DNA from: Macrococcoides bohemicum
GTDB lineage: Bacteria > Bacillota > Bacilli > Staphylococcales > Staphylococcaceae
Direction: 5' to 3'
Assembly: GCF_003259675.1 (NCBI RefSeq)
Contig: NZ_PZJG01000001.1
Coordinates: 372,001-436,000 of the forward strand
Length of the DNA: 64,000 nt
Under the pieces are notes generated by a model. It was not told where the DNA came from, searched no databases, and saw nothing but the letters and a program-made list of their open reading frames with translations. Position numbers and translations under genes: made by a program. Shown piece after piece: positions 1 through 64,000 of the stretch (position 1 is its first letter; each line of letters starts with the position of its first letter).

Positions 1-1
1 C

Positions 2-88
2 GATGAAAAATTAATGAATGATAAAGTTTACCGTCAAATTATTACGACGAGTATAGTTGATGGTCTGCGTAATTACTTTTTATATTAA
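2..88 (+). CDS. C-terminal end of an N-acetylmuramoyl-L-alanine amidase (LytH-like), partial
   Basis: Only the last 28 codons before a TAA stop are inside the window. The readable tail (ending GLRNYFLY) resembles the final helix of amidase_3 peptidoglycan hydrolases. In staphylococci the lytH amidase gene lies immediately upstream of hisS, so the assignment rests on a short tail plus synteny. The stop is followed directly by the hisS leader promoter. Confidence 0.5.
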   Translation, partial: DEKLMNDKVYRQIITTSIVDGLRNYFLY

Positions 89-89
89 C

Positions 90-118
90 TTGACTTTAGT
101 AGATTAACTTAGTAATAT
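90..118 (+). promoter_or_regulatory. Promoter of the hisS-aspS leader
   Basis: TTGACT at 90-95 and TAATAT at 113-118 are separated by 17 bp, a good SigA-type arrangement. It starts the T-box leader about 270 nt before hisS. Confidence 0.65.
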
Positions 119-124
119 AAACCT

Positions 125-379
125 ATTCAAACTTAACAAATGCCGTTTTAGTCTATCATTTATAGGAAATTTATTGAATAGAGACATCTATCCTGCTGAA
201 ATTAGATGATAAATTCTTATAAGATGTAACAATAGATGAGGCTGTGATATCAAAGTATCACCGATTTACATGCGTTAAATGTACTAGAGTGGGTACATTT
301 GTACCAATTAGGGTGGCAACACGGAAAATTTTACGTCCCTTATGCATTATTTATGATGCATAAGGGACTTATTTTTTTA
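125..379 (+). promoter_or_regulatory. T-box riboswitch upstream of hisS
   Basis: A structured leader of about 255 nt ends with the T-box core GGGTGGCAACACGG (about 311-324), followed by a strong terminator hairpin: arms 335-347 and 356-368, then a T-run. Uncharged tRNA should pair with the T-box sequence and favour the antiterminator. Histidine specificity is inferred from the downstream gene; I could not place the specifier codon with confidence. Confidence 0.85.
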
Positions 380-391
380 GGAGGAAAATAA

Positions 392-1654
392 ATGATTAAT
401 ATACCAAGAGGAACACAGGATATTTTACCTACAGAAACTCCAAAATGGCGATATATTGAAGATAGATTACATGCAATAGCTGCATCGTTTAACTATAAAG
501 AAATTCGAACACCAATATTTGAATCAACTGATTTATTTGCAAGAGGTGTCGGTGATACGACAGACATTGTACAAAAAGAAATGTATACGTTTATGGATAA
601 AGGTAATCGAAGCATTACATTACGTCCTGAAGGCACAGCAGCTGTGGTCAGAAGTTATATCGAGAATAAAATGAATGGTGATGCGAATCAACCGGTTAAA
701 TTATATTATAATGGTCCGATGTTCCGTTATGAACGCAAGCAAAAAGGACGTTATCGTCAATTCGTTCAATTTGGTGTAGAAGCAATAGGAGCAGAAAATC
801 CTGCCATGGATGCTGAAGTTATTCACATGGTGTATTCGATCTATAAATCATTTGGCTTACAACACGTAAAAATTGTATTAAATTCAATCGGTGATCTGGA
901 AAGCCGTAACATTTATAAAGAGGCATTAGTTAAACATTTCGAACCACATATCGAGCACTTCTGTAATGATTGTAAAAATCGATTACACACAAATCCAATG
1001 CGCATTCTTGATTGTAAAGTTGACCGTGATCAACCATCAGTTAAAAATGCACCAAAAATAACGGAATTCTTAAATGATTATTCTTTAAATTACTACAACG
1101 AAGTTAAACGTTATTTAGATATTTTAGAAATACCTTATGTAGAGGACGCAAATTTAGTGCGTGGCTTAGACTACTATACTCATACTGCATTTGAAGTAAT
1201 GAGTGACGCTGAAGGGTTCGGTGCAATTACGACATTATGTGGCGGTGGGCGCTACAATGGATTGTTAGAAATGCTAGAAGGTCCGAAAGAGACGGGGATT
1301 GGATTTGCTCTAAGTATTGAACGTCTGTTACTTGCGATCGAAGCGGAAGGTATTGAGCTTGAAACCGAAGATGCTATCGACCTTTATATTGTTACAATGC
1401 CTGAAACAGTGGATGCCGGTATTAAGATTTTAGCGGATTTACGTAACAACGGTATTAAAGTTGATATCGACTATTTAAACCGTAAAATGAAAGGACAAAT
1501 GAAACAGGCTGACCGTATTCATGCCAAAAATACGATAGTGCTTGGTTCAAATGAACTTGAAAGCGGTAAGATAAATGTGAAATCGATGAAAACTGGTGAA
1601 AGTACCGAAATTGAGATTGAAAAACTAGCATCATTCATAAAAGGAGAAAGATAA
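392..1654 (+). CDS. hisS: Histidyl-tRNA synthetase
   Basis: This class II aminoacyl-tRNA synthetase (420 aa, usual length) charges tRNA-His in the cytoplasm. The N-terminus has the family start IPRGTQD. The motif 2 region RPEGT lies at about 78-82, the histidine-binding signature RGLDYYT at about 258, and motif 3 ([12 protein letters not shown]) at about 303. The anticodon-binding domain occupies the last 100 residues. An AGGAGG-type ribosome site precedes the ATG. It is first in an operon with aspS (1-bp gap) and is controlled by the upstream T-box. Confidence 0.97.
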
Positions 1655-1655
1655 C

Positions 1656-3461
1656 ATGGATAAAAGAACAACATACTGTGGGTTAGTTACAGAAGAATAT
1701 ATAGGACAAGAAGTTGTACTCAAAGGATGGGTACAAAAAAGACGAGATTTAGGTGGATTAATTTTCATTGATTTACGTGATAGAGAAGGTATCGTGCAAG
1801 TTGTATTCAATCCAGATTTCTCTCAAGATGCATTAGCAATAGCAGAAATGATTCGTTCTGAGTACGTTGTTGAAGTAAGAGGAAAAGTAACGGAGCGAGA
1901 TGCAGCTGTTGTAAATCCCAAAATCAAAACTGGAAAAATTGAAGTTCAGGTTGCTGAAGTTAACATCATCAATAAATCTGAGACACCGCCATTCCAAATC
2001 GAAGCAGAAACTGATATTTCTGAGGATATCCGTTTAAAATATCGTTACTTAGATTTACGTCGTGAACCACTTGCGAATACGTTTAAGATGCGCCATCAAA
2101 TTACACGTGCTGTTCGTAACTATTTGGATGAATCAGGATTTTATGAAGTTGAGACGCCAGTACTTACAAAGTCAACACCAGAAGGAGCACGTGACTATCT
2201 AGTGCCTTCACGTGTGCAGGAAGGTAAATTCTTTGCCTTGCCCCAATCACCACAAATATTTAAACAGTTATTAATGATTGGTGGATTCGATAAATACTAT
2301 CAAATCGTTAAATGTTTCCGAGATGAAGATTTACGTGCGGACCGTCAACCTGAATTTACTCAAATCGATATCGAGATGAGTTTCGTTGATCAGGAAGATG
2401 TGATGACGATGAATGAAGGTATGCTTGCACGAATTATGAAGGACGTGAAAGGGATTGACATTACTACACCATTCCCGCGTATGACATATGCAGAAGCAAT
2501 GCGCGATTACGGAATTGATAAGCCTGACACACGTTTCGATATGAAATTAAAAACATTAAATAACTTAGCATCAAAAATGGACTTTAAAGTATTTAGTGAA
2601 GCAGTGAAAAACGGTGGTGCGGTAAAAGCAATCGTCGTAAAAGGTGTTGCTGATAAATATTCAAGAAAAGATATTGATGCTTTACAGGAGTTCGCAAAAA
2701 TATATGGTGCAAAAGGGCTTGCCTGGGTAAAAGTTGTAGAAGATGGGTTAAATGGACCCATTGCTAAATTCTTTGACGAAGCAATAACAGCTGAATTAGT
2801 TGAACTTACTGATGCTGAAACTGGAGATTTAGTATTATTTGTCGCTGATAAGTTATCAGTAGTAAACGCAAGCCTTGCTAACTTACGTAACAAGTTAGGT
2901 AAAGATTTAGGATTGATTGATGAGAATAAATTTAATTTCTTATGGGTAACGGACTGGCCATTATTTGAATATGACGAAGTGTTAGATCGTTACTTTGCGG
3001 CTCACCATCCATTTACTGCACCAAAACCTGAGCATTTAGATTTATTGAAGTCTAATCCTGAAGCTGCTGAAGCAAATGCTTATGATGTAGTATTAAATGG
3101 TTATGAATTAGGTGGAGGATCAATTCGTATCCATAATCAGGAAGTTCAGGCACAAATGTTTGAAGCATTAGGTTTTACGAAAGAAGAAGCGGAAGCACAA
3201 TTTGGTTTCTTGATGAATGCATTTAAATTTGGTGCACCACCACATGGCGGTATTGCTCTTGGATTAGACAGAATGGTGATGTTACTTGCAGGACGTTCTA
3301 ACTTGCGTGACGTCATTGCATTCCCTAAAACAGCTTCTGCAACTGATCTTCTTACTGAAGCACCAAGTGCAGTTGAAACAGCACAATTAGATGATTTACA
3401 CATAGCATTAAACATTAAGGAAACTGCTAACGCAGAAGAAGAAAAAGAAGATACAAAATAG
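1656..3461 (+). CDS. aspS: Aspartyl-tRNA synthetase
   Basis: This bacterial-type class II synthetase (601 aa) charges tRNA-Asp. An N-terminal OB-fold anticodon-binding domain (about 1-105) precedes the catalytic core. Visible landmarks are QSPQIFKQ (aspartate recognition), the [16 protein letters not shown] motif 2 region, the inserted GAD domain (about 290-420), and motif 3 [12 protein letters not shown] near 535. The acidic, lysine-rich tail is common in staphylococcal AspS. It is co-transcribed with hisS and starts 1 bp after it. Whether it is discriminating for tRNA-Asp versus tRNA-Asn cannot be told here. Confidence 0.97.
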
Positions 3462-3495
3462 TTGCAAATAAATAAATATGTGATATTATATAGTC

Positions 3496-3731
3496 ATAAG
3501 ATAGGTGTCTGAAGAGTTCGATGTTTGTTTATTCTATTTTGACCTAACACTTTTTTGATCGGGAGTCTAATAGGTTTTCTTTTAGCGCACACGCCTCAAA
3601 TGGAGGACTTGCAAAATTAGAAACGGGACACCCACCTGTTTATAACAGGCCAAAATGATCAACACTTAAAACGACGGCTCACTTGGATACTATCCGTAAG
3701 GCGAGAGACTTTTGTCTCTCGTCTTTTTTTG
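3496..3731 (+). ncRNA. ssrS: 6S RNA (regulator of RNA polymerase)
   Basis: The 334-bp interval between aspS and tcdA holds no ORF. It has its own promoter (TTGCAA at 3462-3467 with an AT-rich -10 around 3484-3490) and a strong intrinsic terminator (stem 3702-3709/3714-3721 plus T-run). Near-complementary ends (GATAG near 3500 with CTATC near 3690) fit the long closing stem of 6S RNA. In Bacillus subtilis the 6S-1 gene bsrA sits exactly between aspS and yrvM (tcdA), so synteny supports the call. 6S RNA binds housekeeping RNA polymerase and mimics an open promoter. The 5' end is approximate. Confidence 0.78.
3702..3731 (+). terminator. Intrinsic terminator of 6S RNA
   Basis: Perfect 8-bp stem CGAGAGAC/GTCTCTCG with a TTTT loop, followed by a T-rich run. 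Confidence 0.85.
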
Positions 3732-3795
3732 TAATGATTAAAGCTTACTAATATGATAGGATATATTTATTGACAATAATGAATGGAGAAATGAA

Positions 3796-4560
3796 ATGAA
3801 ACATCAATTTTCAAGAAATGAACTTGCTTATGGTAAAGAAGGTTTAGAAGCACTAAAAAACAAGACAGTAATGATATTAGGTGTTGGTGGGGTCGGTTCT
3901 TTTGCGGCTGAAGCCCTTGCAAGAACAAATATTGGACACATTATCCTGATTGATAAAGATGACGTGGATATCACCAATGTTAACCGTCAAATACATGCGT
4001 TAACTACAACAGTTGGTCAGTCAAAAGTCACATTAATGGAAGAGCGTATTAAACTCATTAATCCTGAATGTAAAGTTACGCCGCTTCATATGTTCTATAC
4101 AGATGAAACATATGAGGAGATCTTTAAATATGATATTGATTATGTTGTAGATGCGAGTGATACGATTATGTATAAAATTCACTTGATGAAAGAATGTTTG
4201 AAACGTAACATTAAAATGATTTCAAGTATGGGTGCTGCAAACAAAACAGACCCGACACGTTTTAAAATAGTTGATATTTCTAAAACACATACAGATCCTA
4301 TGGCGAAAGTCATCCGTACAAAATTAAAGAAAGATCGTATTCATAAAGGTATTCCAGTCGTATTTAGTGATGAAAGCCCAATCGTGATTCGTGAAGATGT
4401 AAAAGCATATGTTGGTAATGCCGATGCATCTGTCCGTAAAGCGCAAATGCCACCATCAAGTAATGCATTCGTGCCAAGTGTGGTAGGGTTAATCTGTGCC
4501 AGCTGGGTTGTCAATGATATATTAAAAGATTTTCCTGTGACACGTGTGAAAGATAGATAA
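3796..4560 (+). CDS. tcdA: tRNA threonylcarbamoyladenosine dehydratase
   Basis: E1/ThiF-like enzyme (254 aa; YrvM/CsdL family) that cyclises t6A at position 37 of ANN-decoding tRNAs in an ATP-dependent dehydration. The nucleotide-binding glycine loop GVGGVG is at about 29-34, followed by the IDKDDVDITNVNRQ segment typical of E1-like adenylating folds. The C-terminus is short, as in Firmicute members. ATG at 3796 follows ATGGAG. The gene is monocistronic and sits between 6S RNA and an intrinsic terminator. MtaB (46815-48170) also modifies t6A-type tRNAs. Confidence 0.93.
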   Translation: MKHQFSRNELAYGKEGLEALKNKTVMILGVGGVGSFAAEALARTNIGHIILIDKDDVDITNVNRQIHALTTTVGQSKVTLMEERIKLINPECKVTPLHMFYTDETYEEIFKYDIDYVVDASDTIMYKIHLMKECLKRNIKMISSMGAANKTDPTRFKIVDISKTHTDPMAKVIRTKLKKDRIHKGIPVVFSDESPIVIREDVKAYVGNADASVRKAQMPPSSNAFVPSVVGLICASWVVNDILKDFPVTRVKDR

Positions 4561-4572
4561 TAGTTTCTCTTA

Positions 4573-4616
4573 AAAAAGCTGAAGTAAAATCAATGATGAT
4601 TTCACTTCAGCTTTTT
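4573..4616 (+). terminator. Terminator after tcdA
   Basis: Inverted repeat AAAAGCTGAAGT...ACTTCAGCTTTTT with T-tract. Confidence 0.85.
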
Positions 4617-4626
4617 GTATGATTCA

Positions 4627-4646
4627 ACCTTAAATTTACCTTAAAA
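4627..4646 (+). promoter_or_regulatory. Tandem-repeat operator, copy 1 (ABC exporter operon)
   Basis: ACCTTAAATTTACCTTAAAA: two ACCTTAAA half-sites with 11-bp period. The identical 20-mer also occurs at 25972-25991 and 48557-48576. It starts 56 bp upstream of a TATGAT -10 hexamer (4683-4688) that has no good -35, which suggests an activator-dependent promoter. The layout fits an OmpR/PhoB-family response regulator; the regulator itself is unknown. Confidence 0.65.
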
Positions 4647-4709
4647 GTTGTTGCCAAAAAGTAAATGACTGGATTTATCATGTATGATAAATATAACGGA
4701 GGTGTAAAA

Positions 4710-5639
4710 ATGGAAGAAAATCAATTTAGTTTACAGGTTAGCAATTTAAATAAGACGATTAACAAAAGGCACATTATTAAAGATTTAAACTTTGATGTAA
4801 AAAAGGGTGAAGTATTTGGCTTTTTAGGTCCGAATGGTGCTGGTAAAACAACCACTATTCGAATGATTGTTGGCCTTACAACACCTACTTCTGGAGATGT
4901 TAAAGTTTTTGGACGTTCGGTACTAACGAATCGTAGTGAAGTCATGAAAGATATCGGTGCAATCGTTGAGAATCCTGAATTATATCCATTTTTATCTGGT
5001 TTAGAGAATTTAAAGCAATTTGCACGCATGCAGACTGGTATTTCAAAAGAAGATATTGATCGTGTTGTCAAGTTAGTTGGGCTTGAAAATCGAATTAAAG
5101 AAAAAGTTGGTCGTTATTCATTAGGTATGCGACAACGATTAGGTTTAGCACAAGCTTTACTGCATAAGCCTAAAATATTGATTTTAGACGAACCGACCAA
5201 TGGATTAGATCCTTCGGGTATACGTGAAATTCGTGATTATATTAAAAAGCTAGCACGAGAAGAAAATATGTCAGTCATTGTATCAAGTCATTTAATGAGC
5301 GAAATGGAACTCATGTGTGATCGATTTGGGATTATCAAGAATGGACAGATGATTCGTATTGAAGATGTCAACACAGTAGTAACTGCAAGTGATGTTGTAA
5401 AACATGATTTTCATGTTTATCCAATCGATCAGGCAGTTAAATTCTTAAATGAAAAAGGTGTGCCATTTAAACTGAACAATGACTTGCTTTCAATAGATAT
5501 TGCTTCAAAAGATGTGCCGCAACTCATACGTGATTTAGTAAGCACTGATATTGATATATATAGTGTAACAAAAGAAAAACTTTCACTTGAAGATCGCTTC
5601 ATGGCATTAACAAAAGAAGGAGGCGGTAGCATTGTTTAA
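4710..5639 (+). CDS. ABC transporter ATP-binding protein (BcrA/drug-exporter type)
   Basis: ATPase subunit of an ABC-2 exporter (309 aa). Walker A GPNGAGKTT is at about 40-48, the signature SLGMRQRLG at about 138-146, Walker B ILILDEPTNGLD at about 155-166, and the switch His in VSSHLMSE follows. The C-terminal 90 residues form the extension seen in BcrA/NatA-like subunits. I start at ATG 4710, preceded by ACGGAGGTG; an ATG 45 bp upstream lacks a ribosome site. It overlaps the permease gene by 8 bp. The substrate is unknown; relatives export peptide antibiotics or act in envelope stress. A shared tandem-repeat operator lies upstream. Confidence 0.9.
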   Translation: MEENQFSLQVSNLNKTINKRHIIKDLNFDVKKGEVFGFLGPNGAGKTTTIRMIVGLTTPTSGDVKVFGRSVLTNRSEVMKDIGAIVENPELYPFLSGLENLKQFARMQTGISKEDIDRVVKLVGLENRIKEKVGRYSLGMRQRLGLAQALLHKPKILILDEPTNGLDPSGIREIRDYIKKLAREENMSVIVSSHLMSEMELMCDRFGIIKNGQMIRIEDVNTVVTASDVVKHDFHVYPIDQAVKFLNEKGVPFKLNNDLLSIDIASKDVPQLIRDLVSTDIDIYSVTKEKLSLEDRFMALTKEGGGSIV

Positions 5640-6621
5640 GTTAGTAGTTAATGAATATAATAAGTATTTTAATCGTCTTGGTACATATATTATGCTGGGT
5701 ATTATCGTTGCATTTATGATTTTAGGTGCAGTGTTGAACATGCAGTTTGCGAGTGGTATTGATAATAAGACTTATTCGGATAACTGGAAATCAGAAGTTA
5801 AAGAAGATATTTCGAAATATCAGAAACGATTAGCAGAAATCGCTAAAAAACCAGAAGATAAGAAATCTATGAAAGAATTTACGGATGAAATGACTTTAGG
5901 TGACCGAGTAGCTGAATTACAATTCTATCTGAAAAAAGATGTTCAACCACCAGCAAAGAATAATTTTTATCAGACACTCATAGATACAAATGGTTTTATT
6001 TCATTTGTTACAATCATGCTGATTATTATCTGCAGCAGTTTAATGTCACGTGAACATCAGCAAGGGACAATTAAGTTGTTATTAATTCGTCCTGCATCTA
6101 GATTAAAGATTTTCTTTTCTAAATTTATCTTTGCAATATTAGCATCACTTATATTTTTAGGTTTTACATATGTAATGACAGCTATAATCGCTTTCTTTAC
6201 AACAAAGATGAACCCAACAACTGAACTGGCTGTACAAGGCGATAAAGGTTATAAGATGATCAATGTATTTGAGTTATTAGGACAACAAATTTTTGCCAAC
6301 CTTATTTATATTATTACTTTCGCTATCGTCGCTTATGCTTTATCAGTTATTTTTAAGAATACTGCTTTAAGCTTAGGTGTAACCTTTGCGTTAATGTTCT
6401 TCGGGGATTTAATCATTATGTTCCTGCAAGGTAAAACGAAGCTAATTGAATTTTTATGGCCGGCTAACTGGAACTTATCTCAGTACTTACCGAATAATCC
6501 AGCAGAACTAGCAGATAAAGATTTATCATTTGGCTTTAGTTTAACGTATGATATTGTAATATTAATAATTATAACAGCAGTTGCAGCGTGGATCTTTAAT
6601 AAAAGAGATGTAGCAAACTAA
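5632..6621 (+). CDS. ABC-2 family permease, partner of the upstream ATPase
   Basis: Integral membrane protein (329 aa). One N-terminal membrane segment (about 18-38) is followed by a charged extracellular stretch of about 80 residues and five further membrane segments (about 121-138, 163-187, 218-239, 243-263, 302-318). This is the layout of BcrB/ABC2_membrane permeases with a large first loop. The conserved cytosolic SREHQQGTIKLLLIRPASR segment near 140-160 is typical of the family. It starts with TTG after GGAGG inside the end of the ATPase gene, indicating translational coupling. The operon ends at a hairpin shared with rarA. Confidence 0.85.
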   Translation: MFKLVVNEYNKYFNRLGTYIMLGIIVAFMILGAVLNMQFASGIDNKTYSDNWKSEVKEDISKYQKRLAEIAKKPEDKKSMKEFTDEMTLGDRVAELQFYLKKDVQPPAKNNFYQTLIDTNGFISFVTIMLIIICSSLMSREHQQGTIKLLLIRPASRLKIFFSKFIFAILASLIFLGFTYVMTAIIAFFTTKMNPTTELAVQGDKGYKMINVFELLGQQIFANLIYIITFAIVAYALSVIFKNTALSLGVTFALMFFGDLIIMFLQGKTKLIEFLWPANWNLSQYLPNNPAELADKDLSFGFSLTYDIVILIIITAVAAWIFNKRDVAN

Positions 6622-6623
6622 TA

Positions 6624-6655
6624 AACAGGCATTGAGTCATTACTCAATGCCTGTT
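6624..6655. terminator. Bidirectional terminator between exporter operon and rarA
   Basis: 14-bp inverted repeat AACAGGCATTGAGT/ACTCAATGCCTGTT. The rarA stop codon lies inside the hairpin. Confidence 0.85.
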
Positions 6656-7912
6656 TTGTTGTTGTTTAATATTATCATAAATTTGTTTGAGTTGTTGTTC
6701 TGCTTTACTAGTGCGCTTTGGTACATAGTATTGCTTTTTCTTTAGTGTATCCGGTAAATACTGTTGAGCGATAAATCCTGATTCAGCACTATGAGGATAT
6801 TGATATCCCACACCATTACCTAAATCTTTCGCACCTTGATAGTGGGCATCTTTTAAGTGTTTTGGTATGGCACCGATTTTACCGCTTCGTACGTCAGATA
6901 ATGCAGCGTCAATTGCTGAGATACCAGAATTTGATTTCGGTGATAAACAAAGTTCGATGACAGCTTGCGCAAGTGGTATGCGTGCTTCGGGAAATCCAAG
7001 TCGTTCAGCAGATTCAATCGCAGCAAGCGTTCTTGAGCCTGCTGAAGGAGATGCGAGTCCGATATCTTCGTAACTGATGACAAGTAAACGTCTGGCTATC
7101 GTCGGTAAGTCTCCTCCCTCAATGAGGCGCGCAAGATAATGCAGTGCCGCATCAACATCACTACCACGAATAGATTTTTGGAAAGCGCTCATCAAATCAT
7201 AGTGCATATCACCGTCTTTATCAAATTGAAAGCTGGATTTCTGTAAACAATCTTTCGCATCTTTTAATGTGATTTTTATTGGATTTTTAGTTTCAGCTGA
7301 AAGGATTGCCAGTTCTAATGCATTTAAGCTCGTTCTAATGTCGCCTTGCGCACTTTGCACGAAATGATTGATTGCTGCTTCATCAATTTCGATATCCTCA
7401 TTGCCATAACCTTTTTCCTTATCGTTTATCGCTCGAAGTAGGGCAGTATTAATATCGATTTCTGTTAAAGGATAAAGCTCAAATATTTGTGTTCTTGATC
7501 TTATCGCAGGATTGATTGCATGATATGGATTGCTTGTTGTTGCACCGATTAATATAATTTGACCATTTTCGAGATGAGGCAACAGAAAATCCTGTTTCCC
7601 TTTATCTAATCGATGAATTTCATCTAAAAGGAGAATAACCTGACCACTCATTTTAGCTTCTTCAGCTATCATCTGCATATCTTTTTTTGTATTGGTTACT
7701 GCGTTTAATTGTCTGAATTTCACTGCTGTACTGCCAGCAATCGCTTTGGCAATACTAGTTTTACCTACACCCGGAGGTCCGTAAAGAATCATAGAAGAAA
7801 GTCTTTTAGCATTGACCATTCTACGTATAATTCCTTGTTCACCTACAAGATGCTGCTGTCCAATGACTTCATCAATAGAAGAAGGACGCATTCTATATGC
7901 TAAAGGTTCCAA
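6644..7912 (-). CDS. rarA: Replication-associated recombination protein A (AAA+ ATPase)
   Basis: RarA/MgsA/WRNIP1 clamp-loader-like ATPase (422 aa) acting at stalled replication forks. Walker A GPPGVGKTS is at about 46-54, Walker B LLLDEIHR near 93-100, and sensor regions GATTSNP and RSRTQIF follow. The C-terminal half is the MgsA tetramerisation domain (PLAQAVIELCLSPKSNS, DAHYQGAKDLG). I choose TTG at 7912: AAAGGAG ends about 8 nt upstream, whereas the GTG at 7921 overlaps that ribosome site. It is divergent from cymR, as in Staphylococcus and Bacillus. Confidence 0.93.
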   Translation of the reverse strand: MEPLAYRMRPSSIDEVIGQQHLVGEQGIIRRMVNAKRLSSMILYGPPGVGKTSIAKAIAGSTAVKFRQLNAVTNTKKDMQMIAEEAKMSGQVILLLDEIHRLDKGKQDFLLPHLENGQIILIGATTSNPYHAINPAIRSRTQIFELYPLTEIDINTALLRAINDKEKGYGNEDIEIDEAAINHFVQSAQGDIRTSLNALELAILSAETKNPIKITLKDAKDCLQKSSFQFDKDGDMHYDLMSAFQKSIRGSDVDAALHYLARLIEGGDLPTIARRLLVISYEDIGLASPSAGSRTLAAIESAERLGFPEARIPLAQAVIELCLSPKSNSGISAIDAALSDVRSGKIGAIPKHLKDAHYQGAKDLGNGVGYQYPHSAESGFIAQQYLPDTLKKKQYYVPKRTSKAEQQLKQIYDNIKQQQNRH

Positions 7913-7996
7913 TATATTCACTCCTTTAATAAAAGTGTACCTTATTTTATGTCAAAATGTGATAAAATTGATTTATTGAAAAGGGGCGTAATAATT

Positions 7997-8416
7997 ATGA
8001 AAATTTCAACTAAAGGTAGATACGGTTTAACTTTGATGATATCTCTTGCTAAACGATATCAGACGAAACCAGTATCATTAAAAATTATCGCTGAAGAAAA
8101 TAATCTCAGTGATCTGTATTTAGAACAACTTGTAGGTCCGTTAAGAAATGCTGGTCTCATTAAAAGCGTACGAGGTGCAAAAGGTGGTTACATGTTAATG
8201 AAAGCCCCTAAAGAAGTGACAGCAGCAGATATTATCCGTTTACTTGAAGGACCAATTACACCTGTAGAAGGTATTGAAGATGAACCCCCAGCTCAAAAGC
8301 AATTGTGGATTGATATTCGCGACGCTGTAAAAAAAGTGCTGGATGAAACGACTCTGGAAGATTTAATGAACTATAAAGAAGATGATATTATCGAAGGATA
8401 CATGTTCTATATTTAG
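7997..8416 (+). CDS. cymR: Rrf2-family cysteine metabolism repressor CymR
   Basis: Winged-helix repressor (139 aa) that with CysK controls cysteine and sulfur-uptake genes in staphylococci and bacilli. The N-terminus MKISTKGRYGLTLM and the helix-turn-helix (IAEENNLSDLYLEQLVGPLRNAGLI, then VRGAKGGY) are near identical to what I recall of S. aureus CymR, and the C-terminus GYMFYI matches. ATG at 7997 follows AAAGGGG; an ATG 48 bp upstream has no ribosome site. The protein contains no cysteine at all, so the Cys25 redox switch reported in S. aureus is missing. Its iscS neighbour fits sulfur metabolism. Confidence 0.93.
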   Translation: MKISTKGRYGLTLMISLAKRYQTKPVSLKIIAEENNLSDLYLEQLVGPLRNAGLIKSVRGAKGGYMLMKAPKEVTAADIIRLLEGPITPVEGIEDEPPAQKQLWIDIRDAVKKVLDETTLEDLMNYKEDDIIEGYMFYI

Positions 8417-8425
8417 GAATAATCA

Positions 8426-8460
8426 AAAAAATAGTTATCGCATGTGCGATAACTATTTTT
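8426..8460. terminator. Bidirectional terminator cymR / monooxygenase
   Basis: Near-perfect palindrome AAAATAGTTATCGCA-TG-TGCGATAACTATTTT flanked by A and T runs, between convergent genes. Confidence 0.88.
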
Positions 8461-9454
8461 CTTCTGTAATTTCTTTTAACCATCTGAAACTTTGATATTG
8501 CTTATCAAGATCATATATATAACTTACGACAATGAATTCGTCAACGTTGAATTCATCTTGAAAAGCTTGTAATTTTTGTTTTACAGTTTCTTTAGAACCT
8601 ACAAAACCAGTTTGAGTACGAGATAATGCCATTTGTTTTTCTTGTGGACTCCAAATTGCATCCATATCTTTTACTGGTGGCTGCAGCGGTTGTCTTGTAT
8701 TTCGGATGATACTTAAGAAAAATTGATGCGTGGAAGTCGCCAGGTAATCAGCTTCTTCATCGGTTTCGCCGATAATCACATTCGTACCGACTATAACATA
8801 AGGTTTGTCCAGATATTCAGACTTCTGGAAAAGGTTGCGATAAATTGCGATTGCTTCTTTCATCTGTTCCGGTGCAAAGTGTCCGGCAAACGCATAAGGT
8901 AAACCGAGACGTGCAGCAAGGTGTGCTGAATCTGTTGAAGAACCAAGCACAAATATAGGTACATTTGTGTCAGCACCAGGATAAGCTTTTACAAATCCTT
9001 GTTTTTCTTCAGGTCCAAAATACTTTAACAATTCCTGAATTTCTTCAGGGAAAGTATATACACTATCGTGACGATCACGACGAAGAGCACTCGCAGTCAT
9101 CATATCCGTACCTGGTGCACGACCTAACCCTAGATTTAAACGATCAGGATAAATAGTAGCCATTGTACCAAACTGTTCAGCTACAACGAGTGGTGCATGG
9201 TTAGGTAACATGATACCACCTGAACCAACCTGTATTGATTTTGTATGTTGAAGCACATGATTAATAAGCACTACTGTTGCTGAACTCACAAGACTCGGTG
9301 TATTATGGTGCTCAGCAATCCAGTATCGGTTATAACCTAGTTCTTCAGCCAGTTGAGCCAGTGATACCACCTGATCGATTGCATCCTTGTTTGTATCGCC
9401 TTTTCTTACTGGCGCTAAATTCAAGATAGAAATAGGAATATTGAGATTAGACAT
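8453..9454 (-). CDS. Luciferase-like flavin monooxygenase (LLM family, YhbW-like)
   Basis: Cytosolic flavin-dependent oxidoreductase of the bacterial luciferase superfamily (333 aa, usual length). Family landmarks are the start [22 protein letters not shown] near 45, [20 protein letters not shown] near 78-97, and GLGRAPGTD near 110, all seen in group 1 LLM proteins. The substrate is unknown. ATG at 9454 follows AAAAGGAG with 8-nt spacing. It is a single gene, divergent from iscS across a 331-bp gap. A role in sulfur salvage is conceivable from the neighbours but unproven. Confidence 0.85.
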
Positions 9455-9785
9455 ATAATTAACTCCTTTTAATATAGTACCGATAGTTTATCACTTAGGT
9501 CGGGAATTATGATAATTATATGCTTGTTGATAGTGGATGAAATTTTAGCGGCATCGTAGTAATAATAGTTCTGATAGCGCCATAGCTAAAAATTTTTGCG
9601 AAATTAATTTATATTTTTCTATTTTGTATAGAATAAACTATCTATTATATATAGTTGAAAATCGTTAAAGTATTTTTCAAAATGAGATTCTTTACAATTT
9701 TTACAATTAAGTTAATAAGATAGTTTTTTTTCATAAAGGGTGTTAAGATAAGTTATTGAAAAAATTGAAAGGATGTTCATAAATC
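9455..9785. other. 331-bp AT-rich intergenic region between divergent monooxygenase and iscS
   Basis: No ORF or stable RNA is recognised. It holds two tandem inverted repeats: TTCTAT/ATAGAA at 9617-9633 and AACTAT/ATAGTT at 9636-9656. A possible -35 (TTTACA 9691-9696) with TAA-rich -10 candidates points toward iscS. The length and repeats suggest regulatory content, but no known operator could be assigned. Confidence 0.4.
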
Positions 9786-10925
9786 ATGAAGGTATATGCA
9801 GACTATGCAGCAACTACTAATGTTGCGCCGGAAGTTGTATCTGAAATAACTGAAGTATTAAGTGATCACTTTGGTAATGCTTCGTCAATACATCATATCG
9901 GGCGTGATGGTCGTCGAATTTTAGATCTGGCACGTATGAAAATTGCAAAAATAATGAACGCATCACCAAGAGAAATTATCTTTACTAGTGGCGCTACTGA
10001 ATCGAATAATCTGGCGATTAAAGGTATTGCATACCAGAATCAGCATAAAGGTAAACATTTGATTACCTCTTCTATTGAGCATCACTCTGTATTACACGTC
10101 TTTGAGCAACTTGAAAAAGAAGGGTATGAAGTCACATATTTGCCTGTGGATGCACAAGGCTTTGTAACAGTTGATAAATTGAAAGATGCACTTCGTGAAG
10201 ATACGATATTAGTTTCTATTATGTTTGGTAACAACGAAGTTGGTACTGTTCAATCAGTTGACGAAATTGCTGAACTATTAAAAGAGCATCAGGCAATATT
10301 TCATACTGATGGCGTTCAGACGATTGGTCATATGCCGATCGATTTAAAGTCACTAAATGTAGATTTATTTACCCTCACGGCACATAAGTTCTATGGCCCA
10401 AAAGGTGTGGGTTTACTATATGTGAAAGATAAGACGCCATTACAATTTCAGCAGCTTGGAGGCGCACAAGAGACTAAACGTCGTGCGGGTACAGAAAATA
10501 TCGCTTATATCAGCGGTATGGCAAAAGCATTAGAAATTGCTACAGATAATATTGAACAATCAAGTTTAAAATTGATACAATTGAAACAACATTTTATTAA
10601 CGCGCTTCAGTCTTACGATATTCCATTTGAATTGAATGGCGATATAAATGCATCATTACCTCACATCACTAATCTTTATTTTCCATTCAGCGATGTTGAG
10701 AAAATGCTTACAATCCTTGATATGAATGGTGTCTATGTATCAAGTGGTTCTGCATGTACTGCTGGTAGTATAGAACCGAGTCATGTACTTACTGCAATGT
10801 TTGGTGAACATCCACGTACAAAACAGTCGATACGATTTAGTTTTTCACATCAAATGACAGAAGAAGATATTGATTATATTGCATTACAAATTAAAAAAAT
10901 TTATGAAATGAATAGAAATGAGTAG
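9786..10925 (+). CDS. iscS: Cysteine desulfurase (IscS/NifS family)
   Basis: PLP enzyme (379 aa) that takes sulfur from cysteine as a persulfide, here most likely to feed MnmA for tRNA 2-thiouridine. N-terminal YADYAATT, the PLP region TSGATESNN, the Schiff-base lysine in AHKFYGPKG (about 201) and the mobile-loop cysteine in SSGSACTAGS (about 324) are present. ATG at 9786 follows AAAGGATG. The next gene is mnmA after 6 bp, the classic Firmicute pair (B. subtilis yrvO-trmU), which supports a dedicated role in tRNA thiolation. Confidence 0.94.
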   Translation: MKVYADYAATTNVAPEVVSEITEVLSDHFGNASSIHHIGRDGRRILDLARMKIAKIMNASPREIIFTSGATESNNLAIKGIAYQNQHKGKHLITSSIEHHSVLHVFEQLEKEGYEVTYLPVDAQGFVTVDKLKDALREDTILVSIMFGNNEVGTVQSVDEIAELLKEHQAIFHTDGVQTIGHMPIDLKSLNVDLFTLTAHKFYGPKGVGLLYVKDKTPLQFQQLGGAQETKRRAGTENIAYISGMAKALEIATDNIEQSSLKLIQLKQHFINALQSYDIPFELNGDINASLPHITNLYFPFSDVEKMLTILDMNGVYVSSGSACTAGSIEPSHVLTAMFGEHPRTKQSIRFSFSHQMTEEDIDYIALQIKKIYEMNRNE

Positions 10926-12050
<1,125 letters not shown>

Positions 12051-12055
12051 ATTTC

Positions 12056-12083
12056 AAAGGAGACAGCAATGTCTTCTTTTTTA
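12056..12083 (+). terminator. Terminator after mnmA
   Basis: 8-bp stem AGGAGACA/TGTCTTCT with GCAA loop (one G-U pair) followed by T-run. Confidence 0.75.
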
Positions 12084-12128
12084 TTTTTTGATATAATAAT
12101 ACAATGAATATAATAGAGGAGAACGCTA

Positions 12129-12788
12129 ATGAATGACGAACGCTTAATGCAATTGATTGAAACAAAACAATATGAAGAGGCACTAAAAATACTAATAGAA
12201 GCAATTGATGAAGAACCTGAAGAAGTGACACATTATATTAATATGGGAACGATTCTTCTGGATTCAAATCAACCGATTGAAGCGGAACGTTTCTTTCAAA
12301 AAGCTATTACTGTAGACCCGACTCATGGTGGTGCATACTATGGTCTGGCTAATATATATTACAATGCGGATCGATTTGAAGAAGCGATGAAATTGTATCA
12401 TAAAGCCATTGAAAATGGACTGGAAGATGGTGATACATATTATATGCTAGGTATGTCATTTGTTAATCAAAGTGATTTCACGTCAGCATTACCATTTTTA
12501 ATGCGTTCACATGAACTCAAACCGGATGACACTGAGATAACATTCCAATATGGTCTTGTGATGTGTCAGATGAATATGTTTGAAGAAGCATCAAAGACTT
12601 TAGAGCGTGTATTAAGTGATAATCCAGATCATACAGACGCGATTTATAATAAGGCACTTGCAGATTATATGATAACAGAAAATATCGATGCAGCGATTGT
12701 TGAATTTGAGCGTGTTATTGACATTCAGCCTGATCATCTGCTAGCTGGCCATGCATTGAAAACATTTAAAGCAATGAAGGAGGAATAA
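12129..12788 (+). CDS. Tetratricopeptide-repeat protein (YrrB-like)
   Basis: Soluble protein (219 aa) made almost entirely of TPR units. About six 34-residue helical repeats carry the A..Y...G....A...A...P pattern (for example EAERFFQKAITVDPTHGGAYYGLANIYY). TPR arrays are protein-binding scaffolds, and the partner here is unknown. The same gene sits between mnmA and recD2 in Bacillus and Staphylococcus. It has its own -10-like TATAAT at 12092-12097 and AGAGGAG before ATG. recD2 begins 2 bp after its stop. Confidence 0.85.
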   Translation: MNDERLMQLIETKQYEEALKILIEAIDEEPEEVTHYINMGTILLDSNQPIEAERFFQKAITVDPTHGGAYYGLANIYYNADRFEEAMKLYHKAIENGLEDGDTYYMLGMSFVNQSDFTSALPFLMRSHELKPDDTEITFQYGLVMCQMNMFEEASKTLERVLSDNPDHTDAIYNKALADYMITENIDAAIVEFERVIDIQPDHLLAGHALKTFKAMKEE

Positions 12789-12790
12789 AC

Positions 12791-15211
12791 TTGGAGAACG
12801 CCACTTTATTTGATCAATCTTATGTTAAAGGCACTATTATCCGTATACTTTTTCAGAATAACGATAACTTTTATACGGTATTAAAAGCCGAGGTAATCGA
12901 TACAAATGAAGATTTTGATGATGAAGTGACGGTTACAGGTTTCCTGCCTCAAATTGCAGAGGGTGACACTTATACATTTACCGGAAAGATTATGTTACAC
13001 GCTAAGTACGGGAAACAATTACAGGCAGAGAAATTTGAGAAGGATTTACCACAGTCAAAAGACGGCATCATTCATTATCTTTCCAGCGACCTATTTAAAG
13101 GTGTCGGCAAAAAAACAGCACGTACAATTGTTGAAATACTTGGCGAAGATGCACTGAATATTATTTTAGATGATAAAAGCAGTCTGGACCAGATTCCGAA
13201 ATTATCACAAGATAAAAAAGATTTAATTTACAATACAATCAATGAAAATCAAGCGATTGAGAAAGTAATGATTCAATTAAATGATTGGGGCTTTGGCCCT
13301 CAGCTTGCAATGAAAATCTATCAGTTTTACAAAGATGATACGATAAGAGTGATAAATGAATCACCTTATCAATTAGTGATGGATATCGAAGGTATAGGTT
13401 TTAACAAAGCTGATGAATTAGCCCGTCATATCGGTATAGATAATAATCATCCTGAACGATTAAAAGCAGCATTAGTTTATGGTATGGAGCAGGCGTCATT
13501 ACAGAATGGTCATACTTACATTCCGGATCAGATTTTACTCGAGACAAGCTTCAATCTATTAACTAAGAATGGTTCTGAAGTTAACCCTGATGCATTAGTA
13601 GATGCATTGACTGAACTTTGCGAAGAGAAGAAATTACTTGTCGAACATGAAAAAAATATTTATATACCTAGTTTATTTTATTCTGAAACAAAGACCGTTC
13701 AAATATTACACCGATTAATGAATCATCAAGATCAACTTAAGCAGTTTGAGCAATCTGAAATAATGCTTGCTATTGGAGAGATTGAACAGTTATTTGAAGT
13801 GTCATATGCAGAAAAACAGAAGGATGCTCTAATGCAGGCGATGCATAGTAAACTGATGATTTTATCTGGTGGTCCTGGTACTGGGAAAACAACGGTTGTT
13901 AGAGGTATTGTGACACTTTATGCAGAGCTGCATGGATTAAGTCTTGACTATAATGATTATGATGGGCAGGACTTTCCGGTAGTTGTTGCAGCACCAACAG
14001 GTCGTGCATCGAAACGACTCTATGAATCCACTGGATTGGAAGCAACTACGATTCATAGACTTATCGGTTGGACCCGAGATAATAAGCCTGATGATATTCT
14101 GGAAAATGAAATTACTGCAAAGCTTATCATTATTGATGAGATGTCTATGGTAGACACGTGGTTAATGTTTCAATTGATGAAAGCAGTACCAAATGACGCT
14201 CAGATCATTTTTGTAGGTGATCAGGATCAGTTGCCATCCGTAGGTCCAGGACAAGTCTTTAAAGATTTAATAGAGTCTCAAATTATTCCTCAGATTGAAC
14301 TGAATGAAGTTTATCGTCAGCAGGAAGGATCTTCTATCGTTGAACTGGCACATCAGATAAAGCGAAATGAACCATTCGATATCACAAAACGATACAGTGA
14401 TAGAAGTTTTATTCCATGTCAAACGGATCAAATTCCAGAAGTTATCGAGAAAATCGTTACATCAGCTGTTAATAAAGGTTACGATATGCGGGATATTCAG
14501 GTGCTCGCGCCAATTTATCGAGGTAATGCAGGGATTCGTGCATTAAATAAAGTTTTACAGAAAATATTAAATCCACCAGAAGATAAAAAGCGAGAAATGG
14601 AATTTGGTGATGTTGTCTTTAGAAATCACGATAAAGTTTTACAGCTTGTTAACCGACCTGAAGATGGTGTTTTTAACGGAGACATCGGAGAAATCGTAGG
14701 TATCTTTAAAGCGGCAGAAAATGCACTGAATAAGGATGTCGTCATTGTAGATTATGATGGGAATGAAGTAACGTATACAAAAGCTGATTTAATTGAAATT
14801 ACCCATGCATATTGTTGTTCGATTCATAAAGCGCAAGGGTCAGAATTTCCGATTGTCATTATGCCTGTTGTCAATCAGTACTATAGAATGCTGCAGAAAA
14901 ATATATTATATACAGGACTAACACGTGCGAAACAGTCACTTATCTTTTGCGGTGATGTTAATGCCTTTAATGATGGTATAAAAAGATTAGGAAATGCCAG
15001 ATTCACTTCTTTTTATCAATTTTTAATGGATTATTTTAGCACAGATGATCAGAAAGACATTGTAAAACGGGATGCAAATGCCCATGAAATTATACATGAT
15101 GAAGGATTAAATAGCTTGCCAATTCAAGTTGGTGAAATGACCGAAGAGAATATGTATCTCATTTCACCGATGATTAATATGGGAGACATATCTCCCTATG
15201 ATTATGTTTAA
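12791..15211 (+). CDS. recD2: ATP-dependent 5'-3' DNA helicase RecD2
   Basis: SF1B helicase (806 aa) for DNA repair and fork progression, independent of AddAB/RecBCD. The N-terminal OB-like and helix-hairpin-helix region (about 1-330, with LFKGVGKKTARTIV) is diagnostic of RecD2 versus RecD. Walker A GGPGTGKTT is at about 360-368, Walker B IIIDEMSM near 450, and UvrD_C-like ITHAYCCSIHKAQGSEF near 675. It starts with TTG at 12791 after AAGGAGG. It is probably translated from the TPR gene transcript (2-bp gap). The T-box leader of alaS follows. Confidence 0.94.
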   Translation: MENATLFDQSYVKGTIIRILFQNNDNFYTVLKAEVIDTNEDFDDEVTVTGFLPQIAEGDTYTFTGKIMLHAKYGKQLQAEKFEKDLPQSKDGIIHYLSSDLFKGVGKKTARTIVEILGEDALNIILDDKSSLDQIPKLSQDKKDLIYNTINENQAIEKVMIQLNDWGFGPQLAMKIYQFYKDDTIRVINESPYQLVMDIEGIGFNKADELARHIGIDNNHPERLKAALVYGMEQASLQNGHTYIPDQILLETSFNLLTKNGSEVNPDALVDALTELCEEKKLLVEHEKNIYIPSLFYSETKTVQILHRLMNHQDQLKQFEQSEIMLAIGEIEQLFEVSYAEKQKDALMQAMHSKLMILSGGPGTGKTTVVRGIVTLYAELHGLSLDYNDYDGQDFPVVVAAPTGRASKRLYESTGLEATTIHRLIGWTRDNKPDDILENEITAKLIIIDEMSMVDTWLMFQLMKAVPNDAQIIFVGDQDQLPSVGPGQVFKDLIESQIIPQIELNEVYRQQEGSSIVELAHQIKRNEPFDITKRYSDRSFIPCQTDQIPEVIEKIVTSAVNKGYDMRDIQVLAPIYRGNAGIRALNKVLQKILNPPEDKKREMEFGDVVFRNHDKVLQLVNRPEDGVFNGDIGEIVGIFKAAENALNKDVVIVDYDGNEVTYTKADLIEITHAYCCSIHKAQGSEFPIVIMPVVNQYYRMLQKNILYTGLTRAKQSLIFCGDVNAFNDGIKRLGNARFTSFYQFLMDYFSTDDQKDIVKRDANAHEIIHDEGLNSLPIQVGEMTEENMYLISPMINMGDISPYDYV

Positions 15212-15212
15212 G

Positions 15213-15242
15213 TTGACGGTAAGCATGTGATTCAATTATAAT
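15213..15242 (+). promoter_or_regulatory. Promoter of alaS leader
   Basis: TTGACG at 15213-15218 and TATAAT at 15237-15242, spacing 18 bp, placing the T-box transcript start near 15249. Confidence 0.65.
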
Positions 15243-15248
15243 TTAACT

Positions 15249-15440
15249 AATTCAAATTTAAAGCTGAGTAGGTAATCCCTCAAGACCTAGAGACATATCG
15301 GTTGGTGAAAGATATGCTTGATATTACTGAAGCTACTTTATCTTATGATTACGAATATTAATCGAGTGATGACTTTGTCATAACTAGGGTGGTACCGCGA
15401 ACACGTTCGTCCCTTTTTTAGGGATAACGTGTATTTTTTT
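15249..15440 (+). promoter_or_regulatory. T-box riboswitch upstream of alaS
   Basis: Leader of about 190 nt ending with the canonical T-box AGGGTGGTACCGCG (15386-15399). A terminator with arms ACACGTTCGTCCCT/AGGGATAACGTGT and a T-run at 15400-15440 follows. It should sense uncharged tRNA-Ala, inferred from the downstream gene. Confidence 0.9.
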
Positions 15441-15461
15441 ATTTTAAGGGAGAAGATAATA

Positions 15462-18086
15462 ATGAAACGATTAACTGCAGCAGAAATTAGACAAATGTAT
15501 TTAGACTTTTTCGTAGAGAAAGGACATATGATTGAGCCTTCAGCACCATTAGTACCGATAGATGACGACACACTTCTATGGATTAACTCAGGTGTAGCAA
15601 CGCTTAAGAAATACTTCGATGGGCGTGTTATTCCAAAAAATCCACGTATCACAAATGCACAAAAATCAATCCGTACAAATGATATTGAAAATGTAGGATT
15701 TACGGCACGTCATCATACATTCTTTGAAATGTTAGGAAATTTCTCTATTGGTGATTACTTTAAGAAAGAAGCAATTGAATTTGCATGGGAATTTTTAACG
15801 AGTGAGCGCTGGATGGCGATTGAACCAGAAAAATTATACGTTACAATTCATCCGGAAGATACTGAAGCGTATGATTTCTGGGTTAATGATATCGGTTTAA
15901 CTGATGACCGTATTACGCGTATTGAAGGAAACTTCTGGGATATCGGAGAAGGTCCGAGTGGTCCGAATACTGAAATTTTCTATGATCGTGGAGAGAGCTA
16001 TGGCCAAGATGATCCTGCAGAAGAAATGTATCCAGGTGGAGAGAACGAGCGTTATTTAGAAGTATGGAACTTAGTATTCTCTGAGTTCAACCATAACCCT
16101 GATCACACATATTCACCTCTTCCAAAGCAAAACATAGATACAGGGATGGGTTTAGAGCGTATGGCTTCTATTTCTCAAGATGTTCCGACAAACTATGATA
16201 CAGATTTATTTATGCCGATTATAGAAACAACAGAACAAATTTCAGGAAAAAAATATCGTACTAATAAAGAAGATGATATTGCTTTCAAAGTGATTGCAGA
16301 CCATATCCGTACAGTAAGCTTTGCAATTGGTGATGGTGCACTACCATCAAATGAAGGGCGTGGATATGTATTGCGTCGTTTACTACGCCGTGCAGTTCGG
16401 TTCGCTCAGAAATTAAATATTAATAAACCTTTCATGTATGAGCTTGTTGATATCGTAGCAAGCATTATGAAACCATATTATCCAGATGTAGATAAAAATA
16501 AAGATTTCATTAAAAAAGTAATTAAATCTGAAGAAGATAGATTCCATGAAACACTTGAAGAAGGTTTAGTACATTTCAAGGCATTAAAAGAAGCTGCACA
16601 AAATTCAGATAAACGATTAAAAGGCGAAGATGTATTCAAATTGTATGATACATTCGGTTTCCCTATTGAATTAACTGAAGAATTAGCTGAAGAAGCAGGT
16701 ATTGCAGTTGATCATGAAGGATTCGAAATGGCTATGGAAGCACAGCGTACACGTGCGCGTAAATCAAGACAAAAGACGCAAAGTATGCAGGTTCAAAATG
16801 AAATGTTATCGAATATTAAAGTTGAAAGTAAATTCGTTGGTTATGATACTTTAACAAATGAAACAGAAGTAGTAGCGATTGTTGAAAACGGTGAAAGTGT
16901 AGATGCTTCAAAAGAAGATACAATACAGTTTATCCTTTCTGAGACACCATTTTATGCTGTAAGTGGTGGACAAATTGCTGATACAGGTATTGTTTCAAAT
17001 GAAGATTTTGAGATAGAGGTTACTGAGGTTACAAAGGCCCCAAATGGTCAGAATCTGCACACAGGAACAGTTCGTTTCGGTAAAGTAACTGTTGGTACTA
17101 AAGTGAAGACGCAAGTAGATCCAAACTTCAGAACATTTGTAATTAAAAACCATAGTGCGACACATTTAATGCATCAGGCATTGAAAGATGTTTTAGGCAC
17201 ACATGTTAATCAGGCTGGTTCATTAGTAACACCAGAACGACTTCGCTTTGACTTTTCTCATTTCGGTCCAGTTACACATGAAGAAATAGAAAAAATAGAA
17301 CGTATCGTAAATGAAAAAATATGGGCAAATCTACCGGTTGAAATTAATGAAATGCCGATAAAAGAAGCAAAAGAAAAAGGTGCAATGGCTTTATTCGGTG
17401 AAAAATATGGTGATATCGTTCGTGTTGTTGAAATGAGTGATTACTCGATTGAATTATGTGGTGGCGTGCATGTACGCAACACAGGAGAAATAGGATTATT
17501 CAAGATTGTTTCTGAATCTGGTATAGGTGCTGGCGTACGTCGAATTGAAGCAGTAACAAGCAAAGCAGCATTTGAATATTTATCAACGTATCAAGATACA
17601 GTGAATGATATTTTACCAAAAGTGAAAGTAAAACAGAAAGAACAATTAACTGGAAAGATTGATGAATTAACTGCTACAATCCGTAGTCAGGAAAAAACAA
17701 TCAGTGAATTGAATAAAACAGTAGCATCTCTTAAGATGGGTGACATTACAGAACAAGTTAAAGAAATTAACGGACTTAAGTTATTAGCAGTGGAAGTTGA
17801 TGCAGAAGATAATAAAATGCTGCGTGAACTTATGGATGACTATAAATCAAAATTACAGGATGCAGTTATCTTTATTGCTGCAGCAAATGACAAGTTAAAT
17901 TATATGGCGAGTGTACCAAAAGACAAAACTTCACAAGTGAAAGCTGGAGACATTATAAAAGGTGTTGCAAATGCAACTGGCGGTAAAGGTGGCGGCCGTC
18001 CTGATTCTGCGCAAGGTGCAGCAAATGATCCAGCTGGTATTACAACAGCATTACAATTTGTGAAGGATTATATTAATACATTGTAA
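15462..18086 (+). CDS. alaS: Alanyl-tRNA synthetase
   Basis: Class II synthetase (874 aa) with editing domain. The catalytic core starts [15 protein letters not shown]. The editing/Zn-binding site has HSATHLMH near 565 and CGGVH near 666. The C-Ala domain near the end has [15 protein letters not shown] choose ATG 15462, which follows AAGGGAGAAG; a start 33 bp upstream lies in the T-box terminator T-run and lacks a ribosome site. It is regulated by the T-box. ireB and ruvX follow, an order shared across Firmicutes. Confidence 0.97.
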
Positions 18087-18147
18087 TTAAAAATTGTTTT
18101 ATAGTATGATATTATTGTATAAATGTCATACAAAGGAGTGTATTGCA

Positions 18148-18417
18148 GTGGAAAATTTCGATAAAACAATGAAGTTCAACATTGATGAACTGCCGAAAGA
18201 AGAAGTAAGAACTGTATTATTGAATGTTTATAATACTTTAGAAGAAAGAGGATATAGCCCGATCAATCAAATTGTTGGTTATCTATTATCTGGAGATCCA
18301 GCTTATATTCCAAGACATAATGACGCCAGAAATCAAATCCGACGTTTAGATCGTGATGATATTATGGAACAACTTGTATCAAACTATATTCAAACTGAGA
18401 AAAAAGGTAATGAATAA
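18148..18417 (+). CDS. IreB family regulatory phosphoprotein (UPF0297/YrzL)
   Basis: Small protein (89 aa) of the family named after Enterococcus IreB, a substrate of the IreK Ser/Thr kinase that affects cephalosporin tolerance. The family core [34 protein letters not shown] is complete. The start is GTG at 18148, preceded by AAAGGAG; an ATG 54 bp upstream would extend it beyond the family length. It overlaps ruvX by 8 bp. The threonine near the N-terminus (FDKTMKFN) corresponds to the phosphorylated region of relatives. Confidence 0.92.
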
Positions 18418-18829
18418 AGTTATTGGTTTAGATGTTGGTTCTAAAACGATTGGTGTTGCATTAAGTGATGCCATGGGTTGGACTGCACAAGGTCTTACTA
18501 CACTCCGCATCGATGAAGCAAATGAAGAGTTTGGGATAACCGAACTCAAAAAGATCATAGATGAAAATAATGTTGATACTGCCGTTATTGGATTACCTAA
18601 AAATATGAATAATTCAGTAGGGCCAAGGGGAGAAGCATCAATTCGATTTAGTGAAATGTTGAAAGCAGTTTGTCCTGACATTAAAATAGTAATGTGGGAC
18701 GAACGTTTATCGACAGTTGGTGCTGAAAGAACACTGTTAGAAGCGGATGTTTCACGCAAGAAAAGAAAGCAGGTCATTGATAAGATGGCTGCAGTTTTCA
18801 TATTACAAGGGTATTTAAATTCAAAATAA
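18410..18829 (+). CDS. ruvX: RuvX/YqgF Holliday-junction-resolvase-like nuclease
   Basis: RNase H-fold protein (139 aa) implicated in 16S rRNA 5' maturation and recombination. It starts with the strand [20 protein letters not shown] (catalytic Asp about 8). [17 protein letters not shown] and [13 protein letters not shown] follow, the family signatures with acidic residues. ATG 18410 lies inside the ireB end with an AAAAAGG ribosome site; an upstream in-frame ATG would overlap ireB more extensively. The operon continues with a DUF1292 gene. Confidence 0.92.
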
Positions 18830-18843
18830 AAAGGATGATTAAA

Positions 18844-19173
18844 ATGACAGAAGAAATGAACAATCAGGAATTAAATGAAGCGACATTAGATATCAACAAT
18901 GAAGAAGAGTTATTAACTTTATTTGATGAAGAAGGCAACGAGGTTTTATACCGTAAACTTGTTAGTTTCTTCCACCCAGGATTTGAGAAAGAATATGTTA
19001 TCTTAGCTGAAGAAGGTTCAGATGAAGAGGAAGAAATCGAATTAATTCCAATGATCAATGTACCTGATAGTGAAGGAGAAGGTGGGAAATTAATTCCTAT
19101 AGAAACAGATGAAGAGTGGGATATGATTGAAGAATTCGTAAACACTAACTTTGATGAAGAAGAAGAGCTTTAA
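18844..19173 (+). CDS. DUF1292 family acidic protein (YrzB-like)
   Basis: Highly acidic cytosolic protein (109 aa), the conserved third gene of the ireB-ruvX-yrzB cluster. The core [29 protein letters not shown] is followed by long Glu/Asp runs and the terminal [11 protein letters not shown]. Its function is unknown. ATG 18844 is spaced correctly from AAAAGG; the ATG at 18835 is too close to that site. mltG follows 18 bp downstream. Confidence 0.88.
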
Positions 19174-19191
19174 TCTTAAAGGAGTTTGATT

Positions 19192-20325
19192 ATGTCGAAT
19201 AGAAACAAAGAAATTAGAGATTCAAAATCTTTCTCTAAACTTCTTTCTTCTATCATTATCGGAATTATTATTATAGGCGTGTGTATTTTAGCGGTTGGTA
19301 GTTATTTTTATATTAGCTCTAGCCAAAAACCACTGAATCCAGATGATAAGTCTACTACTAAGATAGAAATATTACCTGGTGAGTCTGCAACGATGATTGG
19401 AGAAAAATTAGAAAAAGAAAAGATTATTAAAAGTAGTACGATGTTTAAATATTATTTAAAGTTTAATAATATTTCTAATTTCCAGGCAGGAAATTATGAA
19501 TTATCGCCTTCTATGACATTTAAGCAGATTTCGAAAAGTCTTCAAAAAGGTGAAGTTTACATTCCAATAGTCTTTAAGATGAATATTCCTGAAGGTATTA
19601 CAATCGATCAGATCGCTGAGATTGTTGAAAAGAAAACTTCAATTAATAAAGCGGATTTTGTTAAAAAAGTAAATAATCCTGCTTTCATTAAAAAGATGCA
19701 GAAGAAACATCCGAAGTTAATTACAAAAGAGGTATTTAACAAAGACATAAAAGTACCTTTAGAGGGGTATTTATATCCTGCGACGTACGATTTTACAGAA
19801 AAGAATCCAACGACTGAAGAAATCGTTGATAAGATGCTTACAGCGACTGAAGAAAATGCATTTCCGTTATGGGATAAGTATGGCGGCATTTTATTGACAG
19901 AAGCTGGTACGGAAAAGCGTTTAACGTTCCATGAATTCCTGACATTCTCATCATTAGTTGAAAGAGAAGCTACAGGACTAACAGATCGAGCGAAAATTGC
20001 ATCAGTATTTATTAATCGTATGAAAGCAAACCCTGCGATGCCACTGCAGACAGACCCTACAGTATTATATGCGCTAGGTCGTCATAAAGCTGTTACATAT
20101 GAAGCAGATTTGAAAGTTCAATCACCATATAACACGTACATCAATACAGGTTTACCACCTGGACCGATTGCAACAAGTGGTAAAGAATCAATGGAGAGTG
20201 TCTTAAATCCTGCAAAGACAGATTATTTATACTTCTTAGCAGCAAAAGACGGTAAGAACTATTTCTCTAAAACATATGAAGAGCATTTACAACTTAAAGA
20301 TAAACATATTGATAGTCAGCAATAA
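19192..20325 (+). CDS. mltG: Endolytic murein transglycosylase MltG (YceG-like)
   Basis: Membrane-anchored lytic transglycosylase (377 aa) that cleaves nascent glycan strands and sets glycan length. One N-terminal membrane segment lies at about 20-43 after a charged cytosolic stretch. A LysM-like region contains EILPGESATMIGEKLE. The catalytic YceG domain has the active Glu in SLVEREA (about 258) and the motif TDPTVLYALG...YNTYINTGLPPGPI. ATG at 19192 follows AAAGGAG. The gene ends in an intrinsic terminator. Confidence 0.93.
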   Translation: MSNRNKEIRDSKSFSKLLSSIIIGIIIIGVCILAVGSYFYISSSQKPLNPDDKSTTKIEILPGESATMIGEKLEKEKIIKSSTMFKYYLKFNNISNFQAGNYELSPSMTFKQISKSLQKGEVYIPIVFKMNIPEGITIDQIAEIVEKKTSINKADFVKKVNNPAFIKKMQKKHPKLITKEVFNKDIKVPLEGYLYPATYDFTEKNPTTEEIVDKMLTATEENAFPLWDKYGGILLTEAGTEKRLTFHEFLTFSSLVEREATGLTDRAKIASVFINRMKANPAMPLQTDPTVLYALGRHKAVTYEADLKVQSPYNTYINTGLPPGPIATSGKESMESVLNPAKTDYLYFLAAKDGKNYFSKTYEEHLQLKDKHIDSQQ

Positions 20326-20354
20326 GAATAGGATATTTGTCCTATTCTTTTTTA
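20324..20354 (+). terminator. Terminator after mltG
   Basis: AAGAATAGGA/TCCTATTCTT stem with TATTTG loop, then T-run. Confidence 0.88.
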
Positions 20355-20380
20355 ATTTTATTATGTTGTAATTTTACTAT

Positions 20381-20409
20381 TACAATTTTGGTTGTTTTAT
20401 GGTACAATA
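20381..20409 (+). promoter_or_regulatory. Promoter of the trmR-trhP1-trhP2-udk operon
   Basis: TTACAA at 20381-20386 and TACAAT at 20404-20409 with 17-bp spacing. The leader of about 60 nt contains the hairpin below. Confidence 0.65.
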
Positions 20410-20432
20410 TCATGAAAATATAAAACACTACT

Positions 20433-20460
20433 ACCAGCCGATGTGGTTGGTAATTTTTTC
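20433..20460 (+). promoter_or_regulatory. Attenuator-like hairpin in the trmR leader
   Basis: TACCAGCC-GATGT-GGTTGGTA (8-bp stem with one G-U pair, 5-nt loop), followed by A then TTTTTT and the ribosome site. It sits between the promoter and the first gene, where it could end transcription early or affect translation. No known riboswitch aptamer is recognised in the short leader. Confidence 0.55.
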
Positions 20461-20478
20461 GTTAAAGGATTGTTTTAA

Positions 20479-21105
20479 TTGATTAAAGAAGAGACATATA
20501 TCAGTAAATTAAATCCAGTCAGTACAATCGATGGTTTAATTGAAGTTGCAAAAGAAAATGATGTGCCAATTATGGACAAAATATCAGTAGAATTCGTCAA
20601 ACAGTTGATTCGTATACATCATGCAAAGTCAGTGTTAGAAATCGGCACAGCAATCGGATATAGTGCATTACATTTTGCATCTGTAAGTGAGAATATTCAT
20701 ATCACCACGATTGAGCGCAATGCAACAATGTATCAATATGCTTTAAAGCATATTGAACAATATAAAAAAGCTCACCAAATTCGCCCGATTTTTAAAGATG
20801 CACTTGAAGCATTTGATGAGGTGAGCGACAAAGAATATGATATATTATTTATCGATGCTGCAAAAGCGCAATCATTAAAATTTTTTGAGTTATACAGTCC
20901 GCTTGTTAAGAAAGGCGGTTTAATTATTACAGATAATATTTTATACCACGATTTTGTAGGCAATATTGAAATTGTGCGCAATAGAAATATAAAACAGATG
21001 GTGCGCAAAATCGAAAAATATAATACTTGGTTAAGTGAAAATACAGCGTATGATACGAATTTTATCGATATTGGAGATGGAATGAGTATTTCAGTGAAAA
21101 AATAA
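20479..21105 (+). CDS. trmR: tRNA 5-hydroxyuridine methyltransferase (TrmR/YrrM family)
   Basis: Class I SAM-dependent O-methyltransferase (208 aa). The SAM-binding motif VLEIGTAIGYSALHFA lies near 53-68. ITTIERN, YDILFIDAAKAQ and GGLIITDNILYHDFVGN are the methyltransferase_3 landmarks. In B. subtilis YrrM (TrmR) methylates 5-hydroxyuridine at tRNA wobble position 34 to 5-methoxyuridine. The downstream trhP genes, which make the hydroxyuridine, support the same role. It starts with TTG at 20479 after AAAGGATTG. Confidence 0.88.
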   Translation: MIKEETYISKLNPVSTIDGLIEVAKENDVPIMDKISVEFVKQLIRIHHAKSVLEIGTAIGYSALHFASVSENIHITTIERNATMYQYALKHIEQYKKAHQIRPIFKDALEAFDEVSDKEYDILFIDAAKAQSLKFFELYSPLVKKGGLIITDNILYHDFVGNIEIVRNRNIKQMVRKIEKYNTWLSENTAYDTNFIDIGDGMSISVKK

Positions 21106-21116
21106 AGGAGTACATT

Positions 21117-22040
21117 ATGACAGAATTATTAGTAACACCTAAATCTTTATCTCACATAAGTGAATTAATTGAAGCAGGTGCAGATGCATTTGTTATCGGA
21201 GAAGAACAATTTGGATTACGTCTGGCGGGAGAATTTAAACGTGAAGATTTAAAAGCTGCAATAGATATAATTCATCAACATAATAAGAAAGCTTATGTTG
21301 CAGTAAACGGTATTTTTCACAATGAACATTTAGATGCAGTTGAAGATTATATGAAATTTTTACATGTTGTAAAACCAGACGCAATTTTATTTGGAGATCC
21401 TGCAATTGTAATGTATGAAAGAGAACTAGGCAATACGATACCTTTACAATGGAATCAGGAAACATTAGTAACGAATTATTTCCAGGTGAACTACTGGGGA
21501 CAACGTGGTGCAAACCGAGCGGTACTTGCACGTGAGTTATCTCTTGATGAAGTATTGAACATTAAAGCGCATAGTGATGTTGCTATTGAAGTGCAAGTCC
21601 ATGGCATGACATGTATGTTCCAATCGAAACGTAGTTTGCTAGGTAATTATTTTATGTATCAGGATAAAGTAATGAAAATTGAAAATCGTGAAATTAAAGA
21701 TGCAATGTTACTTTATGATGAAGAACGTAATAATAAATATCCAATTTTTGAAGATAGTAATGGCACACATATTATGAGTCCAAATGATATTTGCGTTATC
21801 GAAGAATTAGAAGAATTAATTGAAGCAGGTATTGATTCATTTAAAATAGATGGCGTATTACATTCAGAGGAATATATTACGACAGTGACAAAAGCATATC
21901 GACAAGCGCTTGACCTTTATAATGAAGATGTAGAAGCATATGAAGATGCTAAATTTGATCTTGTAGATATGATTGAAGAAATTCAACCAGAACATCGCCC
22001 ACTGGATCAAGGATTCTTATTTAAACAAACTGTATATTAA
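21117..22040 (+). CDS. trhP1: U32 family protein, tRNA wobble uridine hydroxylation (TrhP1/YrrN)
   Basis: Peptidase U32-family protein (307 aa). It pairs with the next gene for prephenate-dependent 5-hydroxylation of tRNA U34, as shown for B. subtilis YrrN/YrrO. ELIEAGADAFVIGEEQFGLR, the AVNGIFHNEHLD segment and QVHGMTCMFQSKRSLLGNY are visible. It has fewer cysteines than TrhP2. ATG at 21117 follows AAAGGAG. It lies 11 bp after trmR and 11 bp before trhP2. Confidence 0.88.
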   Translation: MTELLVTPKSLSHISELIEAGADAFVIGEEQFGLRLAGEFKREDLKAAIDIIHQHNKKAYVAVNGIFHNEHLDAVEDYMKFLHVVKPDAILFGDPAIVMYERELGNTIPLQWNQETLVTNYFQVNYWGQRGANRAVLARELSLDEVLNIKAHSDVAIEVQVHGMTCMFQSKRSLLGNYFMYQDKVMKIENREIKDAMLLYDEERNNKYPIFEDSNGTHIMSPNDICVIEELEELIEAGIDSFKIDGVLHSEEYITTVTKAYRQALDLYNEDVEAYEDAKFDLVDMIEEIQPEHRPLDQGFLFKQTVY

Positions 22041-22051
22041 GGAATGATTTG

Positions 22052-23311
22052 ATGAAAACGGAATTAGAAATTAAAAAACCAAAACAAATAATAAAGAAAC
22101 CAGAATTATTAGCGCCTGCAGGTAACCTTGAAAAATTGAAAATTGCCGTACATTACGGTGCAGATGCAGTATTTCTTGGTGGCCAAGAATATGGATTACG
22201 TTCAAACGCTGACAATTTCACAATTGAAGAAATTAAAGAGGGCGTAGATTTTGCGAATAAATATGGTGCTAAAATTTATATTACGACCAATATTATCGCC
22301 CATGATGAAAATATGGATGGTTTAGAAGATTATCTTATCGCCCTAGAAGGGACTGGAGCGACAGGGATTATCGTAGCAGATCCGCTAATCATTGAAACAT
22401 GTAAACGTGTTGCGCCTAAACTTGAAATTCATCTTTCTACACAACAATCATTATCAAACGTGAAAGCTGTTGAATACTGGAAGTCAGAAGGTTTAGAACG
22501 CGTTGTGCTTGCTCGTGAAACAAGTGCTGAAGAAATTAAAGAAATGAAAGAAAAAATTGATATTGAGATTGAAGCGTTCATTCACGGTGCAATGTGTATC
22601 GCTTATTCTGGACGTTGTACATTAAGTAACCATATGACAGCACGTGACTCAAATCGTGGCGGATGTTGTCAAAGTTGTCGCTGGGATTATGATTTATTAA
22701 CAGTAGATGATGATGAACTTGATGTTGTTTATGATGGAGAGGCAACACCTTTTGCAATGAGTCCAAAAGATTTAAAGCTTGTTGAATCAATTCCGAAGAT
22801 GATTGATATCGGTGTAGATTCATTGAAGATAGAAGGTCGTATGAAATCAATTCATTATATCGCTACAGTTGTATCTGTTTATCGCAAAGTAATCGATGCG
22901 TATTGTGCAGACCCTGAAAATTTCAAGATAGATCCGCAATGGTTAATTGAATTAGATAAATGTGCCAATCGTGATACAGCAAGTGCATTCTTTGAAGGAG
23001 TCCCTGGTTTTGAAGAGCAAATGTTTGGTCATGAACAGTCAAAAAAAACACCTTTTGATTTCTGTGGTTTAGTGTTAGACTATTCTGAAGAAACACAAAT
23101 TGCTACAATTCAGCAACGTAACAACTTCAAACCAGGACAGGAAATTGAATTCTTTGGTCCTGAAATAGAAAACTTTAAACAAGTAATCGATGTTATATAT
23201 GATGAAGAGGGAACAGAATTAGATGCAGCACGTCATCCTCTTCAAATTGTACAAATTAAAGTAAAACATCCAGTCTATCCAATGAATATGATGAGGAAGG
23301 AACTGAATTAA
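22052..23311 (+). CDS. trhP2: U32 family protein, tRNA wobble uridine hydroxylation (TrhP2/YrrO)
   Basis: Larger U32 paralogue (419 aa). The U32 signature [18 protein letters not shown] is followed by [14 protein letters not shown]. These four conserved cysteines (about 184-216) probably bind an iron-sulfur cluster, as proposed for the family. The C-terminal 90 residues form a beta-barrel-like domain. I choose ATG 22052; a TTG just before it would add one residue. Its stop overlaps the udk start, so udk is translationally coupled. Confidence 0.9.
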
Positions 23312-23934
23312 TGGCGCATACGACAATCATCGGTATTGCGGGAGGTTCTGGTTCAGGTAAGACATCAGTAACTTCTAAAATACTTAAAAATTTAGAAGGC
23401 TATAGTGTAGCTTTAATCGAGCAGGATTATTATTATAAAAATCAGGATCATCTTAGTTTTGAAGAACGTTTAAAGACCAATTATGATCATCCTTTGGCAT
23501 TTGATAATGATTTACTTATTCAAAATTTAATTGATTTACGTAATGGTGAGACTGTAAAAGTTCCGACATATGATTACACCAATCATACAAGAAGTAAGAA
23601 AACGATTACATTTGAGCCAAAAGATGTTATTATTGTAGAAGGCATTTTTGCTTTAGAAAATGAAACACTTCGTGATTTAATGGATGTTAAGATTTATGTT
23701 GATACGGATGCAGATCTTCGTATTCTAAGAAGACTGATGAGAGATATAGAAGAGCGTGGTCGAACAATGGAATCAGTTATTGATCAATATTTAACTGTTG
23801 TTAGACCGATGCATAATCAATTCATTGAACCAACGAAACGATATGCTGACATTATTATACCTGAAGGTGGCAGTAATGCAGTTGCTATCGATATTATGAC
23901 AACAAAAATACAATCATTAATTCGAGTGAATTAG
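23311..23934 (+). CDS. udk: Uridine kinase
   Basis: P-loop kinase (207 aa) phosphorylating uridine and cytidine in pyrimidine salvage. Walker [10 protein letters not shown] is at about 10-18. [47 protein letters not shown] and [12 protein letters not shown] are hallmark segments. ATG overlaps the trhP2 TAA. greA follows 19 bp downstream, the usual Firmicute order. Confidence 0.95.
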
Positions 23935-23953
23935 TAGAAAGAAGGATTTATCC

Positions 23954-24430
23954 ATGGAAATGCAAAAAGAATACCCAATGACGAAAGAAGGATTTGAAAA
24001 GTTAGAAGTTGAATTAGAACATTTAAAAACAGTAAGACGACCTGAAGTCGTTGAAAAAATTAAAGTTGCTCGTAGTTTTGGTGACCTTTCTGAGAACTCA
24101 GAATACGATGCAGCTAAAGATGAGCAAGGCTTTGTTGAACAGGAAATTACTAAAATTGAAATGATGTTACGTCATGCAGTTATTATTGAAGATGATGGTT
24201 CAAAATCAGAAGTTCAATTAGGAAGAACAGTAACATTTACTGAAGTGCCTGGTAATGAAGAAGAATCATATAAAATTGTAGGTTCTGCTGAAGCTGATCC
24301 TTTTGAAGGTAAAATTTCAAATGAATCTCCAATTGCTAAAGCATTACTTGGTAAAAAAGTTGGCGATGAAGTAAACGTTCCATTACCAAACGGCAATGAA
24401 ATGCGTGTTAAAATCGTTGAAATCAGCTAA
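23954..24430 (+). CDS. greA: Transcription elongation factor GreA
   Basis: GreA (158 aa, typical) rescues backtracked RNA polymerase by stimulating transcript cleavage. The N-terminal coiled coil carries the acidic tip around [20 protein letters not shown] (about 38-57). The C-terminal FKBP-like domain ends with [17 protein letters not shown] at 23954 follows AAAGAAGGA. It is the last gene of the operon; a clear terminator follows. Confidence 0.96.
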
Positions 24431-24447
24431 TATATTATATATACATT

Positions 24448-24473
24448 AAAGTAGATCTTATGATCTACTTTTT
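24448..24473 (+). terminator. Terminator after greA
   Basis: AAAGTAGATC-TTAT-GATCTACTTTTT. Confidence 0.88.
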
Positions 24474-24490
24474 ATTTAGGAGGAATTCGT

Positions 24491-25183
24491 GTGATTGGAA
24501 TTATCGGAGCAATGCAGGAAGAAATTGAAATTTTAAAGGGTAATATGCAGGAACTGCAAACTGAAAAAATTGCCCACGTTGAAATCTATAAAGGGCATTT
24601 ATATGGTAAAGATGTTGTATTAATGCAAAGTGGTATCGGTAAAGTTAATGCTGCAATCTGTGCAACACTGCTTATCCAGAATTATCAACCGGAGATGATT
24701 ATTAATACAGGTAGTGCAGGAGGCTTAGGTGCTTCTTTAGCTGTTGGTGATATTGTTATTAGTCAAAGCGTACTTCATCATGATGTTGTTGCGACTGCTT
24801 TTGGCTATGAGTTAGGACAAGTACCAGGTATGCCTGCACGATATCTAGCTGATGAAAAATTAATTGAATATACACAACAAGCAATTGATAAAAATAATCT
24901 TAAAGCACATATTGGACTCATCGTTTCAGGTGATAGTTTCATTGGATCATCAGAACAAAAGAAAGCAATCCTAACAAACTTTAATGACAGCCTTGCAGTT
25001 GAGATGGAAGCAGCTGCAGTGGCACAAACATGTCATCAATTTGAGGTTCCGTTTATTATTACACGTGCCATTTCTGACCTTGCAAATGGTGAGGCAGAGA
25101 TGAGTTTTGAAGAGTTCTTAAAAGTGGCTTGCGTATCAAGTTCTAAAATTGTAAAATCATTAATAGAGACATTACCAGCTTAA
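24491..25183 (+). CDS. mtnN: 5'-methylthioadenosine/S-adenosylhomocysteine nucleosidase
   Basis: MTA/SAH nucleosidase (Pfs, 230 aa) that hydrolyses MTA and SAH to adenine plus ribosyl products, recycling SAM by-products. The start is MIGIIGAMQEEIEIL. NTGSAGGLG near 77, the substrate Glu in VEMEAAAVAQ near 172, and the catalytic Asp in ISDLANGEAEMSF near 196 are present. The start codon is GTG with AGGAGGAAT upstream. A 34-codon ORF follows 20 bp after the stop. Confidence 0.95.
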   Translation: MIGIIGAMQEEIEILKGNMQELQTEKIAHVEIYKGHLYGKDVVLMQSGIGKVNAAICATLLIQNYQPEMIINTGSAGGLGASLAVGDIVISQSVLHHDVVATAFGYELGQVPGMPARYLADEKLIEYTQQAIDKNNLKAHIGLIVSGDSFIGSSEQKKAILTNFNDSLAVEMEAAAVAQTCHQFEVPFIITRAISDLANGEAEMSFEEFLKVACVSSSKIVKSLIETLPA

Positions 25184-25203
25184 GGGGATAGGAGGCGCAC
25201 GTT

Positions 25204-25308
25204 ATGTTATTTATTATGGCATTATCAGTAATTGCAACTGCAATTATCGGATTTTTAATTTACACAGGTACTGAAGTAGATTACGCTCCAAATCAAGAAA
25301 TCGAATAA
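25204..25308 (+). CDS. 34-aa single-pass membrane peptide (unknown function)
   Basis: ATG at 25204 follows a strong GGAGG with 8-nt spacing. The protein has a hydrophobic segment (residues 2-20, MALSVIATAIIGFLIY), then an acidic tail TGTEVDYAPNQEIE. The strong ribosome site, membrane-peptide composition and the hairpin after the stop argue that it is a real gene. It is probably on the mtnN transcript. I do not recognise a named family. Confidence 0.65.
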   Translation: MLFIMALSVIATAIIGFLIYTGTEVDYAPNQEIE

Positions 25309-25316
25309 TGCATTGT

Positions 25317-25346
25317 ACCCCAATCCTTATTGGATTGGGGTTATTG
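25317..25346 (+). terminator. Hairpin after the 34-aa ORF (probable terminator)
   Basis: Perfect 9-bp stem CCCCAATCC-TTATT-GGATTGGGG followed by TTATTG. The T-run is poor, so termination is likely but not certain. Confidence 0.6.
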
Positions 25347-25394
25347 ATTGTATACCAGGGTATAACAAAGCAATAAAAAATTTAGAGGTGACTT

Positions 25395-25919
25395 ATGGGA
25401 TTATTTCAAAAATATTTATTACCAAGTAAATATGCAAAGTCAATATTTGAAATCACACCAGAAGAATTATCAGGACGTGGTGTAAAAGCGATTATTACTG
25501 ATCTGGATAATACACTTGTTGGCTGGGATGTTACATTGGCAACACCTGAAGTGATTGACTGGTTTAATAGTATGCGTGAACACAACATTAAAGTTACAAT
25601 TGTTTCAAATAATAATCAGGCACGCGTGGCAACATTTGCTACACCATTAGAAGTAGATTATATTTTTAACGCACGCAAGCCTATGGGACAAGCGTTTAAG
25701 AAAGCCTGTGTCGCAATGGGAGTACAACCTGAAGAAACTGTAGTTATCGGTGATCAGATGATGACGGATGTACTTGCGGCTAATTCTAATGGATTTTATT
25801 CAATTATGGTGGTTCCAGTGAAATCTAATGATGAATGGAAAACACGTGTCAACAGAATGATTGAACGCAAGTTTTTAGCATATTTTAAGAAAAAAGGTTT
25901 AATTAACTGGGAGAACTAA
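25395..25919 (+). CDS. yqeG: YqeG family HAD IIIA-type phosphatase
   Basis: HAD-superfamily phosphatase (174 aa). The nucleophile motif DLDNTLVGWD lies near 36-45, TIVSNNNQARV (motif II) near 62-72, RKPMGQAFKKA (lysine) near 91, and GDQMMTDVLAAN (motif III) near 115. The family is related to phosphatidylglycerophosphatases; the substrate here is not established. In Bacillus and Staphylococcus yqeG leads directly into yqeH. Here a two-gene SPFH operon and a tRNA gene intervene. A terminator follows the stop. Confidence 0.9.
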   Translation: MGLFQKYLLPSKYAKSIFEITPEELSGRGVKAIITDLDNTLVGWDVTLATPEVIDWFNSMREHNIKVTIVSNNNQARVATFATPLEVDYIFNARKPMGQAFKKACVAMGVQPEETVVIGDQMMTDVLAANSNGFYSIMVVPVKSNDEWKTRVNRMIERKFLAYFKKKGLINWEN

Positions 25920-25937
25920 AAATCTATATATACTAGC

Positions 25938-25965
25938 AGAGACAAACCGATTGTCTCTTTTTTCT
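25938..25965 (+). terminator. Terminator after yqeG
   Basis: AGAGACAA/TTGTCTCT stem followed by TTTTTTC. Confidence 0.87.
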
Positions 25966-25971
25966 TTGATA

Positions 25972-25991
25972 ACCTTAAATTTACCTTAAAA
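25972..25991 (+). promoter_or_regulatory. Tandem-repeat operator, copy 2 (prohibitin-like operon)
   Basis: Exact copy of the 20-mer at 4627 and 48557. A TATAAT (26019-26024) lies 47 bp from the motif start, and TAAAAT (26027-26032) lies 55 bp from it, the latter close to the 56-bp spacing of the other two copies. Confidence 0.65.
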
Positions 25992-26067
25992 ATATCAATT
26001 TATTATTTTTAAACAACATATAATGGTAAAATAGATGTAACACTTCTTTATATAGAGGGGGATTTAT

Positions 26068-26373
26068 TTGAAACTATTTCTTATATGGTTATTTATTTTA
26101 GTAATCGTGCTGATAGTTCTTTATTTTGTGTTAAGTCGTCTTTATGATTATTTTAGCCATAGAGAAGCAAAAGAACAGATTGAACAACAAAATATCGAAA
26201 ATTTACGCAAATATGAATTGAATCAGGCTGCATTAAAAAGTAAAAAGAAAATGCTTGAAAGTGAAATATTTGCAAAGACTGGTATGATTGGTGACATAGC
26301 AGAAATAAAGCATTTAGAAAAGGAGCTGGAAGAAGTTAATGAACTCATCGACAGAATCAGTAAAGACAATTAG
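26068..26373 (+). CDS. Small membrane-anchored coiled-coil protein, partner gene of SPFH protein
   Basis: Protein of 101 aa. One N-terminal membrane segment (about 1-23, LFLIWLFILVIVLIVLYFVL) is followed by a charged, heptad-like helical region rich in Glu/Lys/Leu (about 35-100). It starts with TTG at 26068 after GAGGGGG. No family is recognised. Its last 35 bp overlap the downstream SPFH gene, so the two are coupled and the products may interact. The tandem-repeat operator lies about 95 bp upstream. Confidence 0.75.
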   Translation: MKLFLIWLFILVIVLIVLYFVLSRLYDYFSHREAKEQIEQQNIENLRKYELNQAALKSKKKMLESEIFAKTGMIGDIAEIKHLEKELEEVNELIDRISKDN

Positions 26374-27187
26374 ACCTAATAACAGAAAACCAATCAATAG
26401 AAAGTCGTTATTTATGACGACTATTCTCGGGATATTGTTATTATTAGGCATTATGTTAGCATTTATGTCAATAGAAAAAGTACCTCAAGGATACCAAGCG
26501 GTTATCTATTCAGTCAGCGGTGTTAAAGAAGAGACTAAACCTGCGGGCTGGCACTTTATATTTCCGTTAGACAAAGCTGTACATTACCCAATTCGTACGC
26601 AGACGAAAGAATACACAGATTTAAATGTAGCCACTAGTGACGGTAAAAATTTAAATATGGATATTAGTGTTAACTATCATGTGGATCCTACAAAAGTTGT
26701 GAAGATCTTTAATAAATTTGGTAACGCTGATATTACAGGACTTGAAAATGGGTTCCTGCGAACGCGTGTATTAGATGGTTTACGCCAATCAGTTGCTAAA
26801 TTCTCAGTCATTGAGACGTTCGGTGTAAAAACAGGAGAAATTAAGAAAAATACGTTAGAACAGTTACAGCAAAACTTAACAGATCAAGGATTTATTGTTG
26901 AAGACATTGCGATTTCCAGCCCAAAAGCTGATAAAGCAACACAAGCTGCAATTGACGAACGTGTAAAAGCGAATCAGGAATTAGAAAGAGCAAAGACAGA
27001 TAGAGCAATTGCTGAGCAAAATGCTAAGAAAAAACAAATTGAGGCAGAAGGTCAGGCTAAAGCCAATGCTATATTAGAAAAATCTTTGACAGATAAAATC
27101 ATTCGTAAACAAATGATTGATAAATGGGACGGTAAGCAACCGATTACGATTGGTGGAGAAGGCGTTATCGTTGATCTGAATAAGTAG
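26339..27187 (+). CDS. SPFH/prohibitin family membrane protein
   Basis: Protein of 282 aa. A basic N-terminus and one membrane segment (about 25-46) precede an SPFH/Band 7 domain (about 48-225: VPQGYQAVIYSVSG, GWHFIFPLDKAVHYPIRTQTKEY, LRQSVAKFSVIE). An Ala/Glu-rich coiled coil with KKKQIEAEGQAKANAILE follows. Such proteins form large membrane-bound ring scaffolds in lipid microdomains. ATG 26339 follows AAAGGAG inside the upstream gene. It is a second SPFH protein in this window besides FloA and shares FloA's upstream operator motif. Confidence 0.85.
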   Translation: MNSSTESVKTIRPNNRKPINRKSLFMTTILGILLLLGIMLAFMSIEKVPQGYQAVIYSVSGVKEETKPAGWHFIFPLDKAVHYPIRTQTKEYTDLNVATSDGKNLNMDISVNYHVDPTKVVKIFNKFGNADITGLENGFLRTRVLDGLRQSVAKFSVIETFGVKTGEIKKNTLEQLQQNLTDQGFIVEDIAISSPKADKATQAAIDERVKANQELERAKTDRAIAEQNAKKKQIEAEGQAKANAILEKSLTDKIIRKQMIDKWDGKQPITIGGEGVIVDLNK

Positions 27188-27194
27188 TCATTTT

Positions 27195-27226
27195 GAGTTC
27201 GGGGATTTCCTGAACTCTTAATTTGT
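27195..27226 (+). terminator. Probable terminator after the SPFH gene
   Basis: GAGTTC/GAACTC stem with inner GG/CC pairs and a short T-rich tail. Confidence 0.6.
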
Positions 27227-27315
27227 ATTAAATATACTAAAATCAACGCATAAGTTTATTTATTCTTTACAAAAATGATAATATTCGTTATTATATTTAT
27301 ACGAATTTAATATAT

Positions 27316-27386
27316 GCGGGTGTAGTTTAGTGGTAAAACCTCAGCCTTCCAAGCTGATGTTGTCGGTTCGATTCCGATCACCCGCT
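27316..27386 (+). tRNA. tRNA-Gly (anticodon TCC)
   Basis: 71-nt cloverleaf. Acceptor stem GCGGGTG/CACCCGC with discriminator T, D-arm TAGTTTAGTGGTAAAA, anticodon stem TCAGC/GCTGA with loop CTTCCAA, and T-arm GTCGGTTCGATTCCGAT are all readable. CCA is not encoded. It reads GGA/GGG codons. It is flanked by a promoter-like AT-rich region and a terminator. Confidence 0.97.
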
Positions 27387-27392
27387 TAATCT

Positions 27393-27426
27393 GGGTCGTG
27401 CTTACTCGCACAACCCTTTTATTTTG
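27393..27426 (+). terminator. Terminator after tRNA-Gly
   Basis: GGGTCGTGC-TTACTC-GCACAACCC (one mismatch) followed by TTTTATTTTG. Confidence 0.8.
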
Positions 27427-27497
27427 TCTTACAATACTTAGTAGACGTAATGTGCTAAAATAGATATATTGATAAATATTTTCAGGAGGAACATTAT

Positions 27498-28595
27498 TTG
27501 AGTAATGAAATGAAATGTATTGGTTGTGGTGCAATCTTGCAGTCAACAGACCAATCAAAGCCAGGCTACGTTCCAAATTCAAGTTTGAACAAAGAGGATG
27601 TCATTTGTAAACGTTGCTTTAGATTAAAACACTATAATGAGATACAGGATGTGCATTTAACAAGTGATGATTTCTTAACCATGCTAAATGCCTTAAGTGA
27701 TAAAGATGGTATTATCGTTAATGTAATCGATGTATTTGATTTTCAGGGGTCATGGATCAATGGTTTAAAGCGAATCGTTGGAAATAAAAAGGTCATAATT
27801 GCGGCGAATAAAATGGACTTATTACCGAAATTAATTAATAAACGTCGTGTAAAATTATGGATAGAAAAACAGGCGAAAGACTTAGGTATGAAAGCTGAGG
27901 ATGTAGTGCTCATATCTGCACAAAAGAATCATGGTATCGATGAATTATTGGAATCAATTGAAACACACCGTGCGGGAAAAGATGTTTATGTGGTTGGGAC
28001 GACAAATGTCGGTAAATCAACTTTAATCAATAAGTTAATTGAAACAAGCGTCGGTGAAAAGAATGTCATTACGACCTCTCATTTTCCAGGTACAACGTTA
28101 GATTTAATTGATATTCCTTTAGATGAACAATCATTTATGTATGATACACCTGGTATTATCCAGGCACATCAAATGACACATTATGTAAGTGATAAAGAGT
28201 TAAAAGTCATAATGCCGAAGGATGAAATTAAACCACGTAACTTTCAGTTGAACGAAGGTCAAACATTATTTTTAGGTGGACTTGTTCGCGTTGATTACTT
28301 AACAGGTGGTCGTCGAAGCTTAAACTGTTTTGTTTCGAATATGCTTAATATACATCGAACGAAGCAGGAGAATGCTGAATCGCTATGGCACCGCCAAATA
28401 GGGGAGTTGCTATCGCCTCCAGGAACAAAAGAGTTTGATTTTGATAATGTCAAAAGAACTACACTATCGATTAAAGAAGATAAACAAGATATTATTATTT
28501 CTGGTCTAGGGTTTATAACTGTAGAAAAAGGTGCAGTTATAGATGTATATGCACCGAAACAAGTCGATGTATATTTAAGACCAAGTATTCTATAA
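27498..28595 (+). CDS. yqeH: Circularly permuted ribosome-biogenesis GTPase YqeH
   Basis: GTPase (365 aa) needed for 30S subunit assembly. An N-terminal zinc finger (CIGCGAILQ...CKRCF) precedes a GTPase domain with permuted order: NKMD (G4, near 110) and SAQK (G5) come before GTTNVGKST (G1, near 167) and DTPG (G3, near 215). It starts with TTG after CAGGAGGA. It begins the cluster yqeH-aroE-yhbY-nadD-yqeK-rsfS-methyltransferase with very short or overlapping junctions, a conserved Firmicute operon for ribosome assembly and NAD. Confidence 0.95.
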   Translation: MSNEMKCIGCGAILQSTDQSKPGYVPNSSLNKEDVICKRCFRLKHYNEIQDVHLTSDDFLTMLNALSDKDGIIVNVIDVFDFQGSWINGLKRIVGNKKVIIAANKMDLLPKLINKRRVKLWIEKQAKDLGMKAEDVVLISAQKNHGIDELLESIETHRAGKDVYVVGTTNVGKSTLINKLIETSVGEKNVITTSHFPGTTLDLIDIPLDEQSFMYDTPGIIQAHQMTHYVSDKELKVIMPKDEIKPRNFQLNEGQTLFLGGLVRVDYLTGGRRSLNCFVSNMLNIHRTKQENAESLWHRQIGELLSPPGTKEFDFDNVKRTTLSIKEDKQDIIISGLGFITVEKGAVIDVYAPKQVDVYLRPSIL

Positions 28596-28608
28596 AGTAG
28601 GTGGCGAA

Positions 28609-29412
28609 ATGAATTTTGCAGTCATTGGCCATCCCATTCGTCATTCGTTATCTCCAGTTATGCATCATGCAAATTTTAAAGCTTTAGGAAGAAATGATGA
28701 ATACAGTGCTTTAGATATTGATCCGAAACATTTTCATCATGTTAAAGATATTATCGCGCAAAAGCATTTAGACGGCTTTAATGTTACAATTCCGTTTAAA
28801 GTTGATATTATGGCATATTGTGATGTCATAGATGATGCTGCACAAATGATTGGTGCAGTAAACACTGTGCACATTAAGGATGGGAAATGGATAGGATATA
28901 ATACGGATGGAATAGGGTATTTATCAAGCATAGATCATGTTCTAAAAGATAATATGAATATATTAATTTTAGGTGCCGGCGGAGCAAGTCGGGCAATTAG
29001 TTATACGATGATGCAAAATCATCAGGTTACGGTTGCTAACCGTACGTTAAAGCGTATTGAATCGTGGCCGTTCAAAGTTAACGGTATGACGTATAACGCA
29101 CTTAATGACTTATCAATTTATGATTTAGTCATCAATACTACACCTGTAGGAATGACCGGATTTGATGAGGTGCCGTTGATTCGATGCCAGGAATTAAAAC
29201 AATCGTGTGTAGTGAGTGATATTATTTATACACCGGAAAAAACAGCATTTTTAAAAGAAGCAGCATTACAAGATTTAAAAATAATAAATGGATTAGGTAT
29301 GTTTGTGATGCAAGGGGCTAAAAGCTTTGAGTTATGGACGGGACTAAAAGCTGCTTCACACGCAATGAGCGAAGCAGTGCAAACAACCTTGAAAGGAAGA
29401 AATAAATGTTAA
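28609..29412 (+). CDS. aroE: Shikimate dehydrogenase
   Basis: NADPH-dependent enzyme (267 aa) reducing 3-dehydroshikimate in aromatic amino acid synthesis. The start FAVIGHPIRHSLSPVMHHANF binds shikimate. NVTIPFK carries the catalytic lysine (about 65). The NADP loop ILGAGGASRAI is near 120. The C-terminal NGLGMFVMQGAKSFELWTG is conserved. It overlaps yhbY by 7 bp. Confidence 0.95.
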   Translation: MNFAVIGHPIRHSLSPVMHHANFKALGRNDEYSALDIDPKHFHHVKDIIAQKHLDGFNVTIPFKVDIMAYCDVIDDAAQMIGAVNTVHIKDGKWIGYNTDGIGYLSSIDHVLKDNMNILILGAGGASRAISYTMMQNHQVTVANRTLKRIESWPFKVNGMTYNALNDLSIYDLVINTTPVGMTGFDEVPLIRCQELKQSCVVSDIIYTPEKTAFLKEAALQDLKIINGLGMFVMQGAKSFELWTGLKAASHAMSEAVQTTLKGRNKC

Positions 29413-29699
29413 CAGGAAAACAAAAAAGATTTTTACGAGCAGAAGCACACCATCTTGATCCCATCTTTCAAATTGGAAAAGGTGGCATCAGTGATAATTT
29501 AATTGAACAGCTAAATGATGTGCTTGAAAAAAGAGAGCTAATTAAAGTAAGTGTACTGCAAAATAATGATGATGACAAACAAGAACTTGCTGAAACAATT
29601 GCTCGACGTGTATATGGTGAACTTGTACAGGTTATTGGGTCAACAATTATTTTATATAAACCATCAGTAAATAATAAGAAGATTGAATTACCACGATGA
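29406..29699 (+). CDS. yhbY: Ribosome assembly RNA-binding protein YhbY (YqeI, CRM domain)
   Basis: Single CRM-domain protein (97 aa) associated with pre-50S particles in relatives. LTGKQKRFLRAEAHHLDPIFQIGKGGIS and the GxxG loop are typical of the family, and VLEKRELIKVSVLQN follows. ATG overlaps the aroE end, and its stop overlaps the nadD start (ATGA). Confidence 0.93.
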   Translation: MLTGKQKRFLRAEAHHLDPIFQIGKGGISDNLIEQLNDVLEKRELIKVSVLQNNDDDKQELAETIARRVYGELVQVIGSTIILYKPSVNNKKIELPR

Positions 29700-30271
29700 A
29701 AATAATTGTCTATGGGGGTTCATTTGATCCGATTCACATCGGACATTTAACTGTGGCAAATGAAGTGTTTCATCAGGAGCAGCCAGATATTTTCTTATTC
29801 ATACCTACAGGACATAGCCCTTTAAAGAAAAGTGGTGCACATACAACTAATAATGCCCGTATTTCGATGCTGAAACTAGCTATTGATTACTTAGGTTTTG
29901 GAGAAATTGATACTGTAGAGATGCATCGGGAAGGTAAAAGCTATACGTATGACACAATGCGATATTTGCAGGATAAATATCCAGGTGCAGACATATCGAT
30001 AATAATCGGTACTGATCAGTATATTTCTATAGCACAATGGTATGAAATGGAAAAATTAAAAGAAATGGTTCGGTTTATAGTGGTTAACCGAGATGTTGAT
30101 ACACAAGACTTGCCTGAACCATTTCAAGCTTTTATTATACCTAGAATGGATATCAGTTCTACAATGATTCGTAATCGAATGGCACAAAACAAGACAATAA
30201 GATGTTTTGTAATAGATACGATTGAGCGATTGATTAGAAAGGAACATCTATATGAAACAGAAGAAAGCTAG
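29696..30271 (+). CDS. nadD: Nicotinate-nucleotide adenylyltransferase
   Basis: Enzyme of NAD synthesis (191 aa) joining ATP and nicotinate mononucleotide. The nucleotidyltransferase signature GGSFDPIHIGHL is at about 6-17 and the second motif ISSTMIRNR near 152-160. It overlaps yhbY by 4 bp and yqeK by 20 bp, so the three genes are translationally linked. Confidence 0.95.
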   Translation: MKIIVYGGSFDPIHIGHLTVANEVFHQEQPDIFLFIPTGHSPLKKSGAHTTNNARISMLKLAIDYLGFGEIDTVEMHREGKSYTYDTMRYLQDKYPGADISIIIGTDQYISIAQWYEMEKLKEMVRFIVVNRDVDTQDLPEPFQAFIIPRMDISSTMIRNRMAQNKTIRCFVIDTIERLIRKEHLYETEES

Positions 30272-30815
30272 AAAACTTGTTGAAGAGAAACTACCTAAGA
30301 AAAGATATGAGCACTCAATTCGCGTTGCAGAAACAGCATTAAAAATGGCTGAGATTTTCAATGGTGATCAGGATACTGTTGAAATGGCCGGTATTTTGCA
30401 TGATTATGCTAAATACGATGAATTGAGTAAGTTATACCAGGCAGTAACGAAATATAATCTCGATAATGATCTATTGTCATATAACTCAGAAATTTTACAT
30501 GGTCCGGTAGCTGCTGCATACATGATGGATAAGCATGAGATAGATTTAGAGATATATAACGCGATTTATTATCATACTACAGGACGCGCCGGAATGGGTT
30601 TAAACGAAAAAATTATCTTTATTAGTGATTATATTGAACCTGGACGTACTCAACCTGATGTGGAAGATATTCGTAACATTGTTTTTGAAGAAAAGAATTT
30701 AGATAAAGCAATTTATGAAATATCTAAACGTACAGCATTATATTTGATTGAAAATGATAAACCGATATATCCTAAAACGATAGAATGTTTAAATTATTAT
30801 AATTTACAGAAGTAA
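30252..30815 (+). CDS. yqeK: HD-domain hydrolase YqeK
   Basis: HD-superfamily protein (187 aa). The metal ligands include RYEHSIRVAETA (His about 21), GILHDYAKYDE (HD about 51-52) and ILHGPVAAA. Later work on this family shows symmetrical Ap4A hydrolase activity, so the likely role is clearing diadenosine tetraphosphate. The ATG lies inside the end of nadD, preceded by AAAGGAAC. rsfS follows after 18 bp. Confidence 0.92.
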   Translation: MKQKKARKLVEEKLPKKRYEHSIRVAETALKMAEIFNGDQDTVEMAGILHDYAKYDELSKLYQAVTKYNLDNDLLSYNSEILHGPVAAAYMMDKHEIDLEIYNAIYYHTTGRAGMGLNEKIIFISDYIEPGRTQPDVEDIRNIVFEEKNLDKAIYEISKRTALYLIENDKPIYPKTIECLNYYNLQK

Positions 30816-30833
30816 AAGAAAAGGAATGATTGA

Positions 30834-31187
30834 ATGGAAAAAGAAGCATTATTGGAACTTGCGTTTAACGCATGCGATAACAAAAGAGCAGAAGATATTA
30901 TTGGAATTAATGTAGCGAATGTTACAGGTATTACGGACTATTTCGTAATTTGTGAAGGGAATAGTGACCGTCAGGTACAGGCAATTGCACGTGAAGTAAA
31001 AGATGAAGCCCAAAAACATGGTATCGAAGTCAATCGACTTGAAGGTTTTAATGAAGCACGTTGGATTTTAGTTGATCTAGGGGATGTTGTAGTGCATGTA
31101 TTTCATCACGAAGAACGTGACTATTATAACTTAGAGAAGTTATATCGTGATCAGGAAATTATCGAGTATATGCCGGAGCAAGTTTAA
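30834..31187 (+). CDS. rsfS: Ribosomal silencing factor RsfS
   Basis: RsfS/Iojap protein (117 aa) binds L14 on the 50S subunit and blocks subunit joining in starvation. NVTGITDYFVICEGNSDRQVQAIA and LGDVVVHVFHHEERDYYNLEKLY are the signature stretches. The ATG follows AAAGGAATG. Its stop overlaps the next start (TAATG). Confidence 0.95.
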   Translation: MEKEALLELAFNACDNKRAEDIIGINVANVTGITDYFVICEGNSDRQVQAIAREVKDEAQKHGIEVNRLEGFNEARWILVDLGDVVVHVFHHEERDYYNLEKLYRDQEIIEYMPEQV

Positions 31188-31927
31188 TGTCTTACGGTCA
31201 GTTTGCATCAATCTATGATCAGTTTATGTATGATCAGCCATATGATAGATGGCTTGAAGTGATACGACCATATTTGAAAGATAATGTGTTAGATTTAGCA
31301 ACAGGCACGGGTGCTTTAATTGATTTAATGCCACCCACTATTAAAGTGACAGGTGTCGATCTAAGTGAAGAGATGTTAGCAATTGCGGCCTCAAAACGAA
31401 GTGATGTGACCTTAATTGCTCAAGATATGACAAAGCTAGAACTCAATCAAAAATTTCAATTAATTACTTGTCTATGTGACAGTTTAAATTATTTAGCTGA
31501 ACCAGAAGATATACAGGAAACGTTTCAACGTGTTTTTGAACATCTGGAGGAAGATGGTATCTTTATTTTTGATGTACATAGCACAGCTAAATTTGAAGCC
31601 TATTTTGATAACCAGACATATAGTGACGAACTTGAAGGGATGTTATATATTTGGCATGCTGTTCAAGGTGAAGTACCGTTTTCTGTTTATCATGATTTGA
31701 TATTCTTTATCAAAGATAATGAGAAAGATATTTATCATCGTTTTGATGAACAGCATTATCAGAAAACATATGAAATTGATGAATATAAAGTGATGTTAGG
31801 ACAGATTGGTTTTGAGATTATCACTATATTTGCAGATTTTGATCCTGATTTTGTTGTGGATACAAATGACGAAGCATATTTTGATCGTGTATTTTTTGTT
31901 GTAAAGAAGAAAGAAAAGATAAAATAA
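31187..31927 (+). CDS. Class I SAM-dependent methyltransferase (YqeM-like)
   Basis: Methyltransferase (246 aa) of unknown substrate. The SAM-binding motif VLDLATGTGALIDLM is near 34-48. VTGVDLSEEMLAIA and the CLCDSLNYL segment follow as in YqeM. It is the last member of the yqeH cluster in B. subtilis and Staphylococcus, immediately before comEA. Its ATG overlaps the rsfS stop. A tRNA or rRNA target is plausible from context but not shown. Confidence 0.85.
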   Translation: MSYGQFASIYDQFMYDQPYDRWLEVIRPYLKDNVLDLATGTGALIDLMPPTIKVTGVDLSEEMLAIAASKRSDVTLIAQDMTKLELNQKFQLITCLCDSLNYLAEPEDIQETFQRVFEHLEEDGIFIFDVHSTAKFEAYFDNQTYSDELEGMLYIWHAVQGEVPFSVYHDLIFFIKDNEKDIYHRFDEQHYQKTYEIDEYKVMLGQIGFEIITIFADFDPDFVVDTNDEAYFDRVFFVVKKKEKIK

Positions 31928-31995
31928 TATTTAATTTGTGACAAATAAAATATTTTTAAGCACTTCTACAGATAATAATGTGGAGGTGTTTTTTT

Positions 31996-32679
31996 ATGTA
32001 TTTAGAAATGATAAGAACATGGATAGACAAAAATAAGATGTCCAGTCTATTTATAGGAATTATTATTATGCTTAGTGTCGTAGTCATCTTTCAAAATAAT
32101 GACCAATCAAAGAAAGTGCGTGATAAGACTTCGTTAAGTCATTTTGCACAAATGGATGTTAAAGAAACAAAAGCATCTTTAATACCTGTAGACCAGCAAT
32201 CTAAATTGACGAATGATAAGCAGCAAGTTATTACGGAAGTAAAAGTAGATATTAAAGGTGCTGTGAAATTCAGCGGTGTATATCCTGCAAAATCAAATCA
32301 AGTGGTCAATGATATTGTCAACCTGGCAATCCCCCATAAAAACGCTGACCTTGATGCAGTAAATCTAGCTGCACCTATTAAGGATGCAATGGTAGTCTAT
32401 ATACCATTTAAAGGTGAAGTGAAGCAGGATAAATTTTCGATGTATCAACAAGCAGGAACACATAATAGTAATGCGCAAAATGATAAAAAAGTAATTAATA
32501 TAAACACATCTGAACAAAGCGCTTTAGAAGAAATTCCTGGAATAGGGCCGAAAAAAGCTCAGGAAATTATTCAGTATCGCGAAACAAATGGTAGCTTTAA
32601 ATCAATCGAAGAAATTAAAGAGATAAAAGGAATAGGGGATAAAACGTTTGAAAATTTAAAGGATTATATATCTATTTAA
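31996..32679 (+). CDS. comEA: Competence protein ComEA (DNA receptor)
   Basis: Membrane-anchored DNA-binding protein of the uptake machinery (227 aa). One membrane segment lies at about 18-35. An SLBB-like region around VDIKGAVKFSGVYP follows, then a low-complexity linker. The C-terminal double helix-hairpin-helix has ALEEIPGIGPKKAQEII and IKEIKGIGDKTFENL (about 175-227). I choose ATG 31996 after GTGGAGGTG; an ATG 18 bp upstream overlaps the ribosome site. comEB and comEC follow. Confidence 0.93.
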   Translation: MYLEMIRTWIDKNKMSSLFIGIIIMLSVVVIFQNNDQSKKVRDKTSLSHFAQMDVKETKASLIPVDQQSKLTNDKQQVITEVKVDIKGAVKFSGVYPAKSNQVVNDIVNLAIPHKNADLDAVNLAAPIKDAMVVYIPFKGEVKQDKFSMYQQAGTHNSNAQNDKKVININTSEQSALEEIPGIGPKKAQEIIQYRETNGSFKSIEEIKEIKGIGDKTFENLKDYISI

Positions 32680-32758
32680 ATGTCTGTACAAATTTAGTTC
32701 ACCTTGAATAAAATATGAATAAATATTACAATGAGTTCAAAAAGACATAGGTGATGTT

Positions 32759-33220
32759 ATGGAAAGAATTCAATGGAAAGAATATTTTATGGCACAATCA
32801 CAATTATTAGCATTACGCTCAACGTGTACACGTTTAAGGGTTGGGGCAACAATCGTAAAAGATAATCGAGTAATTGCAGGAGGATATAATGGTTCTGTAT
32901 CGGGGGAAGTACATTGTATCGATGAAGGATGTTACATAGAGAATGGTCATTGTATTCGTACAATTCATGCTGAAATGAATGCGTTATTACAATGTTCAAA
33001 AATGGGTGTCTCAACTGAAGGTGCTGATATTTATGTGACACACTTCCCATGTATGCATTGCACGAAATCAATTATTCAGGCAGGTATAAAGAAAATATAT
33101 TATGCAAATGATTATAAGAATCATTCTTATGCAATTGAGCTGTTAAAAAAGGCTAATATAGATACTGAAAAGATTGAATTCAATCCTATACATGTAGCAG
33201 GCTATTTTGAACAAATGTAA
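32759..33220 (+). CDS. comEB: ComEB, dCMP deaminase family protein
   Basis: Zinc deaminase (153 aa) that by homology converts dCMP to dUMP. The zinc site is HAEMNALLQ (His-Ala-Glu near 69-71) and PCMHC near 97-101, with RVGATIVKDNRVIAGGYNGS at the N-terminus. B. subtilis comEB is dispensable for transformation despite its position between comEA and comEC. ATG follows AGGTGATGTT. comEC starts 15 bp after its stop. Confidence 0.92.
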   Translation: MERIQWKEYFMAQSQLLALRSTCTRLRVGATIVKDNRVIAGGYNGSVSGEVHCIDEGCYIENGHCIRTIHAEMNALLQCSKMGVSTEGADIYVTHFPCMHCTKSIIQAGIKKIYYANDYKNHSYAIELLKKANIDTEKIEFNPIHVAGYFEQM

Positions 33221-33235
33221 AGATAGGAGGTAGTC

Positions 33236-35539
33236 TTGGGAGTAGTTGTTGTATTACTTGTATTAGCAGGAATACTTTCATCTTATTCTATCGTTATTAC
33301 ATGCTTTTTAATAATAATTTCCTGTATTATCATGTTTCAAAAGCAGCTACAAAAATGGTTATTAATTTTTTTGGCTGCATTTTTAATTGCGTTTTATTTT
33401 TATAATATGTATGATTTTAAACGTGAAAAACTGTCATTTGAATTTGAGCCGAAAGTCATTACAACAGGTAAGTTCAGATTTTCAGATGATTTAAAAATTG
33501 ATGGCAATTTACTGATGGGGTCATTAACAGTACAACAAGAAGAATATCAATTTTTCTACAAGATAAAGAATGAAATTGAAAAAGAACGATTACAAATAAT
33601 GCAATTAACATTTCTAAATTGTTCAGCTCAAATGAGTCTTCAGCACATTCTACCAAATACAAATTTTACGGGTTTCCATTACGATGCCTATCTCTATTAT
33701 TCACATAAAAAAGGTAGTTTAAAGCTAACAAACATTGACTGGAAAAATTGTTCTTATCAAGATTTAAATATCATTGAACGTATTCAGAAATATAGAAAAG
33801 ATATTGCTTTAGCAATGTATCAATCAAATATAGTGCATAAGGGTTATTTAATCGCTTTAACGTTAGGTGATACATCGTACTTAAATAAAGATGAGATGAC
33901 TGTACTTAAAACACTAGGTATTTATCATCTTTATGCCATCAGTGGAAGTCACGTTGCACTTATATCAGTACAGTTATATTTTGTTTTACGGAGATTAAGT
34001 GTTCCATTAATATTGTGTAAAATGATTTTGCTAATGTTGTTACCTATGTATATGATTTTTACAGGTAGCCAACCGTCTGTGTGGAGATCAACGATTTTTA
34101 TAATGCTTATCTTATTTAATCCAGGTCGAAGGACGCAGCTCACAGACCTTTTATCGCTCACATTTATACTAAATTTAATATATGATCCTTTTACAGTTTA
34201 TGATATTGGATTTCAACTATCATATGTTATATGTTTTAGTTTCTTGTTTATCTTACCGTTATATAATGAAAAATCAAAACTTTTTCAATTTTTCCTCAGT
34301 AACTTTATCTCACAATTAGCAACAATTCCAATTCTTTTCTATCATTTTAATAACAACTATTTAATTGGTATGTTGACAAATATTTTTTTCATACCACTAT
34401 TTACTTTTATTGTCTTTCCGATTTGTACGCTAATCCTGTTATTATTTATGTTAAACTTCCAAGTTAATTGGTTATATCAATTGGTAGATGATTCTTTTAT
34501 ATTGAATGACTTGTTAACAAAATTTTTTAAGCAGTTTTCTAGAGTCGAAATTATATTAGAACAACAGCATATATTCATTTATGTATTGATGTTTATTGCT
34601 TTATCGTTACTATTTAGCAAATTAAAAAGTTATAAAGGTATAAGCATAGCATTGTTGCTATTTTTATTAATATTTACCAATAAAAATATTAAAGAAAATA
34701 ATAATTACGTTCACTTTTTGGACGTTGGGCAAGGTGATGCAATCCTACTGGAGCTAGGTAGAAAGACGATAATGATTGATACAGGAGGAAAGCTGGATTT
34801 TAGCAAACCTTGGGAAAGACGCAGCAATGCACAAAGTATAAGTGATAAGGTTACGCTCCCCTTTTTAAAATATAGAGGTATTTCTAAAATTGACGCGCTT
34901 ATTTTGACGCATCCTGATGCTGATCATTTTGGAGAATCTGAAAATTTAATAATGGCAGGGATGATTGAGCGCATTATTTTAAACCCTAAAGCACATGGCA
35001 GTGAAAAGTATAAGAAGATGATTCGTTTAGCACAATTAAAGGGTATAGCATTGATTGATGTGAATAATTATTTACATGAAGCGCATATTCAGTTCGTGCG
35101 TCAAAATGAAAATAATAACAAGAATGTATCTTTAAGATTTTTAACTGCAGGGCAAACTGGAGAAGAGAATGATGATAGTATCGTTGTGTTTTTAAAACAC
35201 GATAAACCCGGTAGAAATATATTATTTTTAGGTGATTTAAGTAAAGACTATGAAGATGAAATCTTAAGTCAGATCGATGATGCTATAGATATTGTGAAAA
35301 TTGGTCATCACGGAAGCAGAACGAGCACAAGTGAAACTTTAATTAGGCGACACCCTAAAATTGCAATTTTTTCTGCAGGACGGCATAATCGATTTAAACA
35401 TCCTCATACTGAAACTGTAACTGCTTTAATCAATAACGATATCAAAATTTTTAATACACAGAAAGATGGAAGAATATCTTTTGATTTAGATAGAGGAACT
35501 GTTCAGACGCAGTACGAATCATTGTTTAATGATAAATAA
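33236..35539 (+). CDS. comEC: ComEC/Rec2 DNA uptake channel protein
   Basis: Polytopic membrane protein (767 aa) that passes single-stranded DNA into the cell. Hydrophobic N-terminus (two or three segments, about 5-60), a soluble OB-like segment, and the competence domain with multiple membrane helices (about 195-475; IYHLYAISGSHVALIS is the family signature) are followed by a C-terminal metallo-beta-lactamase-like domain (HFLDVGQGDA near 492; LTHPDADHFGE near 558; IGHHGSRTSTSE near 685). It starts with TTG after AGGAGG. It is full length with no frameshift, so the uptake channel looks intact. Confidence 0.94.
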   Translation: MGVVVVLLVLAGILSSYSIVITCFLIIISCIIMFQKQLQKWLLIFLAAFLIAFYFYNMYDFKREKLSFEFEPKVITTGKFRFSDDLKIDGNLLMGSLTVQQEEYQFFYKIKNEIEKERLQIMQLTFLNCSAQMSLQHILPNTNFTGFHYDAYLYYSHKKGSLKLTNIDWKNCSYQDLNIIERIQKYRKDIALAMYQSNIVHKGYLIALTLGDTSYLNKDEMTVLKTLGIYHLYAISGSHVALISVQLYFVLRRLSVPLILCKMILLMLLPMYMIFTGSQPSVWRSTIFIMLILFNPGRRTQLTDLLSLTFILNLIYDPFTVYDIGFQLSYVICFSFLFILPLYNEKSKLFQFFLSNFISQLATIPILFYHFNNNYLIGMLTNIFFIPLFTFIVFPICTLILLLFMLNFQVNWLYQLVDDSFILNDLLTKFFKQFSRVEIILEQQHIFIYVLMFIALSLLFSKLKSYKGISIALLLFLLIFTNKNIKENNNYVHFLDVGQGDAILLELGRKTIMIDTGGKLDFSKPWERRSNAQSISDKVTLPFLKYRGISKIDALILTHPDADHFGESENLIMAGMIERIILNPKAHGSEKYKKMIRLAQLKGIALIDVNNYLHEAHIQFVRQNENNNKNVSLRFLTAGQTGEENDDSIVVFLKHDKPGRNILFLGDLSKDYEDEILSQIDDAIDIVKIGHHGSRTSTSETLIRRHPKIAIFSAGRHNRFKHPHTETVTALINNDIKIFNTQKDGRISFDLDRGTVQTQYESLFNDK

Positions 35540-35540
35540 A

Positions 35541-35563
35541 AAAAGCGGTGATGCCACCGCTTT
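35541..35563. terminator. Bidirectional terminator comEC / yqzM
   Basis: AAAGCGGTG/CACCGCTTT stem between convergent genes. Confidence 0.87.
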
Positions 35564-35568
35564 AAAAA

Positions 35569-35703
35569 TTATTTCGCTACTAAGTCGAAAATTTGAGCAA
35601 TAATATAAATTGTTGCGAATCCGCCAAAGCCAATTAAAAATGCATAGCCTGAGTCTTGAACGTCATTGTTTTTTGATTGTGTATTTTTTTCGAAATGATT
35701 CAT
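35569..35703 (-). CDS. yqzM: YqzM family small membrane protein
   Basis: 44-aa protein read on the minus strand. The N-terminus MNHFEKNTQSKNNDVQDSG is followed by one membrane segment (about 20-42, FLIGFGGFATIYIIAQIF). This matches the YqzM family of Bacillales (start MNEFEKDVQSKRND in B. subtilis), and B. subtilis yqzM sits in the same place between comEC and holA. A GGGGG ribosome site precedes the start. Its function is unknown. Confidence 0.88.
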   Translation of the reverse strand: MNHFEKNTQSKNNDVQDSGYAFLIGFGGFATIYIIAQIFDLVAK

Positions 35704-35800
35704 GTCATAAACCCCCTACTTTTCTATCTATTTAAGTATATGATAATGAACAGAAAAAAGCTATAATGAAATTAAGATTTTTACGTTGGGAGTGCTCATA

Positions 35801-36769
35801 TTGAGTCACATTTATTTAGTTTATGGTAGTACAAAACCTTTAGTAGAAGAAAAAGTGGATAAAATTATCCATCAATATATCGCGGAACTAGACGACTTTA
35901 ACTTTAGCCGATATGATTTGCAGGAAACTCCATTTGAAGTGATTGCAGAAGATGCGATGACCTTACCATTTTTAAGTGATCAGAAAGTGATCGTGATCAA
36001 CAATAGTTTTATTTTTACAGGTGAAAAATTAAAAATTGCTCATGAAATTAATTTAGATAAAGTTGTGGATTTTCTCGAAAAATATGAGGGGCCAAATATT
36101 GTCATTTTTAAAGTGCTACAGGATAAGTTAGATGAGCGAAAGAAGATCGTTAAACGTATCAAGAAATTGCATACAATTGAGAAAATTGAACCGCTAGATG
36201 AAAATGGAATGAAACAGCTTATTAAAAAGCGTTTCAATGAACAGTTTAAAGATATTAAAGCGGATGCATTAGAAGAGATGATACATCTAACGGGAATTAA
36301 TTACAGTAACGTTGTAAAAGAGATGGACAAATTAGTATTATTTATTGGAGATAATCCAGTCATTACGAAGAAAGATGTTACTGAAGTAGTAAGCAGAAGT
36401 CTAGAGCAAAATGTCTTTTTACTCACTGATTATATCGCTAAAGGTGATAAGAAAAGAGCGGTTCATTTATTGAAAGATTTGATTAATATGAAAGAAGAAC
36501 CGATTAAACTCCTGGCTCTGATAAGTAGTCAGTATCGATTGTTCTATCAGGTGAAGATATTATCACAAAAAGGATTTAGTGAAGCACAGATTGCAAAACA
36601 AGTAAAAGTTCATCCATATCGAGTGAAACTAGCATTACGTAAAGTAAGGACAACGGATTTAAAACAACTATTAAATATCATAAAAGAATGCGGTGATACA
36701 GACTATGCTTTAAAATCTAGTTATCTAGATAAAGTGCTAATTTTAGAATTGTTTATTTTAAAAATATAA
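35801..36769 (+). CDS. holA: DNA polymerase III subunit delta
   Basis: Clamp-loader delta subunit (322 aa; YqeN) that opens the sliding clamp. The N-terminus SHIYLVYGSTKPLVEEKVDKII, LPFLSDQKVIVI near 57, and the C-terminal ALISSQYRLFYQVKILSQKGFS are typical. I choose TTG 35801: GGGAGTG at 35788-35794 is 6 nt upstream, while the TTG at 35786 overlaps that site. It is convergent with rpsT, with a shared terminator hairpin. Confidence 0.92.
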   Translation: MSHIYLVYGSTKPLVEEKVDKIIHQYIAELDDFNFSRYDLQETPFEVIAEDAMTLPFLSDQKVIVINNSFIFTGEKLKIAHEINLDKVVDFLEKYEGPNIVIFKVLQDKLDERKKIVKRIKKLHTIEKIEPLDENGMKQLIKKRFNEQFKDIKADALEEMIHLTGINYSNVVKEMDKLVLFIGDNPVITKKDVTEVVSRSLEQNVFLLTDYIAKGDKKRAVHLLKDLINMKEEPIKLLALISSQYRLFYQVKILSQKGFSEAQIAKQVKVHPYRVKLALRKVRTTDLKQLLNIIKECGDTDYALKSSYLDKVLILELFILKI

Positions 36770-36770
36770 A

Positions 36771-36792
36771 AAAGCGACCCTCAGGTCGCTTT
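36771..36792. terminator. Bidirectional terminator holA / rpsT
   Basis: AAAGCGACC-CTCA-GGTCGCTTT. Confidence 0.87.
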
Positions 36793-36803
36793 ATTTATTA
36801 GTA

Positions 36804-37052
36804 TTATTTGTTACGCATAACTTGTGATTTTAAACGGTCAGCTTTGTTAGCGTGGATTAAGTTGCTTTTCGCAGCTTTATCAATCTTTTTAACAGCTACT
36901 TGTACTAATTCTGATTTATTGTCAGCGTTGTTTTCAATTGCCGCTTTTGCATTTTTCACAGCAGAACGCATATCATTCTTTTGAGAAATGTTTGCTTGTT
37001 GTGCTTTATTGTTAGTTGTAACACGTTTGATTGCAGATTTAATGTTTGGCAT
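36804..37052 (-). CDS. rpsT: 30S ribosomal protein S20
   Basis: Primary rRNA-binding protein (82 aa) of the 30S subunit, almost entirely helical and lysine-rich. MPNIKSAIKRV and the terminal KADRLKSQVMRNK match the family. AGGAGGTGAC lies upstream of ATG. It is divergent from lepA, as in Bacillus. Confidence 0.96.
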   Translation of the reverse strand: MPNIKSAIKRVTTNNKAQQANISQKNDMRSAVKNAKAAIENNADNKSELVQVAVKKIDKAAKSNLIHANKADRLKSQVMRNK

Positions 37053-37112
37053 AATGTCACCTCCTAGAAATGTCTTGCACTTAAAATGGATATTTTGATT
37101 GCAACAAGAAAT

Positions 37113-37141
37113 ATTTTATCAAATTCAGACAGTATATGCAA
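37113..37141 (-). promoter_or_regulatory. Promoter of rpsT
   Basis: On the minus strand TTGCAT and TAAAAT are separated by 17 bp, about 60 bp before the S20 start. Confidence 0.6.
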
Positions 37142-37160
37142 TCTATATTTTTAAAACTCA

Positions 37161-37189
37161 TTGAACAACTGTATAAGAGTTGTTATAAT
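37161..37189 (+). promoter_or_regulatory. Promoter of lepA with inverted repeat
   Basis: TTGAAC (37161-37166) and TATAAT (37184-37189), 17-bp spacing. An inverted repeat AACAACT/AGTTGTT (37164-37184) fills the spacer and touches both hexamers. Confidence 0.65.
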
Positions 37190-37227
37190 CAAATATACGT
37201 ACAATTTAAGAAAGTTGGGCAAAAAAG

Positions 37228-39051
37228 ATGAATAATGAACAGCGTTTAAGCCGTCAGGAAAAAATAAGAAACTTCTCTATTATTGCGCATATCGATCATG
37301 GTAAATCGACCTTAGCAGATAGAATTTTAGAAAATACAAAATCTGTTGCTTCACGAGAGATGAAATCTCAATTGCTGGATTCTATGGATTTAGAGCGTGA
37401 ACGCGGGATAACAATTAAACTGAACGCAGTACAATTAAATTATACAGCAAAAGATGGAGAGACATATATTTTCCATTTAATAGATACACCAGGACACGTC
37501 GATTTCACCTATGAAGTATCACGAAGTTTAGCGGCATGTGAAGGAGCTATATTGGTAGTTGATGCAGCCCAAGGTATCGAAGCACAGACATTAGCGAACG
37601 TTTATTTAGCTTTAGATAATGATTTAGAATTATTACCTGTTATTAATAAAATTGATTTACCTGCTGCTGAACCTGAACGCGTGCGTCAGGAAATTGAAGA
37701 TGTGATTGGTTTAGATGCAAGCGAAGCGGTACTTGCTTCAGCTAAGGCAAATATCGGTATAGAAGAAATCTTAGAACAAATCGTTGAGAAAGTTCCGGCA
37801 CCTATGGGTGATCCTGAAGCACCATTAAAAGCTTTAATCTTTGATAGTGCTTTTGATGCCTATCGTGGTGTTATCTCATCAATTCGTATTATTGATGGGA
37901 CTGTTAAAGCTGGCGATAAAATTAAAATGATGTCTACTGGTAAAACATTTGATGTGGTAGAAGTTGGAATCAATACACCGAAACAATTGCCTGTTTCTGA
38001 ATTAACTGTGGGTGATGTAGGTTATATTACGGCTTCAATTAAGAATGTTGCAGATTCAAGTGTCGGGGATACAATTACATTAGCTGATAATCCAGCAGCA
38101 GAACCATTACAGGGTTATAAAAAGATGAATCCAATGGTGTTCTGTGGTATCTATCCAATTGATACTGGACGATACAATGATTTAAGAGAAGCTTTAGAGA
38201 AACTTCAATTAAATGATGCTTCTTTAGAATTTGAAGCTGAAACTTCTCAAGCTTTAGGATTTGGTTTTCGTGTCGGTTTCTTAGGATTATTGCATATGGA
38301 AATTATTCAGGAACGTATTGAACGTGAATTCGGTATCGAGTTAATTGCAACTGCACCGTCTGTAATTTATAAATGTGAGATGACAGATAAGAGTGAAGTA
38401 ATTGTTGATAACCCATCAAAAATGCCAGATCCACAAAAGATTGATAAAATTTATGAACCATACGTAAAAGCGAGTATTATGGTGCCGAACGATTACGTCG
38501 GTTCTGTGATGGAATTATGCCAAAGAAAACGCGGTAATTTCCAGACGATGGACTATATGGACGATATTCGTGTAAATATTATCTATGAAATTCCATTATC
38601 AGAAGTCGTATTCGATTTTTTCGATCAATTAAAATCAAATACAAAAGGTTATGCCTCTTTTGATTATGAGTTAATTGGCTATCAGGAAAGTCGCCTAGTG
38701 AAGATGGATATCTTACTCAATGGTGAAAGTGTCGATGCTTTAAGTTTCATTGTGCATAGAGACTTTGCCTACGAACGTGGTAAAGTAATCGTAGAGAAAC
38801 TAAAAACCCTTATTCCGCGTCAACAATTCGAAGTACCAGTTCAAGCCGCAATCGGACAAAAAATCGTTGCCCGTACTAATATTAAATCAATTGGTAAAAA
38901 CGTACTAGCAAAATGTTACGGTGGGGATATCTCACGTAAACGTAAACTTTTAGAGAAACAAAAAGCTGGTAAAGCAAAGATGAAGGCAGTTGGTTCTGTG
39001 GAAATTCCACAAGATGCATTCCTGGCTGTGTTAAAAATGGACGAAGAATAG
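37228..39051 (+). CDS. lepA: Elongation factor 4 (LepA GTPase)
   Basis: Translational GTPase (607 aa) acting on the ribosome. G1 AHIDHGKST is near 20-28, followed by the [20 protein letters not shown] switch I, DTPGHVDF (G3) near 89 and NKID (G4) near 143. EF-G-like domains follow, and the C-terminal LepA-specific domain ends [26 protein letters not shown]. The ribosome site is weak (AAAGTTGGG). A terminator follows. Confidence 0.96.
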
Positions 39052-39055
39052 TAAA

Positions 39056-39096
39056 AAAACACGATTGTTTCTTTCAAAGAGCAATCGTGTTTTAAT
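39056..39096 (+). terminator. Terminator after lepA
   Basis: AAAACACGATTG/CAATCGTGTTTT stem with T-rich tail. Confidence 0.87.
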
Positions 39097-39111
39097 TTTG
39101 GAGGTGCTGGC

Positions 39112-40227
39112 ATGAGAAGTTTATATATTCATATTCCATTTTGCAATCGTATCTGTACATATTGCGATTTTAATAAATTTTTAATAAAGAACCAACCTGT
39201 CGATGCATATATAGATGCACTTATTAAAGAGCTTGGAATGATTAGTGAGAAGGAAATTTATACTGTCTTTATCGGAGGTGGGACGCCGACTGCATTATCT
39301 AGCATACAATTAGAAAGATTGCTTAAATTTATTACAGAAAGATTCAACATAATTAGTGAGTTTACTGTAGAAGCGAATCCGGATGAATTAACAACCGATA
39401 AAATTGCTATCATGAAACGATACGGAGTTAATCGATTATCGTTAGGCGTACAAACGTTTAATAATCGTTTGTTGAAATCACTTGGCAGAACACATGTTGA
39501 AAGTGATATAAAACGTGCCGTAGATGATGCGAACCGTTTAGGTATTGAATCAGTAAGTATCGATCTAATGTATCACTTACCGACTCAGACACTTGAAGAA
39601 TGTCAGTACGATTTAGAACAAGCTGTGCAACTTAATATTAATCATATTTCGAGTTATTCGCTCATATTAGAACCCAAAACTCAATTTTATAACCTTTATA
39701 AAAAAGGTATGCTGCAAATGCCCGATGAGATACTCGCACAGGATATGTATGAATATACAATGAAATTCTTAGCAGAACAAGGTTTTCATCAATATGAAAT
39801 TTCGAATTATACTAAAGGAGACTTTGAATCATTGCACAACAAAGTCTACTGGGAAAATAAAGAGTATTATGGAGCAGGAGCTGGCAGTCATGGATACATT
39901 GACGGGAACCGTTACTATAACGTTATACCTGTACCACATTATATTAAGGCGATGAAAGATGGAAGTGCTGTTAAAGAGGTTATTCCTGTAAACATTGAAG
40001 CTTCTATGGAAGAATTTATGTTCTTAGGATTGAGATTAAATAAAGGAATCAACATCGATGATTTCGAGAAAAGATATGCTAGAAGTTTTAATGATGTATT
40101 TGGCACTGTTGTTCAAAGTTTGCTAAAAGAAGGTCAAATCATGATAGAAAATAATAATGTAAAACTTACTGATGAAGGCAGGATGCGTGGTAACGATGTC
40201 TTTGAAAAGTTCTTATTAACTGTGTAA
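39112..40227 (+). CDS. hemW: Radical SAM heme chaperone HemW
   Basis: HemW (371 aa), formerly called an oxygen-independent coproporphyrinogen oxidase-like protein; it handles heme insertion rather than oxidation in relatives. The radical SAM cluster motif CNRICTYCDF gives cysteines near 11, 15 and 18. IGGGTPTALS, NPDE and LSLGVQTFN follow. The typical HemN N-terminal extension is absent, which favours HemW. ATG at 39112 follows GGAGGTG. hrcA lies downstream with its own promoter. Confidence 0.92.
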   Translation: MRSLYIHIPFCNRICTYCDFNKFLIKNQPVDAYIDALIKELGMISEKEIYTVFIGGGTPTALSSIQLERLLKFITERFNIISEFTVEANPDELTTDKIAIMKRYGVNRLSLGVQTFNNRLLKSLGRTHVESDIKRAVDDANRLGIESVSIDLMYHLPTQTLEECQYDLEQAVQLNINHISSYSLILEPKTQFYNLYKKGMLQMPDEILAQDMYEYTMKFLAEQGFHQYEISNYTKGDFESLHNKVYWENKEYYGAGAGSHGYIDGNRYYNVIPVPHYIKAMKDGSAVKEVIPVNIEASMEEFMFLGLRLNKGINIDDFEKRYARSFNDVFGTVVQSLLKEGQIMIENNNVKLTDEGRMRGNDVFEKFLLTV

Positions 40228-40279
40228 AATCACGGTTTTTAAGAACTTTTTTTCATTAATAATTTTTTAGGTGTTATAT

Positions 40280-40296
40280 GTTGACATACTTTGACC
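40280..40296 (-). promoter_or_regulatory. Putative CtsR operator upstream of hrcA
   Basis: On the minus strand GGTCAAAGTATGTCAAC is close to the CtsR heptad repeat RGTCAAA-NAN-RGTCAAA, with two mismatches in the second heptad. It covers the -35 TTGACA (40281-40286). Dual CtsR and HrcA control of the dnaK operon is known in staphylococci. Confidence 0.65.
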
Positions 40297-40309
40297 AATT
40301 TGATAAATT
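40281..40309 (+). promoter_or_regulatory. Promoter of the hrcA-grpE-dnaK-dnaJ operon
   Basis: TTGACA at 40281-40286, 17-bp spacer and TAAATT at 40304-40309. The CIRCE element begins 5 bp after the -10. Confidence 0.7.
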
Positions 40310-40313
40310 GTAA

Positions 40314-40340
40314 TTAGCACTCGAAGTGATAGAGTGCTAA
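40314..40340 (+). promoter_or_regulatory. CIRCE operator (HrcA binding site)
   Basis: Perfect TTAGCACTC-N9-GAGTGCTAA, the invariant CIRCE inverted repeat, just upstream of hrcA and overlapping the predicted transcription start. Confidence 0.97.
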
Positions 40341-40351
40341 CGAGGTGAAAT

Positions 40352-41299
40352 ATGCTAACAGATAGACAATTACATTTATTAAACGTAATTGTTGAGGATT
40401 TTGTTGATAGTGGATCACCTATCGGTTCAAAGAAACTGATTGAGCAACATAATTTAAATGTTAGTCCTGCAACAATTAGAGCTGAGATGAAGCGACTAGA
40501 AGACCATGGTTTAATTGAAAAAATGCATTCTTCTAGTGGTAGAATCCCTTCAGAAGCAGGATACAAATTTTATGTTGAAGCGTTGCAAAATGAATTTCCT
40601 TATGAAGAGAATTTTTTTATTGATCAGACAAACTTTGTCGATTTTAGAATGCTCGCTAAGGATATAGCGATGGATACTCAATATCTATCAATTGCAACGA
40701 CAACTGAAATCGATAAACGATCAATTTCACAAATTCATTTGACGTATTTAACACCGACAAATTTGGTATTAATTATTGTCTATGAAAATGGTAATGTTGA
40801 ACATCAACAAATTTCATGGCAAGTACGTTTAACTAGACAAGAGATTGAGCGCATGAACAATTATCTAAATCAGAATTTACTTGCAATTATTGAAGGTAAT
40901 ATTCATTTAGATGTAAATCATCAAGGTTTTAAACAGTTACCACTCTCACATTTAAAGTCTGAAATCGTTAAGAAGGCTCATACTACGTCACATACTATTT
41001 ATTTTGAAGGTAGAGAGTATTTATATGAAATTATAGATTCAGATAATTTAAATGCTGTAAAAGAAACTTTAAAATTGATTGATTCTGATGACTTACCGGG
41101 TATATTAAGTCAGGTTGATTCTGATCATATTCAGGTAACTTTAGGTCAGGAAATTGATAAAAACTTAGAAGGCATCTCAATTGTAACTTCACCGATTCAT
41201 CTTCATAATATGAATGGTAAGATTGCGGTCATTGGACCGACACAAATGAGTTACCGAAAAGTCTTTAATAAATTAGCAAGTATTAATCACTTGTTATAA
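40352..41299 (+). CDS. hrcA: Heat-inducible transcription repressor HrcA
   Basis: Repressor (315 aa) that binds CIRCE and is kept active by GroE. The N-terminal winged helix has [30 protein letters not shown] and [38 protein letters not shown]. The GAF-like and C-terminal regions end with [19 protein letters not shown] at 40352 is just downstream of CIRCE, so the gene is autoregulated. grpE starts 13 bp downstream. Confidence 0.96.
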
Positions 41300-41312
41300 G
41301 GAGGTAAATATC

Positions 41313-41894
41313 TTGTCTGAAAAACATGAAGAACAAGTATATGAAAAAACTGATCAAACAGATGAGTCGAATGAAACAGTTGAACAGGATATGACAGAAA
41401 AAGTTGCACCAGAAGCACCTGTTGAAGCTTCTGAAGAAGAAACAACTGATGAAGTCACTGAAACAAAACAATTATTAGAAGCAGCTGAAGAGAAATATTT
41501 ACGTCTTTATGCTGAATTTGAAAACTATAAAAAACGTACACGTGCAGAATTAGATACAGAAAGAACGTATCGTGCGCAAAGTGTACTGCGTGACATTTTA
41601 CCAGCAATTGATAATATTGAACGCGCACTTGCACAAAAAGGTGAAAGTGAAGAATTTAAATCTTTACATAAAGGTGTAGAGATGGTTTATGAAAGTCTGC
41701 TGAGTTCATTGAAAGATAATGGCCTTGAAGTGATTGAAGCACTTGACAAGCCATTTGATCCGAATTTACATCAAGCTGTAATGCAGGAGCGGGATCAAGA
41801 TAAAGCATCAGGCATTGTTTTAGATGAGCTTCAAAAAGGTTATAAATTGAAAGAACGTGTTTTACGACCTTCGATGGTTAAAGTAAACGAGTAA
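41313..41894 (+). CDS. grpE: Nucleotide exchange factor GrpE
   Basis: DnaK co-chaperone (193 aa). An acidic, disordered N-terminus (about 1-50) leads into the long coiled coil ([24 protein letters not shown]). The C-terminal beta domain has [20 protein letters not shown] and [16 protein letters not shown]. It starts with TTG at 41313 after AAGGAGG. Its stop codon lies at the foot of a perfect inverted repeat that separates it from dnaK. Confidence 0.95.
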
Positions 41895-41926
41895 TTGTTT
41901 ATTAAATAATCATTTAATAAACAATT
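41893..41926 (+). repeat. Perfect 15-bp inverted repeat between grpE and dnaK
   Basis: AATTGTTTATTAAAT-AATC-ATTTAATAAACAATT. Arms are 41893-41907 and 41912-41926, with a 4-nt loop. It is A/T-rich with no clear T-run, so it is more likely an mRNA processing, stability or partial attenuation element than a full terminator. Confidence 0.75.
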
Positions 41927-41949
41927 TTCAAAATTAATTTTTAAAATAA

Positions 41950-43791
<1,842 letters not shown>

Positions 43792-43804
43792 TAAGTAATA
43801 ACAT

Positions 43805-43838
43805 AAAGTCAAAGTCAATTTATTGACTTTGGCTTTTT
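43805..43838 (+). terminator. Hairpin after dnaK
   Basis: AAAGtCAAAGTCAA/TTGACTTTGGCTTT with T-tail. It may lower transcription into dnaJ. Confidence 0.75.
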
Positions 43839-43882
43839 CTTTCAGCATATTTAACTAAGTAGTTAGAAAAGGAGAATGAAAA

Positions 43883-45001
43883 GTGGCGAAAAGAGATTAT
43901 TATGAAGTTCTAGGTTTACAAAAAGGTGCTTCTAAAGAAGAAATTAAACGTGCATATAAAAAACTTTCAAAAAAATATCATCCGGACATCAATAAAGAAG
44001 AAGATGCAGATGTAAAGTTCAAAGAAATTGCAGAAGCATATGAAGTATTAAGTGACGATCAGAAGAAAGCACAGTATGATCAATTTGGTCACGCAGGTAT
44101 GGGTCAAGGTGCTGGATTTGGTGGTCAGGACTTTGGCGGTTTCGGTGGATTTGAAGATATCTTCAGTTCGTTCTTTGGCGGTGGTGCCAGACGCGATCCT
44201 AATGCCCCTCAAAAAGGTGATGACTTACAATATCAGATGAATATATCTTTTGAAGAAGCAGTATTTGGCGCTGAAAAAGAAATTTCAGTTAAAAAAGAAG
44301 TAACTTGTGAGACATGTGATGGCAGCGGTGCAAAACCTGGAACTGAAGTACATACTTGTAAAACGTGTCACGGACGTGGTAATGTACAGGTGGAACAAAA
44401 TACACCGTTTGGTCGTGTAAGAACTGAACGACCATGTCATGATTGTGGTGGTACGGGTAAAACATTTGATGAAAAATGTCATGATTGTGGCGGCACAGGT
44501 CGAGTAATTAAAACCGTTAAAATTAAAGTCACTGTGCCAGCTGGTGTTGATACTGGACAACAAATCCGTTTAGCTAATCAAGGTGAGCCGGGTATTAATG
44601 GTGGTCCTGCTGGTGATCTATATGTCGTATTCAAAGTTGCTGACCATGCTCATTTTGAACGTGCAGGGGAAGATATTTTCTATACATTAAACTTATCAAT
44701 TGCTCAAGCGGCACTTGGTGATGAAGTGGAAGTGCCTACGCTGGAAGGAAAAGCGAAGATTACAATTCCATCAGGTACTCAAACTGGTAAACGTTTCAGA
44801 TTAAAAGAAAAAGGCATTCAAAATGTACACGGCTATGGTAAGGGCGACTTATATGTCACTGTCAATGTAGTAACACCTGTGAAGATGACAAATAGACAAG
44901 CGGAATTATTAAGAGAATTTGCTGAAATAGATGGTACGGAAATTAACGAACAACCTTCAAACTTTTTCGATAAAACAAAACGCTTCTTTAAAGGGGAATA
45001 A
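43883..45001 (+). CDS. dnaJ: Chaperone DnaJ (Hsp40)
   Basis: Type I J-protein (372 aa). J-domain at 1-70 with HPD near 33-35, a Gly/Phe-rich linker (about 72-105), and four CxxCxGxG zinc repeats (about 140-215: [32 protein letters not shown]). Two C-terminal substrate-binding domains follow. It starts with GTG at 43883 after AAGGAG. prmA begins 2 bp after its stop. Confidence 0.97.
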
Positions 45002-45003
45002 TA

Positions 45004-45939
45004 ATGAACTATAAAGAAATAACATTGATGATTAACCATGAGCTTGAACCATTTATTGCAGATATATTAAATGAAGTGGGTGCAAATGGTGTCGTTATAG
45101 AAGATAGTTTAGAACTTGTTAAAGGTCGTATTGAAACGTACGGTGAAATCTATGAGTTAAATCCAGATGATTACCCAGAATCTGATGTACGTGTAAAAGT
45201 GTATTTTAGTGAATTAGATTATTCTGATGCAATCATTGATGAAATCAAAGAAAAAATTAATGGATTACAGGATGTTGAAGTTACAAGATTAGAAATTACT
45301 ACTGATGAGGTTCAGGAAGAAGACTGGGCTAATGAATGGAAAAATCATTTTCATGCATTTAAAGCTTCAGAAAGATTTGTTGTTGTACCAAGCTGGGAAA
45401 ATTATGAGAACCAAAACGATGACGAGTTTATCATTAAGCTTGATCCGGGCATGGCATTTGGTACAGGTGATCATGCTACAACATCGATGTGTTTAAAATT
45501 AATAGAGAAATATGTCCAACCAAATCAATCTGTTATTGATGTCGGTACTGGTTCAGGCATTTTAAGTATAGCAGCGCATCAATTAGGTGCTGCACCCATT
45601 AAAGCGTTAGATCTGGATAGTGTGGCAGTACGTGTTGCTGTGGATAACTTTGAAAAAAATGATTGTGCGGATGCGATTCAAGCGGAACCAGGCAACTTAT
45701 TAAAAGGTGAAAGTGAAAAACGTGATGTCATTTTTGCAAATATATTAGCGCATATCGTAGATTTAATGATTGATGATAGCATTGCATTATTAAATGACAA
45801 TGGTCTACTGATCACTTCAGGTATCATTTTAGAAAAAGAAGAAATGATCGTTGAACATTTGGAACGCGTTGGTTATAAGATAGAAGAAATTATGCGTGAA
45901 AATGGCTGGATTGCGATTGCCGCTAGAAAAGAGGCATAA
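45004..45939 (+). CDS. prmA: Ribosomal protein L11 methyltransferase
   Basis: SAM-dependent lysine methyltransferase (311 aa) that trimethylates L11. The N-terminal substrate-recognition domain is followed by LDPGMAFGTGDHATT near 156, the SAM motif VIDVGTGSGILSIAA near 177, and the NILAHI motif near 245. It follows dnaJ closely, a conserved order, and rsmE begins 1 bp after it. Confidence 0.95.
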   Translation: MNYKEITLMINHELEPFIADILNEVGANGVVIEDSLELVKGRIETYGEIYELNPDDYPESDVRVKVYFSELDYSDAIIDEIKEKINGLQDVEVTRLEITTDEVQEEDWANEWKNHFHAFKASERFVVVPSWENYENQNDDEFIIKLDPGMAFGTGDHATTSMCLKLIEKYVQPNQSVIDVGTGSGILSIAAHQLGAAPIKALDLDSVAVRVAVDNFEKNDCADAIQAEPGNLLKGESEKRDVIFANILAHIVDLMIDDSIALLNDNGLLITSGIILEKEEMIVEHLERVGYKIEEIMRENGWIAIAARKEA

Positions 45940-45940
45940 C

Positions 45941-46678
45941 ATGCAGCGTTATTTTCTAAATACTGAAGCTGAAAATAATAAAAGCTATACAATTATCGAT
46001 AGAGAGGATGTACATCATATAAAGAATGTGATGCGTCAAACTGCTGGAAGTAAGATCATCATTAATTTTATCAATGCTAGTTTTATAAGTGAAATTACTG
46101 CTATTGATAATCAAATTACAGTAATAACCCGTGAAAAGTTAGAGCTGAATACAGAATTACCTGTACAAGTTACGATCGCAAGCGGTTTTTTAAAGAACGA
46201 TAAATATGAATGGATGATTCAAAAAGCGACTGAACTCGGTGCGTATCGCTTCCTGCCCTTTATATCTGATCATACTGTGATTAAGTTGGATGAAAAGAAA
46301 ATGATAAAAAAGGTAGAAAGATATCAGAAAATAATAAAGGAGGCAGCAGAACAAAGTTATCGTCAGATTATACCTGAAATTAAAGTTGTAAAGAATAGTA
46401 ATGCTTTAGCTGCATTATTAGATGATTATGATGTTGTACTCGTTGCTTACGAAGAATCTGCTAAAAATGATGAAACGTCTGTGCTCAGTCAAACATTAAA
46501 AAGATTAGAATCTGGTACGAAGGTAATCGTTATCTTTGGGCCGGAAGGTGGATTGAGTGAAACAGAAATTAAACAATTTAATGCACCCACAATTGGTTTA
46601 GGACCTAGAATACTACGTGCAGAAACTGCCCCACTATATTTACTGAGCGCGATAGGTTATCATATTGAACTATCATAA
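45941..46678 (+). CDS. rsmE: 16S rRNA (uracil-1498-N3)-methyltransferase
   Basis: SPOUT-fold methyltransferase (245 aa). The N-terminal PUA-like part starts MQRYFLNTEAENNKSY, then KNDKYEWMIQKATELGAYRFLPF, and the knotted SAM site has IFGPEGGLSETEI and LGPRILRAETAPLYLLSAI. I choose ATG 45941 after AGAGGCATAAC; an earlier in-frame ATG lies deep within prmA. A strong hairpin follows. Confidence 0.95.
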   Translation: MQRYFLNTEAENNKSYTIIDREDVHHIKNVMRQTAGSKIIINFINASFISEITAIDNQITVITREKLELNTELPVQVTIASGFLKNDKYEWMIQKATELGAYRFLPFISDHTVIKLDEKKMIKKVERYQKIIKEAAEQSYRQIIPEIKVVKNSNALAALLDDYDVVLVAYEESAKNDETSVLSQTLKRLESGTKVIVIFGPEGGLSETEIKQFNAPTIGLGPRILRAETAPLYLLSAIGYHIELS

Positions 46679-46687
46679 AAATTTATT

Positions 46688-46730
46688 ATAAAAGACAGTG
46701 TGATGGACATTGCATCCCACTGTCTTTTAT
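46688..46730 (+). terminator. Terminator after rsmE
   Basis: ATAAAAGACAGTG...CACTGTCTTTTAT long stem with an inner GATG/CATC extension. Confidence 0.85.
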
Positions 46731-46814
46731 AATGATTAGATTGAAATTCCTATCAATTAATGTTATTTTTATATAATGTGATTTATTGAACGAAAATAAA
46801 ATGAGGTGAAATAA

Positions 46815-48170
46815 ATGGCAACTGTTGCCTTCCATACTTTAGGATGTAAAGTAAACCATTATGAAACTGAAGCCATCTGGCAATTATTTAAAGAAGCATC
46901 ATATGAGCGTGTAGATTTTGAAACTAATGCAGACGTTTATGTGATTAATACTTGTACCGTGACAAACACTGGGGATAAGAAAAGTCGTCAGGTTATTCGT
47001 CGTGCCATCAGACGTAATCCGGAAGCGGTTATCTGTGTAACTGGTTGTTATGCTCAAACATCGTCAGCTGAAATTATGGATATTGCGGGTGTTGATATCG
47101 TTGTCGGTACACAAGATCGAAATAAGATGTTACCGTATATTGAACAGTTTAGAAATGAAAGACAACCGATTAACGGTGTCACAAATATCATGAAGAATCG
47201 TACGTACGAAGAACTAGACGTACCATATTTTACTGATAGAACACGTGCATCACTGAAGATTCAGGAAGGCTGTAATAACTTCTGTACATTCTGTATCATC
47301 CCGTGGGCAAGAGGATTGATGCGTTCAAGAGACCCGAAAGAAGTCGTAAGACAAGCAACACAGCTTGTTCAATCTGGTTATCAGGAAATTGTCTTAACAG
47401 GTATCCACACAGGTGGCTATGGTGAAGATTTAAAAGATTACAATTTAGCACAACTGCTTCGAGATTTAGAAACGATTGATGGATTAAAACGTATCCGTAT
47501 CTCATCTATTGAAGCAAGTCAATTAACGGATGAAGTGATTGATGTCATCGATAAAAGCGAGAAGGTTGTACGTCACTTACATATTCCACTACAATCTGGG
47601 AGCGATACAGTATTAAAACGTATGCGTCGTAAATATACGATGGAACACTTCTCAGAAAGATTAAGAAAATTACATGCAATTATGCCTGGACTTGCTGTGA
47701 CAAGCGACGTCATTGTTGGATTCCCTGGTGAAACAGAAGAGGAATTCCAGGAAACATATGATTTTATTCAGGAACATGGTTTTTCTGAACTGCATGTTTT
47801 TCCATATTCAATGAGAACAGGTACACCAGCAGCGCGTATGACGGATCAAATTGATGAGAATGTGAAAAATGAACGCGTACATCACTTAATTAGTCTGTCA
47901 GATCAGCTTGCTAAAGAATATGCTAGCAGATTTGAAGGTGAAGTATTAGAAGTTATTCCTGAAGAGAAAGCAAGCGTTGAAAATATGCTGGTCGGTTACA
48001 CAGATAATTACTTAAAAGTACAATTTGAAGCTGACGAAAGCTTAATCGGTGAACTTGTAAAAGTTAAGATAACTGAAGCCGGCTATCCGATGAATAAAGG
48101 ACAATTTGTTAAAGTAATCCCTAATATATATAAAAAGACAGAAGAAAATAAGGAACTTACTGTAAATTAA
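46815..48170 (+). CDS. mtaB: tRNA (N6-L-threonylcarbamoyladenosine-C2)-methylthiotransferase MtaB
   Basis: Radical SAM enzyme (451 aa; YqeV) that converts t6A37 to ms2t6A. The N-terminal UPF0004 domain has HTLGCKVN and VINTCTVTN cysteines and VTGCYAQ. The radical SAM motif CNNFCTFC lies near 154-161. A TRAM domain occupies the last 65 residues. ATG follows AATGAGGTG. Its substrate t6A links it functionally to TcdA. Confidence 0.95.
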   Translation: MATVAFHTLGCKVNHYETEAIWQLFKEASYERVDFETNADVYVINTCTVTNTGDKKSRQVIRRAIRRNPEAVICVTGCYAQTSSAEIMDIAGVDIVVGTQDRNKMLPYIEQFRNERQPINGVTNIMKNRTYEELDVPYFTDRTRASLKIQEGCNNFCTFCIIPWARGLMRSRDPKEVVRQATQLVQSGYQEIVLTGIHTGGYGEDLKDYNLAQLLRDLETIDGLKRIRISSIEASQLTDEVIDVIDKSEKVVRHLHIPLQSGSDTVLKRMRRKYTMEHFSERLRKLHAIMPGLAVTSDVIVGFPGETEEEFQETYDFIQEHGFSELHVFPYSMRTGTPAARMTDQIDENVKNERVHHLISLSDQLAKEYASRFEGEVLEVIPEEKASVENMLVGYTDNYLKVQFEADESLIGELVKVKITEAGYPMNKGQFVKVIPNIYKKTEENKELTVN

Positions 48171-48180
48171 AAAATGAGTG

Positions 48181-48209
48181 TTGACCGTAGATTGATAATC
48201 TATTATAAT
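48181..48209 (+). promoter_or_regulatory. Promoter of rpsU
   Basis: TTGACC (48181-48186), 17-bp spacer, consensus TATAAT (48204-48209). Transcription should start near 48216, giving a leader of about 70 nt. Confidence 0.75.
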
Positions 48210-48217
48210 ATTTTAGT

Positions 48218-48249
48218 ACATAGAAATATTTATTTAAATAAATCTATGT
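48218..48249 (+). promoter_or_regulatory. Leader hairpin of rpsU
   Basis: Inverted repeat ACATAGA...TCTATGT enclosing the AT palindrome ATTTATTTAAATAAAT, located just after the predicted start site and 24 bp before the ribosome site. Confidence 0.55.
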
Positions 48250-48288
48250 TTAATATGTTCCGTTGATATTTGGAGGGAGGGAAATTAA

Positions 48289-48465
48289 ATGTCTAAAACT
48301 GTAGTTCGTAAAAACGAATCAATCGAAGATGCTTTACGTCGTTTCAAACGTACTGTTTCAAAAAATGGTACAATTCAAGAAGTTCGTAAACGTGAATTCT
48401 ACGAAAAACCAAGTGTTAAACGTAAAAAGAAATCAGAAGCAGCACGTAAACGTAAATTTAAATAA
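48289..48465 (+). CDS. rpsU: 30S ribosomal protein S21
   Basis: Small basic ribosomal protein (58 aa). It starts [21 protein letters not shown] and ends in the basic tail [18 protein letters not shown] at 48289 follows the strong GGAGGGAGGG. In Bacillus rpsU is followed by yqeY; here a terminator and then the nfeD-floA operon follow directly. Confidence 0.97.
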
Positions 48466-48498
48466 TAATTGCTCCCTCAAATATTATTTATAGATAGG

Positions 48499-48525
48499 CA
48501 CGCCACATTTGTGGTGTGTTTTTTT
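48499..48525 (+). terminator. Terminator after rpsU
   Basis: CACGCCAC-ATTT-GTGGTGTG (one G-U pair) then TTTTTTT. Confidence 0.87.
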
Positions 48526-48556
48526 ATATAGTTTAAAAACATATATCTTAAGGGCT

Positions 48557-48576
48557 ACCTTAAATTTACCTTAAAA
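48557..48576 (+). promoter_or_regulatory. Tandem-repeat operator, copy 3 (NfeD-FloA operon)
   Basis: Exact copy of the 20-mer at 4627 and 25972. It starts 56 bp upstream of TATAAT (48613-48618), the same distance as at the ABC exporter promoter. Confidence 0.65.
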
Positions 48577-48638
48577 AAACTAATAATTTACAGACTATTA
48601 AATTATTTAAGTTATAATATAAGTAAGGAGGTGTTTGA

Positions 48639-49268
48639 TTGGAAATCAGTACGTATGATGGTGTGATTTTATTGCTCATGATTATTATGGTATCTACAGG
48701 TCTGTGGCAATTGTATTCACCGAAGTTAGGTATTTCAGGCATCATCAGCAGTATTGCTGCAATTAGTTTTCTCGGACTAAATTTATTTAATAATCAGATG
48801 GAAGCATTATCTATAATTTTGTTTTTAGGTGGTATTATTTTAGTAGTCCTGGAGCTGTTTGTTGTGGGAGCGATATTAGGTATTATAGGTATGTTAAGCA
48901 TTATTGCTAGTTTCTTACTGATTGGTGATAACGTCGCTAAAATGGGTGTCTTTGTAGCGATTTGTTTAATTATTGCAATTGTAGAATGGGTGATCTTAGT
49001 GAAATTTTTAAAGAAGACGATACCGATTTTCTCTCAAGTTGTCCTCCATGATTCAACGAATAAAGAGTCGGGATATACATCTCATGATGACAGAAGCCAT
49101 CTTGTTGGACAAACAGCAACTACATTAACGGAATTACGTCCTTCAGGTATTATTATTCATCAAGGGAAACGTATTGATGCTGTAAGTGATGGTGCATTTA
49201 TTAAACGTGAGAAAGAAGTTCGTATTATTGAAGTGGAAGGCACAAGAGTTGTAGTAACAGAAATATAA
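48639..49268 (+). CDS. NfeD-family membrane protein (YqeZ-like, short form)
   Basis: Protein of 209 aa. Four or five membrane segments fill residues 8-130, and a C-terminal OB-fold (about 150-209: LVGQTATTLTELRPSGIIIHQGKRIDAVSDGAFI, VEGTRVVV) is the NfeD signature. The N-terminal ClpP-like protease domain of long NfeD proteins, including B. subtilis YqeZ, is missing. It starts with TTG after AAGGAGGTG. NfeD proteins pair with SPFH proteins, and FloA follows. Confidence 0.9.
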   Translation: MEISTYDGVILLLMIIMVSTGLWQLYSPKLGISGIISSIAAISFLGLNLFNNQMEALSIILFLGGIILVVLELFVVGAILGIIGMLSIIASFLLIGDNVAKMGVFVAICLIIAIVEWVILVKFLKKTIPIFSQVVLHDSTNKESGYTSHDDRSHLVGQTATTLTELRPSGIIIHQGKRIDAVSDGAFIKREKEVRIIEVEGTRVVVTEI

Positions 49269-49286
49269 TAAACAGGAGTGAACTTT

Positions 49287-50279
49287 ATGGCAGGATTAAT
49301 AACAATCGGTATTATAGCATTTGTAGTTCTTATTCTTTTAATGATTTTATTTTCATTTGTACCTGTTGGTTTATGGATTTCGGCATTAGCTGCTGGCGTT
49401 AAAGTTAGTATCGGTACATTAGTTGGGATGCGTTTACGTCGTGTATCGCCAAGACGTGTAATCGATCCTTTAATTAAAGCGCATAAAGCCGGATTACATT
49501 TAACGACAAATCAATTAGAATCACATTATTTAGCTGGTGGGAATGTTGACCGCGTCGTTGATGCAATCATCGCAGCACAACGAGCTGATATTAATTTACC
49601 GTTTGAACGTGGTGCAGCAATTGACTTAGCAGGTCGTGATGTATTAGAAGCAGTTCAAATGTCAGTTAACCCTAAAGTAATTGAAACACCATTTATTGCG
49701 GGTGTTGCGATGAACGGTATTGAAGTGAAAGCCAAAGCAAGAATCACAGTACGTGCAAATATTGAGCGTCTAGTCGGTGGTGCTGGGGAAGAAACAATTG
49801 TTGCTCGTGTTGGTGAAGGGATTGTCTCAACAATTGGTTCTAGTGCATCACATACCTCTGTATTAGAAAATCCGGATATGATATCTCAAACTGTATTAGG
49901 TAAAGGTTTAGATAGTGGTACAGCATTTGAAATCTTATCGATTGATATTGCAGACGTTGATATCGGTAAGAACATTGGTGCAGACTTACAGACTGAACAA
50001 GCATTAGCGGATAAAAATATTGCACAGGCAAAAGCAGAGGAACGTCGTGCAATGGCCGTAGCTCAAGAACAAGAGATGAAGGCGAAAGTTCAGGAAATGA
50101 GAGCGAAAGTAGTGGAAGCGGAAGCTGAAGTACCATTAGCAATGGCTCAAGCTTTAAAATTAGGTAATATCGGAGTTATGGATTATTATAATCTTAAAAA
50201 TATTGAATCAGACACTGGGATGAGAAATTCTATAAATAAGATGACTGATCCAAATAGCAGTGACACGCCTAAAAAATAA
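49287..50279 (+). CDS. floA: Flotillin-like protein FloA
   Basis: Bacterial flotillin (330 aa) that scaffolds functional membrane microdomains. A membrane hairpin lies at about 4-45, then the SPFH core ([80 protein letters not shown]). The Ala/Glu-rich flotillin coiled coil (about 225-285) and a Ser/Asp tail follow. I choose ATG 49287, spaced correctly from CAGGAG; a GTG 9 bp upstream overlaps that site. Confidence 0.95.
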
Positions 50280-50290
50280 AGGGTGATTAG

Positions 50291-50872
50291 ATGAGTACTG
50301 GATTTATTGTGTTTATTATCTTTACAGTTATTAGCATTGTTTCATCAATAAATGAGAATGCTAATAAACAAAAAGCGAAACAAGTAAAACGTCCGATATC
50401 GAGTAAGCAACAAGTGAATTCTAAAAATGTATTTTCTCAGTTACAGAAATCAATGGGTAATTTAGAAAAAGAGTTTACCGATTTCAAAAAGAACCCGGAA
50501 GCGAAATTAAAAGAAATTGAACAACGCATTGAAAAAGGTTATAAGCAAACGCGAAATGTAGAACAACAAGTAAAAAATAAAGTAGCAGAAGCGAAAGACC
50601 AAGAGCGTCCAATAGAACGTTCTGCTGCTAAGAAAATTCAGGCATTCGAAGAAAAGATACAGTCAGAGGAAACGCTATCACTAGCTGAGCGTATAGCAAC
50701 AATTGAAGCTGATTCCCATCTGTCACCAAGACAGAAAATGAATCGCATCAATATGATACGGATGGAAGATGATATTGATAGAGCAAGCTCACTTGTAGAT
50801 TTTACACCCGAAAATACGCTTAAGGGTATTATTTACAGTGAAATATTAGGTCCTCCAAAAGCAAGAAGATAA
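50291..50872 (+). CDS. Membrane-anchored coiled-coil protein of the floA operon (unknown)
   Basis: Protein of 193 aa. One N-terminal membrane segment (about 4-20, GFIVFIIFTVISIVSSI) precedes a long basic/acidic helical region (about 25-150) that looks like a coiled coil. A C-terminal block SHLSPRQKMNRINMIRMEDDIDRASSLVDF...GIIYSEILGPPKARR may be a conserved motif. No family is recognised. It lies 11 bp after floA and before the operon terminator. It resembles in layout the 101-aa protein next to the other SPFH gene. Confidence 0.75.
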   Translation: MSTGFIVFIIFTVISIVSSINENANKQKAKQVKRPISSKQQVNSKNVFSQLQKSMGNLEKEFTDFKKNPEAKLKEIEQRIEKGYKQTRNVEQQVKNKVAEAKDQERPIERSAAKKIQAFEEKIQSEETLSLAERIATIEADSHLSPRQKMNRINMIRMEDDIDRASSLVDFTPENTLKGIIYSEILGPPKARR

Positions 50873-50917
50873 TAACTATGATGCGCAAAATAATTTGCGT
50901 ATCATAGTTATTTTTTT
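50871..50917 (+). terminator. Terminator of the nfeD-floA operon
   Basis: Long stem AATAACTATGAT.CGCAAA/TTTGCG.ATCATAGTTATT followed by TTTTTTT. Confidence 0.9.
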
Positions 50918-50950
50918 AAATTTTTTGATAAAATAAAAGAGGGTGATAAT

Positions 50951-51379
50951 ATGATCTATAAAAGTCGTAACAACAATTTCCAGAAAGTAATGGTCTTCAT
51001 CGTTAGCATTTTAATAATATTAGCGTGCTTTATGAATTTTTTGACGAGTGGGATTGCTTCAATTGTTATCGGAATATTATTAATCTATATTATCTTGCAT
51101 GAATATTATGCTATAGAAAATCACACCTTAGTTATTAAAAAGGGTTTTGAAACAAACAAGATTAACATACTGAACATTGATTTATTAAATATTATACACA
51201 TTAGAAATATGACGTATATTGAAATTGTAAGTAAGAATAAAAAGATTGTTGTAAAACCTGTAGAAACCAATCAATTTATAAAGCATCTCATTAGCATCAA
51301 TCCATATATACATGTACAAAATCTGAATAAATCAACTAAACAGGTTGTAAAGCCTGTTATGAATGAGTCTGTTCAGTGA
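50951..51379 (+). CDS. Two-TM protein with bacterial PH-like domain (unknown)
   Basis: Protein of 142 aa. Two membrane segments (about 12-30 and 35-54) are followed by a beta-rich domain (AIENHTLVIKKGFETNKINILNIDLLNIIHIRN...IEIVSKNKKIVVKPVE) resembling the PH-like YdbS/DUF1200-type folds. It starts 10 nt after a GGGTG site. It occupies the position of the sporulation genes yqfC-yqfD between floA and phoH in Bacillus. Its function is unknown. Confidence 0.7.
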   Translation: MIYKSRNNNFQKVMVFIVSILIILACFMNFLTSGIASIVIGILLIYIILHEYYAIENHTLVIKKGFETNKINILNIDLLNIIHIRNMTYIEIVSKNKKIVVKPVETNQFIKHLISINPYIHVQNLNKSTKQVVKPVMNESVQ

Positions 51380-51445
51380 TAATTAATTGTTTGTTCTGCA
51401 TGAGTTTGATAAAGTTAAATTAACATTACTTAAAGGAGTTTTTGA

Positions 51446-52390
51446 ATGTCTCAAATTATCCGCTTCGATAATATCAATGAAGCTCAAGCGTTGCTTGGTA
51501 ACCAAGATGAACACCTGAAGTTTTTAGAAGAATCATTTGATGTTGAGATTCATACAAGAGGTCAGGAATTAACAATATATGGTGAAGATGAGAAAGTAGT
51601 CGTTGCAGAAAGTGTAGTAAAAAGTCTGTTAACTGTTATCCGTAAAGGTACTTCCATTTCTTTACGTGACGTTCAGTCAGCGGTACAGATGGCAACGAAT
51701 GGTACCTTGCAGTATTTAAGTGACCTATACGATGAAGAAATCACGAAAGATGCTTTCGGTAAACCGATTCGTGCTAAGACGATGGGACAACGTCTGTATA
51801 TACGCCATATCAAACATAACGATCTCGTATTTGGAATCGGTCCGGCAGGTACAGGTAAGACATTTTTAGCTGTTGTTATGGCTGCACAAGCGTTAAGAAA
51901 TGGCAAAGTGAAGCGTATCGTGCTGACACGTCCTGCTGTTGAAGCAGGAGAATCATTAGGATTTCTGCCTGGAGATTTAAAAGAGAAAGTTGATCCATAT
52001 TTAAGACCTTTGTATGATGGATTACACTTTGTATTAGGTGCTGAACATACGGCACGTTTAATGGAACGTGGTGTTATTGAAATTGCACCGCTTGCATATA
52101 TGCGTGGTAGAACTTTAGAAGATGCTTTTGTTATCTTAGATGAAGCACAGAATACAACGCATGCTCAGATGAAGATGTTTTTAACACGTCTAGGTTTTGG
52201 TTCAAAGATGGTTATAACAGGCGATGAAACACAGATTGATTTACCAAAAGGTGTAAAGAGTGGCTTAGTGGAAGCTGTTCAGAGGTTGGGTAAAGTAAGT
52301 GGTATAGAAGTGCATCATTTTGATGCTGCCGATGTTGTGAGACATCCATTAGTTGGTAAAATTATTAATGCATATGAAGGTGATGAATAA
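51446..52390 (+). CDS. phoH: PhoH-like ATPase (PhoH/YqfE)
   Basis: PhoH family protein (314 aa). An N-terminal KH-like segment (about 1-100) precedes the P-loop domain with Walker [10 protein letters not shown] near 133, the [17 protein letters not shown] segment, and Walker [11 protein letters not shown] near 232. It is often linked to ybeY in RNA metabolism. Its stop overlaps the ybeY ATG. Confidence 0.94.
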
Positions 52391-52854
52391 TGTTAACAGT
52401 TGATTTTATAGATGATGACGAAATGATTGCTGCAGATCACTTATCAGAAATTGAAAAGTTATTGCAATTTGCTGCACATCAAGAAGGTATTGATGAAGAA
52501 GCTGAAGTCGCTGTATCTTTTGTTAATGAAGATGAAATACAAAGTATCAATAAAGAATATCGTGATAAAGATAGTGTTACAGATGTCATAAGCTTTGCTT
52601 TAGAAGAGGGTGAAGATGAAGATTTTGAAATGCCGGATGCGCCTCGTGTTTTAGGCGACATTATTATTTGTGTTAAACGTGCAGAAGAGCAGGCAAAAGA
52701 ATATGGTCACTCTTTTGAACGTGAGTTAGGATTCCTATCAGTTCATGGACTATTACATCTTTTAGGATATGATCATATGAATGAAGCAGATGAGAAAAAA
52801 ATGTTTGGACGCCAGGATGAAATATTAAATGCTTACGGCTTAACGAGAGAATAA
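52390..52854 (+). CDS. ybeY: Endoribonuclease YbeY (rRNA maturation factor)
   Basis: Metallo-endoribonuclease (154 aa) for 16S rRNA 3' processing and ribosome quality control. The zinc site is [18 protein letters not shown] (HGxxHLxGxxH, near 118-128), with the conserved [15 protein letters not shown] upstream. It overlaps phoH and is followed 2 bp later by dgkA. Confidence 0.95.
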
Positions 52855-52856
52855 GG

Positions 52857-53201
52857 ATGAAACGATTTTTATATCCAGTGCAAGGTTTCATAACGTTGTT
52901 AAAAAAAGATATTAATTTTGTTATTCATTTAATTGCCGCGGTATTAGTAACTATCTTTTCATTTTATTTTCAAATTACAAAAGTAGAATGGATGTTTGTG
53001 ATTATTGCGATTTTTTCTGTATTGTTTATGGAGGTGATAAATACTTCAGTAGAATATGTTGTGGACCTTGTCACAGAAGATTATCATGAACTAGCAAAGC
53101 ATGCTAAAGATACAGCCGCGTTTGCAGTTTTATTATCATCAATCATGAGTACTATTATCGGAATAAGCATTTTCATACCTTATATAATCAAATTATTTTA
53201 G
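52857..53201 (+). CDS. dgkA: Diacylglycerol/undecaprenol kinase family protein
   Basis: Small integral membrane kinase (114 aa) with three membrane helices (about 29-48, 50-70, 93-112). The signature EVINTSVEYVVDLV near 61 contains the catalytic glutamate and asparagine of the DagK family. Gram-positive members phosphorylate undecaprenol, supplying lipid carrier for cell wall synthesis. It lies 2 bp after ybeY and 10 bp before cdd. Confidence 0.93.
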   Translation: MKRFLYPVQGFITLLKKDINFVIHLIAAVLVTIFSFYFQITKVEWMFVIIAIFSVLFMEVINTSVEYVVDLVTEDYHELAKHAKDTAAFAVLLSSIMSTIIGISIFIPYIIKLF

Positions 53202-53211
53202 GAGGGATATT

Positions 53212-53625
53212 ATGGAATTTAAAAATGAATGGCTGGATGGTGTTAAGACAGCTCGAGAAAAAGCATATACACCGTATTCAAATTTTAAAGTGGGTGCATT
53301 TTTAATCGCTAAAGATGGTACGACATTTGATGGATGTAATGTTGAGAATGCAGCATATGGTGATTGTATTTGCGCAGAACGTACTGCACTTGTTTCAGCA
53401 ATAGCTCAGGGGTATAAACCAGGAGATTTTGAAGCGTTGGTTGTTACAACTGACACACCAAAACCTTCATCTCCGTGTGGCTCATGCAGACAAGTAATTA
53501 AAGAGCTATGCGAAGATGAAATGCCAGTATACTTAACAAATATTAAAGGTGATGTGATCAAACGTACCGTAGATGATTTATTACCGTTAGGATTTTCAGG
53601 AAGGGACTTAGAAGATGTCAAATAA
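53212..53625 (+). CDS. cdd: Cytidine deaminase
   Basis: Homotetrameric zinc deaminase (137 aa) of pyrimidine salvage. [18 protein letters not shown] carries the Cys ligand and catalytic Glu (near 53-55), and PCGSCRQVI the other two cysteines (near 86-89). AGGAGGGAT precedes ATG. The era start lies within its end. Confidence 0.96.
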
Positions 53626-54517
53626 TTTTAAATCAGGATTTGTAGCGATAATTGGTAGACCCAATGTCGGAAAATCAACTTTTATGAATAAAGTGCTTGG
53701 ACAAAAAGTTGCAATTATGTCAGACAAAGCACAGACTACAAGAAACAAAGTTCAAGGTGTACTTACAACAGAACAATCTCAAATCATATTCATCGATACG
53801 CCAGGCATTCATAAACCAAAACATGTATTAGGTGATTATATGATGAAGATCGCTAAAAATACATTACGAGAAGTAGATGCGATATTATTTATGGTAAATG
53901 TTGAAGAAAGTTTAGGGCGTGGTGATGAATTTATCATTGAGCTATTAAAATCAAACAAGACACCGATTTTCTTAGTCTTAAATAAGATTGACAAGATTCA
54001 TCCAGATCAACTGATTAAAGAAATTGAAAAATATAAGGACTTGTTACCATTCGCTGAAGTAGTGCCAATTTCAGCACTACAAGGAAATAATGTTGATCGA
54101 TTAGTGGAAGTGATTGAAGGTTATATGCCGGAAGGACCGATGTATTATCCGAAAGATACAATTTCAGATCATCCAGAAGAATTTATCGTAGCAGAATTAA
54201 TTCGTGAAAAGGCCCTGCATTTAACAAGTCAGGAAATCCCCCATGCCATCGGTGTTCAAGTTGAAAAGATGACACGTGTTTCTGATGACCAGGTAGATAT
54301 TGAGGCGACTATATATATCGAACGTGATTCTCAAAAAGGAATTATTATTGGAAAGAAAGGTTCAATGTTAAAGCAAATTGGTCAAAATGCACGTAAAGAT
54401 ATCGAAATGTTACTAGGTTCTAAAGTTTATTTAGAACTTTGGGTGAAAGTACAAAAAGATTGGCGTAATAAACCGAACTTTATTCGTCAAATCGGTTATA
54501 GAGAAGATGAATATTAA
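53615..54517 (+). CDS. era: GTPase Era
   Basis: Ribosome assembly GTPase (300 aa) binding the 16S rRNA 3' end. G1 GRPNVGKST is near 15-23, G3 [10 protein letters not shown] near 62, and G4 NKID near 124. The C-terminal KH domain has [23 protein letters not shown]. It overlaps cdd by 11 bp, and its stop overlaps the recO start. Confidence 0.96.
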
Positions 54518-55269
54518 TGCTTAAAAAGTCTGTTGGTATTGTTATCAGGAGAGTAGAATATGGTGATAATCATTTGATTATCACTTTTTTAAATGAAGCA
54601 GGTATAAAAGTAGCAGTGATGGCTAGAAATGCGCGTAAATCAACAAAGTATGGTGCAGGTTTAGATTTGTTCTATGAAAATCTATTTATCTTTTCACAAT
54701 TTAAAGGAATGGGAACGCTTAGTTCTGTAGACATAATAGAAAGTCATTATTCAATTCGTAGTGACATAATGAAGTTAACTTATGCACAATATATTGTTGA
54801 GATAATAGATAGAGGTCTCGATGATGATACGTCTAATAAACAAGTGTTTCAGTTGTTGAAATTTGGTCTGGATAGGATTTCAGAGGGAGATAATGAAGCA
54901 TTAATTGCATTATTTGTTTCACTCAAAATGATGTCGCTCTATGGGTATGAACCCAACTTTAAATACAGTGCACATGACGGTGCGTTGGATCATAAAGATT
55001 TTGTTGCATATTCGTTTAAATATAATAGTGTCGTGACAAAGTTCGGATTAATAGATGACCCTCATGCTATCCGTATATCAAATAAAGCATTGTATTTGCT
55101 ATATCTACTCGATGAAATACCTCTGGATAAAGTAAGCGGGATGAAAATTAGTGACGAAGTAGTCCGAGAGATGGAATCACTTGTCTTTAAAATGTACGAT
55201 GAATTTGTAGGCGTATTTTTGAAATCTCGCAAAATTATTGAACAGTTAAATCAGATGGATCAACAATAA
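54517..55269 (+). CDS. recO: DNA repair protein RecO
   Basis: Recombination mediator (250 aa) helping RecA load on SSB-covered DNA with RecR. The N-terminal OB-fold (GIVIRRVEYGDNHLIITFLNEAGIKVAVMARNARK) and a helical C-terminus are visible. The usual zinc-binding cysteines of many RecO proteins are not seen; several Gram-positive members lack them. It is convergent with glyQS. Confidence 0.94.
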   Translation: MLKKSVGIVIRRVEYGDNHLIITFLNEAGIKVAVMARNARKSTKYGAGLDLFYENLFIFSQFKGMGTLSSVDIIESHYSIRSDIMKLTYAQYIVEIIDRGLDDDTSNKQVFQLLKFGLDRISEGDNEALIALFVSLKMMSLYGYEPNFKYSAHDGALDHKDFVAYSFKYNSVVTKFGLIDDPHAIRISNKALYLLYLLDEIPLDKVSGMKISDEVVREMESLVFKMYDEFVGVFLKSRKIIEQLNQMDQQ

Positions 55270-55302
55270 AAAGCACTCATGAATGGTAATCATGGGTGCT
55301 TT
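55269..55302. terminator. Bidirectional terminator recO / glyQS
   Basis: AAAGCACTCATGA/TCATGGGTGCTTT between convergent genes. Confidence 0.85.
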
Positions 55303-55312
55303 AAAAATTTAA

Positions 55313-56701
55313 TTAGAACTTAATTTTTTCTTCTAAGAATGATTTTACTTCACTGATAGGCATACGTACTTGTTCCATTGTGTCACGGTCACGTATTGTT
55401 ACTTGATTATCCTCTAATGAATCGAAGTCAAATGTAATACAGAATGGTGTACCGATTTCATCTTGACGTCTATAACGTTTACCGATTGATTGACTTTCAT
55501 CAAAGTCAATTGCAAAGTATGCGCTTAATTCTTCGTATACTTTCATAGCATCAGCTGACAATTTCTTACTTAATGGAAGGATTGCTGCCTTATAAGGTGC
55601 TAATGCTGGGTGGAAACGTAAAACTGTACGTTTGTCATCACCTTCTAAAACTTCTTCATCATAGGCATCACATAAGAATGCTAATGTTACACGGTCTGCA
55701 CCTAATGATGGTTCAATAACGTAAGGTACATATTTTTCACCTGTTTCCTGATCGTGATATTTGAAGTCATCATTTGATGCATTCATATGAGCTGTTAAGT
55801 CAAAATCAGTACGGCTTGCAATTCCCCATAATTCACCCCAACCGAATGGGAATTTATATTCGATATCTGTTGTAGCATTTGAGTAGTGAGATAATTCATC
55901 TTCGTCATGGTCGCGTAATTTTGTATTTTCATCTTTAATGCCTAGATCTTTTAACCATTTAGCTGAAAATTCTTTCCAGTAAGTCTGCCATTCGATTTCA
56001 GTACCAGGCTTACAGAAGAATTCTAATTCCATTTGTTCAAACTCACGTGTGCGGAAAATAAAGTTTCCTGGAGTAATTTCATTACGGAATGATTTGCCGA
56101 TTTGAGCAATACCAAACGGTAATTTCTTACGCATAGAACGTTGCACGTTCTTGTAGTTCACGAAAATACCTTGTGCTGTTTCAGGGCGTAAGAATATTTC
56201 ATTAGTAGAAGATTCAGTAACCCCCTGGAATGTTTTGAACATTAAGTTAAACTGACGAATTTCCGTCCAGTTTGATGTACCTGATTCTGGACATACGATT
56301 CCTTTTTCGTCAATAAACTGCTTCATTTCCTCAAAACTCATACCATCGGCAATAAAGTGCTCGTCACCCTGAGCATGCATGTAGTCTTCAATTAATTTAT
56401 CCGCACGATAACGAATTTTTGAGTCTTTATTATCGATCATAGGGTCGTTGAAGTTTGATAAGTGTCCACTTGCTTCCCATGTTTTTGGATTCATTAAGAT
56501 TGCTGCATCTAATCCAACATTATAAGGAGATTGCTGAACAAATTTTTGCCACCATGCATGTTTCACATTATTTTTTAGTTCTACCCCAAGAGGACCGTAA
56601 TCCCATGTGTTTGCTAACCCTCCGTAAATTTCGCTACCAGGAAATACAAATCCGCGATGTTTTGCAAGATTAACGATTGTTTCCATTTTGTTTTCAGTCA
56701 T
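55313..56701 (-). CDS. glyQS: Glycyl-tRNA synthetase (single-chain, dimeric type)
   Basis: Alpha2-type class II glycyl-tRNA synthetase (462 aa), as in staphylococci rather than the alpha2beta2 GlyQ/GlyS of B. subtilis. [61 protein letters not shown] and the motif 3 region [10 protein letters not shown] are present. I choose ATG at 56701 after GGAGGATATC; an ATG 15 bp upstream is part of that ribosome site. A glycine T-box controls it. Confidence 0.96.
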
Positions 56702-56734
56702 GTTGATATCCTCCATTTATTTTTGAGTAAACAA

Positions 56735-56877
56735 AAAGTCCCAAGGCAAATAGATTGCCTTGGGACGAGTATATATACCCGCGGTTCCACCCAAATTAGT
56801 GTTTACTCGCTTTTAATTATTAACAATGTAAATGTACGCCAATTTATTGTTAAGCTTTCACCATCCTTAACTCGCTT
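56735..56877 (-). promoter_or_regulatory. T-box riboswitch upstream of glyQS
   Basis: Short leader on the minus strand with the T-box core GGGTGGAACCGCG (about 56781-56793). The terminator GTCCCAAGGCAA/TTGCCTTGGGAC (56738-56766) and a T-run follow. The short leader fits glycine T-boxes, which lack some of the usual stems. Confidence 0.9.
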
Positions 56878-56883
56878 AATTAA

Positions 56884-56912
56884 AATATAACATGAAAATT
56901 AATTAACCTCAA
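56884..56912 (-). promoter_or_regulatory. Promoter of glyQS leader
   Basis: On the minus strand TTGAGG (56912-56907) and TATATT (56889-56884), 17-bp spacing. Confidence 0.65.
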
Positions 56913-56928
56913 TTGTTATGCAGTACAT

Positions 56929-56957
56929 TTGTAAATTTAAGTATGAGTAGGTATAAT
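56929..56957 (+). promoter_or_regulatory. Promoter of ccpN-ppsR
   Basis: TTGTAA (56929-56934), 17-bp spacer, TATAAT (56952-56957). The predicted start near 56964 leaves only about 8 nt before the first in-frame ATG (56972), which matters for the ccpN start choice. Confidence 0.65.
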
Positions 56958-56971
56958 AAAATAAATAAAGT

Positions 56972-57619
56972 ATGTCTACTATTGGGGTGATTGTCATAGA
57001 GTTAAATAAAAGACAAGAAAAGATTTTACAAATTGTAAAAAATAATGGCCCCATCACCGGTGAGAAGATTGCTGAGAAATTGAGTCTAACACGTGCTACT
57101 TTACGTCCGGATCTTGCAATTTTAACGATGGCTGGATATTTAGATGCACGTCCTCGTGTCGGTTACTTTTATACAGGGAAATCCAGTACTCAATTACTTT
57201 CAGAATCGATTAAGAAGTTTCGGGTTAAAGATTTTCAGTCTGTACCTATTGTTATTCATGAAGATTCAAGTACATATGAAGCAATCTGTGCAATGTTCCT
57301 GGATGATGTAGGAACTTTGTTTGTAACAAATAAAGAAAATCACCTTGTCGGTGTATGTTCCAGAAAGGATTTACTCCGTGCATCGATGGGGGGACAAGAA
57401 ATTCATACGACACCGATTCATGTTTATATGACACGAGTCCCAAATGTCTCTGTATGTTATAAAGATGACTTATTATTTTATGCCGCTAAACAAATTATCG
57501 ATAAGCAAATAGATTCAATTCCAGTTGTTGTTGAAAAAGACGGACATTATGAAGTTACCGGTCGTATTAGTAAAACTACTATAACGAGAGCATTTGTTTC
57601 TCTAATCGAAGATGAATAA
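56972..57619 (+). CDS. ccpN: CcpN-type helix-turn-helix/CBS repressor
   Basis: Regulator (215 codons from ATG 56972) of the YqzB/CcpN family, which represses gluconeogenic genes in B. subtilis. An N-terminal HTH ([41 protein letters not shown]) is followed by two CBS domains (about 85-140 and 150-210). The ATG lacks a ribosome site and is almost leaderless. The only SD-like sequence (GGGGTGA, 56984-56990) is spaced for an ATA at 56996, where the family's N-terminus normally begins. ppsR follows 14 bp downstream, the known pairing. Confidence 0.88.
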
Positions 57620-57633
57620 GGAGAATTTATAGT

Positions 57634-58443
57634 ATGAATGAAATGAGATTAATTATTGCATCAGATTCAGTTGGTGAAACAGCAGAACTCGTTACAAAAG
57701 CATGTATTTCTCAGTTTAATATGTTAAATAATGTTGTAGATACAATTCGTCTGCCATATATTGAAACACATGAAAATATCAATGAAGTAATTGGCCTGGC
57801 TAAAGAACAAAAATCCATCGTTGTATACACTTTAGTTAAGCCGAATGTCAGAGCTTATATGCAGTCAGCATTAGCCAAACATAATATTAAAAGCGTAGAT
57901 TTAATGGGTCCTTTAATGGGGCTATTAGAAGAGACGCTTGAAGAAAAACCGTTAAATGAGCCTGGGATGGTACATAAACTAGATGAAGATTATTTTAAGA
58001 AGATAGAAGCGATTGAATTCGCTGTAAAATATGATGACGGTCGAGATCCGCGTGGACTTTCTAAAGCTGATATCGTCTTAATCGGTGTTTCACGTACTTC
58101 AAAGACACCACTAAGTCAGTATTTGGCTCATAAAAGATTTAAAGTAATGAATGTACCATTAGTGCCGGAAGTTGATCCGCCTGATCAGTTATTTGAAATC
58201 GATCCAAAAAAATGTATCGCATTAAAAATTGATCCTGAGAAATTGAATAAAATCCGAATTGAACGCTTAGCTCAACTTGGACTAAAAAATGATGCGAATT
58301 ATGCGAAAGATCAACGTATTTTAGAAGAACTAAAATACTTTGAAGAGATTGTCTCAAGAATTAATTGTGAAGTTATTGATGTTTCGAATAAAGCAATTGA
58401 AGAGACGGCGAATGAAATCATTAAAATAATTACTAGAAATTAA
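57634..58443 (+). CDS. ppsR: Pyruvate, phosphate dikinase regulatory protein (bifunctional kinase/pyrophosphorylase)
   Basis: DUF299/YqfL protein (269 aa) that phosphorylates PPDK with ADP and removes the phosphate with Pi. The P-loop-like [15 protein letters not shown] lies near 150-164. [14 protein letters not shown] at the N-terminus and the [20 protein letters not shown] segment are signatures. It is paired with ccpN as in Bacillus, linking it to carbon flux control. Confidence 0.92.
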
Positions 58444-58466
58444 TATGGGTATGATGAGGTGGAAGG

Positions 58467-60227
58467 TTGCAAATCGATCCAAAAATAATTAATGAAATAC
58501 GGGAAAAAAATGATATTTTAGATGTTGTAAGTCAATATGTTAAATTAGAAAAAAGGGGACGTAACTATATCGGTTTATGTCCCTTTCATGATGAAAAAAC
58601 GCCATCATTTTCAGTTTCTGTTGAAAAACAGATTTGTCATTGTTTCGGATGTAAAAAGGGTGGTAATGTTTTTCAGTTTATAGAACAAATTGAAAATGTT
58701 TCGTTTATAGAAGCTGTTAAAATATTAGGCGAAAATGTCGATATTAAGATAGATGCTGAACGTGATAAACCAGCAGTTGAAAATGACCATACGAAAATGG
58801 TTGAAATGCATAACTTATTAAATGATTATTATCATTATGTATTAAAAGCGATTGAAGAGGCTGAACCAGCTTTAGAATATCTTCATAAACGTGGACTAGA
58901 TGACGATATGATTGCCAAAGAAAAAATTGGTTTCAGTCCGAATGTAAGTCATTTTGCGTTAGATTTTCTAAAAAAACGTGGATATGATGAATCACTTGCT
59001 TATGAAGCGGGTCTTTTAAGCAGAAATGAGGAAAATTTCAGTTATTTTGACCGTTTTCGTAATCGTATTATGTTTCCGATACGAAATGTACGAGGAGATA
59101 CAGTTGGCTTCTCTGCACGTAGTTTTGATGGTAGTGAACCTAAATATTTAAATAGTCCTGAGACACCGATATTTCAAAAAAGAAATATCCTTTATCATAT
59201 TGACGTTGCACGTAAACCGATTAGGGAATCAGATGAAGTTATTTTACTTGAAGGTTTTATGGATGTATTAAAACTTAGTGAAGTAGGTATTCATAATGCA
59301 GTAGCAACAATGGGTACAGCATTAAGTAGAGAGCATGTAATTTCACTGAAAAAACTCGCACAAAATATTACGTTAATGTTTGATGGAGATCGAGCAGGTA
59401 TTGAAGCGACACTAAAATCAGGAAAGACATTACTTTCAGAAGGATTAAATGTATTTGTAGTTCCGATTCATAAAGGAAAAGATCCGGATGAGATGATCAG
59501 AGATTTAGGGAAAAATCAGTTCTTAGAATACTTTCAAACACATAAAATAAATTATTTAAGCTTTTATATGCAATATTATCAGAATGAAATAAAGAATAAT
59601 GATTTAGCATATGAAAAACATTTGAATAATATTATTCAAGATGCTAAACTTATGAATTCTGAAGTATTACAGAAAAAAGTATTGCATGAAGCAAGTGATT
59701 TGTTTAAAGTAGATTTTGACAGTTTAAAATATCAAGTACAAAAAAATCAGAAAAAGCGTCCGTTTAATCAGATTAATGTTGGTATCAAACAAGAAACATT
59801 AAACAAGATAGAGACTGCTGAACGTGTTGTACTGAAGCATTTTATGACAGATAAATATTTATTCACGCAATATAAAGATGCTCTGCCTGCTCATAATTTC
59901 TCAAATGCATACCATAGAGTGATTTATGAGGCGTTAATGGGGTATTACAATAATGAAGACCAATTTAATCTCAGTCAATTCATCACTCATATTCCTCAGG
60001 ATATTCATGAGGTATGCTTATCAATTGACAGCATGTTGGTTAATTCTGAACCTACTACAGATGAAATAAATGATTATGTATACGTTTTTAATGAGGAGCA
60101 GCATGAATTATCACATGTGAATCAACTGAAACAAGCTTTAAAAGATGCAATTGCTATAGGTGATATGGAAACACGCGATAATATTGTGAGAGAAATCATT
60201 CAATATCAAAGATCAAAAAAGCACTAG
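58467..60227 (+). CDS. dnaG: DNA primase
   Basis: Primase (586 aa) that synthesises RNA primers for replication. The N-terminal zinc finger has CPFH near 39 and CHCFGC near 58-63. The RNA polymerase core carries the TOPRIM residues EGFMDVLKL near 268 and MFDGDRAG near 310. A C-terminal DnaB-binding helical region completes it. It starts with TTG after GAGGTGGAAGG. It is in the macromolecular synthesis order dnaG-sigA. Confidence 0.96.
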
Positions 60228-60247
60228 ACATACTGGGAGGTTTTAAT

Positions 60248-61351
60248 ATGGCTGCAAAGAAATCCGATGCGACAACAAAAATCGCAGAATTATTAACATT
60301 AGAACAAGTAAAAACACAATTACTTGAGACAGGTAAGAAGAATGGACATTTAAGTCACGAAGAAATAGCTGATAAATTACAAAATTTTGAGATGGATTCT
60401 GATCAGATGGATGAATTTTTTGAAGCGATTGCCGAAAATGACATCACTTTAATCAATGAAAAAGATGCAAATGATACTGATGATAAGATCAATCTTAATG
60501 ATTTATCTGCGCCTCCAGGTGTTAAAATTAACGATCCTGTTCGTATGTATTTAAAAGAAATTGGACGCGTTAATTTATTAAGTGCTGAAGAAGAAATTGA
60601 ACTTGCTAAACGTATTGAGCAGGGGGATGAAGAAGCGAAAGCACGACTTGCAGAAGCAAACTTACGTCTTGTTGTAAGTATTGCAAAACGTTATGTAGGA
60701 CGCGGTATGTTATTCCTTGATTTAATTCAGGAAGGGAACATGGGTCTTATTAAAGCTGTAGAAAAGTTTGATTTTACAAAAGGATTTAAATTCTCAACTT
60801 ACGCTACATGGTGGATTCGTCAGGCAATCACGCGTGCGATTGCTGACCAGGCAAGAACAATTCGTATACCAGTGCATATGGTAGAAACGATAAACAAGTT
60901 AATACGTGTACAACGTCAATTACTTCAGGACTTAGGACGTGATCCTTCCCCGGAAGAAATTGGAGAAGAAATGGATTTACCACCTGAAAAAGTTCGTGAA
61001 ATCTTAAAGATAGCACAAGAGCCAGTTTCACTTGAAACACCGATCGGTGAAGAAGATGACAGTCACTTAGGTGATTTTATTGAAGATCAGGACGCACAAA
61101 GTCCAGCTGATCATGCTGCATATGAGTTATTAAAAGAACAATTAGAAGATGTATTAGATACATTAACAGATCGTGAAGAAAATGTTTTAAGATTACGATT
61201 TGGTTTAGATGATGGACGTACTCGTACGCTTGAAGAAGTAGGAAAAGTGTTCGGTGTAACGAGAGAACGTATACGTCAAATTGAAGCAAAAGCTTTACGT
61301 AAATTACGTCATCCGTCAAGAAGTAAACGTCTTAAAGATTTTATGGATTAG
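60248..61351 (+). CDS. sigA: RNA polymerase primary sigma factor SigA
   Basis: Housekeeping sigma-70 factor (367 aa). An N-terminal region 1.1-like part is followed by region 1.2 ([22 protein letters not shown]), region 2 ([59 protein letters not shown]), region 3 and region 4 ([30 protein letters not shown]). GGGAGG precedes ATG. It follows dnaG by 20 bp. Confidence 0.98.
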
Positions 61352-61378
61352 AATTTCAATTTAAATTGTGAAAAGTCT

Positions 61379-61406
61379 TTGACAATCACTGTTTTTAATA
61401 TAAAAT
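61379..61406 (+). promoter_or_regulatory. Promoter of cccA
   Basis: Consensus TTGACA (61379-61384) and TAAAAT (61401-61406), 16-bp spacing, in the gap after sigA. Confidence 0.7.
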
Positions 61407-61444
61407 AGATATGTATATGGTGAAATTAAAGGGAGGTAAATTGA

Positions 61445-61795
61445 ATGAATCGTAATCCAGTAATTCCGTTTTTACTTATTATGCTTATGGGCGTAGGCTT
61501 AATCTTCTTTATGTCTGCACATGGTGCGAACAAAGCTGAAGAAGAGGGTGAAGGTGGAGCTAAAACTGAACAAAAGTTTGATGCTAAAACTTTTGCAAAA
61601 GATAACTGTACGTCATGTCACGGTCAAAACTTAGAAGGTGGAATGGGTCCTAAATTAGCTGGTCTTTCTATGAAACCAGATGATGCTAAGAAAATTATCC
61701 GTGAAGGTAAAGGCGCTATGCCAGCTCATGACGCTTCAAAAATTTCTGATAAAGATTTAGATACTTTAGTTAAGTATTTAAAAGACGCAAAATAA
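61445..61795 (+). CDS. cccA: Membrane-anchored cytochrome c550
   Basis: Small c-type cytochrome (116 aa) on the outer face of the membrane. An N-terminal membrane anchor (about 7-24) precedes an acidic/Gly linker and one heme site CTSCH (about 56-60). The axial methionine is probably in the KGAMPAHDA segment. B. subtilis cccA also sits right after sigA. Staphylococcus generally lacks it, so this suggests a richer respiratory chain as in Macrococcus. GGGAGG precedes ATG. Confidence 0.92.
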   Translation: MNRNPVIPFLLIMLMGVGLIFFMSAHGANKAEEEGEGGAKTEQKFDAKTFAKDNCTSCHGQNLEGGMGPKLAGLSMKPDDAKKIIREGKGAMPAHDASKISDKDLDTLVKYLKDAK

Positions 61796-61804
61796 TAAAC
61801 AATT

Positions 61805-61838
61805 AAAATCTTTTGCCAAGTGCAAAAGATTTTTTTTT
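61805..61838 (+). terminator. Terminator after cccA
   Basis: AAAATCTTTTGC-caagt-GCAAAAGATTTT plus T-run, just upstream of trmK. Confidence 0.88.
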
Positions 61839-61851
61839 GAAAGGATATAAA

Positions 61852-62541
61852 ATGATACCATTAAACAAAAGATTAAAAACAGTTGCAAGGTATATACAGC
61901 ATGAACGTTTAGCTGATATTGGTTCTGATCACGCTTATTTGCCTCTGTATGCATTAGAAAATAATCTGATTAAATGTGCCGTAGCTGGAGAAGTTGTAGC
62001 TGGACCGTTCGAAGCTGCAGTTCAGAATGTTAAAAAGTATAATGCTTCATCTTCTATCGACGTACGTCTTGGTAATGGATTAGAAGTCATTAAACCGGGT
62101 GAAGTAGATGTAATTACTATTTGTGGGATGGGTGGTCCACTTATTGCAGACATCATTACATCGGGTAAAGATAAATTAGGCAATCATCCACGTCTAATAC
62201 TGCAAAGTAACATTCATACAGAAGCAGCTCGTCATGCACTTGTTTCACTTGGTTATGAAATCATTGCTGAAGAGATAATGAAAGAAAAAAAGCATACTTA
62301 CGAAATTATCGTTGCTGAATATGCCACTGAACAAGTGAATTATACGCAAAAAGCACTGAAATTTGGTCCAATTCTTTTACAAAATAAAAATGAAGTGTTT
62401 GTCGAAAAGTGGAATAGAGAATATCAGCATTTAATGAAAGTATTATCAGCGATAGAACACGATCCTATTCATGGACAAAAACATGAACAGCTAAAAGAAG
62501 AAATCTCATTGTTAAGAGAGGTGTTAGGTTATGTTGATTAG
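61852..62541 (+). CDS. trmK: tRNA (adenine-22-N1)-methyltransferase TrmK
   Basis: SAM-dependent methyltransferase (229 aa; YqfN) making m1A22 in tRNA. LADIGSDHAYLPLYAL near 17-32 is the SAM motif I, and ITICGMGGPLIADII near 84 is the family's motif IV region. A C-terminal coiled coil follows. I choose ATG 61852 after GAAAGGATATAAA; an ATG 39 bp upstream falls within the cccA terminator. It overlaps the next gene by 11 bp. Confidence 0.93.
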   Translation: MIPLNKRLKTVARYIQHERLADIGSDHAYLPLYALENNLIKCAVAGEVVAGPFEAAVQNVKKYNASSSIDVRLGNGLEVIKPGEVDVITICGMGGPLIADIITSGKDKLGNHPRLILQSNIHTEAARHALVSLGYEIIAEEIMKEKKHTYEIIVAEYATEQVNYTQKALKFGPILLQNKNEVFVEKWNREYQHLMKVLSAIEHDPIHGQKHEQLKEEISLLREVLGYVD

Positions 62542-63616
62542 AGAGTTATTAAATCAAATTAATCAGGAGATACCACTGCATACTGCAGAAAATTGGGATA
62601 ATGTAGGTCTTCTTATTGGAGATGAAGCAGCTGAAGTATCCGGCATAATAACAGCGCTTGACTGTACATTAGAAGTTATACAGGAAGCTAAAGAAAAAAA
62701 TATAAACACAATAATTTGTCATCATCCATTGATTTTTAGTGGAATAAAATCAATTCTACATTCAGGTTATGGAGAAGTAATCAGAAGCTTAATAAAGAAC
62801 GATATGCAATTGATTGCACTACATACGAATTTAGATGCACATCCTAAAGGTGTTAGTACGATGATTGCTGAGCATCTTGAATTAAATGATATAGAAATAT
62901 TATTACCTGAACAAAAATCGATTCAAAAACTCCAGATTTTTGTTCCTTTAGCTTATGCTGAACAATTTAAATCAGCGTTGGCAGAAGTAGGTGCTGGACA
63001 AATTGGTGATTATGAACACTGTTTCTTTTCAGTAAAAGGAACAGGCGAATTTCGTGCATTAGAAAATGCTAACCCATTTGTCGGTAATAAAGGTGAAATC
63101 CATCAGGAAGAAGAAATGAAGATTGAATGTGTCTTTGAATCATCTTTGAAATCTGATGTATTAGAAGTGATAAAAACACATCATCCTTATGAAACACCTG
63201 CTTTTGATATTTGGTCATTTGATGTCCAGGCTGAATATGGTACTGGTGTGAAAGCAGCCTTGAAGGAACCTATGTCATTATCTGATTTTGCAAAAAATGC
63301 AAAAGAAAAATTAAATTTGGATGTAATTAAGATGATTGGAGAAGATAAAGTTATTAACACAGTAGGGATAATTGGGGGTTCAGGAATGGATTACATGAAT
63401 GAAGTTAAACGAGTGGGTGTTGATGTATTTATTACAGGTGATATTAAGTATCACGAAGCACATGATTTGATAATGGCAGAACTAGCTGCGCTTGATATCA
63501 CACATTATGCTGAACATGTTATGAAAGAAGGACTCAGTACACTTTTATCAACTTTTATCAAAGATATAAATATCGTTGTTTCACAAATAGATACGAATCC
63601 ATTTAAAGTGATATAA
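62531..63616 (+). CDS. Nif3-like dinuclear metal center protein (YqfO)
   Basis: Nif3/GTP cyclohydrolase 1 type 2-like family (361 aa). The N-terminal part has AENWDNVGLLIGDEAAEVSGI and the metal motif IICHHPLIFSGIKSI, and the C-terminal part has GDIKYHEAHDLIMA and HYAEHVMKEG. A PII/CutA-like insert lies at about 135-230 (LQIFVPLAYAEQFKSALAEVGAGQIGDYEHCFF), as in Gram-positive YqfO. Its biochemical role is unsettled. It is coupled to trmK by overlap, the conserved pairing. Confidence 0.92.
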   Translation: MLIRELLNQINQEIPLHTAENWDNVGLLIGDEAAEVSGIITALDCTLEVIQEAKEKNINTIICHHPLIFSGIKSILHSGYGEVIRSLIKNDMQLIALHTNLDAHPKGVSTMIAEHLELNDIEILLPEQKSIQKLQIFVPLAYAEQFKSALAEVGAGQIGDYEHCFFSVKGTGEFRALENANPFVGNKGEIHQEEEMKIECVFESSLKSDVLEVIKTHHPYETPAFDIWSFDVQAEYGTGVKAALKEPMSLSDFAKNAKEKLNLDVIKMIGEDKVINTVGIIGGSGMDYMNEVKRVGVDVFITGDIKYHEAHDLIMAELAALDITHYAEHVMKEGLSTLLSTFIKDINIVVSQIDTNPFKVI

Positions 63617-63620
63617 AATA

Positions 63621-63738
63621 GCGAGGCTGGAGCAGGAGTGTTCTGCCACAAGCAAAAACCGAACAAAACTAATAAATCACGCTTTGATTTATAGTTTTTG
63701 TTCGGTTTTTGACGTAGGGGCAACTTCTGTTCCACCGT
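63621..63738. repeat. Large imperfect palindrome, probable bidirectional terminator/intergenic repeat
   Basis: The inner stem AAAAACCGAACAAAA.CTA/TAG.TTTTGTTCGGTTTTT is enclosed by an outer stem TGGAGCAGGAGTG (63628-63640) pairing through G-U with the segment AACTTCTGTTCCA (about 63722-63734). It starts GCGAGGCTGG, like intergenic repeats common in staphylococci that begin GAGGCTGGGAC. It lies between convergent genes. Confidence 0.75.
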
Positions 63739-63787
63739 TAAAGCTGTTAAACAGAAGAGAGTTAAGACTTATGACACACCCTGTTAA

Positions 63788-64000
63788 TTAATCTATTATT
63801 TTTACAGGTGTTGCATTTTTAATCTTAGGTAATATCTTTTCTGTCGGTACGCCTGACTTTTCTGGTATCGGTTGAATATTTAATGGGTCATAAGATTTAA
63901 TATAATCGATGACCTCTTTTACGATTGGTGTTGGTGTTGAAGCGCCAGCAGTTACAGCAATCGTTGATTTTCCCTGAAGCCATTCAAGTTTTAATTCACT
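63788..64000 (-). CDS. ispH: 4-hydroxy-3-methylbut-2-enyl diphosphate reductase IspH, C-terminal part
   Basis: Minus-strand ORF entering from the right edge. Its last residues read PKIKNATPVKIID followed by TAA at 63790-63788. Upstream are AVTAGASTPTPIVKEVIDYI-like residues, the conserved GASTP end of IspH/LytB, the iron-sulfur enzyme of the last MEP isoprenoid step. ispH is the neighbour of the yqfO gene in Bacillus and Staphylococcus. Only about 70 codons are visible. Confidence 0.88.
   Translation of the reverse strand, partial: SELKLEWLQGKSTIAVTAGASTPTPIVKEVIDYIKSYDPLNIQPIPEKSGVPTEKILPKIKNATPVKIID

Follow-up and report, generated by a model that had tools for sequence, protein, structure and literature searches.

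A tandem-repeat box upstream of membrane-protein operons in Macrococcoides bohemicum and the two-component system that probably reads it

The window analysed here, 64,000 nucleotides of the Macrococcoides bohemicum genome, carries three exact copies of the 20-mer ACCTTAAATTTACCTTAAAA, all on the forward strand, all intergenic and each upstream of an operon on the same strand. Box 1 (4627..4646, forward) precedes a two-gene ABC exporter that consists of an ABC transporter ATP-binding protein (4710..5639, forward; PF00005, E 1.2e-33) and an ABC-2 type permease (5632..6621, forward; PF12679, E 5e-18). Box 2 (25972..25991, forward) stands before an operon for a protein of 101 aa that has, by eye, a hydrophobic stretch at its N-terminal end (26068..26373, forward; no Pfam family above cut-off) and an SPFH/Band_7 (prohibitin-like) protein (26339..27187, forward; PF01145, E 2.3e-29). 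Box 3 (48557..48576, forward) lies upstream of nfeD-floA, that is, the genes for a 209-aa NfeD family membrane protein (48639..49268, forward; PF01957 and PF24961) and the flotillin FloA (49278..50279, forward; PF12127, E 6.9e-162, with NF010186 also above cut-off). These are followed by the gene for a 193-aa protein (50291..50872, forward; no Pfam family above cut-off), which, going by gene order, presumably occupies the position of yqfB in B. subtilis.

The box has the structure ACCTTAAA-N3-ACCTTAAA, 19 bases in which two 8-bp half-sites recur with an 11-bp period. The window held no fourth match to ACCTTAAATTTACCTTAAAA at up to 3 mismatches, and shuffled versions of the window gave a mean of 0.02 matches and never three, in agreement with the first-pass annotation, which had reported an identical 20-mer at three intergenic sites before operons. 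The genome-wide search that it had proposed, run with ACCTTAAANTTACCTTAAA, recovered 9 sites at no more than 1 mismatch; a further 9 had exactly 3 mismatches, and no site had exactly 2. The control, the same pattern read backwards, gave 10 matches in total at up to 3 mismatches in this genome and 0 at up to 1; we thus regarded the 3-mismatch matches as noise. The nine near-perfect boxes were mostly located upstream of membrane-protein genes. With nine boxes in this genome, the regulon is larger than the three operons proposed from the window. Eight of the nine fall between likely genes and the ninth (C26:16730) overlaps the 3' end of a short DUF805 ORF by 7 bases. Two of the eight intergenic boxes (C24:66463 and C13:187352) also touch antisense ORFs, which we took as spurious.

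The -10 hexamers reported earlier were all present: TATGAT at 4683..4688 (forward, 37 nt past the 19-mer), TATAAT at 48613..48618 (forward, 37 nt past the 19-mer) and, at the middle site, both TATAAT at 26019 and TAAAAT at 26027..26032 (forward, 36 nt past the 19-mer). The orthologous promoters of G006 and G007 retain TAAAAT at the conserved spacing and have an altered hexamer at the position of 26019, so that 26027 is the likelier -10. The promoters have no good -35 by eye, as had also been noted. This geometry recurred among the 92 distinct sites compared. A -10 was found 36-38 nt away from 43 of them, with the box in forward orientation (other three-nt windows: mean 4.0, maximum 7), and 20-21 nt away from 21 of them, with the box reversed (other two-nt windows: mean 1.9, maximum 6). 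One or both of the preferred distances were thus occupied at 62 sites and neither of them at the remaining 30 under our strict criterion. Assuming that the -10 starts at -12, forward boxes would cover about -68 to -50 and reversed boxes about -52 to -34. Tandem half-sites with an 11-bp period upstream of a -10 are the arrangement expected of an OmpR/PhoB operator, since winged-helix OmpR regulators usually bind direct repeats spaced by one helical turn.

We identified a single candidate for the reader of the box, a two-component system (TCS) encoded away from the window at locus L089 (G000:C30:40348-42656). It comprises a response regulator (L089:1680-2354, reverse strand; PF00072, PF00486) and an adjacent kinase of 545 aa (PF00512, PF02518). 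Among 108 Staphylococcaceae genomes the full-length kinase occurs in 12, all of which carry the box, and the box is present in 3 of the 96 others: in G008 on small contigs that match plasmids, in G032 at a related regulator gene, and in G063, which is unexplained. At up to 1 mismatch, the twelve TCS genomes yielded 86 sites and 0 control matches, and the 96 TCS-less genomes 4 sites and 2 control matches. When 67 OmpR-type regulators, all with PF00486 and drawn from four box-bearing and four box-less genomes, were compared, one ortholog group alone tracked the box, and this group was the partner of the kinase.

The boxes of the window are retained at orthologous genes in TCS-bearing relatives, in line with the conservation expected from the first reading. 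In 9 more TCS-bearing genomes box 1 is kept ahead of the ATPase ortholog, box 2 is kept in the same orientation in G005, G006 and G007 and reversed in G014, and box 3 is found at nfeD-floA with 0-4 mismatches in all 11 other TCS-bearing genomes. Counting this genome, nfeD-floA is boxed in 12 of 12 TCS genomes and in none of the four TCS-less Macrococcus genomes; at nfeD-floA in these four, in G020 and in G095 no match was better than 6 mismatches. The TCS was lost in one Macrococcus clade, where the nfeD-floA promoter is without the box; since this was a single event, the joint loss of box and TCS counts as one phylogenetic contrast. Every g1, g2 and f6 regulator read (five, five and four genomes, respectively) has the recognition helix NTVMVHIRKLREK, either unchanged or with a single V/I exchange, and DPC7161 (G023) has boxes despite a different helix, NIIMVYIRKLRQ.

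In several lineages a box also precedes the gene of the regulator itself: in all 5 g2 species records (Macrococcus), 4 of 7 staphylococcal relatives (the other 3 being without a box) and 4 of 4 relatives of family f6, which are more distant Bacilli. The g1 and g4 regulators, including that of this genome, have no box near their own gene at up to 3 mismatches. The f6 box lies 19 nt upstream of the regulator start codon, and on its DUF418 side the -10 does not match the 20-21 nt spacing. The four f6 genomes contain six boxes without mismatch, of which four lie at the regulator gene and the other two at dlt. The box stands between a DUF418 gene and the regulator in G032 and the four f6 genomes, and a DUF418 gene is preceded by a box in G009 and G011. 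PF04235 adjoins the box at L043 and L036, and the DUF418-box arrangement was recognised by sequence resemblance at L045 and four f6 loci. In this genome no DUF418 gene follows any of the nine boxes.

Judged from these comparisons of sequence, the repeat is very probably the operator of the TCS at L089. Co-occurrence, the autoregulatory boxes of relatives and the promoter geometry agree in pointing to an OmpR/PhoB-type regulator acting on a direct repeat, as the first-pass annotation had suggested. Its view that membrane scaffolds and an exporter share a regulon is likewise supported by them. The target genes alone suggest envelope stress as the signal. The extracellular part of the kinase would sense envelope damage and the kinase would then phosphorylate the regulator, which, as a head-to-tail dimer, may bind both 8-bp half-sites, spaced by one helical turn, and activate sigma-A promoters with a -10 and, by eye, no good -35. 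The boxes would work in two settings, forward and reversed, at different distances from the -10, and the output would be coordinated expression of FloA, SPFH scaffolds, the ABC exporter, SppA-RDD, DUF805 and small membrane proteins. For a so far unnamed TCS this would provide a defined operator, a list of targets and, in one clade, a natural knockout, which make its signal directly testable, and flotillin expression in a staphylococcal relative would be tied to a dedicated sensor.

It is quite unlikely that the box is read by a non-OmpR regulator gained and lost with the TCS, the TCS being merely a co-regulated target. Such a reader would have escaped our comparison, which covered PF00486 regulators, and the box upstream of the TCS gene in several lineages is what a target would show. 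Against it stand the one-turn spacing, the conservation of the recognition helix across lineages with conserved boxes and the exact f6 boxes, concentrated at the regulator gene. It is highly improbable that the box serves as a repressor operator, or that it is a generic promoter element acting upstream without a regulator of its own: the position of the f6 box close to the start codon is more usual for repression, but the two preferred upstream distances and the poor -35 of the Macrococcus promoters fit activation, and a generic element would not disappear together with one TCS.

The likeness to the streptococcal CiaR repeat noted in the first reading held for the hexamers and their spacing on the other strand, and failed for the recognition helix and the distance to the -10. 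CTTAAA-N5-CTTAAA, contained in the 19-mer, is TTTAAG-N5-TTTAAG on the opposite strand, and a B. anthracis CiaR homolog is described in PMC4938410 as binding this repeat ahead of its own gene, which would favour a true CiaR ortholog and a streptococcal-type CiaRH regulon. However, the helix TVMVHIRKLREKL shares 6 of 13 residues with CiaR VVEVYVSKVRKKL (hand count), the last TTTAAG lies 10 nt from the -10 in CiaR promoters versus 22-23 (reversed) or 36-38 nt (forward) here, and the Macrococcus box has conserved bases beyond the CiaR repeat. We thus consider a CiaR ortholog very unlikely and disfavour CiaR itself as the reader. CiaRH and B. anthracis BAS0540-0541 resemble the system at L089 in the repeat, in having an OmpR-type regulator and in the box upstream of the regulator gene in some members; the recognition helix, the distance to the -10 and the targets set them apart. 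In B. subtilis YrkPQ and C. difficile HexRK the regulator is linked to a DUF418 (YrkO-like) gene, an arrangement seen in relatives of the system at L089, and their small regulons have many membrane genes; the Macrococcus regulon is larger and takes in floA, SPFH, sppA and DUF805 genes. As far as sequence can tell, it is a new regulon of a known type.

Its targets overlap with those of B. subtilis sigma-W, which include the floA operon (yqeZ-yqfA-yqfB), sppA-yteJ, the two-gene ABC transporter ythPQ and ydjI, which we take to be SPFH-type, although that regulon is run by an ECF sigma factor. The TCS in Macrococcus seems to do the job of a different regulator in Bacillus. SigW (TIGR02948) was above cut-off in none of 8 Macrococcus genomes, with weak sub-cut-off matches in four, and was above it in G309, G329 and G512. 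In the window, the 338 bases that precede nfeD do not contain the promoter pattern TGAAAC-N16-CGT.

We tentatively propose, at slightly less than an even chance, a takeover in which a small TCS recruited former sigma-W membrane-defence genes, promoter by promoter, in a sigma-W-less Macrococcus ancestor. If true, it would be a traceable case in which a stress regulon passed from the control of an ECF sigma factor to that of a response regulator. The TCS would at first have been small, as in the distant relatives, whose few boxes lie at the TCS gene next to DUF418 and at dlt. floA, boxed in g1, g2 and g4, would have been recruited early and sppA-RDD, with sppA boxed in g1 only, late; finally, one Macrococcus clade would have lost the TCS and its boxes. 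Three of the four f6 genomes have, in place of the box, a sigma-W-like promoter for floA, with TGAAAC-N16-CGT about 1.4 kb ahead of the gene.

The 20-mer reported in the first-pass annotation was confirmed at its three places in the window, before the ABC exporter (4627-4646), the SPFH/Band_7 operon (25972-25991) and nfeD-floA (48557-48576), with no other copy there at up to three mismatches (0.02 expected). When the whole 2.41-Mb genome (G000) was searched with the pattern ACCTTAAANTTACCTTAAA, nine sites were recovered at no more than one mismatch, none at exactly two and nine at exactly three; the control, the same pattern read backwards, gave ten sites in all at up to three mismatches and none at up to one. 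The initial set of three was real but incomplete, covering three of nine sites. The additional boxes preceded the genes of a 64-aa protein (C13:89956), of a 193-aa protein (C13:80489), of two DUF805 proteins (C24:66463) and of a 129-aa protein with a short DUF805 ORF behind it (C26:15997), as well as a 47-aa ORF (C26:16730) and sppA with an RDD-family gene (C13:187352). Their products look mostly like membrane proteins, as judged by eye where Pfam was silent. The DUF805 ORF between two of these boxes (G000:C26:15997-16748, locus L021) was only 77 aa long and matched about one third of the profile, and the boxes were 733 bases apart, versus 1116 in G006 and 1167 in G007; this gene may therefore be truncated in G000.

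The position of the box relative to the promoter was analyzed on 92 distinct sites (at most two mismatches) with a strict -10 criterion. At 43 sites a -10 lay 36-38 nt beyond the 19-mer when this was read forward, and at 21 sites it lay 20-21 nt from it when read in reverse; two sites fell in both groups and 30 in neither. Other windows of equal width held on average 4.0 (at most 7) forward and 1.9 (at most 6) reversed. With the start of the -10 set at -12, the box would span roughly -68 to -50 in the forward setting and roughly -52 to -34 in the reversed one. Such spacing would be consistent with an activator that works at two settings on promoters devoid of a good -35.

At no more than one mismatch, the box was present in 15 of 108 Staphylococcaceae genomes: 6/9 in the genus of the window (g1), 6/6, 0/8 and 1/1 in genera g2, g3 and g4, and 2/84 in g5 (one match each). 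To find a candidate reader, we listed PF00486 regulators in 17 genomes and compared by reciprocal BLAST all 67 of them from eight genomes, four carrying the box (G000, G005, G010, G023) and four lacking it (G001, G002, G004, G020). A single ortholog group was present in all four of the former and none of the latter; its member in G000, a regulator of 224 aa, is encoded ahead of a 545-aa kinase (L089, G000:C30:40348-42656; the pair is hereafter called TCS). The kinase was full length in exactly 12 of the 108 genomes, all 12 carrying the box; in six staphylococci only its core matched. At E <= 1e-50, there was no further match among 157 genomes of the order. Among named records, the kinase matched eleven loci. 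Ten belonged to Macrococcus/Macrococcoides (goetzii, epidermidis, caseolyticum Ani-LG-066, equipercicus, carouselicus, brunensis, hajekii, bovicus, sp. TMW 2.2395 and sp. DPC7161), and the remaining one was a weak cyanobacterial hit. The G000 kinase was 89-90% identical to those of goetzii and epidermidis, which places G000 within Macrococcus, near these two species.

The box occurred in 3 of the 96 genomes lacking a full-length kinase. G008, from a TCS-less Macrococcus clade, had two, on contigs of 12,038 and 11,834 bases, and these were the only boxes at no more than one mismatch in the genomes of that clade. Both were exact and near a tyrosine recombinase gene (L214:4124, contig C4; L215:3833, contig C5). 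The second contig shared 901 identical bases with plasmids of Macrococcus sp. 19Msa1099 and Macrococcoides caseolyticum, which may originate from TCS-bearing hosts. These matching plasmids are mobilizable, and the annotation of one lists a bacteriocin of the lactococcin 972 family together with an ABC protein. The one-mismatch box of the staphylococcus G063 (C11:763253, L037), 28 nt before a gene reading by eye as MerR-like, is probably due to chance.

In relatives, boxes preceded orthologs of the ABC ATPase, NfeD, the 101-aa/Band_7 pair and SppA, and also of the DUF805, 129-aa, 64-aa, 47-aa and 193-aa proteins, mostly at unchanged distance and orientation. The exceptions were the DUF805 boxes, whose distance to the gene ranged from about 30 to 160 nt, and the SPFH box, reversed in G014 (L034/L216, versus 25972 in the window), where a -10 at 20-21 nt was not evident. 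For NfeD, the target checked most fully, the box (0-4 mismatches) lay 59-65 nt from the start in 11/11 other TCS genomes; the NfeD promoters of G001, G002, G004, G008, G020 and G095 gave at best six mismatches, the noise level. The four TCS-less Macrococcus genomes (G001, G002, G004, G008) formed one clade nested among TCS bearers, which therefore indicates one loss. The SppA box was restricted to G000, G003, G005, G006 and G007, being absent from the other TCS genomes checked (G009-G014, G023).

Upstream of the regulator gene itself, we recovered the box (0-2 mismatches) in each of the five g2 records examined, out of six g2 genomes: M. carouselicus, brunensis, hajekii, bovicus and equipercicus. 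The same held for four staphylococci (G032, G043, G071, G096) with regulators that share 37-41% identity with that of G000. It was absent there from staphylococci G024, G059 and G077 and, at up to three mismatches, from five g1 records and DPC7161. In the closest relatives outside the family (f6: G309, G329, G354, G512; regulator 51% identical), ACCTTAAANTAATCTTAAA lay between the regulator and a divergent DUF418-like gene. The recognition helix was DDNTVMVHIRKLREK in five g1 genomes, DENTVMVH(I/V)RKLREK in five g2 species, DDNT(V/I)MVHIRKLREK in the four f6 genomes, DDNTLMVHIRTLRKK in staphylococci and DDNIIMVYIRKLRQ in DPC7161; it differed in the nine other OmpR-type regulators of G000.

The likeness to CiaR proposed in the first-pass annotation holds for the repeat but not for the recognition helix or the spacing to the -10. 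The CiaR repeat, TTTAAG-N5-TTTAAG, is described as lying 10 nt from the -10 (PMC3091779), and the CiaR homolog of B. anthracis as binding it ahead of its own gene (PMC4938410). HexK of C. difficile is reported to be a homolog of B. subtilis YrkQ, and a DUF418 protein to belong to the YrkP regulon (PMC10128005). In relatives, DUF418 genes adjoin or follow the box (in L043 and L036 with PF04235), a linkage that would make YrkPQ/HexRK the best candidate family for the TCS. Among the open-licence papers searched, none on this regulon was found.

The core sigma-W targets of B. subtilis are given as yqeZ-yqfA-yqfB and ythPQ, with sppA-yteJ as secondary (PMC3498285). SigW exceeded the cut-off in none of the eight Macrococcus genomes tested and in the three f6 genomes tested (G309, G329, G512). 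In G309, G354 and G512, TGAAAC-N16-CGT preceded floA by about 1.4 kb, and it was not found by the strict pattern in the G329 operon; none of the four had a box within 1.5 kb of the floA operon. The nfeD promoter of the window has the box and lacks TGAAAC-N16-CGT. Together these results support, without proving, that the TCS took over sigma-W targets. In two close relatives, a gene resembling the SigW family weakly and below the cut-off lay some 1.9 kb (G006, C26:118479, E 6.7e-10) and 2.4 kb (G007, C12:9045, E 3.6e-10) from a box.

Putative dltX/dltA genes were also preceded by a box, in the Macrococcus genome G013 (L047) and in G329 and G354 of family f6. In G013, 97 nt separate the box from a DltX-like ORF of 43 aa, which a dltA-like gene follows; in L296 (G354) and L304 (G329) the box lies about 310 nt ahead of a dltA-like gene. 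Finally, boxes in L046, L204, L049, L173, L185 and L209 preceded genes of secreted-looking proteins without Pfam family; those of the first three, with hydrophobic C-terminal stretches by eye, might be bacteriocin-like.
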